In this document: positions 1 through 64,000 of the stretch, in pieces
Layout of the letters: each line of letters opens with the position of its first letter
Position numbering within the stretch: position 1 is the first letter of the stretch
NCBI GenBank assembly: GCA_002179805.1
Contig: NAVB01000318.1
Location: 26,203-90,202 of the forward strand
DNA from: Acanthamoeba lenticulata
Lineage: Eukaryota; Discosea; Longamoebia; Acanthamoebidae
DNA: 64,000 nt
Reading direction: 5' to 3'
Notes under the pieces: generated by a model
What the model saw: the letters and a program-made list of their open reading frames with translations, nothing else
Database searches by the model: none
Told to the model about the DNA's origin: nothing
Position numbers and translations under genes: made by a program

Positions 1-586
1 GGCGCAGCACAAGGGCAACCAGAGGTGCGCACGTCTTTGACTACTTTCAGAACGCGTCTTTGACGGTGGACTTGAAACTTGGTTCAGGAATGAGATCTCG
101 ATCGGAGGCACGTCGTATGAAGTGAACGACCCGCTGCGCCGGACGTCCAAGTTAATGTCCCTCGTCCTGTTGGTCCTGCGCGAGGTTGGGTCCTTTGTGC
201 TGCTTGCGCTGGTTCTCCTGCTGCTCTTTGCGCTCCACAGCGTGCGTGACTACCTCAGTTGTCGCTACGTCGAGAGTGTGATCATCCAGCTCTTCGTCCT
301 CGAGTTCTATCGCCTGTTCTTCCCTGGTACCCCTCTGCGCTCTCTTTCCCTTTCTCCTCAGGTTGTTGTTGTCATGCTCACAATGTTGCGGCTTGGCCTG
401 CAACCAACCAACCAAGGGATTTTGGCGAGCTGGATGCTGTACATGCTCCGCAACACGTGGGGAGTACCGCCTCCCGCGCCAGACGTCCCGATCGAGGACG
501 CCGAGGTGCGGGCCTTTGCCACGGCCGACGACTACGAGCCCACGGCAAGCATCAACTCGGCTCCGCTGGGTGAGTTCTCTTTATGA
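1..586 (+). CDS. 3' part of an unidentified membrane protein (partial)
   Basis: I do not recognise this gene. Its 5' part lies outside the window. A possible acceptor (ACTTTCAG) ends at about 50, and the frame then reads through a soluble stretch into a long hydrophobic run (LVLREVGSFVLLALVLLLLF, about 170-230). An intron from 241 (GTGCGTG) to 360 (TCTCCTCAG) would keep phase and join this to a second hydrophobic stretch followed by an acidic tail (DVPIEDAEVRAF). The frame stops at 584-586. Two closely spaced hydrophobic segments suggest a multi-pass membrane protein. The end is uncertain, because a GTGAGT donor just before the stop could lead to further exons. Confidence 0.35.
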
Positions 587-801
587 CAGACCAAGGTTTG
601 GTTGTTGTTCATTTCCTAACATTAAACATAAAAGGAAATGAATTAGATCCTTTTCCGAGATAGTTTCTCCATTTGCTCACATTGCTGACGTGTAACCAAC
701 CACTGGCCGGCTTTCCCGCGCTTCCAAGCAACGGATCGCGGAACGGAAAAAACCACTGTTCAGCCGTTAATCTTCAAGATTCTGAGTCTGAGAAGCCAAA
801 G

Positions 802-1788
802 ATGCAAGGCACGACCGAAGACCCTGCTTCGGGGTATGTTATCAAGGTCCTTATGGGCAACGCCAACCCCAAGTTGGGGAACGATATCGCCGAGGCTATG
901 GGGGTGAAGTTGTGCGCTTGTGAGGTGGCCAAGTTTGCGGACGGAGAGATTAACATGCAAATCAAGGAGAACATCCGAGGGGCGGACATCTACGTTATTC
1001 AGGGAACCTCGCCCCCCGTCAACGACAACCTCATGGGGCTTTTGTTGCTGCTCCAAACGATTAAGCTCTCTTCTGCGAAGCGTATCACCGCCGTTATCCC
1101 GTACTACGGCTACGCGCGACAGGACCGCAAGACCCGCCCCCGTGTCCCCATCTCCGCGAGTGCCGTGGCTCAGCTGATAGAAACGATGGGTGCCGACCGC
1201 GTCGTGACGGTGGACCTTCACTGCGGCCAGATCCAGGGCTTCTTCCACCACACACCCGTCGACAACCTGTTCGCCGAGTCTGAGTTCATCGAGCCGCTCA
1301 AGGCCATGTACCCGGACCCCGCGGATGTCGTCATTGTGTCCCCTGATGCAGGCGGCGTGATGCGCGCCCGTCGCGTGGCCGATGACATCCACGCCGAGGG
1401 TGTGGCCACCATCCTTAAGCGTCGAGGACAGGCCAACGTGGTGGACTCCATGCAGATTGTGGGCTCCGTGTCTGGCAAGAAATGTGTTATCGTGGACGAC
1501 ATCATCGATACCGCCGGCACTCTGTGCAAGGCTGCTGAGCTTCTGAGGGAGAATGGCGCCACCGACGTTATCGCCTGTGCCACGCATGGCGTGTTCTCGG
1601 GCTCAGCCATGGGCCGCATCAACTCGTCCTGCCTGACCGCTGTCTACGTGACCGACTCCATTCCCCAGGAACTCAACCTGGCGCGCTGCGACAAGCTTCG
1701 CGTGCTCTCTATCGCCCCTCTTCTCGCTCGGGCCATTCACCGCATTCATGATGAGAAGTCCCTCTCTGTCCTCTTTGCTCACACTTGA
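802..1788 (+). CDS. Ribose-phosphate pyrophosphokinase (PRPP synthetase, class I)
   Basis: This enzyme makes PRPP from ribose 5-phosphate and ATP for purine, pyrimidine, histidine and NAD synthesis, and acts in the cytosol. The reading frame is continuous and gives 328 residues, close to the usual 315-320 of class I enzymes. Visible motifs are the N-terminal fold with KFADGEI, the catalytic flexible-loop region YYGYARQDRK, the metal/phosphate site VVTVDLH, VSPDAGG, and the PRPP-binding loop VIVDDIIDTAGTL. The class I C-terminal signature around IHRIHDEKSLSVLF is also present. I chose the ATG at 802 because the family N-terminus begins about ten residues later; upstream in-frame codons lack an ATG. 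No intron is visible. The tRNase Z gene starts about 150 bp downstream on the same strand. Confidence 0.93.
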   Translation: MQGTTEDPASGYVIKVLMGNANPKLGNDIAEAMGVKLCACEVAKFADGEINMQIKENIRGADIYVIQGTSPPVNDNLMGLLLLLQTIKLSSAKRITAVIPYYGYARQDRKTRPRVPISASAVAQLIETMGADRVVTVDLHCGQIQGFFHHTPVDNLFAESEFIEPLKAMYPDPADVVIVSPDAGGVMRARRVADDIHAEGVATILKRRGQANVVDSMQIVGSVSGKKCVIVDDIIDTAGTLCKAAELLRENGATDVIACATHGVFSGSAMGRINSSCLTAVYVTDSIPQELNLARCDKLRVLSIAPLLARAIHRIHDEKSLSVLFAHT

Positions 1789-1939
1789 AGCACAGGCATG
1801 TTCTTGTCCCAAGAAATATACCAAAAATTCTTTCAGCGCCGTTTTATTTACACCGGCGTTAAATAACACAGTTGTTGGCCTTAGCTTAGGAAGAGCAAGA
1901 GGAGCAAGGAAGAGCAAGAGGAGCCAGGACCATAGCGTA

Positions 1940-4900
1940 ATGCCGGAAGTGTACGTGCAAGTGGTGGGGGCGGGCACAGCAGGGCTCACGCCGTCAGTGC
2001 TTGTGGTGGCCGGCCGGCACCGCTTCCTCTTCAACTGCGGGGAGCAGTCACAGCGCTTCATCACTGAGAACAAGTTGCGCACGCAAAACGTGGACGCCTG
2101 CTTCGTGACGCAGGTGGACTGGCACCACTTGGGCGGCCTTTCCGACTTTCTCATGACTGGTGCCGCCTTGCCCTTGCTTCCGGGGTGTGAACTCGCGCTG
2201 GTGCTGATTTTGGGGGGGGGGAGGACAGTGGCGGACAACGGCAAGAGTCAGATCGCGTTGTATGGGCCAGCTCCGCTGTACTGCTATGCGCTGTCGATGC
2301 AAATGTTCCTCTATCGTCCGGCGTTCTCGCTCGATATCCACCAGCTCAACGCGCAGCCTGCCGGTTACCTCACCTTCGAGGTGGGCGAGGCGGGCGACGC
2401 TTCCCAGCTCCGCATCCGGCCCATCCTCATCGATCCTCACCAGCACTCAGCCAAGACGCCGGGTCATCACAAGGATAAGTGCAAGGAGGAGGACGACGGT
2501 GACGGCTGTCTGCGTAAGCAGCTTGGGCTCGCGTTCGACGTCGGTCGCAAGGTGTGCCGCATGCGGCCGGACCTGCGCCCGCTCGTGCCCCGGAACGACC
2601 ACGTACCGCCAGTACTCTGCTACGCTGTGGAAGCGCCCGAGGTCCGCACTCCTGCCGCTATCTCAGTGCACCACCGTCGTGACGGAAGGGACCTGCCGTG
2701 ACGCTCCCTTTGGTCGTTGTTGTGGATTGCAGGTGCGCGGCAGGTTCGACGTGCAAAAGGCCAAGGCTCTGGGCGTGCCGCCCGGGCCCCTTTGCGGTGC
2801 GCTACGTCAGCCAATGAACAACAAGCCAAGTATGTGTTCTCACACAGGCGCGCGCGTGGGACAGGCAAACTGACCAAGGGCGAGAGCGTAACCACGCCGG
2901 ACGGGCGCGTCGTGCACCCGGCTGACTGCATGGGCGCCGCCGTCCCTGGCCCGGTCTTCCTGCTCGTCACGTGCCCCTCGCCGACCTACCTACCCCACCT
3001 CCTCGCCAATGAGGTACGTACCATTTGCTGCATCTCCAGAGATTTACGGCTCATTTCTCTCCGCCGTCTGCTGTGCTGGGCGGGGCTCAGGTGCTACGTG
3101 GCTATGTCGCCGATCCTGAGGTGGCGTGCGTCGTCCACATCACTCCAAAGTCTGTCCTGCAGCTTCCCGACTACTCGGCCTGGATGGAGTCCTTTGCGTC
3201 CTCACGCCGTTCGTCGCTCCGCCTCTTTCCTCTGCGCCCACAAAAACTAAACAGCTTTGTGTGTGCGCGGCGCCAGTCACGCATGTGTTGCTTGAGGAGA
3301 GCACGGCGCTGAATGTGGACCGGACCCTGTTCCAGGCATCGAATGTCCACAGCATCAAGCTCAACTACGCGCTTCCCTCGGCCTTTCCGTTGCCCTTTGA
3401 CATCCGATCAACGATGGCGCGCCCGTTCGTCGAGAACGTCGAGCCCTCATCGTCTTCATCGTCTTCTTCATCAACGGCATCAACAGCTTCCGTGGGCGGC
3501 GAGAATCCCAAGGCCAAGGCCAAGACCGCGGCCAAAGCCAAGACCGCGCCGGTGCGCCGCCCGGCGGCTGTGGAAAAGGCCGAGTCGCAGCTGCTGGCCG
3601 ACCTGTTTGGCTCGCACGCGCCTCGGGCAGCCGCACGCACCGTGGTGGGCGACAATCTGATGCGATTCACGCTCCTCCCGCCGTCCCAATTTGGGCTCGA
3701 CTGGTCGGCCAGCGTCGAGCTGAGCGACGACACGTTCTACAAGCAGACCCTCGACGCGCTCCAGCACGACACCGAGCTCAACGCTGCTCTCGCGCGCCTC
3801 TCGCCCGAGCGCGGTTGCCAGGGCGGCGGCGACGACGAGGTCGGTGATCGGGTAGTATTCCTGGGCACCGTGGCGTCGGCGGCCAATCCGGTCCGCTCCG
3901 AGTCGTGCATCTACGTCGACATTCCGGACTACGGCGGCCTCCTGCTCGATGCCGGCGGCGGCGCCTACCAGCAGATGGTACTCCGCCCGCCCTCTGAGCC
4001 CAGCACAAACGACGTTGAACAAGCGCATGGCGGTCCAAATGAACTCACGCTGGGCTGTACTTGCGCAGGTGCGGCGCTACGGGCTGGAAGGCGCGCACGA
4101 GCGGCTCGCGCGCCTGCGGTGCATCTGGATCACCCACAAGGTTCGTCCTCCTGGGACAAGCTGGCCTCCCCTTCCGCGGGAGTTCAGTGGCGGGCTGACT
4201 TGTTGCCATTCCTTTGATGACTCGCCGCGTGCAGCACGCGGACCACTGCGCGGGGGTGGTGAACATCGTCCGCATCACCAACGAGCTCCGGCGCCGCCGG
4301 GCCTCTGAAGCTGAGGCGACGAACGACGAACAGGAGCGGCGCCGGTGGGAGTGCGCCGTGTGCGGCTTCAGGTTCCGGTACCGGAAGAGCCTGTACCTGC
4401 ACATGCCCATCCACCAGCTCGCGTCCGTGGCGGGCTCCTCGTTCGAGGACGAACTCTACGCCAGCGCCGCCAACCGGACCGCCGCGGAGCACGGCGACCC
4501 GGTGGACTTCCTGCCATCGATGAACTCAACCTCGGTCCTCATCGTGGGGCCCTTCTGGCTCGAGCCCTGGTACGCGGCCGTGTGTGGCCATAACGGCCCC
4601 AACAAGAAGAGTCCATGAGCTGATGGTTGGGTCGGGCTGGGGAAGGCTGGTGGACTACGACGAGACGGTGCAGCGGATCGACTACGAGTTCGTGGACGCG
4701 CTCTACCTCACGCGCACTTGGCGCCAGGCCGGGGACGTGGGGGGCGATGAGGAGCAGCTGCCCCTGCTCACGCAGTACTTCCGGGAGGCGCTGGGCCTCA
4801 CGTCGATCCACTCCGCCATTGTGGAGCACTCCTATCCCACCTATGCTGGTGCGCCCAATCCCTTTAGACAAGTGAGCGACGTATGTGCGGCTCTCCCAAC

Positions 4901-5395
4901 CAACAAATGTATGTCCAGTCGTGATGGAGCATGAACACGGGTGGAAGCTCGTGTACTCGGGGGACACAAGGCCGTGTCCGCAAATGGTGGAGATTGCCAA
5001 GGGCGCCACCATGCTCATTCACGAAGCGACCTTTGAGGAGGACATGCAGGAGAAGGCCATCGGCGACAGGCACGACCACGCCTTTTTGTCACGATTTCGT
5101 GGTTGAAGTGGCCCTTGTTCACGCTCCAGTGGGGGACAGACATTCTACTGTGCGCGAAGCGTTGAGTGTGGCACAGGATGCTCGACCCAATTGCACGGTG
5201 CTCACCCACTTCAGTGGTCGATTCGAGAAGACTCTGCCAGACGTGTGGGCTCTGCAGCGCACCATTACGCCCCCTGAGACTGAGCCACTCGCGGTCGTCA
5301 TGGCGCAGGACTTCATGACCCTCCGGCTCAACAGCAACCAACAAGATGTTGTGGCGGTTATGCAACCCCTCTACCACCTGTTTGCCAAGACGTAA
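1940..5395 (+). CDS. ELAC2: tRNase Z, long form (ELAC2-like)
   Basis: The long-form metallo-beta-lactamase tRNase Z removes 3' trailers from pre-tRNA in nucleus and/or mitochondria. The N-terminal half is the degenerate exosite half (FLFNCGEQSQRF, WHHLGGLSDF). The linker continues through FDVQKAKALGVPPGPL and TTPDGRVVHPADC. The C-terminal half holds the catalytic residues: VVFLGT, the HKHADH histidine motif (assembled across an intron at about 4141-4231), YSGDTRPC, LLIHEATFE and LTHFSGRF. Introns read by eye are 2806-2864, 3014-3090, 3209-3276, about 3979-4066, about 4141-4231, 4849-4918 and about 5099-5142; all end in AG. A G-run near 2213-2222 may mark another short intron. A C2H2 zinc finger lies inside the catalytic half. 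The frame changes near 4600-4618 without a good intron, so a sequence error, a frameshift or a minute intron is possible there. Confidence 0.88.
4352..4414 (+). other. C2H2 zinc finger embedded in the tRNase Z catalytic domain
   Basis: The spacing is exactly that of a classical finger: C-x2-C-x3-F-x5-L-x2-H-x3-H (CAVCGFRFRYRKSLYLHMPI then H). It falls between the HADH motif plus following helix and the strand reading VLIVGPFWLEPWY, so it sits in an insertion between two conserved catalytic-domain elements. The flanks are charged (RRRRASEAEATNDEQERRR before; acidic after). Confidence 0.75.
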
Positions 5396-5573
5396 GTGAC
5401 CGCCTCCAGCGGGCAACAAAGAGAGGAATCACACCATACAAGGAAACAGACTATCTTTAATTGCAGTGCACGACTTTTGAACGTACTGCCTCGACGAACT
5501 TGATCGTGCAGTTCTTGCGCATTGTGCTTGATTTTAACAGGTCAAGCACTACAAAAGAGGCGAGGGTTTTACT

Positions 5574-8500
5574 TTACGACGTAAATCGCGCAACACCGTC
5601 GGCATGTTCGGGGCTGGAGGACTCGCTTGGTGTGTCCGGGGCGTGGCCGGTGTGTGCCGGCGGCATATCGTGCACCGTCCGGATGACGATGCCAGATTCT
5701 CGCGGACGTCCGCCGCCCGACAGCTGCGCCCCGCGCGTACATGAGAATCGGCAATGTAGGGGAACACGAATGAATTGGGACGAGGAGCGCGCACCTGGGG
5801 CAGGCCCTCGGCAGGGATCTCTTTGGGGACCTCGCGCAGGTCGCGCCACAGCATGAGGTCACCATCGCGCAGGTAGAGCGGGCTCTTGGTAACGACGGTG
5901 TCGTCGTAGAGCTCCCAGTTGAGCCCCAGGAGGGAGCTCACCACGCCGAGCTGGTGCTTGAACGGCTTCGCCACCGCCACAAACTGCACCGGCACGTCGT
6001 ACTTGGCCCCGACGGCCGTGCGGAGGGCGAGGACCGATGCCTCCTTGGGCAGCACCAGCTCGGCGTTCCGTCGGAGCTCCATCGTGGCCGGACAGAAGCG
6101 GCGCGTCTCTAGAGCCATCTCGGCCTGATCCAGCTCGGTCCGCTCGCCCTCCTGCGCTCACGTGAGTCAGAGAGGCGAGTCCACGGCGCGATGATGTGGA
6201 GAGCGACGTACATCGACCACTTGGAGGGCGAGCTCGATGCCGTCCCGAAGGGCGCTGACGGTCTGCTTGAGGGTGCGGCCGCGCTTCATAACGGCGCCGA
6301 GCCGGCCCTCGACCTTCTCGCGCACGCGCACGCGGTCCCAGGGTAGGCCGGCGTCACCGACGCCACCGGCGCCGGTCAGCCGCTCGCGCACGAGGGCCTT
6401 GATGCGGGCGGCGTCGTCGGCCTCGGTCACGATCACGGCATCGGCGACGAGTTCAAAGTCCAGATCGTCCTCGGCGGCGCTGTAGCGATAGACGCGGCTC
6501 AGGATCTCGCCGGCCTTCAGCGACCGCCCCTTCTCGACCAGGAACGCGCTCCCGTCAAACAGGTAGCACTGCTGCAGCGTGTCGTTCTCGTCCTTGTACT
6601 CCTTGTTGAGCAGCTTCCGCCGCAGCCTGAACTCGTGCGTGGCCAGCCCCACGATGGCCCCTGTGTTGTCGTGGTTCACCTCGTGAGCGCGGCACATTCC
6701 ATTTTCAGGGGAGGGGAGGAGGTGAAGCGGACCGATTCGCTTCTTGAGGGTGCCGATGGTCTCGCGCTGGTCGATGGCGATCTTGAGGTCGTCCTCGCCC
6801 GTGTTGGGGTTGTTGAAGTGGAGCTCGATCGTGTTCTGCTCGGCCTCGAACCGCTGCTTAAGCAGGCACGTCCCGTCCTCCTTGCGCTCCTCCAAGTAGA
6901 GGAGCGCGCCGTCCCCGATCCGACAGTCCTGGACGAGCCCGTGCTCGTCGGGCCCCTCGATGAACTCCACGTCGGCGTTGCACACCCGCAGGAGCCGCTG
7001 CGCGCCGCGGCCCAGGCCCGTCTGTCCTCCCCCCACCAGCGCGCCGTTAGGCGGTCAGCTGTGAGTCAAGATGAGGGGAATGACAAGGAGAACAAGGAGG
7101 GGCGCGACCTTCTCCTCGAGCGCGACGCGGAGGTGGCCCAGCGTGGCGGCGTTGGCGTCAGACAGGGCCACGGTGAGGGCGGGCTCGAGCTCCAGCGTGT
7201 GCTCGTTGAGCCTGACCACCTTGAGCGTGAGGCCCTCGGTCTCCTCTGCGGGCCACTCCTCGTCCGGATTCTTCGTCTCCAGCAGGAGGCTTCGCTGGCT
7301 GAAGATGCCTGCACCACGATTTGTTGGATTATTATGAGCAATAAGCCAAAATGATTTCCAAATCCTTTTGAAAAATTTTAGAAAATAAATAAGAAAAAAT
7401 AAAATAGATTCATAGAGCACCGAGCTCGGTGAGGGGCTTGTCCTCGTTGCCAGTGAAGGGCAGGCCGACGGTGCCCGTGACCGAGTTGTAGCTGCGTAGC
7501 CGCACGCTGGACAGCGGGATGCCCTCGTTCACCTTGGCCTCGCGGTAGGCCAGCTCCTGCCCCGTCATCACCCTCATCATGGTCACCATCATCATCACCC
7601 CCATCTTCCTCCTCATGAGGACCCCATCCACAGTATGCGCGGAAGCGTACGGTGGCGCCCCGCAGGGTCTTGCGCTTGTGGACGTGGATCATGAGGGGCG
7701 TGTTGCCGTAGAACACGCGCAGGTCGAGCGTGTCGAGCTTCCGCTGGTGCTCGGCTCGCTCCTCGCTGTACCGCCGGTTCTCCTCCTCGATCTCGCGCCG
7801 GAGGTCCTCGGGGATCTCGCCCAGCACGCTCTCATCGAGCTCATCCACGAGGGCGTCCCCGTCCTTGCCCGCACCATCACCAGTGATGATTGATGACGAT
7901 AATGATGATGATGTCGACGAGGAGGAAGACGATGCCTCAACATCCGCGGACTGCACGCGCGTGGGCGGCATCCGGCGGTACATGAGGAGGTAGGCGTTGG
8001 CGGCCGTCATGCGCTTCTCCTCGTCGCCAAACATTCGGCACACGTCCTCCTCGGTGATGTGCGTCACGTGCATGTCGTTGAAGCTGTACCACCGCCCCGT
8101 CTTGCGCGACTTGATGTAGGCTGCCGTGTGCGTGCACGTGCAAGAGAGAGAGAGAGAGAGAGGGAAAGAAAGAGAGAGAGAGAGAGAGCAGTCGGCAAAG
8201 GGCCCAGGCGCCCACCGACTTGGGCGGGGAGAGGAAGAGAAAGAGGCGAGGACGGTGCCGTACCGTAGTAGTGGCCGCCCATGGCACCGCCAGAGTGGAT
8301 CATGACGGAGAAGAGCTCGTAGATGTGGTCGTCTTCGCCCACGTGCGGCACTTCTTCTGGCTGGTAGGGCGGGCGCTCTGTGCAGGCGGTCAGGATCAGT
8401 TGAAAGCATGGCGGTGCGGCGAGGAAATCATGGGCGCACCCGGCTTGTCCTCGGCCGAGGACTGTACAGCGGCCGCTTCGCTGCCAGGCGGCGGAGGCGG

Positions 8501-9813
8501 CGCCGGGGCCGCGCAGACGTCAGGCTCCTTGGCCTCCTTGCTGCTCTCGCCGTCGCCATCGGCGGCACCGCTCCCGAGCTGCGGCCGCGGGGTGGCGCAC
8601 ATCTCGCAGTGCTTCAGCTGCGGGATGTTGATGTATGTGCACAAGGCGCACTGCCACTCCAGGTCCTCCTATGGGTGCGTGGTGCGGGTGAGTCGACCAT
8701 TTCAAACAACAAAAAACAGGAAAGAACGCACAACGGCGGCGACGGCGTCGTCGGTGTCGCTGGGCGGGCTGCTCCTGGGCTTGTCCGCCGGCCGCACGGC
8801 GGGGGCCGTGCCGATGTCGGCCTTGTGGTACTTGCCCATGTCGAGGTAGAAGGGGAAGGTGACGCGGTTGTTGAGCTTGATGCGGGCCATGGTCGAGTGG
8901 TTGTAGTCGAAGCGCTTGAGCTGGAGGGTGATGATGGGCGGCAGCTCCTTGAGCTTGAGGCCCTTGAGCGCGTCGACGCGCTTCTCGCACTTCTCGCAGA
9001 ACCACTGGTTGCTCTTGTCCAGCAGCTCGGGCGTCATGTAGAGGTCGAGGGCCTCCTCGAGCGAGGCGACGCCGCGGATGACGAGAGGGATGTCCATGAA
9101 GGCGTCCGAGCGGATGCGCGAGTAGTTGCACTGCGTGCAGCGCAGGTAGTCGTGGAGGAGGCCGCGGTAGAGGGGCGTGATGGGGTTGTCGAGGTCGTTG
9201 GCGCAGAAGGTCTTGTCGATGGCGTCGAGCAGCACGCGGATGAGCTCCTGCACGTCCTGCTGCTGAAAGACCTCGTTGCCGTTCCAGCCGAAGCTGTCGG
9301 TCACGTTCTTGGTCTCGATGTGCGCACACTCGCTGAGGCACAGGCGCGCAAACAGGCGCTGCAGCTGCAACGGGATGCAGAGACGCTCGATCCCGTCCTT
9401 CTTCGGGTTGTAGCGCCAGCCGAAGAGGGCCGACCGAAACTCGGGCGTCATGAACAACGTCTGCAGCAGACTGTTCATGTAGCACGTTGCGCCTGACGCG
9501 AGCCAAACAATGTGGAAGAAGGAAAAGAGAAAGAGATTGTGTTGTGAATTGAGAAACTTGAGGGGATCGAGAGGCGCAATGGGGCGAGGTAGATACCTTG
9601 GTTGCCGAGGCCTACAAAACCAGTGTCAGACTTGGCGGCGAAAGAAGAAGCGCGCCATGAGGAAAGGCCAGTATCGCGCAGGGCCTCTCCAAGTGTCTTG
9701 CCCGAAGCGACGGGCGTGGGGGCGGCAGATGATGACGCTGCAGGGCCCAATAGTTTGCTTGAGAAGTTAGACGGGGGAGGTGGAGGCGGCGCTGGCGCAG
9801 GAGGACCCTCCAT
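5574..9813 (-). CDS. USP47: USP47-like ubiquitin-specific protease
   Basis: This cysteine deubiquitinase begins at 9813 with a proline-rich leader. Exons: 9597-9813, 8732-9492, 8440-8668, 8264-8377, 8120 to about 7421 (with one unresolved junction near 7570-7630), 7109-7308, 6212-7021, 5795-6151 and 5574-5723. Apart from that junction the phases agree, giving about 1,150 residues. Catalytic landmarks are the Cys box NQGATCYMNSLLQTL (split by the first intron), DVQELIRVLLDAID, the Cys-rich finger (CTQCNYSR and CEKCEKR), the His box SGGAMGGHYYAYIKS and the Asn/Asp box WYSFNDMHV. The segment NSLLQTLFMTPEFR and the DIPLVIR/TLQLKRFD region resemble USP47 more than other USPs. The C-terminal third contains ubiquitin-like repeats ending in LRDGDLMLWRD. 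A RanBP2-type finger is inserted in the catalytic domain. Confidence 0.85.
8142..8189. repeat. (AG)n microsatellite in a USP intron
   Basis: Two AG runs separated by GGAAAGAA lie in the intron just upstream of the exon encoding AYIKSRKTGRW. On the gene's strand this is a CT-rich tract about 20-70 nt from the acceptor, where a polypyrimidine tract would be. Confidence 0.9.
8597..8656 (-). other. RanBP2/NZF-type zinc finger inserted in the USP catalytic domain
   Basis: The segment WQCALCTYINIPQLKHCEMC fits W-x-C-x2-C-x3-N-x6-C-x2-C exactly. In NZF fingers the residues after the second Cys (TF in NPL4, TY here) and the Met between the last two Cys contact ubiquitin, so ubiquitin binding is plausible. 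It lies between the FPFYLDMGKY region and the DDHIYELFSVMIHSGG region of the catalytic fold. Confidence 0.8.
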
Positions 9814-9959
9814 GATGATTTGAATCCTTGCTTAATTCAAGGCTGAACACGCCAAGCAGGTTTACCTGAAGTAAGCCTTGTGCACCTTTTTCTTCTTCCG
9901 TTTAGCTGACGTCAGCATGACGCCACCAACATTAATTGTAATTGGCAACAAATTTGGAC

Positions 9960-10080
9960 ATTCACTTCATTCATTTCCAATCCTCATGTACACAGGAAGC
10001 GGCATCGCCATCACGGCGTATGATAGGCCGCCAGCGCACGCCGGCCACACCCCGGCGAACATGCCGCAAAAGGCAAGATG
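9960..10080 (+). pseudogene. Degenerate inverted copy of the USP gene's 3' end
   Basis: This plus-strand stretch can be aligned by eye with the minus-strand sequence at about 5,590-5,760. Shared blocks include TCTCATGTAC/CCTCATGTAC, GGCATCGTCATC/GGCATCGCCATC, CCGCCGGCACACACCGGCCA/CCGCCAGCGCACGCCGGCCA, CCCCGG and AACATGCCG. In protein terms SGIVIRTVHDMPPAHTGHAP matches SGIAITAYDRPPAHAGHTP. The match starts inside the last USP intron and enters the last exon, so it is a DNA-level copy rather than a processed transcript. It lies upstream of the USP start in opposite orientation. The following 10,085-10,250 has coding-like composition (GATGDTFPYTTSG) that I cannot identify. Confidence 0.5.
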
Positions 10081-10368
10081 ATGCCAGGCTTTATATGAAA
10101 AAGACTACAGGCCGCACTGTGCCGGAGCCACGGGCGACACCTTCCCCTACACGACCAGCGGCATCCAAGGCCTGGCCGACTACGGCGCGGCGGTGGCGGA
10201 ACCACTTCCAGGCCAACGTGTCGAGGATCGACGACGACATCGCCCAACAACAGATCATGCTCCCCTCACGTCTGTGCGCTGCTACTGCTTGTCTACCAAA
10301 AAGAAAGAGTGTGATTTCCAAATAAGGTTTTCATTATTGAGACTATACAAGAAGAGATGAGGAGGTGG

Positions 10369-11385
10369 TTATGAGAGAAGATAAAGAGGGTGAGAGAGAA
10401 GATGGAAGAGGCTGCGCCGCACACCCACGTAGTGGTTTGCGACGAACTGATGGGTCTGGAGGGCTAGGAGACCGCCCATGTAGCCAGAGATCATGTAGGC
10501 TTGACCACGCGCAGGTTGATCCCGACGTGCTTAAACCCAAGCCTGGCGCCACCATCGTCATGATGTCTGTGTTGTTCTTGGCCATGTGGAGGGTCTGGCT
10601 GCTGAGCTTGGAGTTGAAGAACTTGGTGGCCAAAGAGCTCAGGGAATGAGGTGACCCATAGGTCACCATCTGCATCTGGCTTGTGAAGCGCTCCAGGTCT
10701 TGGGCCTTGGACTTGAGTTGCACGACGTGGATCAGCTTGAGAGCCGCGAGGGTAGCCAGGGCACCGCCCAGGCTGTGGCTGGAAAGGGTAATCTCAAGGT
10801 CGCTGAGCTGGCAATTGAAATGGGATGAGGTGATGTTCTGGAGAATGGCCTCAATGAGGGGCCAGGAAGAGTCCAAGGCAAGGTGGAAGCCCCTGTGGGC
10901 ATAACCGCAGGGGAGGTAGTGTTGGCTGCCAGTGAGGGAAGGCCGTTGAAGTCGGTGATGAAGAGGTCGTAGAGGTCAGAAGTGCCCTTGAACACAAGGT
11001 CAACCTTATTGCTGTTGTTGTTGCTGACCCTCACAAAGCCAGTGGAAGCAGGGCCAGCAAAGGGGAAGATGTTGATGCTTGTGGACTTGGGGGCCATGGC
11101 GAGGTTGTAGGCTAGTGAGGACAGGTGGGCATATTCAAGAACTTTGTCCTTGGTGAAGGAGGCCAGCTCAGGGTTGGTCAATTGTGAAGTAGTGGTGGTA
11201 GCAGGTTTGTCAGAGCTGTCAAGGACAAGCATGTCCTCTTCATCATCGTCAAAGGAGGCCATGGAAGCCACCAAGGTCTCAAGGGGGGTAGCTTCAGTTG
11301 TGGTTGCAAAGGGTGTTGCCGGAGCAGGAGTTGAAATGGGTGATGGGGATAAGATCCAGGAAAACAATCAGGAGAAGGTAGACAT
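10369..11385 (-). pseudogene. Class 3 (alpha/beta-hydrolase) lipase, apparently frameshifted
   Basis: Fragments of one class 3 lipase run in order on the minus strand but in different frames. The start region is ATG TCT ACC TTC TCC TGA at 11385. Frame A then runs from about 11367 to 10890 with VFKGTSDLYDLFITDF. Frame B (10876-10540) carries the nucleophile elbow LSSHSLGGALATLAALKL, VTYGSPHS and the Asp region NNTDIMTMVAP. Frame C gives RLGFKHVGINLRVVKPT before a stop. Frame D (10510-10369) carries the His region LALQTHQFVANHYVGVRRSL and stops at 10369-10371. I found no good GT...AG introns at the changes. All three triad segments survive, so this is either a recently broken gene or error-prone sequence. 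Its base composition is visibly lower in GC than its neighbours. Confidence 0.55.
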
Positions 11386-11870
11386 GGTGTTGGTGCTGGT
11401 GTGTGTGGTTGAGTTGTCATGGGGTGTAGTAGAGGCTTGTACTGGTGGTGGGAGGTAAAGGTATGCTCAACAAGCAAGAGCTGAGCTTATAACCCAGGAG
11501 CAGAAGTGCGTGCCCTTCTATCTTCTGAGGTGATGTGGAACCAGTATTTGTAATGTTCAACCACGACAACTCCTAAAACTGGAAACTCACTTTCCAAAAA
11601 AACGTATCAGCCAATCGCCAGCCTGGCCCACAACAAGGCAAGCTGGCGCCTTGCATCATCGTGCAACTAAGGATATACATGTGATGTACAAAAAAGGAAA
11701 GATGTCCACAATCAAGCAAACCTGTGCAAGATCGGCGGAGGTCAAAACGCCACCCAAGAACACTGACCATATCAAGATCTCGGCAGTGGTCAGGCAGGTG
11801 ATCGTGATGTGCAGCTCAAACAAAAAAGCTCCTTCCTTATCATGATCTGGATGCTGGTCAACCACGTGAA

Positions 11871-11950
11871 TCGTGCTCAACTGGTGCACAGTAACAGAAG
11901 AACCACATGATCGTGCTCAACTAGTGCACGACAACGGAAGAACATTCAAA
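11871..11950. repeat. 40-bp tandem duplication
   Basis: Two copies with a 40-bp period both begin TCGTGCTCAACT and continue GTGCAC...AACAGAAGAAC / GTGCACGACAACGGAAGAAC with a few substitutions. The core GTGCAC is itself a palindrome. Confidence 0.75.
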
Positions 11951-12025
11951 TGGATGCTCACTGTTCAAGAACAAACGTTCCGTCACCTTCCACTTGGGAT
12001 CTGAACAAAACGTGCACGTTGGTGT

Positions 12026-12043
12026 CATCGTGCTAGCACGATG
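12026..12043. repeat. 18-bp perfect palindrome
   Basis: CATCGTGCTAGCACGATG is identical to its reverse complement, centred on GCTAGC. It shares the TCGTGCT core with the tandem duplication 80-150 bp away. It could be a dimeric protein-binding site or a hairpin; nothing here decides between them. Confidence 0.85.
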
Positions 12044-12303
12044 CTGAAGCCATCAGTACCCACATCCACTTCAGGTTGTCCTTTCCTCGTGGTTTCCTCT
12101 ACCCTGCGTCGCCCTGCTGCAATGGTCCGCGGCAAGGGTGCGTCAGGCGCCACGCGTGTCGAACAACGTTTCGCCGCCCGTCTACGACAGCCCCGCTTCA
12201 GCGCCTACGCCCGCCTAGAGTGGCCTCTCTGTCGCTGAACAGATGTTGAAGAAGATGGGTTGGAAGGAAGGACGAGGTACTACATACACATGTGTCCTTA
12301 TTC

Positions 12304-12309
12304 TTTATT
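12304..12309 (-). terminator. Polyadenylation signal AATAAA
   Basis: On the minus strand AATAAA follows the stop codon of the small acidic-protein gene by 7 nt. No AATAAA lies in the roughly 100 bp after the giant gene's stop, so both transcripts might share this signal. Confidence 0.55.
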
Positions 12310-12315
12310 GCGGGT

Positions 12316-12543
12316 TCACTGGAGGCGGGCGATGAGCCGGCGGATGTTGGCGCGCTCCTTGGACGTAGCCGGGTCTTCGTCGTCCTCTTCGCTCTGGGCC
12401 TGTTTACCCTTTGTCTCCTCCTCCTCCTCCTCCTGCCCTTCGTTACGCCGCCGTCCTCGCCACCTTAACAAGGTTGCCGCCACAGACGTATGTGACGGCG
12501 CATTGGGGCAGGCAATCGACTGAAGACATCTTCCGAGCCTCAT
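12316..12543 (-). CDS. Small acidic protein of unknown function
   Basis: I do not recognise the product. Read without introns from the ATG at 12543 it gives 75 residues: an arginine-rich N-terminus, an acidic centre (EEEEEETKGKQAQSEEDDED) and a C-terminal helix ending ERANIRRLIARLQ. An alternative start at 12529 (MSSVDCLPQCAVTY...) would join the same C-terminus by a short intron ending GGGCAG at about 12433; I cannot choose between them. The gene is supported by an AATAAA signal 7 nt past the stop (12304-12309). Its start is only about 100 bp from the stop of the giant gene on the same strand. It could also be a long 3' UTR portion of that gene. Confidence 0.4.
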   Translation of the reverse strand: MRLGRCLQSIACPNAPSHTSVAATLLRWRGRRRNEGQEEEEEETKGKQAQSEEDDEDPATSKERANIRRLIARLQ

Positions 12544-12644
12544 CTATTTTTTTAACACATTGGCGAGAACAAGTGCAAGGCAAGGAATAGAGATACACGG
12601 AAGGCGCAACGTCACGTTGTCGAAAGAAAGATAGAGAATCTTCC

Positions 12645-15600
12645 TTACTCAGAGAAGGCGTCGGGGCCCATGTAGCCGACGTTGGTGGTCGGATGGACGA
12701 CCGAGTGGAACGGGTTGGACTGGACGGCCACCTGGACGGGCACCTCGGAGAGCTCCACGTCCTCTTCGCCTGGGATCACACGCCGCTGCTTGAACCGCAT
12801 GAGCGCTGCACCGGCGCCCGCGCAGCACGCGGCGGCCACCGCCGCAACGGCCGCGGCGCCCACGGTGCCGCCCACTACAGCGCCGACGATCGTGGCCACG
12901 TCGTCGCCGCCCGTGTTGGGATTCTCGATGGCGATCGAGCAGTTGGAGCCCGTCCAGCCAGACTCGCACACGCACTGGCCGTCCACGCACTGACCGTGGA
13001 GAGAGCAGAACTCGCGGCAGAACTGGTACTCGGTCTCGTTATTCATGTTGCCGCTCACCTCGCAGTACTCGAGCCACGCCTGGCCGTCGAGGATGGCCAC
13101 CTCGCTCTGGCCGTTGGTCACGTTGTAGTCCTGCATGCACGCCTCGTACCAGAACGTCGGCGGCAGGTAAGACTGGCTGCACTTGCTGATCGTGTTCGGG
13201 TCGAGCGTCGTGATCGTGCACTGGTCGGAGCCGCCGCCGGAGGAGCCGCCGCCGCCGGGCGAGCCGCCGGGCGTGACGCCGCCGGTCGAGGGCGGGATCA
13301 CATGGCAGCCGCAGCCGCAGTGACACGACGAGTCGACGTTCCAGCACTGGCTGTAGGCGTCGCCCGTGAGCCCCGAGGTTGGGTTGGCGAGCGTGAGGCC
13401 GTTGGGGCACTGGAGGCCGAAGCCCGGTGCCGTGGGCCCGTTGGAGCCGCACATGCCCTCGAGCGCGTCGTAGTAGCTGCCCGGCGTGCCGACGGTGAGC
13501 GACAGCCAGCGGAGGCTGGTTGACACGAGCAGCGAGACCTTTACCCGCAGGCCGCTCGACAGCGTCATTTGCACGGTCCGCGAGCCGCCGGTCACGCGCA
13601 CGCCCGAGGGTGAGGTGAAGTTGAGCACCGAGCCGTTGACCAGCGGGAGGGCCTGGCCGTTGAGGGTGACGGTGATGGTCTGGAGGGTGTCGAGGAACAC
13701 GAGGAAGGTCTCGTTCGCCTCCGGCAGCTGCATGCCCACTGCCGCGAGGCACGACGCGTTCGGGAAGCACTCGGCGAACCGGCCTTGCACGATCACGTTT
13801 TCCACCGTCGACGTAATCGCACGCTTGCTGCTGTTGGTCGCAAGGGCTGCGGCTCCGGCCTTGGTGCGCGTGATGACGTAGTCGCCCGGCTGGTGGAAGC
13901 TGAACGACGACTTTTGCTCAAAGGCCACCACGTGCGGGTCGCCAAAGATCTGGCAGAAGGTGTTCTCCGGCAGGCTGCAGTCGTATCCGTGCCACGACGC
14001 ATCGCACACGCACTGGCCGTCGGATCCGCACACGCCGTGGCCGGAGCACTCGTTGGGGCACACGGTACTCACGTCGCACGCACGCCCGCTCCAGCCGCTC
14101 TCGCACACGCACACGCCGTCGCTGCCGCACGCGCCGTTGCCGCTGCAGTCCGTGCATTGGTCGCCGCTTGGCTGCGAGCAGGCCGAGCCCGTGAAGCCCA
14201 GGCCGCACACGCAGGAGCCGCTTGTCGTGCACACGCCGTTGGCCGAGCAGCCGCCCGCGCAGGTCGGCGGCGCGATGGAGCAGTCCGCGCCCGAGTAGCC
14301 GCCCGCGCACGCGCACACGCCGGTAGCGTTGTCGCACGTGCCGTGGCCCGAGCACGCGTTCGGGCACCGCTGTACGGGCTGCGCGCAGTCGAGGCCGGTG
14401 AAGCCCGCCGCACATTGGCAGCGCGCGGTGCCGTCGCCGGAGCTGGTCACGCAGGAGCCGCGCAGCGAGCACAGCGAGGGGCAGGCCGGGCCCGACGAGC
14501 TCCAGCGGATGGAGGTCGACGTGGTGTTGTCGAGGGTCTCGAACGAGCCCTGGAAGCTGCCGTAGCCCACGCCGGCGTAGGCGCCCGACGAGCCGCCGGC
14601 CATGGTGATGACCGTGTAGAGGAGCGTGCTGTTGGCTAGCGGCGTGTAGCCGTTGACGAGCACCACGTCGAGCCAGCCGCCCTTGGTCACGCTGCCCGAG
14701 CACGAGATGACGTTGTAGTCCACCACGGGCACACCGCCGCCGATCTCGAAGCGCAAGACGCCGGTGGCCTCCTGGTACAGGTTACCGTCGATGGCCAGCT
14801 TGCCGCCGCTGGCGCCGCTGGGCAGGATGGAGCCCCCGTTGACGATGCTGCCCACGACGACGCCCGAACCGGAGATGGTCGCGCCCGGCCCGTTGGCGAT
14901 GGGCACGTAGGTCACCACGTTGCCGCCGTTGAGGTGCAGCCCGGCGCCGCTCTGCTGCTGACAGCCCTGCTGGAGCGCGAGGCTGCCCCGGTCGAGCTGG
15001 ATGAGACCGCCGACGACGTTGACGACTTGGGACTCGATCGACACGCTGCCGCTCACCGTCTGCACGATGCGGCCGCCGTTGGTGACGGGCGACTTTGCCG
15101 GCGAGCCCTTGCAGCCGCACGCAATGGCCTGCGCTGCCTGCGAGATGGTCCACAGGCCCGTGGCGGCGTTGGTGATCGTGGCGTTGGACTGGAGCTCGAT
15201 CTTGCCGCCGGTCCAGTCGAGCTCGCCCAGGTTGAGCAGGTGGGCGCACGTGAGCACCAGGTCGCTGCTGATGGTGGCGTGCGCGTTGAGCGCGATGATG
15301 AACAAGGCGTCGCAACCGTCGAGCGTCGCTGAGCCGTTGACCGTCAGGGAGCCGTTGTAGGTGACCTGGCCGCTGCCGCCCGAGACCACGGTCGAGCCGC
15401 CGCCGATGACGACGCTGCCGGGGAGGGTCACGTTGTGGCCCGTGGTGTTGAGACACCCGCCGCCGAGCTCCACCACAGCGCCAAAGGTGATGGGCGACGC
15501 GCTGGCGGTGAACTGGACGCACGCGCCCGTCTGCACGATGGTCGTGTTGACGTTCCACGAGCCCGACACGACGCAGGTCGATCCGTTGTTGATTGTGGTG

Positions 15601-18600
15601 CTGCCGCCGCAGTCGTACTGCGAGCCCAGGGCGAGACACATGTCGGCGGCGAAGACCACGCTGGCCGACTGGACCACCGTCCACGAGCCCGAGCTCTGCG
15701 TCTCGCGGTTGAACTTGGCCGTCGCATTGGGGGCCACCGTGAGGATGCCCTCGTTGGACAGGACGGCCGTGAAGGCCGCGCGGCAGTTGATGGTCACCGT
15801 GGCAAAGTTGACGAAGCTGGCCACGCCGCGGACCGACGCGCACACGCTCGTGTTGGTGGTTGTGATGGACGTAGACGAGTCCACGAGGCTGAGCCAGGTG
15901 CCGCTCGTGACGCTCTCGCTGCAGCTGGCCTCCACGCCGACAAGGAAGGTGCCGTTGTTGTGGCACGTCGAGCCGCCGATGAGCACGATGGTGCCCTCCT
16001 CCCACGTGACCGTGCCCGTGTTGACCAGGCTCGGCCCGCTGCACTGTTTGTCGCCCGAGCCGCTGATGAGGGTCGAGCCGCCCAACACGATCGTGCCGCT
16101 GCCGGCCAGCTGCGAGCCCTGCCAGCCGCACGAGCCGCCGATAGTGATCGTGCCGCCGCAGCTCACCTGGCCGCCGACGAGGGTCACGGTCGACGAGACC
16201 ACGGTGGTGAGCGTGCCATCGATGATGACCACGCCGCTGACCACCTCGATGTCGACCACGACGACCAGCTCGGCGCAGACGGCCACCGTCTGGGTGCCGC
16301 CGTTGAGCTGCAGCGAGGCGAAGCGGTAGGAAGTGCAGGCGGGCCACTGGACCGTGCAGTTGCCAGAGGTCTGGATCGGCGCGCAGGTGTCGCTCGTGCC
16401 GGCGCCTTGGCCAAAGGTCACGTTGGCCTGGTCGCGGATGACGACGCCGCCCACGCTCAGGTCGATCTGCGTGTTGATGACGACCACGACGACAGTCTGC
16501 TGGATGATGAGCGTGCCGGCACCGGTGATGGATACGCCCGTGGTGAAGGTGAAGTTGCCCGTGTTGAGCACCACGGTCGAACCTGTCGCCACTTGCACAA
16601 CGGCCGTAGAGCCGCTGCTGCCGCAGCCGCACACATGGCCGCCGCCGTTGAGCACCAGCGAGCCCGTGGTGACGGTGATGGTGCCCGTGCTGTTGACAAA
16701 CGCGACGAAGACCACGTTCACGTTGACGCCGCCATTGACCACCAGGCTGCCGACGTTGATGAACACGCCGGTCTGCATGGTGACTGCGCTCGAGCACTGC
16801 CACGTTCCCACGTTGGTAATGCTGCCCGTGCCCGGAACGATGACGCCGCTGGTCCACTGGGCCGTGCCGTAGTTGATCAGCTGCGTGACTGTGAGGCTCA
16901 CCGTGCCGTTGATGGTCGTCGTGCCGTGAAGCTCCAGCTGCGCGACAACGACAGTGCCGCTGCTCCAGATCAATTGTCCTGTGACGACCACGACGCCAGT
17001 GCCGCTGATGAGCGTGCCCGAGCCCGATAGGACGAGCTGGCCGCCGCAGGTGGTCTTGCCGTCGGCAACGAGAACACCGCCGATGACGACGATGCGGACA
17101 TTGATGACCACCTCGGCGCAGCTGCGCACGACCAGCTGGCCACCAGCAAGCTGAACTGTCGAGAGCGGGTAGGCGAAGCAGTCGACGAAGGAGATCACCG
17201 ACGAGTTGTAGACTTGCAGCGGTGACGTGAGGTTGGTGTTGGTCTGGCACGTCACGTTGGCGTTGTCCCGCACAACGATCGCGCCTCCCAGGCTGATGTC
17301 GGTGTAGGAGATGCCCACGACGACGGTCTGCTGGATGATGAGCGAGCCAGCGCCGGTGATGGACACGCCCGTGGTGAAGGTGAAGTTGCCTGTGTTGAGC
17401 ACCACCGTGGCGCCTGTCGAGATCTGCACGACGGCCGTCGAGCCGCCGCTGCCGCAGCCGCACACGTGGCCGCCGCCGTTGAGCACCAGCGAGCCGTAGC
17501 TCACGATGACGGTGCCTGTGCTGTTTAGGAAGGCCTGGAAGGTGACCGTGCTCGTGCTTACGACCACCAGCACGCCCGCGTTGATGAACACGCCGGTCTG
17601 CATGGTCAGCTGGCCGCTGCACTGCCACGTGCCGTAGTTGACAATGGCGCCCGCGCCGGGGATGATGACGCCGCCGGTCCACTGGACCGTACCGTAGTTG
17701 ATCAGCTGCGTGACTGTGAGGCTCACCGTGCCGTTGATTGTCGTCGTGCCGTGAAGCTCCAGCTGCGCGACAACGACAGTGCCGCTGCTCCAGGTCAAGG
17801 GGCCGGACACGACGATGACGCCGGTGCCACTGATGAGCGTGCCCGAGCCCGACAGGACGAGCTCACCATCGCAAGTGACCTTGCCGTCGATGACCAGGAG
17901 GCCGCCGATGATGACGATGCGCACGTTGATGACCACCTCGGCGCAGCTGCGCACGACCAGCTGGCCGCCGAAGAGCTGAACTGTGGAGAGCTGGTAGGCG
18001 AAGCAGTCGACGAAGGAGATCACCGACGAGTTGTAGACTTGCAGCGCCGATGTGAGGTTGGTGTTGGTCTGGCACGTCACGTTGGCGCTGTCGCGCAGAA
18101 TGAAACTGCCGGCGAGGTCGATGTTGGTGTGGCTCATGACGACGACCACGGTGTTCTGCACGATCCACGAGCCCGAGCCGGTGATGGACACGCCCGATGT
18201 GAAGACGAAGCTGCCCGAGTTGAGCACCACGGTCGAGCCTGTTGCCACTTGCACAACGGCCGTCGAGCCGCCGCTGCCGCAGCCGCACACATTGCCGCCA
18301 CCATTGAGGACCAGCGAGCCCGAGCTCACGGTGATGGTGCCTGTGCTGTTGACAGATGCGAAGAACACGACATTCACGTTGGCGCCGCCATTGATCACCA
18401 GGCTGCCGGAGTTGATGAACTTGCCGGTCTGCATGGTGACTGCGCTCGCCGCTGCCCATGTGCCGACGTTCTCCGCCAACGAGGCCGAGCCGTTGAGGAA
18501 GAACGGGCCGGTGGTCCACTGCACTGAGCCGGCGTTGATGAGGTGGCAATTGTCGAGGCTCACGGTGCCGTTGATGACTGCTGCGCCGTTGAACTGCGCC

Positions 18601-21600
18601 TGCGACACGGCCAGCGCGCCGCTGCTCCACGCGACGCTGCTCGTCGCGCTGGCCACAAGCAGACCGCTGCCGTTGACCAAAGTGCCGCTGCCGAGCAGCT
18701 GTACTGCGCTCTGGCCCGTGACCTTGCCGTTGAGGATAAGTTGGCCATTGGTGATGGCGAGCTTGGTCGTGACGGTCACGTCGGCACAGCCGAGCACCAC
18801 AACGCGGCCGCCCAAGAGCTCGAGGGTGGCCACCGAGTAGGTCGAGCACTCGGCAAAGGTCACCACGCCGCCGAGCACCTGGAGCGGCGCTGACGAGCCG
18901 ATGTTCGTGGCCGCGTTGAAGTTGACCGTCGCGTTGTCGCGGACCACCATCCGGCTGCCGCTGCCATTCAGATCGAACTGCGTCTGCGCCGTGGTGAGTG
19001 TCGCGTTGGTGTCAACCACGAACGAGCCCGTGCCGCTGACCACTACGCCCGCGCTCAGGGACAGCGCGGCGCTCGACGTGAGCTGCACCGTAGCGCCGGC
19101 GGCGATGATCACATCCGACGTGCTGCCACAGCCGCACAGACGCCCGCCTGTGGTGAGGCTCAGCGTGATGCCACTCGACACGTGGATGGCGCTGCCTGAG
19201 GTGCCGTTGAGGACCGACGATGCCGTGAGGTTGGTCGCCACGGTGAACGTGCCCGCGTTGATTAGCGTGCCGCCAAGCAGAGAAAGCGGGGGCGACGCGC
19301 TGTAGCCGGCGACGAAGGAGCCCGTGTTGTTGATGACCGACCCGTTGAGCAGGCTCAGCTTGCCGCTGCCGGTCCAGGCGAGGTTGCCCTCGTTGGTGAA
19401 GCTCCACCAGGTGAGGCTCTTGTCCTGCGTGCCGTTGATCGTGGCCGAGCCGCGCGTCGCCAGCGCACCGGTGCCCTGGCTGGTCGGGCCGCCGAGTGAG
19501 CCGCTGGACCACACGAAGCTCGACGTGGCCTTGCTGACGAAGCGGCCCGGGCCTGTGAGGACGCCGGAGCCCTGGAGCACAAAGGTCGAGTTGACCTCGA
19601 TCAGGTGCTGGTTGGTGAGGGTGCCGCCCGACACGACGAGCTCGTTGAGCTCCATGTGGGCTGTCGGAGAGACGAGCACAGAGACGCTGTTGTTCATGCG
19701 GACGGAGTTGAAACGGTAGACAAAGTCGGCCGGCGCGTCCTGCACGATGACCGTGCCGCCGAGCAGCACCAAGTTGCGCAGCACGCCGTCGGGGCAAGTG
19801 GCGTTGGGCCCGATGAGGAGCGTGCCGGCCACATGCGTGAAGGTCGCGTCAGAGTCGTTCTGCGCGCACGAGTACTGCACCGTGGCGCCGTTGTTGCCGA
19901 AGAAGCCGCCGCCGTCGACGATCAGGTCCTTGTCCACGTCCACCGTGCCGTTGACAAAGTCGAACGCAGCGTCAGGGCACACGTAGATGCGCCCGTGCAG
20001 CTCGGCCGAGCGCATGACGTGCAGCTGCGCGTGGCACACGTAGATGTAGCCTGTGGGTTCGTTGCGCAAGAACATGGCCGCGTTGAACTCGCCCGACGTC
20101 ACAGACAGGGAACCCGCATTGCTGAACGTGCACGCTGACGAGTCGTTGGTGCGCATCGTGAGGGTCGGCGCGCCGGTGAAGAGGGCCGACGCGCTGAGGC
20201 TGTTCTCGAAACGACCGCCGTTGGCGCACGACAGGTCGCCGGCCGACCAGGTGGCGTTGCCCTCGTTGATCACACGACGCGCGTTGATGTTCTTGCCGCC
20301 GCTGCCGGTCAGGGTCAGCTTGCCTAGGGCCGCCGTTGTGCCAGTGCCGCTCATGAGGCCGGCGGTCCACCGAAGGTCGCCCTCGACGGTGAGCGACGCG
20401 TTGCCGGTGATCTCGCCGCCGCTGAAGGCGTAGTCGCCCGTGACAAGCAGGTCTGAGCTGAGGACCATCTGACCGCCCGTCTGGCTCACGCTGCCGTTGG
20501 CAAACACCGTGACGCCCTCCGTGGCGCGCTTCAGCAAAGGCGACGAGGTCGAGGGCAGAACGTTGATGCGGCCGCCTGCGCTGAGCGAGATGCCCTGCAC
20601 GTTGTAGACGTGGCCGTTGGCCGCAGAGAAGTTGAACACGCCGCCGCTGCCGACCTGGAGCTGCGTGTTGGCCAGCGTGAAGTTGGGCTGCGCGATGATC
20701 ACGCCGCCGGTCACGAGCACGCTGCCGCTGGTGGTGAGCACGGCTGCGATCGTCGTCACGCCGCCCACGACCTTGAAGGTGCCGGCGCTCTGCACGTCAG
20801 CCGTCGACTGGATGCTGAAGGTGCCGTTCAGAGCCACCTGCGCGCCGGCGGCGATGTCGATGGGGCCCTCGGAGAAGGTGCCGTCCTTGTTGAAGGAGAC
20901 CGAGCCGGCCGCTTGGCGCCAGCCCTGGCCGCCGACCCATGCGCTCGCGCCGATGGCGATGGCGCTCGAGGTCGAAGTGGCCACCACGTAGCCCTTGCTG
21001 ACCAGGCTGCATTGGCCCGTGGTGACCGCGAGGGCCACGTTGGACGTGGCAGTGAAGCTGAGCGTAGTGCCGTTGGCCACTGTGAGCGTGCCGTTGGCGC
21101 CGCACTGAAGGTCGCCGGCGCTCCAGACGCCGACGCCACCGGCGATGGTGAGGGCACGCTGGCTGAGGGTCTTGTTGCTGGCGCCGCCAAGGGTGAGCGT
21201 GCCGTTGGAGATGGTCGATCCGGAGCCGCGCATGGTGCCGCCTGCAAAGAGCAGCGAGCGGGCCACCGTGAACGCGCCCGGTCCGTCGAGCACGCCCGAC
21301 CCAGTGAGGTTGTAGCACTGGCTCTGGGCCGTGGCGTTCAGCGTGAGCAGACCGCCCGTCTGGAGCACGCAGTCCGAGACCTGGAGGCACGGCGTGTCGG
21401 GCGCCGCGGCGCTGCCGCTGCCGACGGTGATGGCGCCGCCCTGGTGGACGATGGCCTGCACGCTGTACTGCCAAGTGATGTCGATGATGAAGTTGACGTT
21501 GCCGTTCTGCACGATGAGCGTGCCGACGGTGAAGACAAAACCGGAGCCGCAGTTGACCGTGCCGCCAATGATCTGCACGATGACGATCGACACCTGCGCG

Positions 21601-24600
21601 TAGAGGTTGACGACGCCCGTGGTGACGGTGAGGCTGCCGCCGCCCTGCACGATCGCCGTGCTGTTCATGGTGTAGGCGCCCACGCTGAGGTCGATGCGGG
21701 ATCCCGTGGCGACCACCACCGTTCCGTAGAACAGGCCCGTGCTGTTGCTGGCAAAGAAGACCGTGCCGCCGTTCACCTGAAGCAAGCCGCCAATGGTAAC
21801 GTTGACCTGGATGGTGACGCTGATGTTGGCTGTCGGGGACACGAAGAAGTTGCCCTGGCTGAGCACATTGCACAGGGCTCCGCCGCTGTTGAGCAGGCCG
21901 AGGCTGGAGGAGGCGTTGACGGTCAACTTGGCCCAGGAAGAGCTGATCACGGCCGCGCCGGCGCTGCAGGAGATATTGCCAGAGCTCCAATAGCCCTCAT
22001 TGTTGTTGATGATCGTGCGGCCAGTCAAGGTCTTGGTCGTTCCGCTCAACACCAGCGTCCCGTTGGCCGTCGTCCAGCCCGCTCCGATCATCGAGCCGCC
22101 AGACCAGATCAGGACTCCTTGAACGGTGACGTAGCCCACGCCATCGAGCACGCCCGAGGTCTGCTGGTAGATGCCGATGACAACGAGCTGGCCGGAGACG
22201 ACGAGGCCGCCGCCGAGAAGCTGTGCCGAGCTCGTGACGTGCACCAGCGTGTCTTGCTGGACAAAGACTTGCGCGCCGGTCTGGATGACCGTGGCGTAGA
22301 CGACAAAGTTGAAGTCGGGCGTGGCCATGGGCCCGAGGAACGCGACGATTCCGGTGCCGTTCACGTAGAGCGTGGCAGCGGTGACGCTTGACGGGCTGTT
22401 GAAGCTTAGCTTGCCGCCTGTGATCAGCACGAGGCCGGTATGGGTGTAGGTGGCGGCCGTGTCGACCGTGCCGGAGGTCACAAGCCATGTTCCGGCGCCG
22501 CCTTGCACCGTGGCGGAGGCGACGAGGGTGAAGTAGCCTGAGAGGCTCACCACGGCCGTGGCGCCAAGCTCGGTGATGCCGGTGAATGTGCCGCTGCGCG
22601 TGAAGGCCACAGTGCCGGCGTTGACCTGGAAGAGGCTGCCGATCTGCACCACGGCCTCGATGGTCACCGTGATGCTGACCGTGGGTGGCGCGAGCGTGAA
22701 GCCGCCCAAGTTGTTCAGGCTGCAAGCGAGGCCGGCCGCCTGGATGAGCGCCACGTTGGTGGTCGAGTTGACCGTCAGCTGTGCCCCGACGCTGATCTGG
22801 ATCACTGCGCTGCTGCTGCACGAGATGGAGCCCGCCGTCCAGAAGCCAACACCGACGTTGACGAGGGTCCGCTGGCTGAGTGTCTTGACCGATCCGCTAA
22901 GCACGAGAACGCCGTAGATGACGGTGGAGCCGGTGCCCATCTGCGTGCCGTTGAGCCAAGAGAAGGTGCCGTTGACGCTGACCAGGCCGCGGCCGTCCAG
23001 TGTGCCCGTGCTGAGGGTCATGTCTCGCTCGACCGCCAAGGAGCCGACGACGTTGCAAGTGCCGCCCGTCACGATCACGTTTGTGTAGACGTTGACCGAA
23101 CCGGTGACGGTGATTCGCCCAGACTGGGCGAGCTGGACGGCGCAGACAAAGTAGATGAACGTCGCCGCGTCGTCGAACGTGGCCACGCCCGAAGCGGAGA
23201 CATCCAGGATGGCGTTGGACAGCGAGAAGCCCAAGCTGCAGATCAGCGTGCCGCCGCTGACTGTGAGTGTGCCGGCGAAGGAGAAGGTGCCCTGCACCGT
23301 GACGGTGCCGCTGACGACGACGAGGGTGCCGAAGCCGGTGACCGCCGAAGAAGTGACAAAGGTGTAGGTGCCGATGGCCAGCTGGACGACCGAGCCGGAG
23401 CCGAGCAGCGCCACATTGTCCGAGAAGCTGCCGCCACCAGTGCTAAAGTACAGGCGCGTGCTGGGGCCCACCAGGACTTGCGTGTTGATAACCACGCTCA
23501 CCGTGAAAGTGATGGTAGCTGGGGCATAGAAGTCGACCACGCCGTTGTTGGTGAAGACGCACTGCTGGCCCTGCGCAGCATCCAGCAGCCAGCGGTCGCC
23601 CGTGCCGTTGACCAGCAGGGTCGAGTTGGCGCCCACGCTCAGCTGGCCGCCGTTGGAGCACGTGATGTTGCCGCTGTCCCACACCGAGACACCGGCTGTC
23701 GCCGGGCCGATGATCGAGATGGCCACGTTGCTCACGCTCTTGCTGCCGCTGCCCGTCACGTTGAGGGCGCCGGTCACGATCTGACCCGTGCCGGAGATCT
23801 GGCCTTGAGAAAAGACCAGCAGCACCACGGTGACCTGCAGGCTCGACGAGCCCTGCATGACCAGCGATCCGCCTTGCAGGTTGAAGATCACGGTCACGAC
23901 GAGCGTCACTTGCACGTTGATCACGCCGCCGGCCTGCACGATCGACGGAATCGTCGCGCCGGTGGCACCTTGGCTGGGCAGGAAGAACACGTTGCCGCCG
24001 TTGACCGCAAGCACGAAGTTGGCCACTGGGAAGGAGCCCGTCGCGTAGAAGGTCACCGCCGCCGAGCCCAGCACTACGATCTGGCCGCCCACCATGGCCA
24101 CCTGGCCGGAGATGAACACTGTCGTGTAGATGCGGATGGTGCCCGCGCCGTAGATGATCACCGCGGTGCCCAAGTTGTAGGTGCCTGTCGTGAGGTCGAT
24201 GAAGGCGCCCACGCGCACGTCGACGATGCCCGATCCGGTGAAGTCGCCCGAGCCCACGAACACGATCACGCCCACGACCACGGTCAGGTTGCCGCTGTGC
24301 GTCACCTTGGCCGGCACGGTGAGACTCGAGCCGCCCGTCTTGACCCACGTGCCGTCGATGTTGATGGCCGACTGCGAGCCGCTGGTCATGAACTGGCCGT
24401 CCCCAGCCACGACCCACGTGCCGCCGACGACGACGTAGATGGTGACCGAGTTGGCCAGCGAGATGTTGCCGTTGAGCCACTGGATGGTGCCGCCAAAGGA
24501 GACCACGCGCGTGTCGATGTAGACCACCGTCGTGCAGTCGATGACGCCGTCGCCGCGGATGAAGGTCGTGCCGGAGCCCATCATAATGCCGCCGTACCAG

Positions 24601-27600
24601 TAGAAATTGACCGTCACGTAGAGGTCGCGGTCGCCCGTGAGCGTGCCGGACACAAAGTACAAGACGTAGATGTTGTTGCTGCTCGATCCCACGGTGAACA
24701 CGCCACCGTTGATCCGGATGGTGATGATGACCGTCACCGACCCGTCCATGAGCCATACCGACCCGCCCACGTTGACAACGATCTCGTTGATCTGATAGCC
24801 TGCTGAGCCAGAGGTCGTTGGCGTAGAGCCAAAGGTGACTTGCGTGTTGACAATGAGGACCGTGGAGCCAATGAGCTGCGCCGGGTCGACAAAGTTGATG
24901 ACGCCGCTGTCGCATACGACCTGGCCGCCGGCGGAGAAGTTGAACGTCGCGCCGATGGTGGCCGACCCGTTGGCGAAGCGCACGAGGCCGGAGCCCGTGA
25001 ACACGACGGTGGCCGAGAACGAGTAGAAGGCGTCGATGAAGTGGACCGCCGTGCCCGAAGAGACGACAAAGCCGCCCGTCATGGTGCCCGAACCGTGGAG
25101 GATGATCACGCCCAGGTTGATGATCACCTGTCCGCCGTCGTTGTTGAACACGGGCCAGATGTGGAGGTCGCCTGGCGTGTTCTTGATCAGCGTGCCCGAG
25201 CAGCCCACGGTGCCACCGCCGGTGCCGGTGGTGAAGGCGTAGGACGAGGAGCCGCTGATGACGAGCTGGCCGCCGACGCCGATGGTGAAGGTGCCGCCGT
25301 TGGACAGCTGGATGTTGCCGGCCTGCCAGTCGACGTTGCCGTACATGAAGACAACGCGAACGTCGATGAACTTGGTCGAGGAGCCGGAAATGACGACCGG
25401 GCCCTGGAAGACGGTGCGGCCAAAGTCGGCAAAGATCGTGTTGGTCCACACGACGGTGCCGAAGACCGTGATCTGGCCGAGGCCGCTGACGGTGCCGCCG
25501 CTGAAGGTGGCGCCGCCCTGCACCACGACGGAGCCCTCGTTCACCGCGAAAGTGCCGCCGAGGATGCTGATGGACACGTTGATCCTGAGGGAGCCGTAGA
25601 TCAGGACCGAGCCGCCGTACTGTGTGACCACATCCAGATTGTAGGAGCCCGAGGCAAAGTTGACCACGCCTGCCGTGAGGTTGAGGATGGAGACCGACAC
25701 GCCGTTGCTGAAGGAGACCGAGCCGCCGTTGTTGATGAAACCCGCGGTGCCCTGGTAGGAGCCGCGGAAGTCGATTGTGCCGCCCTGGTTGACATAGGCG
25801 CCCGAGCCGGAGAGGACGGCCGACGGGTCGATGTAATAGCTGCCCTCAGTGAACTGGAAGCCGGACGACGGCCCCGTGATGATCGTGCCGCCGATCGTTC
25901 CGCCGCCGTGCAGGTAGGTGATACCGTTGCTGGCGTCGAAGACGCCCTGGTTGTAGAGGTAGACGTACACGTTGAGGGTGATGTTGGTCTGCCCGGGCAG
26001 GCCGACGTTCACGCCGCCCTGCACGATGAACAACGAATTGGCGCCGGTGCCGTAGATGTTGGCCACCGGCTGGGCGACGACGAAGGAGCCGCCGTAGCCG
26101 ACCGTGAACGTGCCGCCCGCATCCAAGTGCAGGTCGCCGCCGGTCCACACGGCGTTGCCGCCCGCGGCGATGACGATGTCCGAACCGTTGAGGGTCTTGG
26201 ATGCGTTGCCAGCGAGGTTGAGCTGTCCGCCAACGGTGAGTGTGATGCCCGAGATGACGCCGCCGGTCCAGGTCGTGTTGCTCGTGAATGTCGTGGTCAG
26301 GTTGCCGCCGCCCTGAAGGCTGCCGCTCTCGAGGTGCAGCCGGCCAGCGATCAGCAGTTCGCCGTCGACAATGAGCGTGCCACCCCGCAGCCAGAGGTCG
26401 CCCTAGAGTGGATGATCCGACTGTTAAAATCGTACAGTGGAAGTAAGCAGAGAAGGGAGAGTGACGAGGAGACGTACGTCAACGAGGACGCTGCCCTTGA
26501 TCCAGAGGAGACCGCTGCGCAGGTCAACGTTGGCCAGGTGGTACTGGAAGTAGGTCAAGGGCTGTGTGACGACCACTTGGGCGCCGTCGATCACGATCGG
26601 CGTCGAGGCCAGGACCACCTCGGCAGGCGGGACCACCTCGATCGTGCCGGCGTTGAAGACGACGGAACCATTGGCGGTCATCGAGACCGACGCGCCGAAC
26701 TGTGCCGTCAGGCCAGCGAAGGTGACGTTGCCCTTGCCCTTTAGCATGGTGCCGACACCCATCGTGTAGGTGCCGCTAGTGAAGCGCAGGTTGCCCTCGG
26801 TGGCGAACATGCCATTGCTGGTGCCGCCGCCGCCGTTCACGTCGAGCACCGCGCCGGCGGTCACGTTGACGGAGCCGCCCTTGTTGTTGAGACTCGTGCC
26901 GGCTTGGATGGACGTCGAGCCCGACGCGCCGTCGCAGGCGGAGAGGGCCCGGCCAACGTCGATCGAGTCCTCGAAGTTGTAGTAGGCCATGAGCCCGTTG
27001 GTGGGGCCCAGTGCCGAGGGGTCGGCCAGGCTCGCCACCTCGGTCGGCGTGAGTGCGCGGGCGAAGAGGCGGACCTCGTCGACGGAGCCGTTCAGGCAGG
27101 CCTCGTTACGGGTCACCGAGCAGCCGAGGCGCAGGGGCGCGCCAGCAACCAGCAACCTCGAGCCAACAGGCCAGGTGGACTTGCTCCGGACAGTGCCGTT
27201 GACGTAGAGCGCGCTCAGGCCGGCGTTGCCGTCAAAAGCCATGGCGTAGTGCGTCCATTGATCCATCGCGCCGGGGCTGAGGACCGTCAGGCACGGGCCG
27301 GTGGTGTAGCTGGTGCATTGGCCGGTGCCGGCGTAGAACCCGAGCGAGGACTGGTTGACCAGGCGTACTTCAAAGGCCGCGCTGAGGCCCGCGCCCAGGC
27401 CGACTATCTGCGCGCCACTGGGCGAGTTGCCGGCCACGTTGGCCCAGAAGGACAGCGTCATCGCCTGGCTCAAGCCGTTGTAGTTGACGTAGCCGTCGGC
27501 ATTGACCGCAGAACCCGAGTTGCCACCGTTGACGGCGAGCGCTTTACCCTTGACGCCCGCAGGCGTGGTAGTGGCCGAGCCGAGGACTGAGCCGGAGAAG

Positions 27601-30600
27601 AGCGCGGTGCGGCACAGGCCGGGCAGCAGCTCGTTGTCCTTGGGCAGAACCAGCAGCGTGCCGATCACGTTCAGCTGGCCGCCGACAAGCGTGCCGCTGT
27701 TACGCAGGCTGGTGCCTCCGGTGACGTTGAGCACGGCGCCATAGAGCACATTCAACTGCGCCCCGTCGTTGAGGTAAAGCGCGCCCGCGGTCCACTTACC
27801 GACGCCCCCGTGTTGCAGCCCGCGGGCCGAGAGGTACTTGTCGCCGCTGCTCACCAGCTCTAGCGTGTTGGTCGTGAGCGTGGTGCCGACGTCGGTCATG
27901 ACGCCGCTCTGGAAGTAGAGGTCCTTGGTGATCTCCAGCGTGCCGGCGCCGGCGATGACGACAGAGCCGGTGTAAGCCAGGTAGGCGCAAGACATGGTGC
28001 CCGCGATGGTCACGGTGCCGGCCTCGAGGGCGCACACGGTGTTGACCTGAAGCCGTGCGCCGAACGGGATGACCACGGCGCCGCCAAGCTGGCGGAGCGA
28101 AGGCAGGCCCACCGGGACGCCGATGGCGGTCGAGGCGCCGAGGACGCCAGAGGACATGGTCAGCGTGGCGTAGGTGTTGGCCCACGTGAGCGACGGCATC
28201 ACAGTGACAGAGCCGCCTTCAACGCCCACGTAGCCCTGGTCGATGACGTTGATGGTGCCAGCCAGCAGGGTCTCGCCGCCGGAGAAGACGAGCCTGCCCG
28301 GGACGTTGATGGTGCCAGACTGCAGGTCGAACGTGCCCGCGTCCAGGTACGCGGTGGCGCCCGGCTGTACCTGAAGGGTGCCGACGTTGCTGCCGCCGCC
28401 CTCGAGGTTCAGCGTCGCGCCGGCCCAGAGGGTCACCGTTCCGCCGTTGCTGAACGAGTTGTTGAATGTGGCTTGGCTGCCCAGGAAGTTGAGCGAGCCG
28501 AGGTTGTCAAAGGCCGCACCGGACTGGACCAGCGGAGCCGTCACGTTGAAGACACCAGTGTAGTCGTTGCGGATCGTCGTTTGGCCTGAGGTCACCACGA
28601 CGGGCTGCAGCCAAGCACAGAGGAAACGCACGGCAGGTCAGCCAACGGAGCTCATGAGAAACCAACTTCCGCGGAATCTCAGGCCGGCGCACCCCGTCGA
28701 GCCAGCTGGCAAAGCCCTGGTTGATCAGGACCACCGAACCGTCCATGTAGTGATCGGCCGACGTGAGGATGACCATCTTGCCTTGGATGACGAGATTGCC
28801 GGCGCCCCGCACATAGCCGCCATACCAGTAGAACGTCCTGCCGCGCGACGAGTACAGCTTAGCTCGAGGACCAGCTAAGTGAGCAAGACAAACAAAGGTA
28901 CGGACCCGTTGACCACAATGTCGCCGTCGAGGCTGAGCTCAGTGCCGGGGATCAGCGTAATGTCCTGGAATCTGTCCACAAGAAATCAAAGAATTTAAGA
29001 TGTGGCCGCGCGTGGATGAGACACCAACATAGGGCACAGGCGATGTACCGAGAGTTGGAGCAGTAGAAGTTGAGCACGCCAGAGACAAAGTCGAGGGTGC
29101 CCATGTTGAGCATCCGGCTGCCCTTTATCGCGTTGACCGTGCCGCCGGTGATGGACGTGTTGCCGCTGATCTCGTAGGTGCCCGCCATGATGGTGGTCGA
29201 GCCGGAGCCGAAGCGCATGATACCCGCGCCGGTGACGTCTGAATCGGCGCTGAAGCGCAGCGTGCCCGCGTTGAGGAACTCGATAATGCCGCCTTGGTCC
29301 GTCGTCATGAGGCCCTCGTGTGTGCCACCAGAGCTCACAAGAACGCGATTGCCTGCCGCCGCTTTGAGAGTGCCGCGGTTGAGGAAGCCCCCGGTGAAGG
29401 TCGACGTGACGCCGCCCTGCTGGATCCAATCGGCCTCGTTTTGGACGAAGAGGCTCATCGTGCTGTTGGCCTGGGACCTGAAGGTGGCCTCGTTCACCAG
29501 CTTGGCGTTGTCCGAGCCGACCACGCTTCCGGCGAGCCAGTTGAGCTGGCCCACGTTGAGCAGTGTGCGTGTGACGATCTGCTTCTGGCCCGTGCCGGTG
29601 AAGTTGAGCACGCCCGCGACGACCGTCGTGCCGGACTGGGTCGCGTCGCCGCCTGACCACACCATCTGCGCGACGCTGACGTTGGCCCGGCCTTGGAGCG
29701 TGCCGCCGGACTGCGTCAGCACCGGCCAGGTCTGTGTCGTGCAACAGGTGTCGATGATGCCCGTGTTGAGGACCACCTGGCCCACGGTGAAGTTGGACGA
29801 CCGGAAGAGCACGGTGCCGCCAGCCGCCGTGATCCGCGGGAAGCTCTTGAAGTCGCCGTCGAGAAGGGCCAGGGTGCCACCAGCAGTGGCGTCGACAACT
29901 GCCGCCGAGGAGGCGGTGACGTTGCCCAGCAGGTTCAGCAGGCCGCTGCCCAGCGCGCGGATGGTGCCGGCCACGTCGAGCGTGGATCCGACACGCACGT
30001 CAAACTGTCCACCCGAGAAGAAGGCCGAGCCCTGCGAGGTGACGTTGATGCGCGCCACATTGGCGCCACCTGTGGTAAAGGTGGCATTGCCGTCGATGCG
30101 CAGCGTGCCGGTGTTGAGGATCGAGCCGAACTGGAAGGCGGTGCCTGTGGCCACGTCGATCTGGCCTTCGTTGGCGAGCAAGCCGGGCGCAAGCGTGGTT
30201 GCGCCGGGACCCGTCTTGGCGATGCGGCCGCGATTGACCAGCTTGGAGAGCGCGCCCGAGACGTCAGTGGTCACCTGCTGGCCCGTGCTGTCAACGAAAA
30301 AGGTGCTGTTGGCCTCGTTGAGGAACAGGGCCGTGTTGGTGAACGTGATCGAGCCGCCGGTCCAGTGCGTGGCCGCGCTGGGCGTGTTGGTCACTTGCGC
30401 ACCGTCGAGCACGCTCGACCCGTTGAACTGCAGCGTTTGCTTGTTGAGCAAGCGGAGCGGAGCGCTGATCGTGCCACCATTCACTGCAGTACGCCATGTC
30501 ACACGGCGGTGAGACAAACAAAGCTTGCTTGCGTGGGAAGACGACGAGTGAACATACCTAGCGCCAGGCCGTCCATGGTGAGCGTGGAAAGGCCGGTGAG

Positions 30601-33600
30601 TTCGCCGTCGGCAACCGTGACCAAAGGCAGGGTGAGGTTGCTCAGCAAGTAGACCGTGCCACCAGACACCGCGAGCTCGCCAAAGGTGGGATCGATGTCG
30701 CGAACGCGGAGCACGCCGCCGAGTGCCGTGGTCTTGGTCGTGGTGTAGTTGGCGCCAGACTCGATCGTGGCCGTGCCGCCGGTCACTTCGAGCTTGCTGC
30801 CGGACGTGACCGAGCCGTCGGGCAGAGTGAAAGCGCCGCCAGTCACACGGAACAGGCCTCCTTCGCCCACAAGCAAGGAGCTGTAGCTTGTGCCGCCGCC
30901 TTGCAGGGCCAGCACGCCGGCGTTGACGCGCATCTGACCCAGATTGGCCACAAAGGCATTCACCGTGGACGTCGTCGAGTTGGTCTTGATGATCTGGCCG
31001 TAGTTGATGATGGCGGAGGCAAAGTCACCGACCAGCGTGCCCGCGCTCTCGAGGCTCAGCGTGGCGTTGGCCACGTTGATGAAGGTGGCGTCGACGAAGC
31101 CGACGTTGCCCAACGCCCAGCGCGTATAGTTGTGGTTCTCCACCGTGATTGTCTCGAGTACCAAAGAGCCTGTGGCGCTGAGGTTGAGGGCGCCCGACGA
31201 AATGACGAGGCCCGTGCCGTAGAGCGTGCCCGAAGCAAGCGTCGCGCTGGTGGTGATGTTCAGGAGGCCGTCGACGATCAGCGAGCCGGTGCCGGCTAGG
31301 GAGAGCGAGGAGATGGACAGCGACAGCTGCGTGAGGTCCACCTGGCCCGTGCCCGTGATGCTGAGGGCAGTTGCCGCGGGCGGGACGAGGTAAAGGCCGA
31401 TGTAGCCGCCGGACGCCGTCAAGACCGAGCCAAAGGACGGAACCTGGGCGTCGGGCATGACGTAGAGCGCGCCGCTCACCACGCTCGCGCTGCCGGTGTT
31501 GTTGCTGCTCGAGAAGACACCGTCGATGATCGCGATGCCGCCATTGACCTGGAAGCTGCCGGCGTAGACCACGCTGGACGAGGTCGTGAAGGTGTGGACA
31601 CCGGCCGTCACCTGGAGCTGGGCCGGGGTCTCCACAGAGAACGAGCCATCGTGGCGGCCGCCCCCCGCGAGAACAAGAACGCCCTGCTTCACGCTGACGC
31701 CGGCCACGTCGGCCAAGTCGTGCCAGACGCCGATGGTGGCTGTTTCCGCGCCCGACTTGACAATCGTGCCGCGAGTGACGAGCTTGGCCGGCGCAATGCT
31801 GTTGTCGACGCGCATGGTGTAGGCTGCGGCGAGCTGCACGTTCAAGGTGCCGTTGTCCGGTACCAGGATGACGGCGTAGTCGTAGCAGCGCAAGTTGCCC
31901 GCGAGCCAGGTGCCGTTCTGCGCGATGGTGAGGGTGACCCCGAGCAGCGACTTGTCGGAAGCAGAGTCGGCCAGGAGCGTGGTGTCGGCCACCACGGTGC
32001 CGCGGGTGGGCGAGGTGATCAAACCACCGGAGAAGCGAAGCGTGGTGCCGACGTGCAGCGTGCCCGAGAGCGTCAACGTGCCACCGGTCTGTTGGCAAGA
32101 AAGAGAGCAAGCGTGAGTGTTGCGTTCGTCCACGAAAGAGAAAACGATTCACGATGGCGCACCTGATTGAGTTCAGGGAGGAAGAAGTCCACGTTTCCTA
32201 GGTCGAGCGTGCCCGAGTTGATGAAGAAGGGCACAATGGGCGTCGGCAAGCTGGGGTTGAAGAGCTGAATGGTGCCGCCAGCAACCTGCACGGACGGACC
32301 CAGATTCACCAGCTGCGAGGAGCGATCGAACAGCAGCACCGAGGTGCCCTCGGCCACGGTCGGCATGACACAGTCATAAATGCCGCCAGCGGTGACCCAC
32401 AGCTTGCCGGCCGTGAAAGAAGCGGCCTGAAGGTGAAGTGTGCCGTTGATCTGGAACACGCCGCCGCGCATCTGCAGGGCGCCTCGCACTTCGGCGCCCG
32501 GCGACAGGATCGAGTTGCCGCTGGCGATCTGTAGCGCGCCGGTGCCGTTGGTGGAGATGACGTCGTTGAGCAGGTGCTGTCCCTTGAGCTGCAGAGTGGC
32601 GCCCGAAGCCACAGACGTGATCGAGTCGAACACGCTGGACGCGGAGAGGGCGAGCGTCCCGGCAGCGACGTTGATGGTGCCGTTCGTGTGCAGCACGGTG
32701 AACTGCAGGGTGTTGGTCTGTGCGCCGGTCTTGGTGAAGGTGCCCAGGTTGATGAACTGGACGGCGTCAGGCGTGGCGCTCAGCCACCCGTTGGCGGACG
32801 TCGTGTTGGCGAGGAACGTCGCGTTGTAGTGGTTGATGAACGTGCCACCAGTGAGGCCCGTGACGTCGCCGCCCAGCCAGTTGGTCAGGGCGATGTTGAC
32901 GAGAAGGCCGTCCTGCAGGACCTTGGGACCGGTCGAGCTGATCTCGAGCGTGCTCGTGGCTACCAGTGTTCCGAGGCCCTGTAGAGTACCGGACGCCCAC
33001 AGCAGCTTGCCTTGAACCCGCACCACGCCCAGCTTGTTGAGGGTGCCGCCAGTCATGGACAGCGAGGCGAAGCCAAAGTTGTAGGTCCAAGTGTCCAGCA
33101 CGCCGGTGCCAGAGATCGACACCGGCGGGAACTGAGGGTTCACGTTGTCGGCGTAGACGCCCAGCGAGCCGCCCGAAACGACCACGCTTTGGCCCAAGCT
33201 GGTCACGTTGGCGGGCGCAGCGAACTGCAGCGTGCCGCCAGTGGACTTGGTGACGCCCTGGCATGCGTAGAGGCCTTGCACTGCGTTGGCACCGCCCGCG
33301 ACGACAAAGGTGGAGGTGGCATCGATCATGAGGCGCGCGCTCGGCAAGAACGTTTGGCGGCCGAAGCCCGCCGCGTCGGTGTTGGACAGGACGAGCTGCG
33401 ACCCGTTGTTGACGATGAAATCGCTCGTATGGACGCCGCCGCCAGCAAGCGTCAGGACCGCCCCTGTGTCCACTGTCACCGTGCCGCCGTTGTTGTCCAG
33501 CTGCACACCGATCGAGGCGCTGGTGCTGACGTGGACGGAGCCAGCGTTGGAGAAGATGTGGCGTCTGGTGGCCACCGTGTTAGCGATGTTGCATGCGGCC

Positions 33601-36600
33601 GAAGCGCACGCCATCGTCACGAAGCCCTGAGGCGCGTTGGTAAACGACGCGCCGTAGGTGAACGTCAACACACCGCCGGAGTAGACGGTCTGGCCCTGGT
33701 TGACGATGCTCGTCGCCGAAAGGGTCTTGGTTGCCGAGCCGGCAAGCTGCAGGACCGCACTCGAGTTGATGGTCAAGACGCCCGATCCCGAGACGCTGCC
33801 GCCAGTGCTGTGGTGTCGTGTAAAACGACGCGTCAGGCAAAGGACATCCCATAGGACTATTCCTAGACAACAGCCGAGGTTGAGGTGGAACGTACAAGCG
33901 GTAGAGGCTGCTGACAGTGATGGCTTCGCGGAGCCCAAGCACGCCGTCGGACTGGGTCACGTTGGTGAGGGTGAGGATTTGGTCCTGCAGGTCAACTACG
34001 CCGCCGGTGATGTTGAGCGGAGGCAAGGTGACGAGGTCGGCGGGCACGGTCGACAGAACCAGCTGGCCAGAGGCAACCAGGATGGTACGCGAGCCCAGCG
34101 AGACGGCTTCGGTCGTCGCCAGCTCCAGAGACCCGCCGGTGACCTGCACGCGGCAGTCCGAGCAGTTGAACGAGCCCGCAACCGTCACGTCGGCCGAGCC
34201 CGAGACCAGCAGGGCCGCATCCAGGCCGAGCCGCAGGGCCGAGCCGCTGGTGAAGGAATGCTGGCCGGCCGAGATTTGGAGCTGAGTGGCGCCCTGGGCC
34301 GCGGCCAGCGACGAGTTGGCAGAGTGGAAGCTGTTTGGGCCGGCAAGCGTGAGCAGGCCGTTGGTGAAAAGGATCGACCCGCGGTTGTCCACGCTGCAGG
34401 ACAGCGTCGTCGAGGTGTTGCCGCTCTTGAGGATGGTGCCCGTGTTGATCAAACGGCAGCCAGGTGAGCCGCTTGTCAGCAGGTTTGCGGGCGAGGCCGT
34501 CTGGGCTGAGATGTCCAAGACGGCCGAGTTGTTGAGCAGAGCGCCGTTGGACGCCGTCACAGAGCCGGCGAGCCACTGGACGCCACCCGCTGTGGCAAGA
34601 GTCGAGGCTTGCAGAACCTTGGCGGCGCTGGTGTCGATCGTGAGAGGTCCGTTGACCTGCACGTTGACTGAGGAGATCGTGCCGCCGTTCCACGCGAGCG
34701 CGTTCTTGACCGTGAGAGTCGGTGAGCTGATCAGGCTCAGTCCAGCAGCGATCTGCCCGGACGCGTCCAGGCGGAGGGTTGCGAGCGTGAGCGGCACGTT
34801 GAGCGTCAGCACGCCGCCGGTGACCGTCATGGTCTGGTTCAGGTCCGCGATCGCCGGGGCGGCCAGCGTCAGGTTGCCTCCGCTCACGGTGGCCGACGAG
34901 ACGTTCCAGGCCGTGGTGCTGGTAGAGTTGACCACCAGCACGCCGCTGGTCACGTTCAGCGAGCCGCTCGAGTGCACCGAGGCCGAGCCCAAGACGGTGA
35001 AGGTGTTGTTGCTGACCGCAAGCGTGGCGTCCTTGCCCACAAACAGGTTCGTGTTTGTGATGCCGCCACCGCTCAACGTGAGACCGCCGCTTGCAACGTT
35101 GATGGCAGCCGAGCAGGAGATCGGCCAGCCCAATACCACAGAGCCGGCGGCCGAGCTGGTGACCGGGCCCAGCAGGTTGAGCTGTGGCGCGGCAGCCGAA
35201 CCGACGACAAGCGCGCCCGCAGTGGACTGGATGCTCATGGCGCCAGCGCTGTTCCACGTCGCGCCGGACGAACCGGTCAAGGAGCCGTTGCTCCACACCG
35301 TGGCCAGCGTGTTGAGCGTGCGCGTGGTGAGGCCGACGTTTCCGCTAAGGTTGAGCGTGCCGTTGACGGTGGTGGCACCCACGCCAGCGTGGCTGCCGCC
35401 GGACCAGTTAAAGATGGCGTTGACCTGCACGCTACCGCTTCCCTGGATCGCTCCTCCGGCCTGGCCATTGCATGCGGCGGTCAGCCGTGTGAAACTCGCG
35501 TCTATGTGAGGAAGCAGACAAGAAACAAGCATACCTGGGTGATGTTGGTGGCCACAAGCGAGATCCGCCGGGTGGGGAGCACCAGGGTGCCGCGGGCGAG
35601 GCTGAGCGAGCCGAGCGTCACCGACGCCTTGAGCGTGATCGTCGCGGTCGTGTCGACCACCGCGGTATCAGTGGTGCGAGGTACGAATCCCTTGTCCCAG
35701 CAAGCCAATGTGTGCCTAAAAAACCGAACAAGTCCAGCATCAGCGGCCGGTGAGGATTAAGGGAGGAGCCTCACGAGGCAAAGCATAACATACCAGTCCG
35801 AGTTGGCGCTGCAAATCCAGGACACCGTGGAGGGCCCAAGGGTGGCGGTCGACACGCAGCTCGACCCATAGTAGGGCGCATTGCAGACGCAGGACCCATT
35901 GACGCACGTGCCCAAGCCCGAACACTTGGATGGGCAGGCGTCGGCGCACGCGGAGCCCATGTAGTTGCCGACCGTGCAGGTGCAGTTGGAGCCGGAGCAT
36001 GTGCCGCGGCCGTTGCAGTTGTACGGGCACAAGTAGGCCGAGACGACAAACTGGGTGGTGTTGTAGGTGGGCCACGTCGAGAGGGCGGTGCCCGGCACGA
36101 CGCTGGCCACCGTGCGGAAGTCCTCCGAGTAGCTGGCGTAGTTGATCAACCCGAGCGAGTTGCCCGCCACGGGGCGGAAGTCGCTGGTGTACTGCAGGTC
36201 GAGCGCGCCGTCAAGCGTAGCGGTGGAGCCCACGAGGATCCGCGCAAAGTGGACATCAGGCACCAAGCCGCCGAGGACCAGGCTCACGCGCGCAGAGGGA
36301 CCCATAGTAAAGGCGCCGACCTTGGTGGTCGAGGTGACATTCCAGGTGGCGCCCAAGAGGTTCAGCGAGCCCGCGATGTAGCCCGCGGCGACGTTGCCGG
36401 GTGCGACGCGGTTGCCATTGATGCTGAACTTGCCGCCGGTGATCGTGTGGGTCTGGTCCGAGCCCGTGAGGGTCAGCACGCCGGCGTGCGCCTGCGTCAG
36501 GTTGCCGCCGGTTTGGGTGAGCGCGCCCTGCAGCCACCAGTAACCGCGGTGGGCGTCGAAGGCGCCGCCAGGGTTGAGGTTGACGTCCCAGTCGATGTAG

Positions 36601-39600
36601 CTCGTGCGGTAGGTGCTGTACTTGCCCAGCTTGCCAAACACGATGAGCTTGGGCCGGCCGGAGCTGGGGGCGAGCATGCGGTAGTAGTCGTAGCAATTGT
36701 GGCACAGGTTGTAATAACACGAGTCGCACGGGGTCGTGTAGAAGGCGTAGATGTCGAACGTGCCGGTGGAGCCCACCACCACCTGCGCACCGTCGTAGCC
36801 GTACAGGTTGCCCCGGGACCAGCGCGTGTAGCCGACGAGCTGCAGGACGCTGATGTAGATGTACCGGTTGACCGCCGTGTCGAGCTGAAGCGTCGAGACG
36901 GTCCAGTTGCCCGTGCCCCGCACAACGGAAGTGCTCGCCCAGTTGGCGACGGTGGTGAGGAGGACGCCGTTGACTTCGAGCGTGCGCGAGTCGTACATGT
37001 ATCCGCTCATGGTGATGCTCGGCGTTGAGGCATCGTAGGTGTCGATGCGCAGGAGGCCGCTGCTGAGCGACACCGAGGGCGCGCGGAAGGACGACGTGCC
37101 CACCATGAAGAGCGCCGATCCGCCCGTGAGCATCAACCGCACGGCGTAGCTGCCATAGACCGCGAACACCGCGTCCGGCAGGACGTAGACGGCGCCGGAT
37201 CCGCTCATGCTCGAGCCTGCGGGCATCGTGCTGCTCGCCACCGTGAATTGGAGCGTTGAGCTGACGATGGTGACACCGTCAAAGGTCGAGGTCGAGTTGA
37301 TCGAAACGACGCCTGTGTTGATCTGCAGGCGGTTGCGCGTGACCAGCGGGAGCACCCACGTGACCGGATCGTTGGTGACGTTGACGGTGAGGGTGCCCAA
37401 GTTGACAAAGGCGCCGCTCGACGAGCTGCTGTAGGGATAGACGGCGCAGCCCGCGGCCAGCACAGCAAAGTTCTGCTGGTTGACCAAAGAGTTTGCGTCC
37501 TTGATACGGATGTCGCCCGCGGTCCACGTCAGGTTGCCGTTGTTGACGATCATGCGGTCGACGACCATGGAGCCAGCGGTCCAAGCCGACGTCCCGGCCA
37601 GGATGGTCGTTCCCGTGCCGGACTGCCATCCGCCGCCCCACTGGTACTGCAAGATGGTGAGGTTGCCCGAGCCGGTCAGCGTACCTCCGGCGTGGCTCAG
37701 GCTGGGAAGGGTCAAGCTCAGGGCCGTGAAGTCCAGTGTGGCCCAGGTCAAGGTGATGGGCGGGAAGGGCGTCGGCGGGACGGTCTCGAATACGGCGGTT
37801 CCGCGTCCGACGTTCAGATCCGAGGCCAAGCTGATAAACGTCATCTCGCGCCGGAAGGTGACCAAGCCGTAATACACGATGGCCGGGCCGGTCATGGCGT
37901 AGGTGCCACGCAAGTCCACAGTAGCGCCTGATTCAAGCTCCGGAGTCAGTTCAGGTATTGCAACAACGACGACCACGATGACGACGCCGACGCTAGCGTC
38001 TGGCTTGCCAGAGGCCACGTACCCGAGTAAGCGACCGTGCCGGCGCCCTGGAAGACGCTTCCCACTTCGTGCGCAAAGTAGCCGTCGTCAAAGGCCACTC
38101 CGCAGCCCGCCGAGACGTTGAAGACTGCAAAGTTGGCGCTCGGGCGAGCACCGGTGCTGAAGACGAGCGAGCCGGCCGCGCAGGCAACTGACGCGTAATT
38201 CTCAAATGTCGTGCTGTGGTGAAAGAAGAAGAAGAAGAGTAGAAATCAGCAAAACGACGGTTCCATCGTCACCAAGGTCGAGGACTGACACGCACCTGAT
38301 CGTTGACGTTTGGCTGGACTTGAGGATCGTGCCGCGGTTGATGAGCGAGGCGAGACTGCCAGAAGAAGACCAGCTGCCCGCGGCGTTGAGGAGCAGCGTG
38401 CCGTTGGGCGTGTTCTCCACGACGTCGGACAGCGTGACGGAGCCGTCGGTCCAGGCCAGCGTGCCCAGGTTGCGCAGCGGCCGAAGCAGGTACTTGGTGG
38501 CGGTCGACGACAGCGTGAGGGTGGTGCCCAGCACAAGGACGGTGCCCGTGCCGGTCATGGACCCCGCGCTCCAGGTGCTCGGCTGCGTGATCGACAAAAG
38601 GCCGGAGCCGGTGATCTCGCCGCCGCTGAGGGTCAGCGGGGGCAGGTACGTGTTCCACGACGTCAAGTCGAGGACGCCGTCAGAGACCACGAGCGTCGCG
38701 GCCAGCGTCGACGGCTGGAGAGCCGCCATGGGCGCAAGGGACATGTTGTCCACGATTTGGCGGGACGACGGCGGGAACTCTGTCGTTCCGCCTGAGATGA
38801 GCAGGCGGCCCGTGTTGTTAAACGAGCAATAGACGCTGTTTTGGCCGTCGGTGAACTCGACCGTCGAGGCAGCGTCGGCGATGACGCTCGCGTTGACGTC
38901 CAGGACCGCCGATATGAACGTGGTCGTGCTGCCCAGGAGCGTGCTGTAGACGCCGGTCCCCGCGTAGCTGCCGCCCGAGAAGAAGAGCCGGCCCTGCGTG
39001 TTGACCGTCTTTCCAGAATTCTCGTAGTCGACACTGATGACCACCGTGCCCGTCGTGCCGTGGTTGGTCACCAGGCCCTGGTTGATGAAGCGGCCCTGCT
39101 TGGTCCCGGAGGGGCTGAACGAGTAGCCGGCGGCGAGGTTGATGTCAAAGGTGCCCACGTTGGTGAAGGTGGCCTGGTCGGCACCGACGATGTTGCCGCC
39201 GGTCCACTGGGTCAGGTTACGGTTGACCAGAGCCCTGCTGAACAGGCACGCGCCTGGCGCAGTGACCTGCAGCGTGCCCGTCACCACGGTCGTGCCCAAG
39301 CCGACCATCGAGCCGCCGCTCCCTAATAAGACGAGCAAAGCGTCCGATTGTAATGAGGCCTCATGAGCCATGATGGACTGGACTGGAGGAAGAACGTAAC
39401 GTACAGGCGTAGCTCCCAGGAAGAGTGATCGTGCCGGAGCCCTGGAGAACACCGTTGGTCTGCGTGCCCGAGGGCAAGGTCACGTTCCAGGCCAACAAGT
39501 CCAGCGTGCCGCCAGAGAGCGCAACGACGGGGAACGACGCGGGGATGGCCTCAAAGGTGGCTGAGCCGGCTGAGACGCGGAGCGTCGGGCCGAACGAAGT

Positions 39601-42600
39601 GTAGCGTACGCCCGCGCGGAAGAAGACCGCGCCTCCGTCCACGATCGGGTCAGCAGTCGACTGGTAGTCGGCGTAGACCTCGCTCACGCCGCCCGAGAAG
39701 CGGAAGTTGCCCACGCCGGCAAGGCGGCAGGTCGTGGCCAGCGTGTGGCGGTCCGTGGTGACGGACCCGTCGAAGGCGATCTGCCCGCCGGTTTCGGCGC
39801 TGTAGAGCGAGTCGTTGCAGCTGCTGCGCCCGGCCAGCGCCAACACGCCGGCAGAGGACCGGAAGGCAGCGCTGGAGCCCAGGTGCTCAAAGGTGAGGTC
39901 GATGTAGGTCCGGTAGGCGCTGTAGACCGACTTGGTAATGAGACCCCGATTGCGGAAGACGGCCGGGAAGGTACTCGAGGCCGAGCAGAAGCAGTTGTTC
40001 TGCCCTGCAGGGTCGGCAAAGAGGGTGGCGTTGTCCCAGTTGGTGAAGGTGGACCCGCTCGTGCCGTAGACGTTGCCCGACTTCCACTGGGTGATGTTGT
40101 AGTTGACAATGTCGCGCGAGAATGTCATGGAGCCTCCGCTGACCACCAGCTGGCCCTGGATGATCGTCGTGCCGACACCGCTCATCACACCACCTGAGAA
40201 TGAGAGACGTAACGGCCATTAGATTGGATTACTAAAGCTGTCAAGGGCAAGAGGTGTGGCTACGAACCGCTCCAGGCGTAGCGGCCGACGATCGTGGCGT
40301 TGCGCGGGCCAGTGAGCGTGCCGCCAGAGTGAACGACGTCGATGATACGGTGTTCCGCATCGCCCAAGTCGAGCACGCCAGAGGACAAGGTGAGGGCGGG
40401 ATGATCCTGCTGGATGGCGTAGTGGAAGACCAGCGTGCCGCCGTCCACGGCCATACTCTGCGCGGTGATGTTGGAGAAGACGACGCCCGGGAGCAAGTGG
40501 GCAATGCCGCCAGAAACCACCAGTCGCGCGCCATTGGTGAACGTGCTCCGGATATTGTGCTCGCCGTCGATCACCTGCACCAGGCCAGCCACACGCGAGA
40601 GCCGGTCGAGCGTCGAAGAGCCGCCGTTGAAGACGATGTTGTGGGTGTTCTCCGCAGGGATCAGGCCCGAGCTCGAGCCGCCGCCAGCAACGTAGAAGAT
40701 CTGGCCCACGGTGCGCAGCGTGCCGTTGTTGTTGAGGGGCACGGAGATGGTGGGCGCGTAGCCACCCGACGTGGTCAGCAGGCCAAAGTTATCGAAGGCG
40801 GCCGAGCCGCCCGTCGGATACATGGAGCGGCTATCGTAGGGAAGGCTGACGGTGAACGTAGCGCCGGGCTGATTCACGAACCTGCCGTTGTTGACTTGCA
40901 CGTAGCCTCCGGTCCAACTGGTCTGGTTGTTGTTGATCAGCTGACAGCGGAGCACCTTGGTGTAGGAGCCGTCGTTGGTCGCCGGACTGCGCAAGGAGGC
41001 GCTTCCGTTGTTGATGAGCTGTCCGCCGGCCAGAGGGCAGGTGAGGATACCGCGGTTCCAAGTGAAGTCGCGCGTCACGGTGACCGAGCCCTCGATGTTG
41101 AACACCGACATGTCGGTTGCGGTGTCGCCCGCGCCGAGCGTGAGCTGGCTGAAAACGTGGGCGAACTGGCCAAAGTTGACGGTGCTGCCCCAATACGTGC
41201 CTGTTGCCAACGTGCGCCCTGTCAGTCAGCAGCACATGCGCGTATGTGGATCCTCCAAACGGTTGGTGGTAGGTGGCCTGCACGTACTGATGGGCGGAAT
41301 GTTGTTCCGGGCGGCGTCGGCAAAGGTGAGCAAGCCCGCGGCGAGGGTAGCGCCCACCTGCAGCAGACCCGACTCGGTGAAGAGCGCTGTTGACGCGATG
41401 GTGGTGGCACTCTCGACCACGATCGTTCCCGTCATCTGGACGCGGCAGGCCTAGAAAGAGCAATGTGCTGACGTCAGCTTTCACTCGGCCGAAAACAGAA
41501 CGTTTTTAGGTCATGTGTGTGTGTGTGTGTTCATTACCAGGTGCACAACGCTGCTGAGCCGAATAAGGCCCGTGCCGGTGAGCGTCGTCGACGGGCCCAG
41601 GTAGACCGCCGCCCCGATGAACTGCAGCTCCCCGCCAACAGAGCTCGAGAAGGTGCCGTTGACCTGCTCGCCAACGGCGTTGATCGCGAGGACGCCGCCG
41701 GAGGCCGTGACTGACGACGTGCCCAATGGCGGGTTAGCGCTGCGTTATGGTCATGACTCTGGCCAGAGCCTGAGGCGCAAAACGTACCGGTGCCATAGTT
41801 CACGAAGCTTGGCTGGATGGCGCAGTAGCGCGCATTGACCTGCTGGATAATGCCGTTGTTGATCACCTGACTCGTAGCAGTCGAGCCCGAGAGCGTGTAG
41901 GCCGAGCCGGAGAACGCAATGGAAAACGTGGCGTTCGAGTCTACAAGCAGGAGGGCACCGCCGCTGAGGGCCACGTCGCCCGCGCTCCACGTCGACAGCG
42001 ATCCAGCCGCGAAGCGCAGCGTGTGCGCGTCCACGGCCTTGGAGCCGACAGTAGCGAACAGAGCGCTGCCCTGAATCACCGTCGTTCCGCGTCCTGTGTG
42101 CGAAGCGCAAACACGTCAAGCGCAAATCACACAGTCCGTACGTAAAGGATATTGGTACATACCTTGCAAGACGCCCGTGTTGAAGGTCAGCGTCTGGAGA
42201 ATGGTCACCTGGCCGTCGGCGACGACCGATCCGGCATTGCTGGTGTCGCCGATCTGCAGAGACGACAGGACGACCGTGCGGCAGTTGAAGTTGGCCGTGC
42301 CGCCCTGGGCCACGAAGGGCGCACCGAGGTCGACGACCGTAGCCTCACCGCGGAGGTCGAACGTGCCCGCCGCCGAGACCACAGTGCGTCCGCCGGTGGC
42401 GTCGTAGGTGCCGAGCAGGATGAGGTTGCCGCCGGCGACGTTCAGGCTTCCGCGAACGGTCACCGCCGAGGTCGGGTCGAGCGTGTAGGCGTGTGCGGCG
42501 TCGTACTTGATCACCTGGAGCGTGGCTCCAGCCAGGACGCTGATGTTGGCCTGGTTCACGCCTCGGGAGATGGCCAACACGCCCTGCGCCACCTGCACGA

Positions 42601-45600
42601 GGCCCTCGTTCTCAAGTTCACACAGCAGCGTCGTGGATCCGCCCTGGTTGACCAGCGTGCCGCGGTTGAGGGCCTGCGTGCCCTCGACGCCTGCCATGGT
42701 GCTCGAGTTGGTCGACAACACAAAGGTGCTGCAGAGGAAGAATAAGGTGAGAATCCTGTTCCAGGTAAGGATTTAACGCAAGAGAGGAGAGCGAATGCGA
42801 GCCCACGCGCACCCATTCACGTCGTTGATGAAGGAAGCCGAGTTGATGAGCGAGATATCACCGGCAGACCAGACGCCGCTCATTTCCTGCGAAAGAAAGC
42901 CAGCGTATGTGAGAACGTCGCGTTGAGAGACGAAAACTACCAAGGCCCAAAGGGCAGCAACGGTACGTTGTAGAGCCTGATCATGTCAAGCGTCTTGGTT
43001 GCGCTTCCGCTGATGGTGGTCGTGTTGGTCACAACCAGCGAGCCCGAGCCCTGCAGCGCGCCTCCGGTCTGCAGCACACATACAAGTCAATAAAGGGTGC
43101 CGTTGAGCTTCGCGCATGCAGAGTTCAACGAGACGACGGACCCATTGGAACTTGGTCGCCGGGATGTCGACGTTGGTCGAGAAGGCGCCTCCGGAGACGC
43201 TGAGGGACGGAATGGTGAAGAAGAGGCAGTGGATGCGCATGAGTCCGGCCGTCACAATGAACTGCGAAGGGATCAGCGAGGGCTCCACGTAGAGATCGGC
43301 GATGCCGCCACTCACTGCGAGCACATCAGTGTACGGTCAGTATTTTCAACATCCATGTCGCGTGCAAGAGAGAGAGAGAGTGTGTGAATACCGGTGAGCG
43401 GGTTGCCAAAGTTGTGGAGCACGGCGCCCAGGTTAAACTTGGTCTGGCCGGCGTTGATCTCAGTCGAGCCAGAGACGTCAAACACGCAGTCGACAGAGAT
43501 CTGACCGGAGAGCAGGGCCTTGCCCGAACCGGCAAAGAGCGAGCCGTTGGTCAGCGCGAACGTGCCGCCAAGCTGGAGCGTCGCGTTGGCCGTCATCCCG
43601 AACGTGCCGTTGTTGTAACCGCCACCTAATTGGCCGCGAACGTGAGCCAATCACCGCCAAGTACAACCAACCAGGCGTGTGAAACTCAACGCACCAGAGA
43701 GGAAGAGCCAGCCCGAGCCGACCTGGAGTGCGGCGCTGCGCTCATTGTGGAAGTTGAGCTGCAGCTCACCCTTGGCCGAACCGGAGTACTGGACCGAGGC
43801 GTTGTTGACGAACACGGGCTGCTGGCCACCGCCGTTGACAAAGGCCGTCGGCGCGCCAAAGGCCATCGTAAAGACAGCAGAACTCTTGGGCGAATTGACG
43901 ATGGTGGCGCCGCTAGAGCCCGCGACGTTGCCGGCCAGCCACAGAGCGTCCTGCACACACACGGGAACACAATGGCTCATGATGAGCCACTTCTCGACGC
44001 TGGAGGGTGGGGCATATGCCGGGGTATGCAAACGTGCCTGGTAGTTGTACAGGGTCGTGAGCGCGAGGTACTTGACCGCCGTGGAGTCGATGTTGAGGCC
44101 GCCCGCGCAGTGCACGCCCGAGACCAGGTTGTACAGCTGGCCGCCGAGCCAGGCAAAGCGAGCGTAGAACCACAGTGGAGCCGTGCCTGTGAGCGTGCCG
44201 CCGGACATGGTGAAGTTGCTGTGGGCCTCCAGCCGACCGCTGATGGTGTGCGTTCCGCCGTAGACGAATCCAGGCGTGGTGAGATTGACCAGGCCGCCGA
44301 TGGTGATGCCGCCCGCGCGCAGGTAGAAGCCGGTGTCCGCGGTCAGGTTCTGGGTCGTCACCAGCGTGCCTGAGATGTCGAGCACGGTAGCCACGACGTT
44401 GGCCTGTTCGCGCAACCCGCAAGCGGCGTTGAGTTTCTGAACACACATGCGTGAGGCAGGAATGACGTACGTCATGGAAGTCAGCCTTGCCCGAGGTAGT
44501 CGTGATGATAAAGGTCTGGCCGATGTTGGTCAACACGGAGCCCGTGAGCAAGTCGAGCAAGCCGGAGACGATGCTCGTCGTGCCCCTGACGTTCAGCACA
44601 GCACCATCTTGGACCGTCACCGTGGCGTTGCTCTGCAGCTGGAGCGTTCCGTCCACCGCGGCCGTGCTGCCGGCCAGGAAGTTGTGCGTGGCTCCAGTGC
44701 CGGAGAAGATCAACTTGGCGCCCGAGGCCACGTCGAACCGGCCTGCATTCTTGGTGCCAAAGTCGGCGATCTGGACTGCGCCGGAGCTGATCGAGAAGTT
44801 GCCCGACTGGTCGAAGAGCGCGTTGATAACGTTCGTGTTGTTACTGAAACGAAGCGCGATCAGTACCGGACAGGTGCCCAACAAACACGAAAACACGAAA
44901 ACGATTCAACAGCGTACCCGTTCTTCTGCATCGTGCCCGAGTTCGCGAGATAGAGGGCGGCGCCACCGCTCCAGAGCAACGAGCCGCCGGGCGTAAAGTC
45001 CCACCGGCCGCTGTTGACGATCGCACCACCGTTGGAGCCCAACACATTACCCTGCACACACCGCATGTGAGGTCTCAGCCTCTTGTTGCCTCTTGTTTGG
45101 GTAATCAGGCCGGGCACTTACCGCGATCCAGGCGCTGTTGCTCGCGCAGTTGATGCGGCGCGAGTCAAGCGTCTTGTCCGCGGGACCGTCGATGAGCAGT
45201 CCGCCCGAGCACACCAGCGGGTTGGGTCCACCGCCAATGCGGCCGCCAAGCCAGTGGGTAAGCTGGGACACGCGGATCTGGGCCGAGCCGCCCAACTGTC
45301 CCTGCTCCTGGAGCCAGAGCGAGCCTTGGATGTTAGTGATGGCGTTGAACAGGACCGACCCGGTCGTGACGATGAAGAGGTCGCTGGAGAAGACGATGTT
45401 CTGGTAGGTGACGAGGCTGCCGCCAGAGACCGTGGTCTTGGGCAGGGTCACGCCCAGGCTGCTGATGCTCAGCAGGCCGGAGCTGATCGTCACGTTGGCG
45501 CCGAGGCGCTGGATCGTGGAGGCCGAGGCCAGGTAGACCTGCCCACCGGCTACGGAAGTCGTGCCGGTGACGCTGACCCGCGACGAGACGGTCGTCGAGC

Positions 45601-48600
45601 CGCCCGTGAACAACAGCGCACCAGGGCCCTGCACGACGCTGCCCTGCTCGAGCGAAGTGGTCCCGGCCGCAAAGACCAGCGACGACTGCACGTTGAAGAG
45701 ACCCGTCGATGAGCCGCCGCCGGAGAGCGATAGGACACCGGTGACCACGTCGAGGGTCTGCGAGTTGCTGAGCGAGGCCGCGATGGTCGAGGTGTCGGTG
45801 CTGTTGACCTTGGTGAGGAGGCCAGCGTTGACCACGGTCCAGGCCGATCCGAGCAGATTGCCATTCGCGACGAGCGAGATAGTGCCGTTGTTGGAATTGC
45901 GCAGCTGAGCGCTGCCCGAGCCGGTCAGCTGTCCGGCCACCACGAAAGTGCCGTAGTTGTTGAACTGGTGGCCGGCGTTGATGGCGGTCGTGCCCGTGAT
46001 GGTCGTGTCGTACGCCACCAGCGTGCCGCCGCCCAGCGTACCGCCTGATCAAAGCAAACAAACACACCATGGTTGGCCGTTGTTGGGAGGAGGCAAGGAG
46101 GAGGACCGGTCAACGTACCTTGCCACTTGAACGCGCCTGTGACGGTCGTAAGACCCGCACCGGAGAGCATGCCGTTGGTCACCATGGTGAAGCCGGCCTC
46201 TAGGTTGAGGCGGATGCCATACTTGACGACAAGCCCGGCCTGCATGTAGAGGTCACCCGGGATGGTGACATCGGCGTTGAAGTAGTGTGTGCCGCCGGTG
46301 ACGTTCAGCGCGCTGTGCCACACACACACACACGTGGGAGTCAGCCCAAACTTCAGACATCCACCACAAAGCGAAGCTATGGGACGTGCCTAGGGAAGCG
46401 CATGGCGGTGTTGAGAACAAGGCTACCGCCGAGGAGTGCCGTTCTGGGGAGTTGAACGGAAAGCGCGTTGATCGTGAGCGTACCGCCCTGCACGACCAGC
46501 TGCGAGCCGAGAGACGCGACCGAGGCCGACGGGGCGAGCGTGTGGCTTCCGCCTTGAATGGTGGTTACACCGAGCACATTGTAGCCCGCACTGACGGTGG
46601 AGATGCCGCCGGAGAAGTTCACCTGACCGGCGCCGGCGATGGTCGAGCCGGCGTTGAACTGCGACGTCCCACCATAGAGGACCAACGTGGCCGAGTCGGC
46701 GACGTTGACGGGCCCGGTGAACACACCACCACCCTGAAGGCTCAACACACCGCGCGTGACGTTCACAGAGCCCGTGCTGGACAGGGCCGACGCGAATGGG
46801 ACCGTGATCGGGTCCGGCAGGACCAGCGCGCCGGCGTTCTCCACCGTCCAGGGAGAGCCCAGCAGCTGCGTGCCGGTGGCCAGCACCATGACGCCAGCGT
46901 TCTTGAGCGTGGCCGAGCCGCCGCCCGTGAGCGAGCCGCTGACAGTGCAGTTGCCATTACTGGTGAGCTTTCCGCCGCCAAGATAGGCAGAGCCGGTGAT
47001 GGAGAGGCTGCCCTGCACATCGACTCGGGCGAGCGAGACCGAGCCGCCGCGCAGGGTGAGGTCATTGGTGATAAGCGCGTAGCCGGAGCCGGTGAAGCTG
47101 CCGCCGCTGATGACATTGCCCGTGCCAGAAAGCTGCAGCAGGTTGCCAACGATCAGCGTGCCGCCGCTCTGCGTAAACGCGTTGAGCACTTGAACGGTGC
47201 CCTTGAGCGTAGCGGAGCCTCCGTCCACCAGCAGCTGACCCATCGAGAGCGAGTCCGCACTGCCCGGCTGGCTGAGCAGCGCGCCGGTGGAGATGCGGAC
47301 CACCGAGCCGAGATTGCCGATCGACGTGCCCGCCGCGAAGGTCAGCGTGGCTGCGATGACCGTCGTGCCGGTGTTGCTCATCTGCGCGTTCTGGTAGGTG
47401 ACGCTGCCGCCGCTGTAGGTGATCGTGCCGCTGCTCGTCACCGAGGCGCCCACGGTGAACGTGGTGCTGCCACCCGTGAACTGAAGGTTTCCCAGCGCCG
47501 AGACCACGACGCTGGCACCGGTGTTGAACTGCGCGCTGCCGGAAAGGCGCAGTGTCGCCGAGTCGGCCACGTTGATCGCGCCGGTGAAGGCAGCATTCTG
47601 TAACACGAGCGTGCCAGCCGTCACGTTCACGAGGCCGGCGCTGTTGAGGTAGGTAGCGATCGAGATCGACAGCGCCGAATCGCGCAGCGCGATTGTGCCC
47701 GGGTTGTTGAGGGTCCAGGCCGTGCCCAGCAGTTGTGCGCCGGACTGAAACAGCATCGTGCCCACATTCTTGAGCGTAGCTGAGCCGCTGCCGCTTACCG
47801 AGCCCGACACGAAGCAGTTGCCGTTGCTGTTGAGGTTGCCCGCGCTGAGCGTCACCGAGCGCGTGAGGAACAGGTTGCCCTGAACGTCCACTCGAGCTCC
47901 CGACACGGTGCCGCCGCTGAGGACCAGGTCGCCGGAGAAGGTGGTGACGCCCGTGCCTGTGAGCGCGCCGCCGCTGATCGAATTGTTCGTGGCAAGAAGC
48001 TGCAGTGCGCCGTTGACCGTCACCGTTCCGCCGGTTTGATTGAGAGGCTGTGTGATCCGCGTGGTGCCCTTCAACGTGAGTCCGCCGGCGGAGATGGCCA
48101 GTTTGTCGGTGGTGAAAGTGTCCACCACCAGCGCGCCGCCGGAGATGGTGGCGATGTCGCTGACGCGGTAGCTGCCTTGCAGTGTGGCCGACCCGCCGGT
48201 GACGGTGAGCGAGCTGAAGACTTGCACGTCGCCCGTGTCCGGCATGGTCAGCGAAGCGCCGCTGTTTAGGGTCAGGCTCGAAGCCAGACTGAAGATTGTA
48301 GTGCCTGCGCCAATGTTGACGGTTGTGGACACAACCGCCGCGCCTGTGTGGTCCAACTGCGACGATTGGTAGTTGATGGTGCCACCAGTATAATACATTG
48401 TGCCGCTACTCGCCAGCGTGGTGCCGATGTTGATGTTGTGAGAGCCCCCCGCGAAGTTGATCGGGGCCTGTGACGCGATGGAAACCGGCGCCCAGACCTC
48501 GCTGCCGCCCTGCAGCACCAAGCCGCCCCGCTGGAGCGCGAGCGAGGTGCCGCGGTGGCTCAGCCATACGGAGATGCGAGCCGTATCGTTGAGCCCAGTG

Positions 48601-49657
48601 AGCGACACGGTGAGCGAGCCGTTGTTGGCAAACAACGCCGAGGAGGCACCGGCCGTCATGATCAAGTCGCTTCCGCCGGCAAGCACAAACTCACTGCCCG
48701 GGCTGTTGATGAGCAGGGAGCTAGCAGCCAGGGTGAGCGAGCCTTTGGTCCACACCGCGCCCCTGTTCCGTGCGCCAAACAGTGGGACATGTGTGAGAAG
48801 AAAAAAAAAAAAAAAATGAGAAGTGGTAGAGGTCAGGGACGTCAGGGACGAACGCATTGACGTTGAGCCTGGTAGAGGTGCTCAAGGTACGGCCCGGGCA
48901 TACGGTGCAGTCTAATTTGAGCGGTCCATTGACGTCGATAGCTGTGTTCGTGATGCCGAGCGAGCCGCCGCTCCATACGAATGGGCCGTTGACCTGCCAA
49001 ATCACAACCAATTCGCCATGCATGAGCACACACGAAGCGACTAGCGCTCAGAGAGAGTAGGCAACGCACGGCAAAGACGCCGGTGCCGGTGATGGTCGTG
49101 GAGGCCGAGCCGTTGAAGTTGAAGGAGGACACAGTGAGCGAGGTAGGGCTGGTGTCAAGCAGCACGGTCAGGCCTGATACCAGAAGAAGAATGCACGGGG
49201 TCGCGGCAAAAAACGACATTTTTACCTGAGGATACGGAGTGAGCCGCCGAGAAGGGTGAGGCTTTGCACAACCACATTGGCATTGACGTCAACCAGGCCA
49301 GCTGCGTTGATAAGCACATCGTCGGTGGTTGTGGGCGCGACACCGCCAAGCCAGTTGCTGTTGGCCGTCCAAACGCCGCCAGCTGGGCCGACCCACTGCA
49401 CGGTCGCCGTTTCCGCTGCTGGCACGAGAGATCCAAGTGCAGCAAAGAGAACGACCAGAAAAGCCACAATAAGACCTGCAAGATCGATCGATGTTCAAGA
49501 ACATTGGAAGATTAGCCAAGTGGCAAGAAAATTAATACGCGAAAAAGTTTCAAAACATTTCAAAAATTGCAATTTCCGATACGGAATTGAGGTAAGCACA
49601 ACAGGGCCCCAAGCGACGGGAAGGGATATACAACGTACGTTCGTTGTCGAAACGCAT
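12645..49657 (-). CDS. Giant modular cell-surface protein (beta-strand repeats, EGF, LamG, VWD, TM)
   Basis: One gene of about 37 kb. The first coding exon (49639-49657; alternative ATG at 49672) joins exon 49236-49475 to give MRFDNERLIVAFLVVLFAAL..., a clear signal peptide with likely cleavage after LVPAA. About thirty exons follow. Approximate coding blocks: 49072-49175, 48.86-49.0, 46.39-48.77, 46.12-46.32, 45.12-46.05, 44.9-45.06, 44.48-44.85, 44.04-44.44, 43.69-43.95, 43.39-43.63, 43.15-43.32, 42.17-42.73, 41.53-42.1, 41.23-41.44, 40.26-41.2, 39.41-40.2, 38.3-39.33, 38.02-38.21, 35.79-38.0, 35.53-35.71, 33.9-35.5, 32.17-33.8, 30.56-32.09, 29.05-30.48, 28.89-28.97, 28692-28837 and 26478-28604. 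The last exon is 12645-26402. Estimated product is 11,000-12,000 residues, rich in G, T, S, V and N-glycosylation sequons. The repeats resemble right-handed beta-helix exoproteins. Role inferred: adhesion or matrix recognition at the plasma membrane. The single-gene model rests on intron phase across 35.7 kb and the absence of internal poly(A) signals or start regions. Confidence 0.75.
12648..12905 (-). other. Transmembrane helix and cytoplasmic tail of the giant protein
   Basis: The hydrophobic stretch IVGAVVGGTVGAAAVAAVAA (about 12,840-12,897) contains a GxxxGxxxG glycine zipper. It is followed by two Cys that could be palmitoylated and by basic residues MRFKQRR, which fit a stop-transfer signal with the tail inside. 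The tail has about 45 residues, an acidic stretch (PGEEDVELSE), an NPF tripeptide (SNPFHSVV) and an NVGY sequence near the C-terminus that is NxxY-like but lacks the Pro of NPxY. Confidence 0.8.
12938..13018 (-). other. Membrane-proximal EGF-like module
   Basis: The segment CSLHGQCVDGQCVCESGWTG ends in NCS and has EGF spacing. It lies directly outside the transmembrane helix, after a Cys-containing linker (YCEVSGNMNNETEYQFC). Confidence 0.85.
13310..13965 (-). other. von Willebrand factor type D-like domain
   Basis: The region starts FCQIFGDPHVVAFEQKSSFS, the hallmark GDPH motif of VWD domains. It continues through beta-rich segments to CGSNGP and a Cys-rich end (SSCHCGCGCH). VWD domains are found in mucins, zonadhesin and other adhesive secreted or surface proteins, often with multimer-forming disulfides. 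Here it lies between the five-module EGF block and the last EGF module. Confidence 0.8.
13972..14487 (-). other. Block of five EGF-like modules
   Basis: The modules begin CPSLCSLRGSC, CPNACSGHGTC, CAGGCSANGVC, CTDCSGNGACG and CPNECSGHGVC. Each ends with a CxCxxGWxGxxC-type motif (for example CVCESGWSGRAC). The block connects the beta-repeat ectodomain to the VWD-like domain. Confidence 0.9.
16250..19300 (-). repeat. About 275-residue tandem repeats with a CGCG motif
   Basis: Four units are marked by a GG-x-VCGCGS motif at about 16,625, 17,460, 18,290 and 19,130. The two central copies are nearly identical over long stretches: the block with ATCAGCTGCGTGACTGTGAG starts at 16,876 and again at 17,701, a period of 825 nt, exactly 275 codons. 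Conserved protein blocks include INGTVSLTVTQLINYGT, WSSGTVVVAQLELHGTT and LVVRSCAEVVINVRI. The outer copies are more diverged. The period keeps the frame, so copy number can change without frameshift. Confidence 0.9.
20400..23050 (-). repeat. About 850-nt diverged repeat units
   Basis: Units are anchored by TLSQRTLVNVG (about 22,865), TLTGRTIINN (about 22,015) and TLSQRALTIAGG (about 21,150). Each is followed by WSxGxIxCSxGA, then a Cys within SLNN/NVLS/SLVS sequence, then VTIxxxVxIGG and a GTVxF strand. The spacing is about 850 nt, but identity is much lower than in the 16-19 kb block, so these are older duplications. The pattern of short Gly-terminated strands is what a solenoid beta-helix would show. 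Confidence 0.7.
26930..27625 (-). other. LamG/concanavalin-like jelly-roll domain
   Basis: The stretch has the order typical of LamG-like domains: GKALAVNGG, YVNYNGLSQAMTLSFWANV, WTHYAMAFDG, LYVNGTVRSKS, PLRLGCS and SVDEVRLFARALTPTEV, then a repeat-like AYYNFEDS segment. These domains bind glycans or matrix proteins. It is inserted between beta-strand repeats within the exon 26478-28604. Confidence 0.8.
35520..35825 (-). other. Second copy of the N-terminal cap module
   Basis: After the internal EGF pair the protein reads VSWICSANSDW, then across a phase-2 intron (donor GTATGTT at about 35,790; acceptor TTTTTTAG at about 35,714) ACWDKGFVPRTTDTAVV and a run of short strands. The pattern W...W...P.T.D.vvi...v.v..sv.l.sL.l..G.L matches the start of the mature protein at 49.24-49.4 kb. 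The spliced frame is open, so the gene continues through it. Confidence 0.7.
35858..36030 (-). other. Internal pair of EGF-like modules
   Basis: Two modules, CPYNCNGRGTCSGSNCTC and CPSKCSGLGTCVNGSCVC, sit in the middle of the giant protein. They fall at the end of the exon that follows a long beta-repeat block, just before the second cap module. Confidence 0.9.
41514..41530. repeat. (TG)n microsatellite in a giant-gene intron
   Basis: Eight to nine TG units lie in the intron between the blocks at 41.23-41.44 and 41.53 kb. Confidence 0.9.
43366..43386. repeat. (AG)n/(TG)n microsatellite in a giant-gene intron
   Basis: AG units followed by TGTGTG lie close to the donor at about 43,390. They are pyrimidine-rich on the gene's strand. 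Confidence 0.85.
48799..48816. repeat. Poly(A) tract in a giant-gene intron
   Basis: A run of about 17 A (T on the gene's strand) lies shortly upstream of the acceptor for the exon beginning GAVWTKGSL. Confidence 0.9.
49236..49657 (-). other. Signal peptide and first cap module of the giant protein
   Basis: Exon 49639-49657 ends MRFDNE plus one base. Intron 49476-49638 runs from GTACGTT to CTTGCAG, and the next exon adds RLIVAFLVVLFAALGSLVPA. The mature start then reads VQWVGPAGGVWTANSNWLGG followed by VAPTTTDDVLI, a pattern common at the start of bacterial beta-helix passenger proteins and similar to G8-like domains. The exon ends at GTATCC (49235), which preserves phase into LTVLLDTSPTSLTV. 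Confidence 0.75.
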
Positions 49658-50798
49658 CCTGAGAAAGAGCATCTCCCAGAAGGTCGATGTTATATGCGAT
49701 AATAGTACACTTGCTTCTTCTCGCCTGATGGGCACAGTGACCTTGAAACCCCACAAAACCAACCAGCCAGAGCTGCCGGCAATGGTCTGTAGGTGGCCGA
49801 CGAGTGGTTACGCGTTGGAGAGCTGGGGAGGAAAGAAGAATACAGCCCAGTTCACTGCAGTAAGCTACCCTTTCATTCCCACCACACCAACGCGACGCGG
49901 GGCCGTTCTCCAGTTGGCCACAATTCAAAACACCCTTTCTTGCTTGTCATCACTCGCATTGGTGGAACCCTTTACCCTCACGTAACTCCTCAATTCAAAT
50001 TGCAACAAATTGAAACTCAATCACCCTGTTGTGGTCGTTCCTCCTCCTTTTTATACCCAACGCAAAGACCTGCACCGGCCCCGCTAACCACAACGAGGCA
50101 GCCGCTTGCAGGTGATCGACGAGCTGGCTTGGAAGAATCTACCCACAGCAGTATTAGTGCCCCCAAACGCTCTCTATATTGGCCGTTCACTTGGCCCAGA
50201 GCTCTTTGCTGTGCACACTCGACCAACCCGACCGGCGTTCGTTGTCGGCAGTTCTTACACATTCCGCACACGTCTATCCTAAACCCAATTTGGGACCCGT
50301 GGTGGTGTGACTGCCATTCGCAAGAACGGCCTCGCGATCACGGCGATGTTTGTTTGCCTCGAGGTGTGCCACAGAAGGGTGCAAGAGACCCAGGATGAGC
50401 GGGACACTTGCCGACGTCAGCCTGCGCGAAGCCAGCAAGGCACGACGTCACCACACCGCGTACTTGGAAATTTTTGAGATGAAAACGCGCACTTTCCTTT
50501 GGGGCGGTTGAGCAAAAATGGCGCGAAGTCCCAACGACACCAGAACGTGTTTGTGCGTGGTGCAAGCTTAAGGAGAGGAAGCGGTGTGTGGCTTCTGGTG
50601 TTCAATTGTGCATCCTCCTTTGTTTAAAGTTAGGACTCGTACATGGCAACGGCAGCGCTGGGCGATCTAGTCGCCAAAACCCCTCATTGTGTGCATCACC
50701 TTCCACAATCGTGCCCCCCCCTCTCTCCTCTGTTTTTTTTCTGACAAACTGACGGCGCAGTTCCAGTAGCAGGTCAACCAGACTTTCCTGCCGTCAAG
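49658..50798. promoter_or_regulatory. Divergent intergenic region between the giant gene and the SANT gene
   Basis: About 1.1 kb separates the start of the giant gene (minus) from the start of the CRAMP1-like gene (plus), so both promoters should lie here. A TATA-like TTTTTATACCC occurs near 50,048. I found no repeat or RNA gene. A 201-codon open frame (49793-50398) has no recognisable features. Confidence 0.4.
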
Positions 50799-51583
50799 AT
50801 GAATAACAAGAAACCCCGAACCTACACGGGTTGGAGCGAGGAAGAGGCTAATCGTTTCTTCGAGGGCATCAAAGCGTTCGGCCGCGACTTTCAGCGAATA
50901 AGCAACCACATCAAGACGAAGACTTACGAACAGGTATACCCCATTTGAGTGCAATGGCTATCACCCCCAGAAGAGTCTCTCTTTGCTTAGCGCCCTCCCC
51001 TCTCTCTCTCTCTCTATCCACACCATACAATGGGTGGCATCAGGCCCGCCACTTCTACTACCGCCTCCTCAAGAAGATGAATGCCCTCCTGGAGCCGCTG
51101 AACCGGCAAGTGAACAAGACGGATAAGAATGAAGTGAGGGATGCCATTCTCTTTTGGTACGAGTTCTTCAAGCCCAACGGCAAGCTCACGGGCGCGCCAC
51201 TGCCCGGCTGCGATGAGGCCAACAAGCTAGCCGCGGCCCTCGTTGAGTTCCTCGAGGCGCGTCCCTCCATGCCCAGCAAATTCCCACCAGTGTCCGAGCC
51301 GTGCTCGGGCCGGCACAAGACGCTGCTGCCCAAGACCCAGTCCGAGCGCATCAACAGCGTCATCCAGCAGTTTGCGCAGCCACGCCGGCCACAGTTGACC
51401 CGCTCGGCTCCGCTGCTGCTGCCCACTTCTGTTCCTTTCCTGCCGCTGGGCATCCCTTCTCCATCGATGACGATGGACGCGCCTCCGTCTCCTGGCTACG
51501 CTGCTAGCCCCAGCCCAGCAATGGTCAGCACCACGCCCCCTGCTCCGTCAATATCGACAGCGCCGATGCCAGCAACGAGTATG

Positions 51584-51615
<32 letters not shown>

Positions 51616-52986
51616 CCCTGAGCCCCCGAGCCAAGCCGTGAGATCGCCACCGAGGCGGTTGACACTGCAGCTCATACCAAAGGAGACCCCCATCGCCGAC
51701 CAAATCGGGCAGGCGGGCTACAACCCACTGCTGCAGCTGACTTACGCCTCGAAGAAGCCCATCTCCTACATTATTCAGCACATGATGAAGAAGTGGACGC
51801 GCGTTGTGAACGGCACAGAGGTACTCGCATCTGATTCGGGTTATCAGTTTGTGGAGTGGCTGCTCATCCACGCACGTACGTGCTCCTTCCCCTTGAGCAG
51901 GTGCCTGTCGCGACCGGGCCTATCCGCCTGTATGGCGTGCCCCCGATGGACCACCACAGCTGGGGCTTGGAGAACGACGAGTCCTCGGCGAGCATTTATC
52001 AGCTGTTGGCGTGCGATGGCGTCATGCGGCTGCTCTACAGCTGGCCTGACGAAAAGGAGAACGACGGCGTTCTGGCGGCAGCAGCCACCGAAACCGCTAC
52101 CTCGGCCAATGTCCTCAAGGAGGAACCCAGGCCGGGCAGCGCGCGCATCCGCTTGGACACTCTTGTCACCCCGGCGTCGCCACTCTTGAAGAAGGACGAG
52201 CTGCCCATCCTGTCGCTACCGGCACCGATGCTGTCGCCCATCCCGCCACGGCCTCGGTCGCCAGGACACTCGCCCACATCTCCCTCTCGCTACTTCGCTG
52301 CTACACCGTCCCGGAAGTTGACGCCGGGCCCTACCTCGACGTCGCCATCACATTACCTCTCGCCCACTGGGTTGGGGTTGACCACGGGCATTTCGCCCAA
52401 GTTCAAGGTTCCCGACACGCCCAACATCTTTTCGCTCTCCTTCTTCAACGAGCCCAGTCAGGATGGCTTCCATGCGGCCGAGAATGACGAGAAGGAGTGC
52501 CGCGAGTTCTACCGCGAGTTTGACGCGGCCTCTCATGATGAGGACAGTGGATTTGCCCAGTTCTTCCGCACTGCCCGGCTGGACGAAGAGTCGCCCGCTT
52601 CAGCGTCGTCTTCTGCGTCGTCCCCGATACGCCGCCGGCTAGACTTTTCGTCTTTCCCTGCCCTTGATAGTCCGGCGCCCGGCGGGAAGCGCCGCCTCTC
52701 CGATACGGTGGCGAGTGCCGGACGAGAGGACAGTGAGGATGGGGAAGGCCTCTTTGGGTTGACGTCGACGCTTAGCCCGCTGCCGGCGAGCAAGAAGCGG
52801 AAGGCATTCATGTTTGGCGGGTCGTCGGTGTTGTCACTGCCGCCGATGACAGCGTCGCCCCTGCCGGCCGCCACCAAGCCGGCATCGCAAGTGTCTGCCG
52901 CCCTCAACATTTCGCTCGACTCACTGCTCGACGAGACCAATTCCAACAGCTGCTTCTCGTGGATGGCCGAGACCAGCAACGGCTGA
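50799..52986 (+). CDS. CRAMP1-like SANT-domain nuclear protein
   Basis: Exons 50799-50933, 51044-51820 and 51901-52986 join in phase to give 665 residues. The N-terminus is a SANT/Myb-like domain (YTGWSEEEANRFFEGIKAFG, FQRISNHI), split by the first intron just before QARHFYYRLLKKM, as in Cramped/CRAMP1. A second conserved block follows a Ser/Pro/Ala-rich linker: AGYNPLLQLTYASKKPISYI, then GPIRLYGVP and the Trp-containing block DGVMRLLYSW. The rest is low-complexity, rich in S/P/A, with one acidic segment. In animals CRAMP1 is a chromatin factor linked to Polycomb function and linker-histone gene expression; conservation of that role here is inference. A TC repeat (50998-51014) lies in intron 1. 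Confidence 0.78.
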
Positions 52987-53292
52987 AGTGAACCCCCACG
53001 GTGCCCCTTCATCACTCTCTCTCTCTCTCTCTTATCTTTCCTTCTTTTGTACAAAGACAAAAACGACTGTCAAGAATGCGCTCGGTAACGGTGGCTCCGA
53101 AGAAGGTCACCAGGGCGACATTTGCACCCAATCGCAAATCGTAGTGAAGGGGCGCCACCAAGAATCAAAAAGAGGCGAAAACGGCCAGTGCCAGCAAGCG
53201 CGTGTGGTCGGGTCGTCACAGGCGCCCAGCGCGACTTTCTTCTTCTTTTGGTGGCTTTGGACGCGTGCCGAGACTCGAGGAGTAGCTGCAAG

Positions 53293-54351
53293 ATGTTGAA
53301 GACCCCAGTAAAGACGAAGGTGGTGGTGATCTTCTATTCGCTGTACACGCATACGTGGCAGCTGGCCCAGGCCATTGCCGAAGGCGCCAAGGAAGTCGAC
53401 GGCGTCGAGGTCGAAATGTACCAGGTGCCTGAGCTTCTTCCCGACGACGTCATCGGCAAGATGGGGTGCGCACACTCTTTCTTACTCTTTTCACTTTGCG
53501 AAGTGGGTTGCAGCGCCTTCAATCTGCCGCAATAATTTAATTGATTTTTTTAATTGTTAAAATTTAATAATCACACACATTTAACATAACATTATGTTGG
53601 CCCCATGGCGGTTGGCAATTTATTTCACGCGGCCCGCGCTCACGGTTGTTTTCTTCACAGTGCTGCTCAGCCGAAGGACGCGATGAAGGACATTCCCACC
53701 ATCACCCCCGAAATCCGCAAGCAGGTGATCAAGTCAGCTGACGCTATCGTGTTTGGCTCGCCCACTCGCTTCGGTTCGATGACCGCCCAGATGAAGATGT
53801 TTTTCGACGGGCTTGGTGGCCTCTGGTTCGAGAATGCCTGCGTGGGCAAGATTGCCAGCTGCTTCACTGGTTCTGGTACGCAGCACGGCGGCAATGAGAC
53901 GACCATCATGAACATGCTCGCGCCCCTCCTCCACCTGGGCTTCATCTACGTCGGCCTTCCCTACTCGTGCAAGGAGCAGAAGGAGATCAACGAAGTGAGC
54001 GGCGGTTCCCCCTACGGCGCCACTTTCATCGCCGGCAGTGATGGCTCGCGCGCCGTCAGCGCCAACGAGAAGGCCTGTGCTAGGTTCCAGGGCAAGCACG
54101 TGGCCACCATCGCACAGGAGCTCAAGGCTGGCCGCGTTGCCATTCACGGTGAGTCGGCTGAGGAGGAGGCCGCGCATGAGGATGACGACAAGAAGAAGGC
54201 CGCGCCCAAGAAGACGACGGAAAAGAGCGACAGCAAGAAGAAGACCGACGAGTCCAAGAGCAAGGACGGCGAAAAGAAGAAGAAGAAGGACAAGTCTAAG
54301 GAAGGCGCTGAGAAGAAGAAGAAGGAGAAGAAGGAGAAGCCCAAGGCCTAG
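53293..54351 (+). CDS. WrbA-like NAD(P)H:quinone oxidoreductase (flavodoxin fold) with Lys-rich tail
   Basis: Exons 53293-53465 and 53661-54351 (intron donor GTGCGCAC, acceptor TTCTTCACAG, phase 2) give 287 residues. The first 200 or so match WrbA/NQO flavoproteins: FMN loop IFYSLYTHTWQLAQAI, FGSPTRFGSMTAQMKMFFD, the TGGLW-equivalent GGLWFENACVGK and TGSGTQHGGNETT. Such enzymes reduce quinones by two electrons using FMN and protect against oxidative stress. The last 60 or so residues are a highly charged Lys/Glu/Ser tail (KKKKKDKSKEGAEKKKKEKK), absent from bacterial and yeast relatives as I know them. It has alternating K and E blocks that could form a single alpha-helix, bind nucleic acid or act in localisation. 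Confidence 0.88.
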
Positions 54352-54891
54352 AAAGCATCTTCGTTACCTCAAGTTCTCCCTCCTCCCTCTTTTCGTTCTC
54401 TTCGCCTGCTCCTCTCTCGCGCTCCCTCGAAGTCCGCCTCTTTCTCTTCTCCATCCTTCAAGGAGCGAACTTAGAGTTTGCTTTCGCTCGCGACCATCTG
54501 CTCAGTTCTCCCCCGCCGCTGGCATCGATGGTCTCCTCTGGCCAGCCCCATTTTCCAATAACAGCTGTGCCACAACCTGGCTGTGTGGTTGTGGTCGGGT
54601 GTGGCTGATGGCCAGTTGTTACACCAGTGGTGCATACTGGAATTAAAAAACAACTGTTATTAAGACCCCAAAACCCTTCTCCCTCGTCTCTCCTCAGCCG
54701 CCTAGCGCAGGCCGCACACCCTTCTTTTTTTCGTTCAAACAACGTTTTTCGGTGGTCGCAAATAACTTTTCGTTCCCAGCTTCTCTGGGGGCGGCCAAGG
54801 CGAGATTCTCTCTTCCGGCTTCGTGCGGTGAGATCTGTTGTTTTTTTCTTTGGAGGAAGTGATAGAAAGAGGAGACTGCCAATTGTGAAGA
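54352..54891. other. Intergenic region between the quinone reductase and VAMP7-like genes
   Basis: About 540 bp, pyrimidine-rich on the plus strand near the left end (CTCCTCCCTCTT...), as expected of a 3' UTR followed by a promoter. I see no gene, repeat array or RNA element. Confidence 0.5.
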
Positions 54892-56002
54892 ATGCCCATC
54901 ATCTATTCTCTGGTTGCGCGAGGCTCTACCGTGTTGGCTGAACATGCTGCCGCCACGGGCAACTTCATCACGGTGAGCCGGCTCATCCTCGACAAAATCG
55001 CGGACACATCTGGTGGCAAGATGTCGTACACTTACGACAGGTGAGCTCAACGTCCTATTGTTTGTTGCCTTGCTTTTTGTCTTTGTTCCCAGCCTCCCCC
55101 TGTCCTTTCTCATGCATTCGTCGTGTCGTGATCTTTGCTGTTTTTTTCTAATAATGTTGTTGCACAGACACTACTTCCACTACGCGGCGAGCGAAGGAGT
55201 GATTTACTTGTGCATGTCAGATGAGCAGTTTCCTCGCCGAATTGCTTTCGCCTTCTTGGAGGATATCAAGACGCGATTCATGTCCATGTACAGGAACACC
55301 TACAAGACTGCCATGGCGTTTGGCATGAACGAAGAGTTCTCCCGCGTGCTCCAGAGGCAAATGGTACTGGGCCTTGCTGCTGCTGCTGCTGCTGCTCTCC
55401 AACCACAGCGTGGTGCCGAGCTCTGCTCACCGCGGTGCTTCATTCTGTGCGTGCACTCAGGAATACTTTTCATACGACCCCAGCGTGGACAAGATCTCTC
55501 TTGTCCAAAAGAAGGTCGATGAGACCAAGAAAGTCATGGTAGAAAACATTGGTACGTGATACTTGCACAGCGAGGCGTCAACAGTCCACACAGGCCACGA
55601 AGTACCGCCGCTCTTCGAGCTTATAATGTGCTCTGGTGTGTGTGTGTGTGTGGTGTGATCCCCGCTGTGTGCAGAGAGGGTGCTGGACCGCGGCGAGAAG
55701 ATCGAGCTGCTTGTGACAAGGACGGAACAGCTGCAGGATCAGTCTTATCGGTTTTCGTCAGAAAGCAGGCGGCTCAAGTGGAGCATGTGCAGGGACAACT
55801 ACAAGCTGTGGGCCATCCTCATCATCGTCATTATCGTACGTTGTTCCCCGTTGTTCTTACGAACTTAAAGTGCTTTCGTTTCTGTGCGTTAGCGCCAAAC
55901 TCAACCGTCCCAAAAACACACACACATACACAAACACAAACACAGATTATCGTGTGGCTCATCTCCTCGTTCATCTGCGGGTTCGACTATTCCAAGTGCT
56001 GA
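54892..56002 (+). CDS. VAMP7-type longin R-SNARE
   Basis: Five exons (54892-55040, 55168-55363, 55461-55551, 55675-55835, 55946-56002) join in phase to give 217 residues, close to VAMP7's 220. The N-terminal longin domain reads MPIIYSLVARGSTVLAEHAA through VIYLCMSDEQFPRRIAFAFL. The SNARE motif contains the zero-layer Arg in ERVLDRGEKIELLVTRTEQL. A juxtamembrane basic/Trp segment (RRLKWSM) precedes the anchor (LWAILIIVIIIVWLISSFI) and a very short tail. VAMP7 drives fusion with late endosomes, lysosomes and the plasma membrane. An AATAAA signal follows at 56126-56131. TG and CA dinucleotide runs lie in introns 3 and 4. Confidence 0.92.
55635..55652. repeat. (TG)n microsatellite in VAMP7 intron 3
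   Basis: A run of GT/TG dinucleotides lies 20-40 nt upstream of the acceptor at 55674. Confidence 0.85.
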
Positions 56003-56125
56003 GTGTTAGCAACTTACGACATCTTCTGTGTTCCCTGAGTTTTTTTTTCTTTTCCAATACACTAAGTGACCATCACCCACGTGCTGCACCTCGTCTCAAG
56101 AGCAAATGTTGAAAAGAAAGGGGAC

Positions 56126-56131
56126 AATAAA
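56126..56131 (+). terminator. Polyadenylation signal AATAAA (VAMP7 gene)
   Basis: It lies about 125 nt after the VAMP7 stop and about 60 nt before the stop of the convergent eL37 gene, so the two 3' UTRs nearly touch or overlap. Confidence 0.6.
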
Positions 56132-56188
56132 CAAGAAGGTAGAGTCTCAGGCGGGTAAAGAGAAAGAGGTGTATTATTCATGGCTCGT

Positions 56189-56691
56189 TTACTGGGCAGC
56201 GGGGGCAGCCTTGACCTTCTTAGCCTGGGTACCCTCACGGAAACCGTTCTTGAACCTCCTGGGCATGTCCTTAAGGTAACGCATGCGGCCAGTGCCGGTC
56301 GTCCTCCTCCTGAGAGCCTTGTTCGACCAGTTGTCTGTACAAAATTCGCAGCAAAATTAGTCCCCAATTGTGGACAAGCATAATGCATTCGGACAGAGAA
56401 AAAAGCGTACACTTCCTGAGCCTGGCAGCGGGGTAGCCGCACGAGGCGCAGCGAGCCTTCTGGATGTGGTAGGACCTCCTGCCACAGCGGCGGCACAGAG
56501 TGTGCGACTTGGTGTGCCTCTTACCGAACGAAGCCGTACCCTTACCCTGTGATGTGAAAAAGAATGAGGGGTCAAAATTGCGCAAGAATCGAGCATGCAC
56601 ACGCCAACTTACGACAGGGCATCATAATCTCCAAGAGGAAAAACAGCGACAAGCAACAACGAGATAAGGCCGTTCGAGATCTCCGTACCAT
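56189..56691 (-). CDS. RPL37: 60S ribosomal protein eL37
   Basis: Three exons: 56689-56691 (the ATG alone), 56411-56546 and 56189-56334, in phase, giving 94 residues (human eL37 has 97). The sequence has [18 protein letters not shown] and the zinc-binding pairs CRRC and CASC (C-x2-C-x14-C-x2-C). It continues with [20 protein letters not shown] and the basic tail FKNGFREGT. The first coding exon contributes only the initiator Met, with the donor GTACGG immediately after it. It is convergent with VAMP7 and divergent from the CC2D1 gene, with about 250 bp of shared upstream sequence. Confidence 0.95.
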
Positions 56692-56945
56692 TGTATCGAC
56701 TTAGAGAGAGAGACCGAGACCGGACGTCGATGTGAGAGGAGGAAGAGGAAAGAAAGAATGAAAGCATATTTTTGTTGGGCATTTGATTGCGGAGGAGTAC
56801 CAAATTTCTTGCTCGAACATCTGAAATACTATTGGCCAAACACTTGATATTTGCATCACGTTTTTCCTTCCCGCCTTTTCTTCGGCGAGAGTTTGCGTGC
56901 TCCAACAACCATTCACCTTGATTTCGAGCCCTTTATATCGCACAC
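56692..56945. promoter_or_regulatory. Divergent promoter region of eL37 and CC2D1-like genes
   Basis: Only 254 bp separate the eL37 start codon (minus) from the CC2D1-like start codon (plus), so both promoters and 5' UTRs must fit here. An AG-rich run (GAGAGAGAGACCGAGACC) starts directly beside the eL37 ATG. TTTATATCGC near 56,930 is TATA-like and lies just before the plus-strand gene. Confidence 0.5.
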
Positions 56946-59908
56946 ATGTCGTGGTTTGGTTGGGGGTCGTCGGCGACAGCAAAGAAGAAGTCTCCCAGCC
57001 CGCCAAAGACGCGGAAGGCCGACAAAGCGCATCTGCAATCGCTGGGCATAGATCCATCGCTTTTCGAGGATCCTGTTCCTGGAGAGGAAGACTATGGCGA
57101 GGGAGAGGATCCACTTGACCCAGAGGTGCATGCCAAAGCCGCCCAGGCAGTTGACGGTATGCGACAGCGTAAGCACACAGTGCTCTCTCCTTTCTGCCAA
57201 TACTTACCGTGAGTGAGCACCAACGCGGCCCATGCAGATGCGATGCGGCTGGCCTCAGGTGTGCAGGCGCACGATGACGATGACATTGAGGTCGAGCTCA
57301 CAGAAGACGACCTTAATGACCCTTCGCTTCTGGCGGAGCTGGAGGGGCTCGACGAGGGTCACAAGCCCACCGATACCTTGGCCTCCCTGCAGAGCAAGCT
57401 CGCGGCAGAAACGCAAAAATGCCTGGGCTTGAAACGGGCCGGCAAAGTAGAAGAGGTACATGAACCCCCTTTTAAGCCTCCATTTTGCCTCTCTTACCAT
57501 TTTCATTCTTAATGCTGGGGCAACTATGTAGGCACAACAGGTACTGCTGACCGTGCGAAACCTACAAGCGCGCGTGAGCCAGCTCAAGCAAGCCGCTACT
57601 GGTGGTGCCGGTGACGATCTCGCAGCACTGGAGGCCGAGGCTATGGAGAAGCCGGCCAGGTATGTGCATGGTTCATACGATCAATCGATCGTTCCGCACC
57701 ACTCATTTACTTTGAGCTTCATCGTCGTTTCCTTGGCCAGTAGGAAGAGCTCACAGGCCGCGACTGCGCCTCAACCACAACAACAGCCGCCGCAGCGAGC
57801 AGCAGCCGCTCCTGCTGTTGCGGCGCAGCCGAGAAGGGCCAGCACCACTGCAACCGTACAGGCACGCCCTAGCGCGCCCCTGGCCGCTGTACAAAATCAA
57901 CCGCCATCCAGGCAGCCGGTTGCAGCTGCCCTAACCCAGGTAGACGATGCCAAGGTAACAGTCATTACCCACCTTTCCCCTTCTCTCCCATGAGTCTCGT
58001 CAGCATTTTTTTTTTTTTCCTTTCTTCTCATACGCTCTTCCTTGAAGACCGCACAGAGAGAAATGCTCAAGCAACGATTTGAGCAGTACAAGTCGGCCTA
58101 TGCTCAGTACAAGGAAGCGGGCGACACGAACCAAGCCAAGGCGACGCTCGCCGCGATCAAGACCATCAACGATCTGAGCCAACTGCTGCAGCAGGGAAAG
58201 GCCATCGGTGCGTATGCAATGCACACTGCTCTTCAAACGTTCTCTTACACTCTTGGTCGCGTGGGCATACGCGAGCGCAGATTTGACCAAGGTACCACCG
58301 GAGCCGCTGGTCGTTATCGTCCCACGGTTGGACGAGGTCGAGCAGCAGAGGCTAGCCGCCTTTGCCAAGCTTGAGAACGAGTTCACAGCGCAGATTAAGG
58401 CTGTCCACGAGCACGCCAAGGTTGGTACCCTCGCACTTTTAGTGATTCATCCAGCAACATCTGCCGTGATCTCACGATTTATTTATCAATCATGCTGAGC
58501 AGAAGCTCAAAGATTCGCCCCTGCGTGAGGACAAGCAAAAGGCGGTGGACATATACAGACGCCAAAAGGAAATGATGGAGGACTTGCGCGTCATCATCGC
58601 TGCCCGTGAGTCTGGTCAACCCGTGCCCAGGCACCGTTACGAGGTAAAGCAGATTCAAGAAGAGCTCGTCTTCACGCACCTTCGTGAGTACGAGCTTGAG
58701 GTAGGCGTCGTGCGCTGCGCGCATCTACCTGTGCCCAAAGAAATTCCCACCGTGGAGTCCTACGTCTACATCTCGTTCCCCTACCCCAAGGCCGAGGCGC
58801 CGCAGATCCTCAAGTCCCCTTCTGTGTCTCGGTTGCTCGATCCTGGTACGTTTCGCTCTTCTTCTTCTTCTTCTTCAGCAATCGTGGGTGTTGGTGATTG
58901 AGTGGTGTTGCGTGGGTCCACCCAGTGTACAATTTCGTGAGCAAAGTGGAAATAGAGCGGAAGAAGTCGTTCTTGCGGTTCTGCGAGCGAAAGCGCCCCA
59001 TCGCATTCGAGCTCTACCATCGCCGGTTGCTGGGGCGCGACATTCTTCTGGGCAAGGGCGAAATGTCGCTTGAGGGCCTCATTAACAAGTGTGAGGTTAC
59101 GGAGGTCATCGACATCATGAAGCCTACCAGCCGCAAACGTACGCGCCTTCCTCCCCAAAGATTGCTACTGCCTGTGTTAAACGGCTGTGTTGATGTTTTC
59201 TTCTCCACAGCGTCGGGAGGCAAGCTCGAAGTATGCCTGCGTCTCCGTACGCCGCTGCAGGGCAAGGATGTCCGTATACGCGAAGAAAAGGTCCTCGTGC
59301 TCGACCCCACTGCTCCGGGTCCCGCGCCTGTGCCCGTGCCCGTGCCTGCCCCTGTGCCTGCATCACTGCCGGTAACTCCCCCGACAACAACGACGTCGCC
59401 ACAGTCGACCCGACCCACAGTCGCTGTCTCGGCCCCGCAGTCCCCGACCCAGCAACAAGCGGCCTCTCAGGCGGCTCCGGCCACCGCAGCTCAGGCTGCG
59501 TCGCCTGCCAAGCCGGGAGCGTCTCCCCAGCGAGCGGCTGCGCCAGCGTTCAACATCGAGACGTATGAGCCTGATAGTGTGGAGAACATGATCAGCAACA
59601 ACGTGCTTGAGGAGGAGCTGCGCCTCACGGACGCAGCCCTCAAGCAGTCGCCCAAGAACGAGGACCTGCTCGACCGGAAGCAGCAGATCCAGCTCAAGCT
59701 CAACATGCTGCAGATCCAGGTGGAGACGGGCCTCTTGACCATGGAGGTCTACGTCCAGCGGCTGGAACAGAAGATCAAGGAGGACCGGAGCATTGCCCAG
59801 ATGCTTGCCAAGCGAGGCAACCGCGAGGCGGCCCTGCAGGTCCTCAGGCGAGTCAAGATCATGGAGAAGGAGCTCACTGAAGGCGAGGAGGAAGGGGAAG
59901 ACAACTGA
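56946..59908 (+). CDS. CC2D1: CC2D1/Lgd-family protein (DM14 and C2 domains)
   Basis: Nine exons join in phase: 56946-57168, 57238-57455, 57532-57659, 57744-57954, 58048-58207, 58281-58420, 58503-58845, 58926-59138 and 59211-59908. They give 777 residues. The N-terminus has acidic CHMP-interacting-like segments (DDDDIEVELTEDDLNDPSLL). DM14-type helical repeats follow, with the pattern of residue runs such as QKCLGLKRAGKVEEAQQVL, LKQRFEQYKSAYAQYKEAGD and DIYRRQKEMMEDL. The C2 domain runs from YELEVGVVRCAHLPVP to KLEVCLRLRTPLQGKD. A Pro/Ala-rich linker leads to a C-terminal helical region (EPDSVENMISNNVLEEEL). Lgd/CC2D1 proteins bind the ESCRT-III subunit CHMP4/Shrub and control endosomal sorting and Notch traffic in animals; in an amoeba only the ESCRT role is expected. 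AATAAA follows at 59935-59940. Confidence 0.88.
58006..58018. repeat. Poly(T) tract in a CC2D1-like intron
   Basis: About 13 T lie 30-40 nt before the acceptor CTTGAAG at 58047; this is the polypyrimidine tract. Confidence 0.85.
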
Positions 59909-59934
59909 GTACTCAGGGTAGGGCAGACAAAAGA

Positions 59935-59940
59935 AATAAA
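59935..59940 (+). terminator. Polyadenylation signal AATAAA (CC2D1-like gene)
   Basis: It lies 26 nt past the stop codon. The next gene on the same strand begins at 60036. Confidence 0.65.
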
Positions 59941-60035
59941 AATTGGAAAAATCGAGTTCAATTTCGATTTTCGTATTTAATTTTTTACGGGGCTGGCTAC
60001 GCGTAGACAAAAGAAAAAAAGAAGAGGGAGCGAAG

Positions 60036-62950
60036 ATGGGGCGCAAGCCTCCTGCATCCCCTTCGCGTTTGCCTCCGCCAACAGGCTTGTTCCTGTTTGG
60101 CGTGGTGGTGATGGTTCTCCTCCTCTCGAGAGCAGAAATGATTTCGGCGTGGGACGAGTTCGATGCGAGCAGTGCTAATGACAACAATCGGAACGATCCG
60201 ATAGAGCTGGTGCTGGAGCACAGGCCCAAGCGAAGCACCCAAAACCCTCATCCCTACACGCCTGCTGCTGCCAAACGCCTGCTCGAGCGGCAAACCTTGG
60301 AGCCCGCCCCTCTGGTCCACCCCGGGCCCATTGCTCAAAGTGCCGCCTCTCCTCTTCCTTGCTTCAGGCAGATGGAAAACTTACCACACGCACACACACT
60401 TCATCCTCAGCGTACATGGGACTCGATTGTCACAGCCGGTTCAAGTTTCGGGCGCTGCTGGACGGCTACAAGCTGCACAACGACACCGTGCCCTTGTGCG
60501 ATAACAGCGCCGAGTTCTACGCGCCGGTCGGGGTCGGCACCCCGCCTCAGTACTTCTACGTGCAGGTACAGCCCTCGACGTTGTTTGTACCGGCTCTGTA
60601 TGTGGCTGATCCTGCCCCGCGTTTTTGCTTTTGCAGGTGGACACCGGCAGCGCTCTGGTACGGACTTCTTTATTTGGTTGTTTTGTTCGGTTTTATGGCA
60701 TCCATGCAGCTAACCCTCTGCCCGTCCTTTTGTGCTCAAAACTTCACAGTTTGCTGTTCCCGTGCAAGGCTGTACGGGTTGTGCTCGTACTACGCACCGG
60801 TACAAACGTGACTTTTTGTTGGCGAGGCGCCGCAGGTCGAGGCTGATCTGCGAGGTGGCTGTGGGTGGCGGGGTGGCGAGCCAGATACGTGCGGAACAAT
60901 TCCTCCACGGCAGAGGGTTTCTCGTGCTCGGACATCTTTCACTGTACAGCCATGCGGTGCTACGGCAACACCTTTGAGTGTGGATTCCACTCGCAGTACC
61001 AAGACAAGTCCTACATTAATGGTAACCGCCAATTCTTTTCTCTTTTTTTTCCTCCTGACATGCCTGAAGATGCCGATCTTACTCAAGAGCTGCTTTAATG
61101 ACCTCCCATGCAGGCGTCGTATTGAAGGATAAAGTGACCTTTGGCAACAAATCGTTCGACAGCATGTTTGGGGCCATCCACGAGGCGGCCGGCACCTTCT
61201 CGGCCACCACACAAGTCGATGGCATCCTGGGCCTCTCCTACTTCTCGGACCTGGCCGTACGTCGTCGCTCCTTCCTACTGCCCACGAGTCAGGGCAGTAC
61301 CCGGTCAGAATCTGACATGGTCCATGATCTTTCTTTGTGTTTGGCCGTCCCGACTGGCTGTGTAGTGCCTGCCCAATTGCGTGCCTCCGCTGTGGGACAG
61401 CTTGGTCACGGCCTACGCCTTGCCCGACGTGTTCACCTTGGACCTTCCCATTCTCAACAAGGGCGTGGCCAAGCTCGTCCTTGGCGGCACCGGCACGTGC
61501 TTCTTTGCCGACCAGCTTCTCCTCCTGACGAAACCCTAACCACGGTCGCGGGTGGGTCATCAGGTCGTTCGCACATCGGCAACGTGGAGTGGACGCCCAT
61601 CATCCAGGAGAGCTACTACGTCGTCGACCTGAAGGAAATCGACGTCGGGGGCGTCCCTATCGCTTACGACCCCGCAGACCTGGGCCAAGTCATCGTGGAC
61701 AGGTAAAGAAAGTCCCTCCTCGCGCGTGTAAACGATGTACGGAGCCTTGGCTCACCGCATTTGCCTGCGGCCACACCTCGTCCTCCCAATCTTCCAGCGG
61801 CACGACGTTGCTCATCCTACCGAGGAACATCTTTGAAGCGCTCAAAGAGGGGTTCCTCTCAGGCGACTGCAAGTACGCTCTCTACTTCTTTGTTTGTTTG
61901 TCGCTTTCTTTGCGCATGGCTGACCCCCATCTGCCTCTCAACACGAATGCCACGGTGGTCGCGCGTCCAGCGTGTTGGGCATCTGCGAGCATGCGCGCCG
62001 CGGGGACAACATATTCAACAGCTGCTTCGACTACACCCAGTTCGTGCACATGACCAACAACTACGCCCTGTACCCCAACATCTCCTTCAAGTTCCCGGGC
62101 GTTCAGGTGCGGGTCCTCCTTGGGACGTCTCGGCAGCCTTTTTCAGGTGTGTGTGTAGGTACACGTGTGGCTGATAGCGCCGCCGTGCAATACCCTGCCA
62201 GGTGGACCTCATGCCGGAGCAGTACCTGCGCACTCAGCTCCGCAGCTCGCTGTGCGTGGAGCTGGCAATCGCGCCCATCGACAACGCGCTTACCATTTTG
62301 GGTGACACTTTCATGCGCGGTGCCGCCCTCCATCCCCATGTCGCCTCTTTTTTTCATGGGGCCGGCGCTATCGATGCCCCTGACTTTCGCCCTGCCAGAC
62401 CGCGTGACGGTCTTTGATAGGGTCAATAAGCGGATCGGCTTCACCAAGGCTCAGGCCTTTGAGTGGGACAAGCCGCCAGCCGAGGAGTGGGTGTGGTGGA
62501 CCATCGCCTGCTTGCTGGGTGGCTTCACCTTGCTCTTCACCGCTTCGTTCGGTACGGCGGCCGCCTTGCAGCGTCCTCGTTAACGCCATGTAATCAACGG
62601 TCGGGGCTTGTCGGTGTGCAGTCGGGTTCATGTACGGCGCAAGGCGGCACAAACGACGGCGGATGCCCCACTATGAGCCACTCTTCTTAGCGGAGGACGT
62701 TACAGATGACGACCTCATTGACTTTAGTGACAACGTCAGCCCTCAATCATCGTCGTCATCTGTGCGCCTGGTGCGTGCCGGCAGGTTCCGCGGAAACAGC
62801 AGCAGCACTGAGGCCGCGACAGCGCTTCTTGTCAATCCAGCGATCCCTGCAGCCGACGAGGACGTCGACGAAGAGGAGCCGGTCCCCGCGTCTACAACAG
62901 CGGAGCCTGTCGTCGTGGCGCCTCCGAAGCCAGACATGAGCCAAGTGTGA
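60036..62950 (+). CDS. Membrane-anchored pepsin-family aspartic protease
   Basis: Thirteen exons: 60036-60339, 60411-60565, 60637-60657, 60750-60799, 60855-61021, 61114-61256, 61366 to about 61495, 61564-61702, 61798-61872, 61971-62106, 62202-62319, 62399-62551 and 62622-62950. All are in phase except the end of exon 7, where only a GC donor would fit. The product has about 640 residues. An N-terminal hydrophobic segment (LFLFGVVVMVLLLS) serves as signal peptide or anchor. The propeptide-like region is followed by VGVGTPPQYFYVQ and the first catalytic VDTGSAL, Cys-rich segments, LGLSYFSDLA and the second catalytic site VIVDSGTTLLILP. The end of the fold is GDTFMR...VTVFDRVNKRIGF. A transmembrane helix (WVWWTIACLLGGFTLLFTAS) and a basic then acidic/Ser-rich tail of about 110 residues follow. 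The topology resembles BACE- and nepenthesin-like anchored proteases of the secretory or endosomal system. Confidence 0.87.
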
Positions 62951-63383
62951 ACCCGCCGAAGAGCTTGTCCTCGCCCAAAAAAGTGTTTTTCCTTTTGCAT
63001 GGCCGTTCAGGTGGTGACGTCGGAGTCAACTCCGGAAGGGTCGCCCGGCACTGGTTGTTTCCGTTCACCATGTGAGGAGCTTCAAGGAGCATACCAATGG
63101 GGAGGGTGGACGGCGTGAACAAACTCGTGAAAAACTGTGGCACCAAATGACAGAGACTTTTGGAGCAACGGGAGATCTCAAGCCAGCGAGCACACCGTGA
63201 GGGACCGGGAAGAAAAGTGAAGGCGACCGCGCGTGGGCGGAGAGAGAGAGGAGAGAACGCGCGAACCATCTTGCTTGCGACAAGGAGGACGAGGGTGCCA
63301 CCGCTAGATAGAGAGGAGTGGCTGGCACATAAAATCGAGAGGGCCTTTATTCTCTCGAGAGAGCCTGGGGAGGCGATTAAAGA
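62951..63383. other. Intergenic region before the kinase gene
   Basis: About 430 bp without a supportable gene. An AG-rich stretch (GGAGAGAGAGAGGAGAGAACGC, about 63,239-63,258) and a TCTCGAGAGA palindrome-like segment (about 63,352-63,361) lie upstream of the kinase ATG, in the presumed promoter or 5' UTR. Confidence 0.45.
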
Positions 63384-64000
63384 ATGAAGAAAATGGATAA
63401 CCCCAAGCATGTGGCCGAGGCTGGCTACCGCCTGGTGTCTGGTGAGATCGACGTCGGCTCCACCTCCGAGGTGTACAAATGTGTGCGGGAATCAGATGGA
63501 ACACCGGTGCGCTTGAAAGTGTTGAATCTATCGTTTCCGATGCCACGACATCTCAGCAACTTCCAGCACGAGTTCAACATTGTGGAAAGCCTCAAGGGTG
63601 TGTCTGGTGTGGTGGCGATATACGATCGAATCTCACAACCAGACTTCGAGGCCCTCGTTATCGAGGACTTTGGTGGCGAGGATCTCCAAAAGTATCTCGA
63701 CCGCAGTGGGCCATTCGCTGCTCACCTCGACCACTTCATCGACCTGGCCATCTCCCTTGTGCTCACCCTAGGTCAAATTCACAGCCATTCCATTGTTCAC
63801 AAAGACATCAAGGTGCGGTCAAGCCTCCACACTCCCATCTTCAGAATCGATCTTTCTCCCTTTTAGGCGTTGAGTTTTTTCCGTTGGGTTTTCCGTTTTC
63901 CAGTTCATTATTAATGCACACGCGAGTGGCCTTGCGTTGCGTTGGCACTGGACGCAACATCATGCAAAAGGATATACACTTAATTTTTTTTTTTTTTTTT
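63384..64000 (+). CDS. Ser/Thr kinase of the hybrid (Ser/Thr-histidine) sensor-kinase type, 5' part
   Basis: Exon 1 (63384-63812, 143 codons, phase 0) encodes the first two thirds of a kinase domain: a degenerate Gly-rich loop (IDVGSTSEVYKC), the Lys strand VRLKVLN, EFNIVESLKGVSGVVAIYD, the hinge VIEDFGGEDLQKYLDRSGPF and the catalytic-loop start HSIVHKDIK. The EDFGGE hinge and HKD in place of HRD are typical of the kinase domain heading very large bacterial and fungal class X hybrid proteins (kinase, AAA-like ATPase, GAF, histidine kinase). Donor GTGCGG follows at 63813. A possible acceptor TTTTCCAG ends at 63903, opening FIINAHASG, which fits the strand after HKDIK. The rest lies beyond the window, so the hybrid architecture is inference. 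Confidence 0.65.
63984..64000. repeat. Poly(T) tract at the window end
   Basis: The sequence ends in a run of at least 14 T after TTAAT. It could be the polypyrimidine tract of another kinase-gene intron or simply where an assembly piece ends. Confidence 0.7.

Follow-up and report, generated by a model that had tools for sequence, protein, structure and literature searches.

A predicted giant membrane-anchored rod protein of Acanthamoeba, present in three gene copies, with a repeat of probable bacterial ancestry

Acanthamoeba hunts bacteria and can infect people, and its mannose-binding protein is a transmembrane surface receptor for adhesion. The protein analysed here would likewise be a transmembrane adhesion receptor, a likeness of description; its bulk resembles the bacterial beta-strand-repeat giants, in which a tandem module such as the one found here is bounded by an N-cap and a C-cap that are mostly terminal. 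The 192-residue consensus core of the amoeba module is 44-51% identical to seven homologous modules, and the modules are spaced by about 285 residues in the amoeba versus 218 in the listed homologues (median of 398 spacings). Unlike these giants, the amoeba protein combines two capped blocks with a eukaryotic signal peptide, introns, an EGF/VWD stem and a membrane helix; given its 32 introns and eukaryotic neighbours, we place it outside the bacterial set, as a eukaryotic homologue. Its modelled helix is also similar to the autotransporter and two-partner-secretion (TPS) adhesins antigen 43, EtpA, FHA secretion domain and pertactin, at 9-15% identity and with an rmsd of 10 Å or more in some of the structural alignments. 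Pfam matches at E<=0.01 on the last exon comprise four families, all EGF, with no outer-membrane barrel of the autotransporter type Va among them, and the N-terminal piece, at 86 residues short for judging a TPS domain, matched no Pfam family. The EGF modules find their best match in teneurin/tenascin-type EGF clusters, and the Pfam listing holds teneurin EGF families only, with nothing of the teneurin core beyond EGF.

The 2013 A. castellanii genome paper proposed that bacterial-like hemagglutinin-domain adhesion proteins aid attachment to bacteria or biofilms (PMC4053784), which is the same idea of Acanthamoeba taking over bacterial adhesins; the giant rod gene would be of the same sort as those adhesins but far larger. 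The available passages of that paper mention the mannose-binding protein and name no giant or beta-helix protein, its supplementary tables may hold the same gene, and its main text as available contains 'EGF' zero times, although it does speak of epidermal growth factor domains in SUEL lectins. A study of huge proteins (PMC11573180) describes Planctomycetota as rich in them and, in the passages available, leaves Acanthamoeba unnamed. The available passages of PMC11377244 and PMC9045148 contain no description of this protein, and no title among those listed from the open-licence PMC literature concerns it. The initial annotation of this DNA knew of no characterised protein with such a module order; within these searches this holds for the order as a whole, which recurs in two more genes of the same genome (C468 and C46), but the bulk of the protein is a bacterial-type capped beta-helix. 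Module and fold are already known in bacteria, and it is the intron-bearing, membrane-anchored eukaryotic assembly in three copies that was not met in these searches.

The window is a stretch of 64,000 nucleotides from Acanthamoeba lenticulata. The gene occupies positions 49657-12645 of its minus strand, and the model comprises 33 exons and 32 introns encoding 11,474 residues, laid out as follows (aa, residue numbers):

12645..49657, minus strand: whole gene, a spliced model with collinear paralogues C468 and C46
12645..26402, minus strand: last exon, 13,758 nt, intron-free, a stop-to-stop frame
49411..49657, minus strand, split by intron I1 (49638-49476): putative signal peptide, aa 1-28, from a hand-picked splice; hydrophobic at aa 3-32, same in the paralogues
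49070..49404, minus strand: N-cap 1, aa 31-116, from an HMM of the three paralogues
36471..48993, minus strand: beta-helix block 1, aa 117-3765, 14 superrepeats of about 285 aa, from the repeat HMM
36030..36470, minus strand: C-cap 1, aa 3766-3912, from the cap HMM
35841..36029, minus strand: EGF pair linking the blocks, aa 3913-3975, EGF_Teneurin E 1.7e-6
35419..35828, minus strand: N-cap 2, aa 3980-4065, from the cap HMM
14940..35418, minus strand: beta-helix block 2, aa 4066-10710, 24 superrepeats, from the repeat HMM and the AlphaFold model of 33806-32163
26952..27629, minus strand: LamG_3 inside one superrepeat, aa 6506-6731 by eye (Pfam match aa 6556-6704), PF13385 E 4.5e-20
14484..14939, minus strand: C-cap 2, aa 10711-10862, from the cap HMM, with beta structure in the second model
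13959..14483, minus strand: EGF cluster, aa 10863-11037, EGF_TEN E 3.5e-31
13425..13958, minus strand: VWD with GDPH motif, aa 11038-11215, PF00094 at 23.7 bits on a 251-residue piece, just above the cut-off of 22.9
12915..13037, minus strand: membrane-proximal EGF, aa 11345-11385, EGF_Teneurin E 1.2e-8
12798..12884, minus strand: predicted membrane helix, aa 11396-11424, hydropathy peak 2.11 at aa 11390-11426, with a counterpart in all three paralogues
12648..12797, minus strand: predicted cytoplasmic tail, aa 11425-11474, with conserved NPF, supported by dN/dS

The initial annotation had drawn a single minus-strand unit at 12645..49657 encoding 11,000-12,000 residues, with a signal peptide at one end and a transmembrane helix plus tail at the other. 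The gene model agrees in position, size and unity, and hydrophobic segments lie at both ends in all three paralogues. A simple splice-aware gene finder, trained first on the 4,585-residue frame of the last exon, which runs from stop to stop and ends exactly at 12645, extended upstream via short introns and started at the ATG at 49657. At intron penalties of -9 and -12 it returned one gene in 50600-11500, and at -6 also one, but with spurious micro-exons at the 5' and 3' ends. A joint run with the paralogues again gave one gene here, yet read beyond the 12645 stop via a weak 248-nt intron; the same overrun occurred in C468, and both models were trimmed at the stop. The 32 introns have a median length of 77 nt, with 30 GT-AG and two GC-AG pairs; the latter, at window positions 46389-46313 and 44037-43951, have the donor GCACGT and were picked by paralogue alignment. 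Hand corrections guided by the paralogues concerned the I1 acceptor, I2, I5 and I10, four in-frame 'introns' were dropped, and the start of C46 was manually shifted upstream so that the model takes in its signal peptide. The automatic model had removed the hydrophobic stretch as part of an intron, so the window gene owes its predicted signal peptide to the hand-picked I1 acceptor. We infer that a single gene encodes the 11,474-residue protein, its exact structure being a prediction. A TATA-like sequence, TATAAAAAG, lies at 50047-50055, about 390 nt upstream of the start.

Searching the genome (48.5 Mb in 1,825 contigs, the window being contig C279) identified the two paralogues, C468 (10,899 residues) and C46 (10,681 residues), both collinear with the window protein from signal peptide to tail. 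Two profilin loci in this genome have PDB matches to profilins I and II of A. castellanii (1prq/1acf and 1f2k) at E 2.8e-71 and 3e-73, in keeping with Acanthamoeba as the source. Identity is 59.9% between window and C468, 54.4% between window and C46, and 64.9% between C468 and C46. The larger length differences correspond to about one module each (324 residues in three pieces, 277 and 286), and the collinearity of the arrays indicates that they predate the split into three genes.

A superrepeat HMM grown from one seed has 287 positions and yielded 130 domain rows over the three proteins. Counting rows that start in the first 25 model positions, out of 45, 43 and 42 rows, gives 38, 36 and 35 modules per protein, with 14 plus 24 in the two arrays of the window protein; the remaining rows supply the rest of an adjacent module or, with a score of 7.1 bits, cover EGF and N-cap 2. 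Array 1 closes in a C-cap that is followed by the EGF pair and then by N-cap 2, which marks each array as a complete unit, and the beta-helix with its caps makes up over 10,000 of the 11,474 residues. Neither Pfam nor NCBIfam gave anything above the curated cut-off for the repeat. The initial annotation had missed that its Gly/Thr/Ser/Val repeats are 38 copies of a module of about 285 residues in two capped blocks. It had also proposed structure prediction of the repeat blocks as a check, and AlphaFold predicted a two-module piece (33806-32163) to be a beta-helix with a pLDDT of 82.7. The prediction, covering two of the 38 modules, is of a right-handed solenoid of short strands whose handedness comes from matched structures; Foldseek alone gave no match to this model at E<=1e-3 (best 1.6e-3). 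A second model has good quality over about residues 1-430, where the helix ends and the C-cap lies, but its EGF part is poor (mean pLDDT 66.5). A beta-helix rises 0.48 nm per coil; at about 20 residues per coil, taken from strand spacing in the model, 38 modules would form a rod about 250 nm long. One gene, hydrophobic end segments and a predicted beta-helix together support the giant rod-like surface protein that had been envisaged.

Among the other domains, the EGF and LamG modules recognized at the outset were recovered, with EGF_Teneurin at E 9.1e-29 on the last exon in Pfam and LamG kept in all three paralogues. The VWD-like module is marginal in the window protein, as its score indicates; the paralogues score 37.4 and 29, a scan of the complete 4,585-residue exon at E<=0.01 did not list VWD, and a VWD profile search of the genome listed C46 and C468 and not the window copy. 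The protein carries 201 N-glycosylation sequons. Hydropathy above 1.6 marks further segments inside the rods (22 in the window protein, 28 in C468 and 8 in C46), so a single membrane pass is an interpretation; we read the internal peaks as beta strands. Val/Ile-rich runs inside modules, for example aa 9703-9731 and 9978-10005, make such transmembrane-like peaks.

A search with the amoeba consensus returned 561 proteins at E<=1e-3 (best 1.7e-148). Organism names accompany eight of the 120 listed proteins, all bacteria (Calditrichia, Thermoflexales, Pirellulales, Verrucomicrobia, Okeania, Gemmataceae, Frigoriglobus and Phycisphaerales), representing Planctomycetota, Verrucomicrobiota, Chloroflexota and other bacteria. 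A scan of bacteria and archaea in a prokaryote-only genome collection found 24 loci, every one of them bacterial, including Verrucomicrobia, Caldilineaceae, Pirellulales, Phycisphaerae, a cyanobacterium, Nitrospira and Proteobacteria. The repeat HMM finds 547 domains in the 120 listed homologues, versus one in reversed and none in locally shuffled sequences. Its presence in 120 of 120 is expected because the proteins were picked by similarity; the controls are the real test, and they rule out an effect of chance or composition. The cap HMMs also match these 120 proteins: N-cap 1 has 54 matches in 52 of them (48 of 54 beginning within the first 100 residues; best E 5e-11), N-cap 2 has 51 in 50 (48 of 51 likewise; best 6e-9), C-cap 1 has 83 in 83 (59 of 83 ending no more than 100 residues from the C-terminus; best 8.4e-16) and C-cap 2 has 69 in 69 (48 of 69 likewise; best 7.3e-15), with no reversed match for any cap. 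That amoeba and homologues share whole units including their ends is the strongest sign of common descent, and the homology of module and caps with bacterial-type beta-strand-repeat proteins is well supported.

Only the consensus found these relatives. A protein search with the real 4,585-residue exon, which considers solely proteins of 0.55 to 1.75 times the query length, gave none at E<=1e-3 among 1,273 scored candidates, and a PDB sequence search of the last exon matched on EGF stretches. The piece from C-cap 2 through EGF and VWD to the tail found 13 proteins, with the best BLAST segments on the EGF part. Tested against the 120 listed homologues, LamG scored below E 1 solely in P0046 (8e-4), and its capture along with the helix is not supported. 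Among viral contigs, one locus from 27 matched stretches encodes the module; this contig of the viral collection, IMGVR_UViG_3300042464_001105, does so at 41% identity.

Contamination with bacterial DNA is ruled out by the introns and by the flanking eukaryotic genes. Ordinary neighbours in the window encode PRPP synthetase (664-1788), ubiquitin hydrolase (8702-9625), class 3 lipase (10343-10975), FMN reductase (53590-54351), aspartyl protease (61068-61706) and a protein kinase (63381-63866). For the history of the module itself we turned to a tree of repeats. A length filter retained 108 amoeba and 494 homologue repeats from a set of 640 repeat domains; the tree used the 37 from the window, leaving out the 71 of C468 and C46, and at most two per homologous protein chosen at random (239 of the 494, from the 120 listed of 561). 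In this unrooted tree, which has no outgroup, 35 of the 37 window modules group in a single clade (support 0.94) that includes none of the 239 homologue modules, with two window repeats falling outside; labels change 3 times, versus 30 or more in 200 shuffles. Such grouping fits one capture followed by amplification. Mean identity among window repeats is 22%, versus 25% to the homologues' repeats, and because the window repeats are less alike mutually than to those of the homologues, long-branch attraction may account for part of the amoeba clade.

The joint reading that we prefer, and consider fairly likely as a whole, is that a capped bacterial-type beta-helix was captured, amplified, set on a stem and triplicated, and that the product is a long-reach adhesin. 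An Acanthamoeba ancestor would have taken the beta-helix from a bacterium, a direction of transfer that we infer from sequence comparison; the captured module would have been amplified in the amoeba, fitted with a eukaryotic stem and signal peptide, and the gene later duplicated to three copies. The outer part of the resulting type I membrane protein would consist of two right-handed beta-helical rods end to end, of 14 and 24 superrepeats and each capped, with an EGF pair joining them and LamG in a loop of the second rod; an EGF-VWD-EGF stem of animal-like modules would connect the rods to the membrane helix and a short conserved tail. The rod would hold the LamG or helix binding surface far from the membrane and stick to bacteria, biofilm or substrate, and it probably serves adhesion or prey capture. 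NPF is an endocytic sorting motif; it is present in the tail of all three paralogues, where it would pass bound cargo to endocytosis. On this reading the protein would be an adhesin or phagocytic receptor, as the initial annotation proposed.

Could the module be an ancient shared or eukaryotic one, with no bacterial capture or with bacteria having taken it from eukaryotes? The lack of an outgroup root, the small number of named organisms among the 120 listed homologues and the limited, length-filtered eukaryotic collections searched would all accommodate such an origin, which we nevertheless find quite improbable: the eight named matches are bacteria from several phyla, the loci in the prokaryote-only collection are bacterial too, and none of the 120 comes from the eukaryote source 'eukprot', though eukprot appears in the stem-piece search. 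The 13 stem matches are EGF only, with repeat or caps in none of them, and one repeat exon searched against its own genome, with 59 of 68 candidates scored, gave 29 matches on seven contigs, each a copy of one of the three genes. A stronger competitor, if still a rather unlikely one, is that each rod goes back to an independent bacterial capture and that the two were fused later. C-cap 1 and C-cap 2 do not match each other (E 1.9 and 6.5), although they match homologues at best 3.9e-10 and 1.9e-14, which suggests either that capture happened twice or that members of the donor family differed in their ends; against separate captures, repeats of both rods are intermixed in the one clade (14 from rod 1, 21 from rod 2), and the N-caps resemble each other (5e-6) to about the same degree as they resemble homologues.

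The same protein might instead play no part as a receptor and form a structural coat, as a glycosylated rod in the cyst wall or in the glycocalyx of the trophozoite. Its great length and repetitiveness, the many sequons, a module number that differs among paralogues and also between a second copy and the window, and a fast-evolving outer part would suit such a coat. We hold this to be unlikely, since dN/dS, 0.53-0.58 overall, is 0.17-0.18 over the last 70 columns of the alignment (tail plus part of the membrane helix, 63-65 codons): a conserved cytoplasmic end with NPF would be superfluous in a wall protein, and the LamG domain has been retained in all three genes. This contrast between a fast-changing outside and a constrained inside, with NPF in all three, leads us to favour a long-reach adhesin with cargo uptake over a mere coat. 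That the model has falsely joined two or more separate genes is very improbable indeed. The introns are predictions and the N-terminal exon is short, with a hand-picked splice; yet gene-finder decoding gives one gene, and window introns are matched in alignment column and phase by 9 of 15 introns in C46 and 4 of 8 in C468 (counts that date from before every hand correction except I1). In C468 one 28,085-nt exon spans everything from about window residue 1,870 onward, and splitting the gene would mean splitting the open frame of 9,364 residues that runs uninterrupted over the equivalent stretch. This single exon and the collinear paralogues form a strong argument for one gene.

If the favoured reading of a captured, amplified and anchored adhesin is true, a very large gene of apparent bacterial ancestry has turned into a eukaryotic surface protein with introns and a conserved tail, and a predator employs the adhesin architecture of its prey. 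It would link the role of the giant beta-strand-repeat proteins of planctomycetes and verrucomicrobia with the molecules that Acanthamoeba uses to hold prey and surfaces. The three copies amount to a natural experiment on binding versus signalling parts, since evolution is rapid in the outer rod and slow in the tail.

A more detailed scenario, which we advance tentatively and rate a little below an even chance, is that one or two complete capped bacterial giants were captured, grown into a rod of 38 modules that spans about a quarter of a micrometre and converted to a transmembrane receptor, of which there are three diverged copies, with module number changing in whole units like a length ruler and the intron-free 3' parts homogenized by recombination with reverse-transcribed message. 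Introns number 32 in the window gene, 15 in C46 and 8 in C468, crowded towards the 5' end and absent towards the 3' end, where exons reach 13.8 kb in the window gene, 17.4 plus 6.9 kb in C46 and 28.1 kb in C468. At residue 7003, the divergence of window and C468 at fourfold sites drops from 0.45 to 0.30, and the last window intron lies at residue 6889. Both the 3' absence of introns and the fall in divergence are expected from recombination with a reverse-transcribed message starting at the 3' end, and introns were possibly lost in this way. GC3 in the window gene is 0.91 in the 3' part versus 0.87, which may explain some of the fall; between C468 and C46 the drop is smaller, from 0.35 to 0.28, and intron gain in the window gene may be an alternative to loss.

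Second copies of parts of the three genes lie on short contigs and are probably alleles, judging from the eight pieces compared. C798 is 96.5-98.5% identical to the window; C1507 is 98.5% identical to it in one piece and 91-94% where module number differs; C567 is 98.9% identical to C468, and C57 97-98% to C46. Changes of whole-module number seem to be ongoing, with assembly error as an alternative. Compared with window positions 14550-19529, C1507 (L006, L044 and L046) has seven near-identical superrepeats rather than six, the extra one being in frame. The second copy of C46 carries one in-frame TGA in C57:3217-4158 (L027), reflecting a broken allele or a sequencing error.
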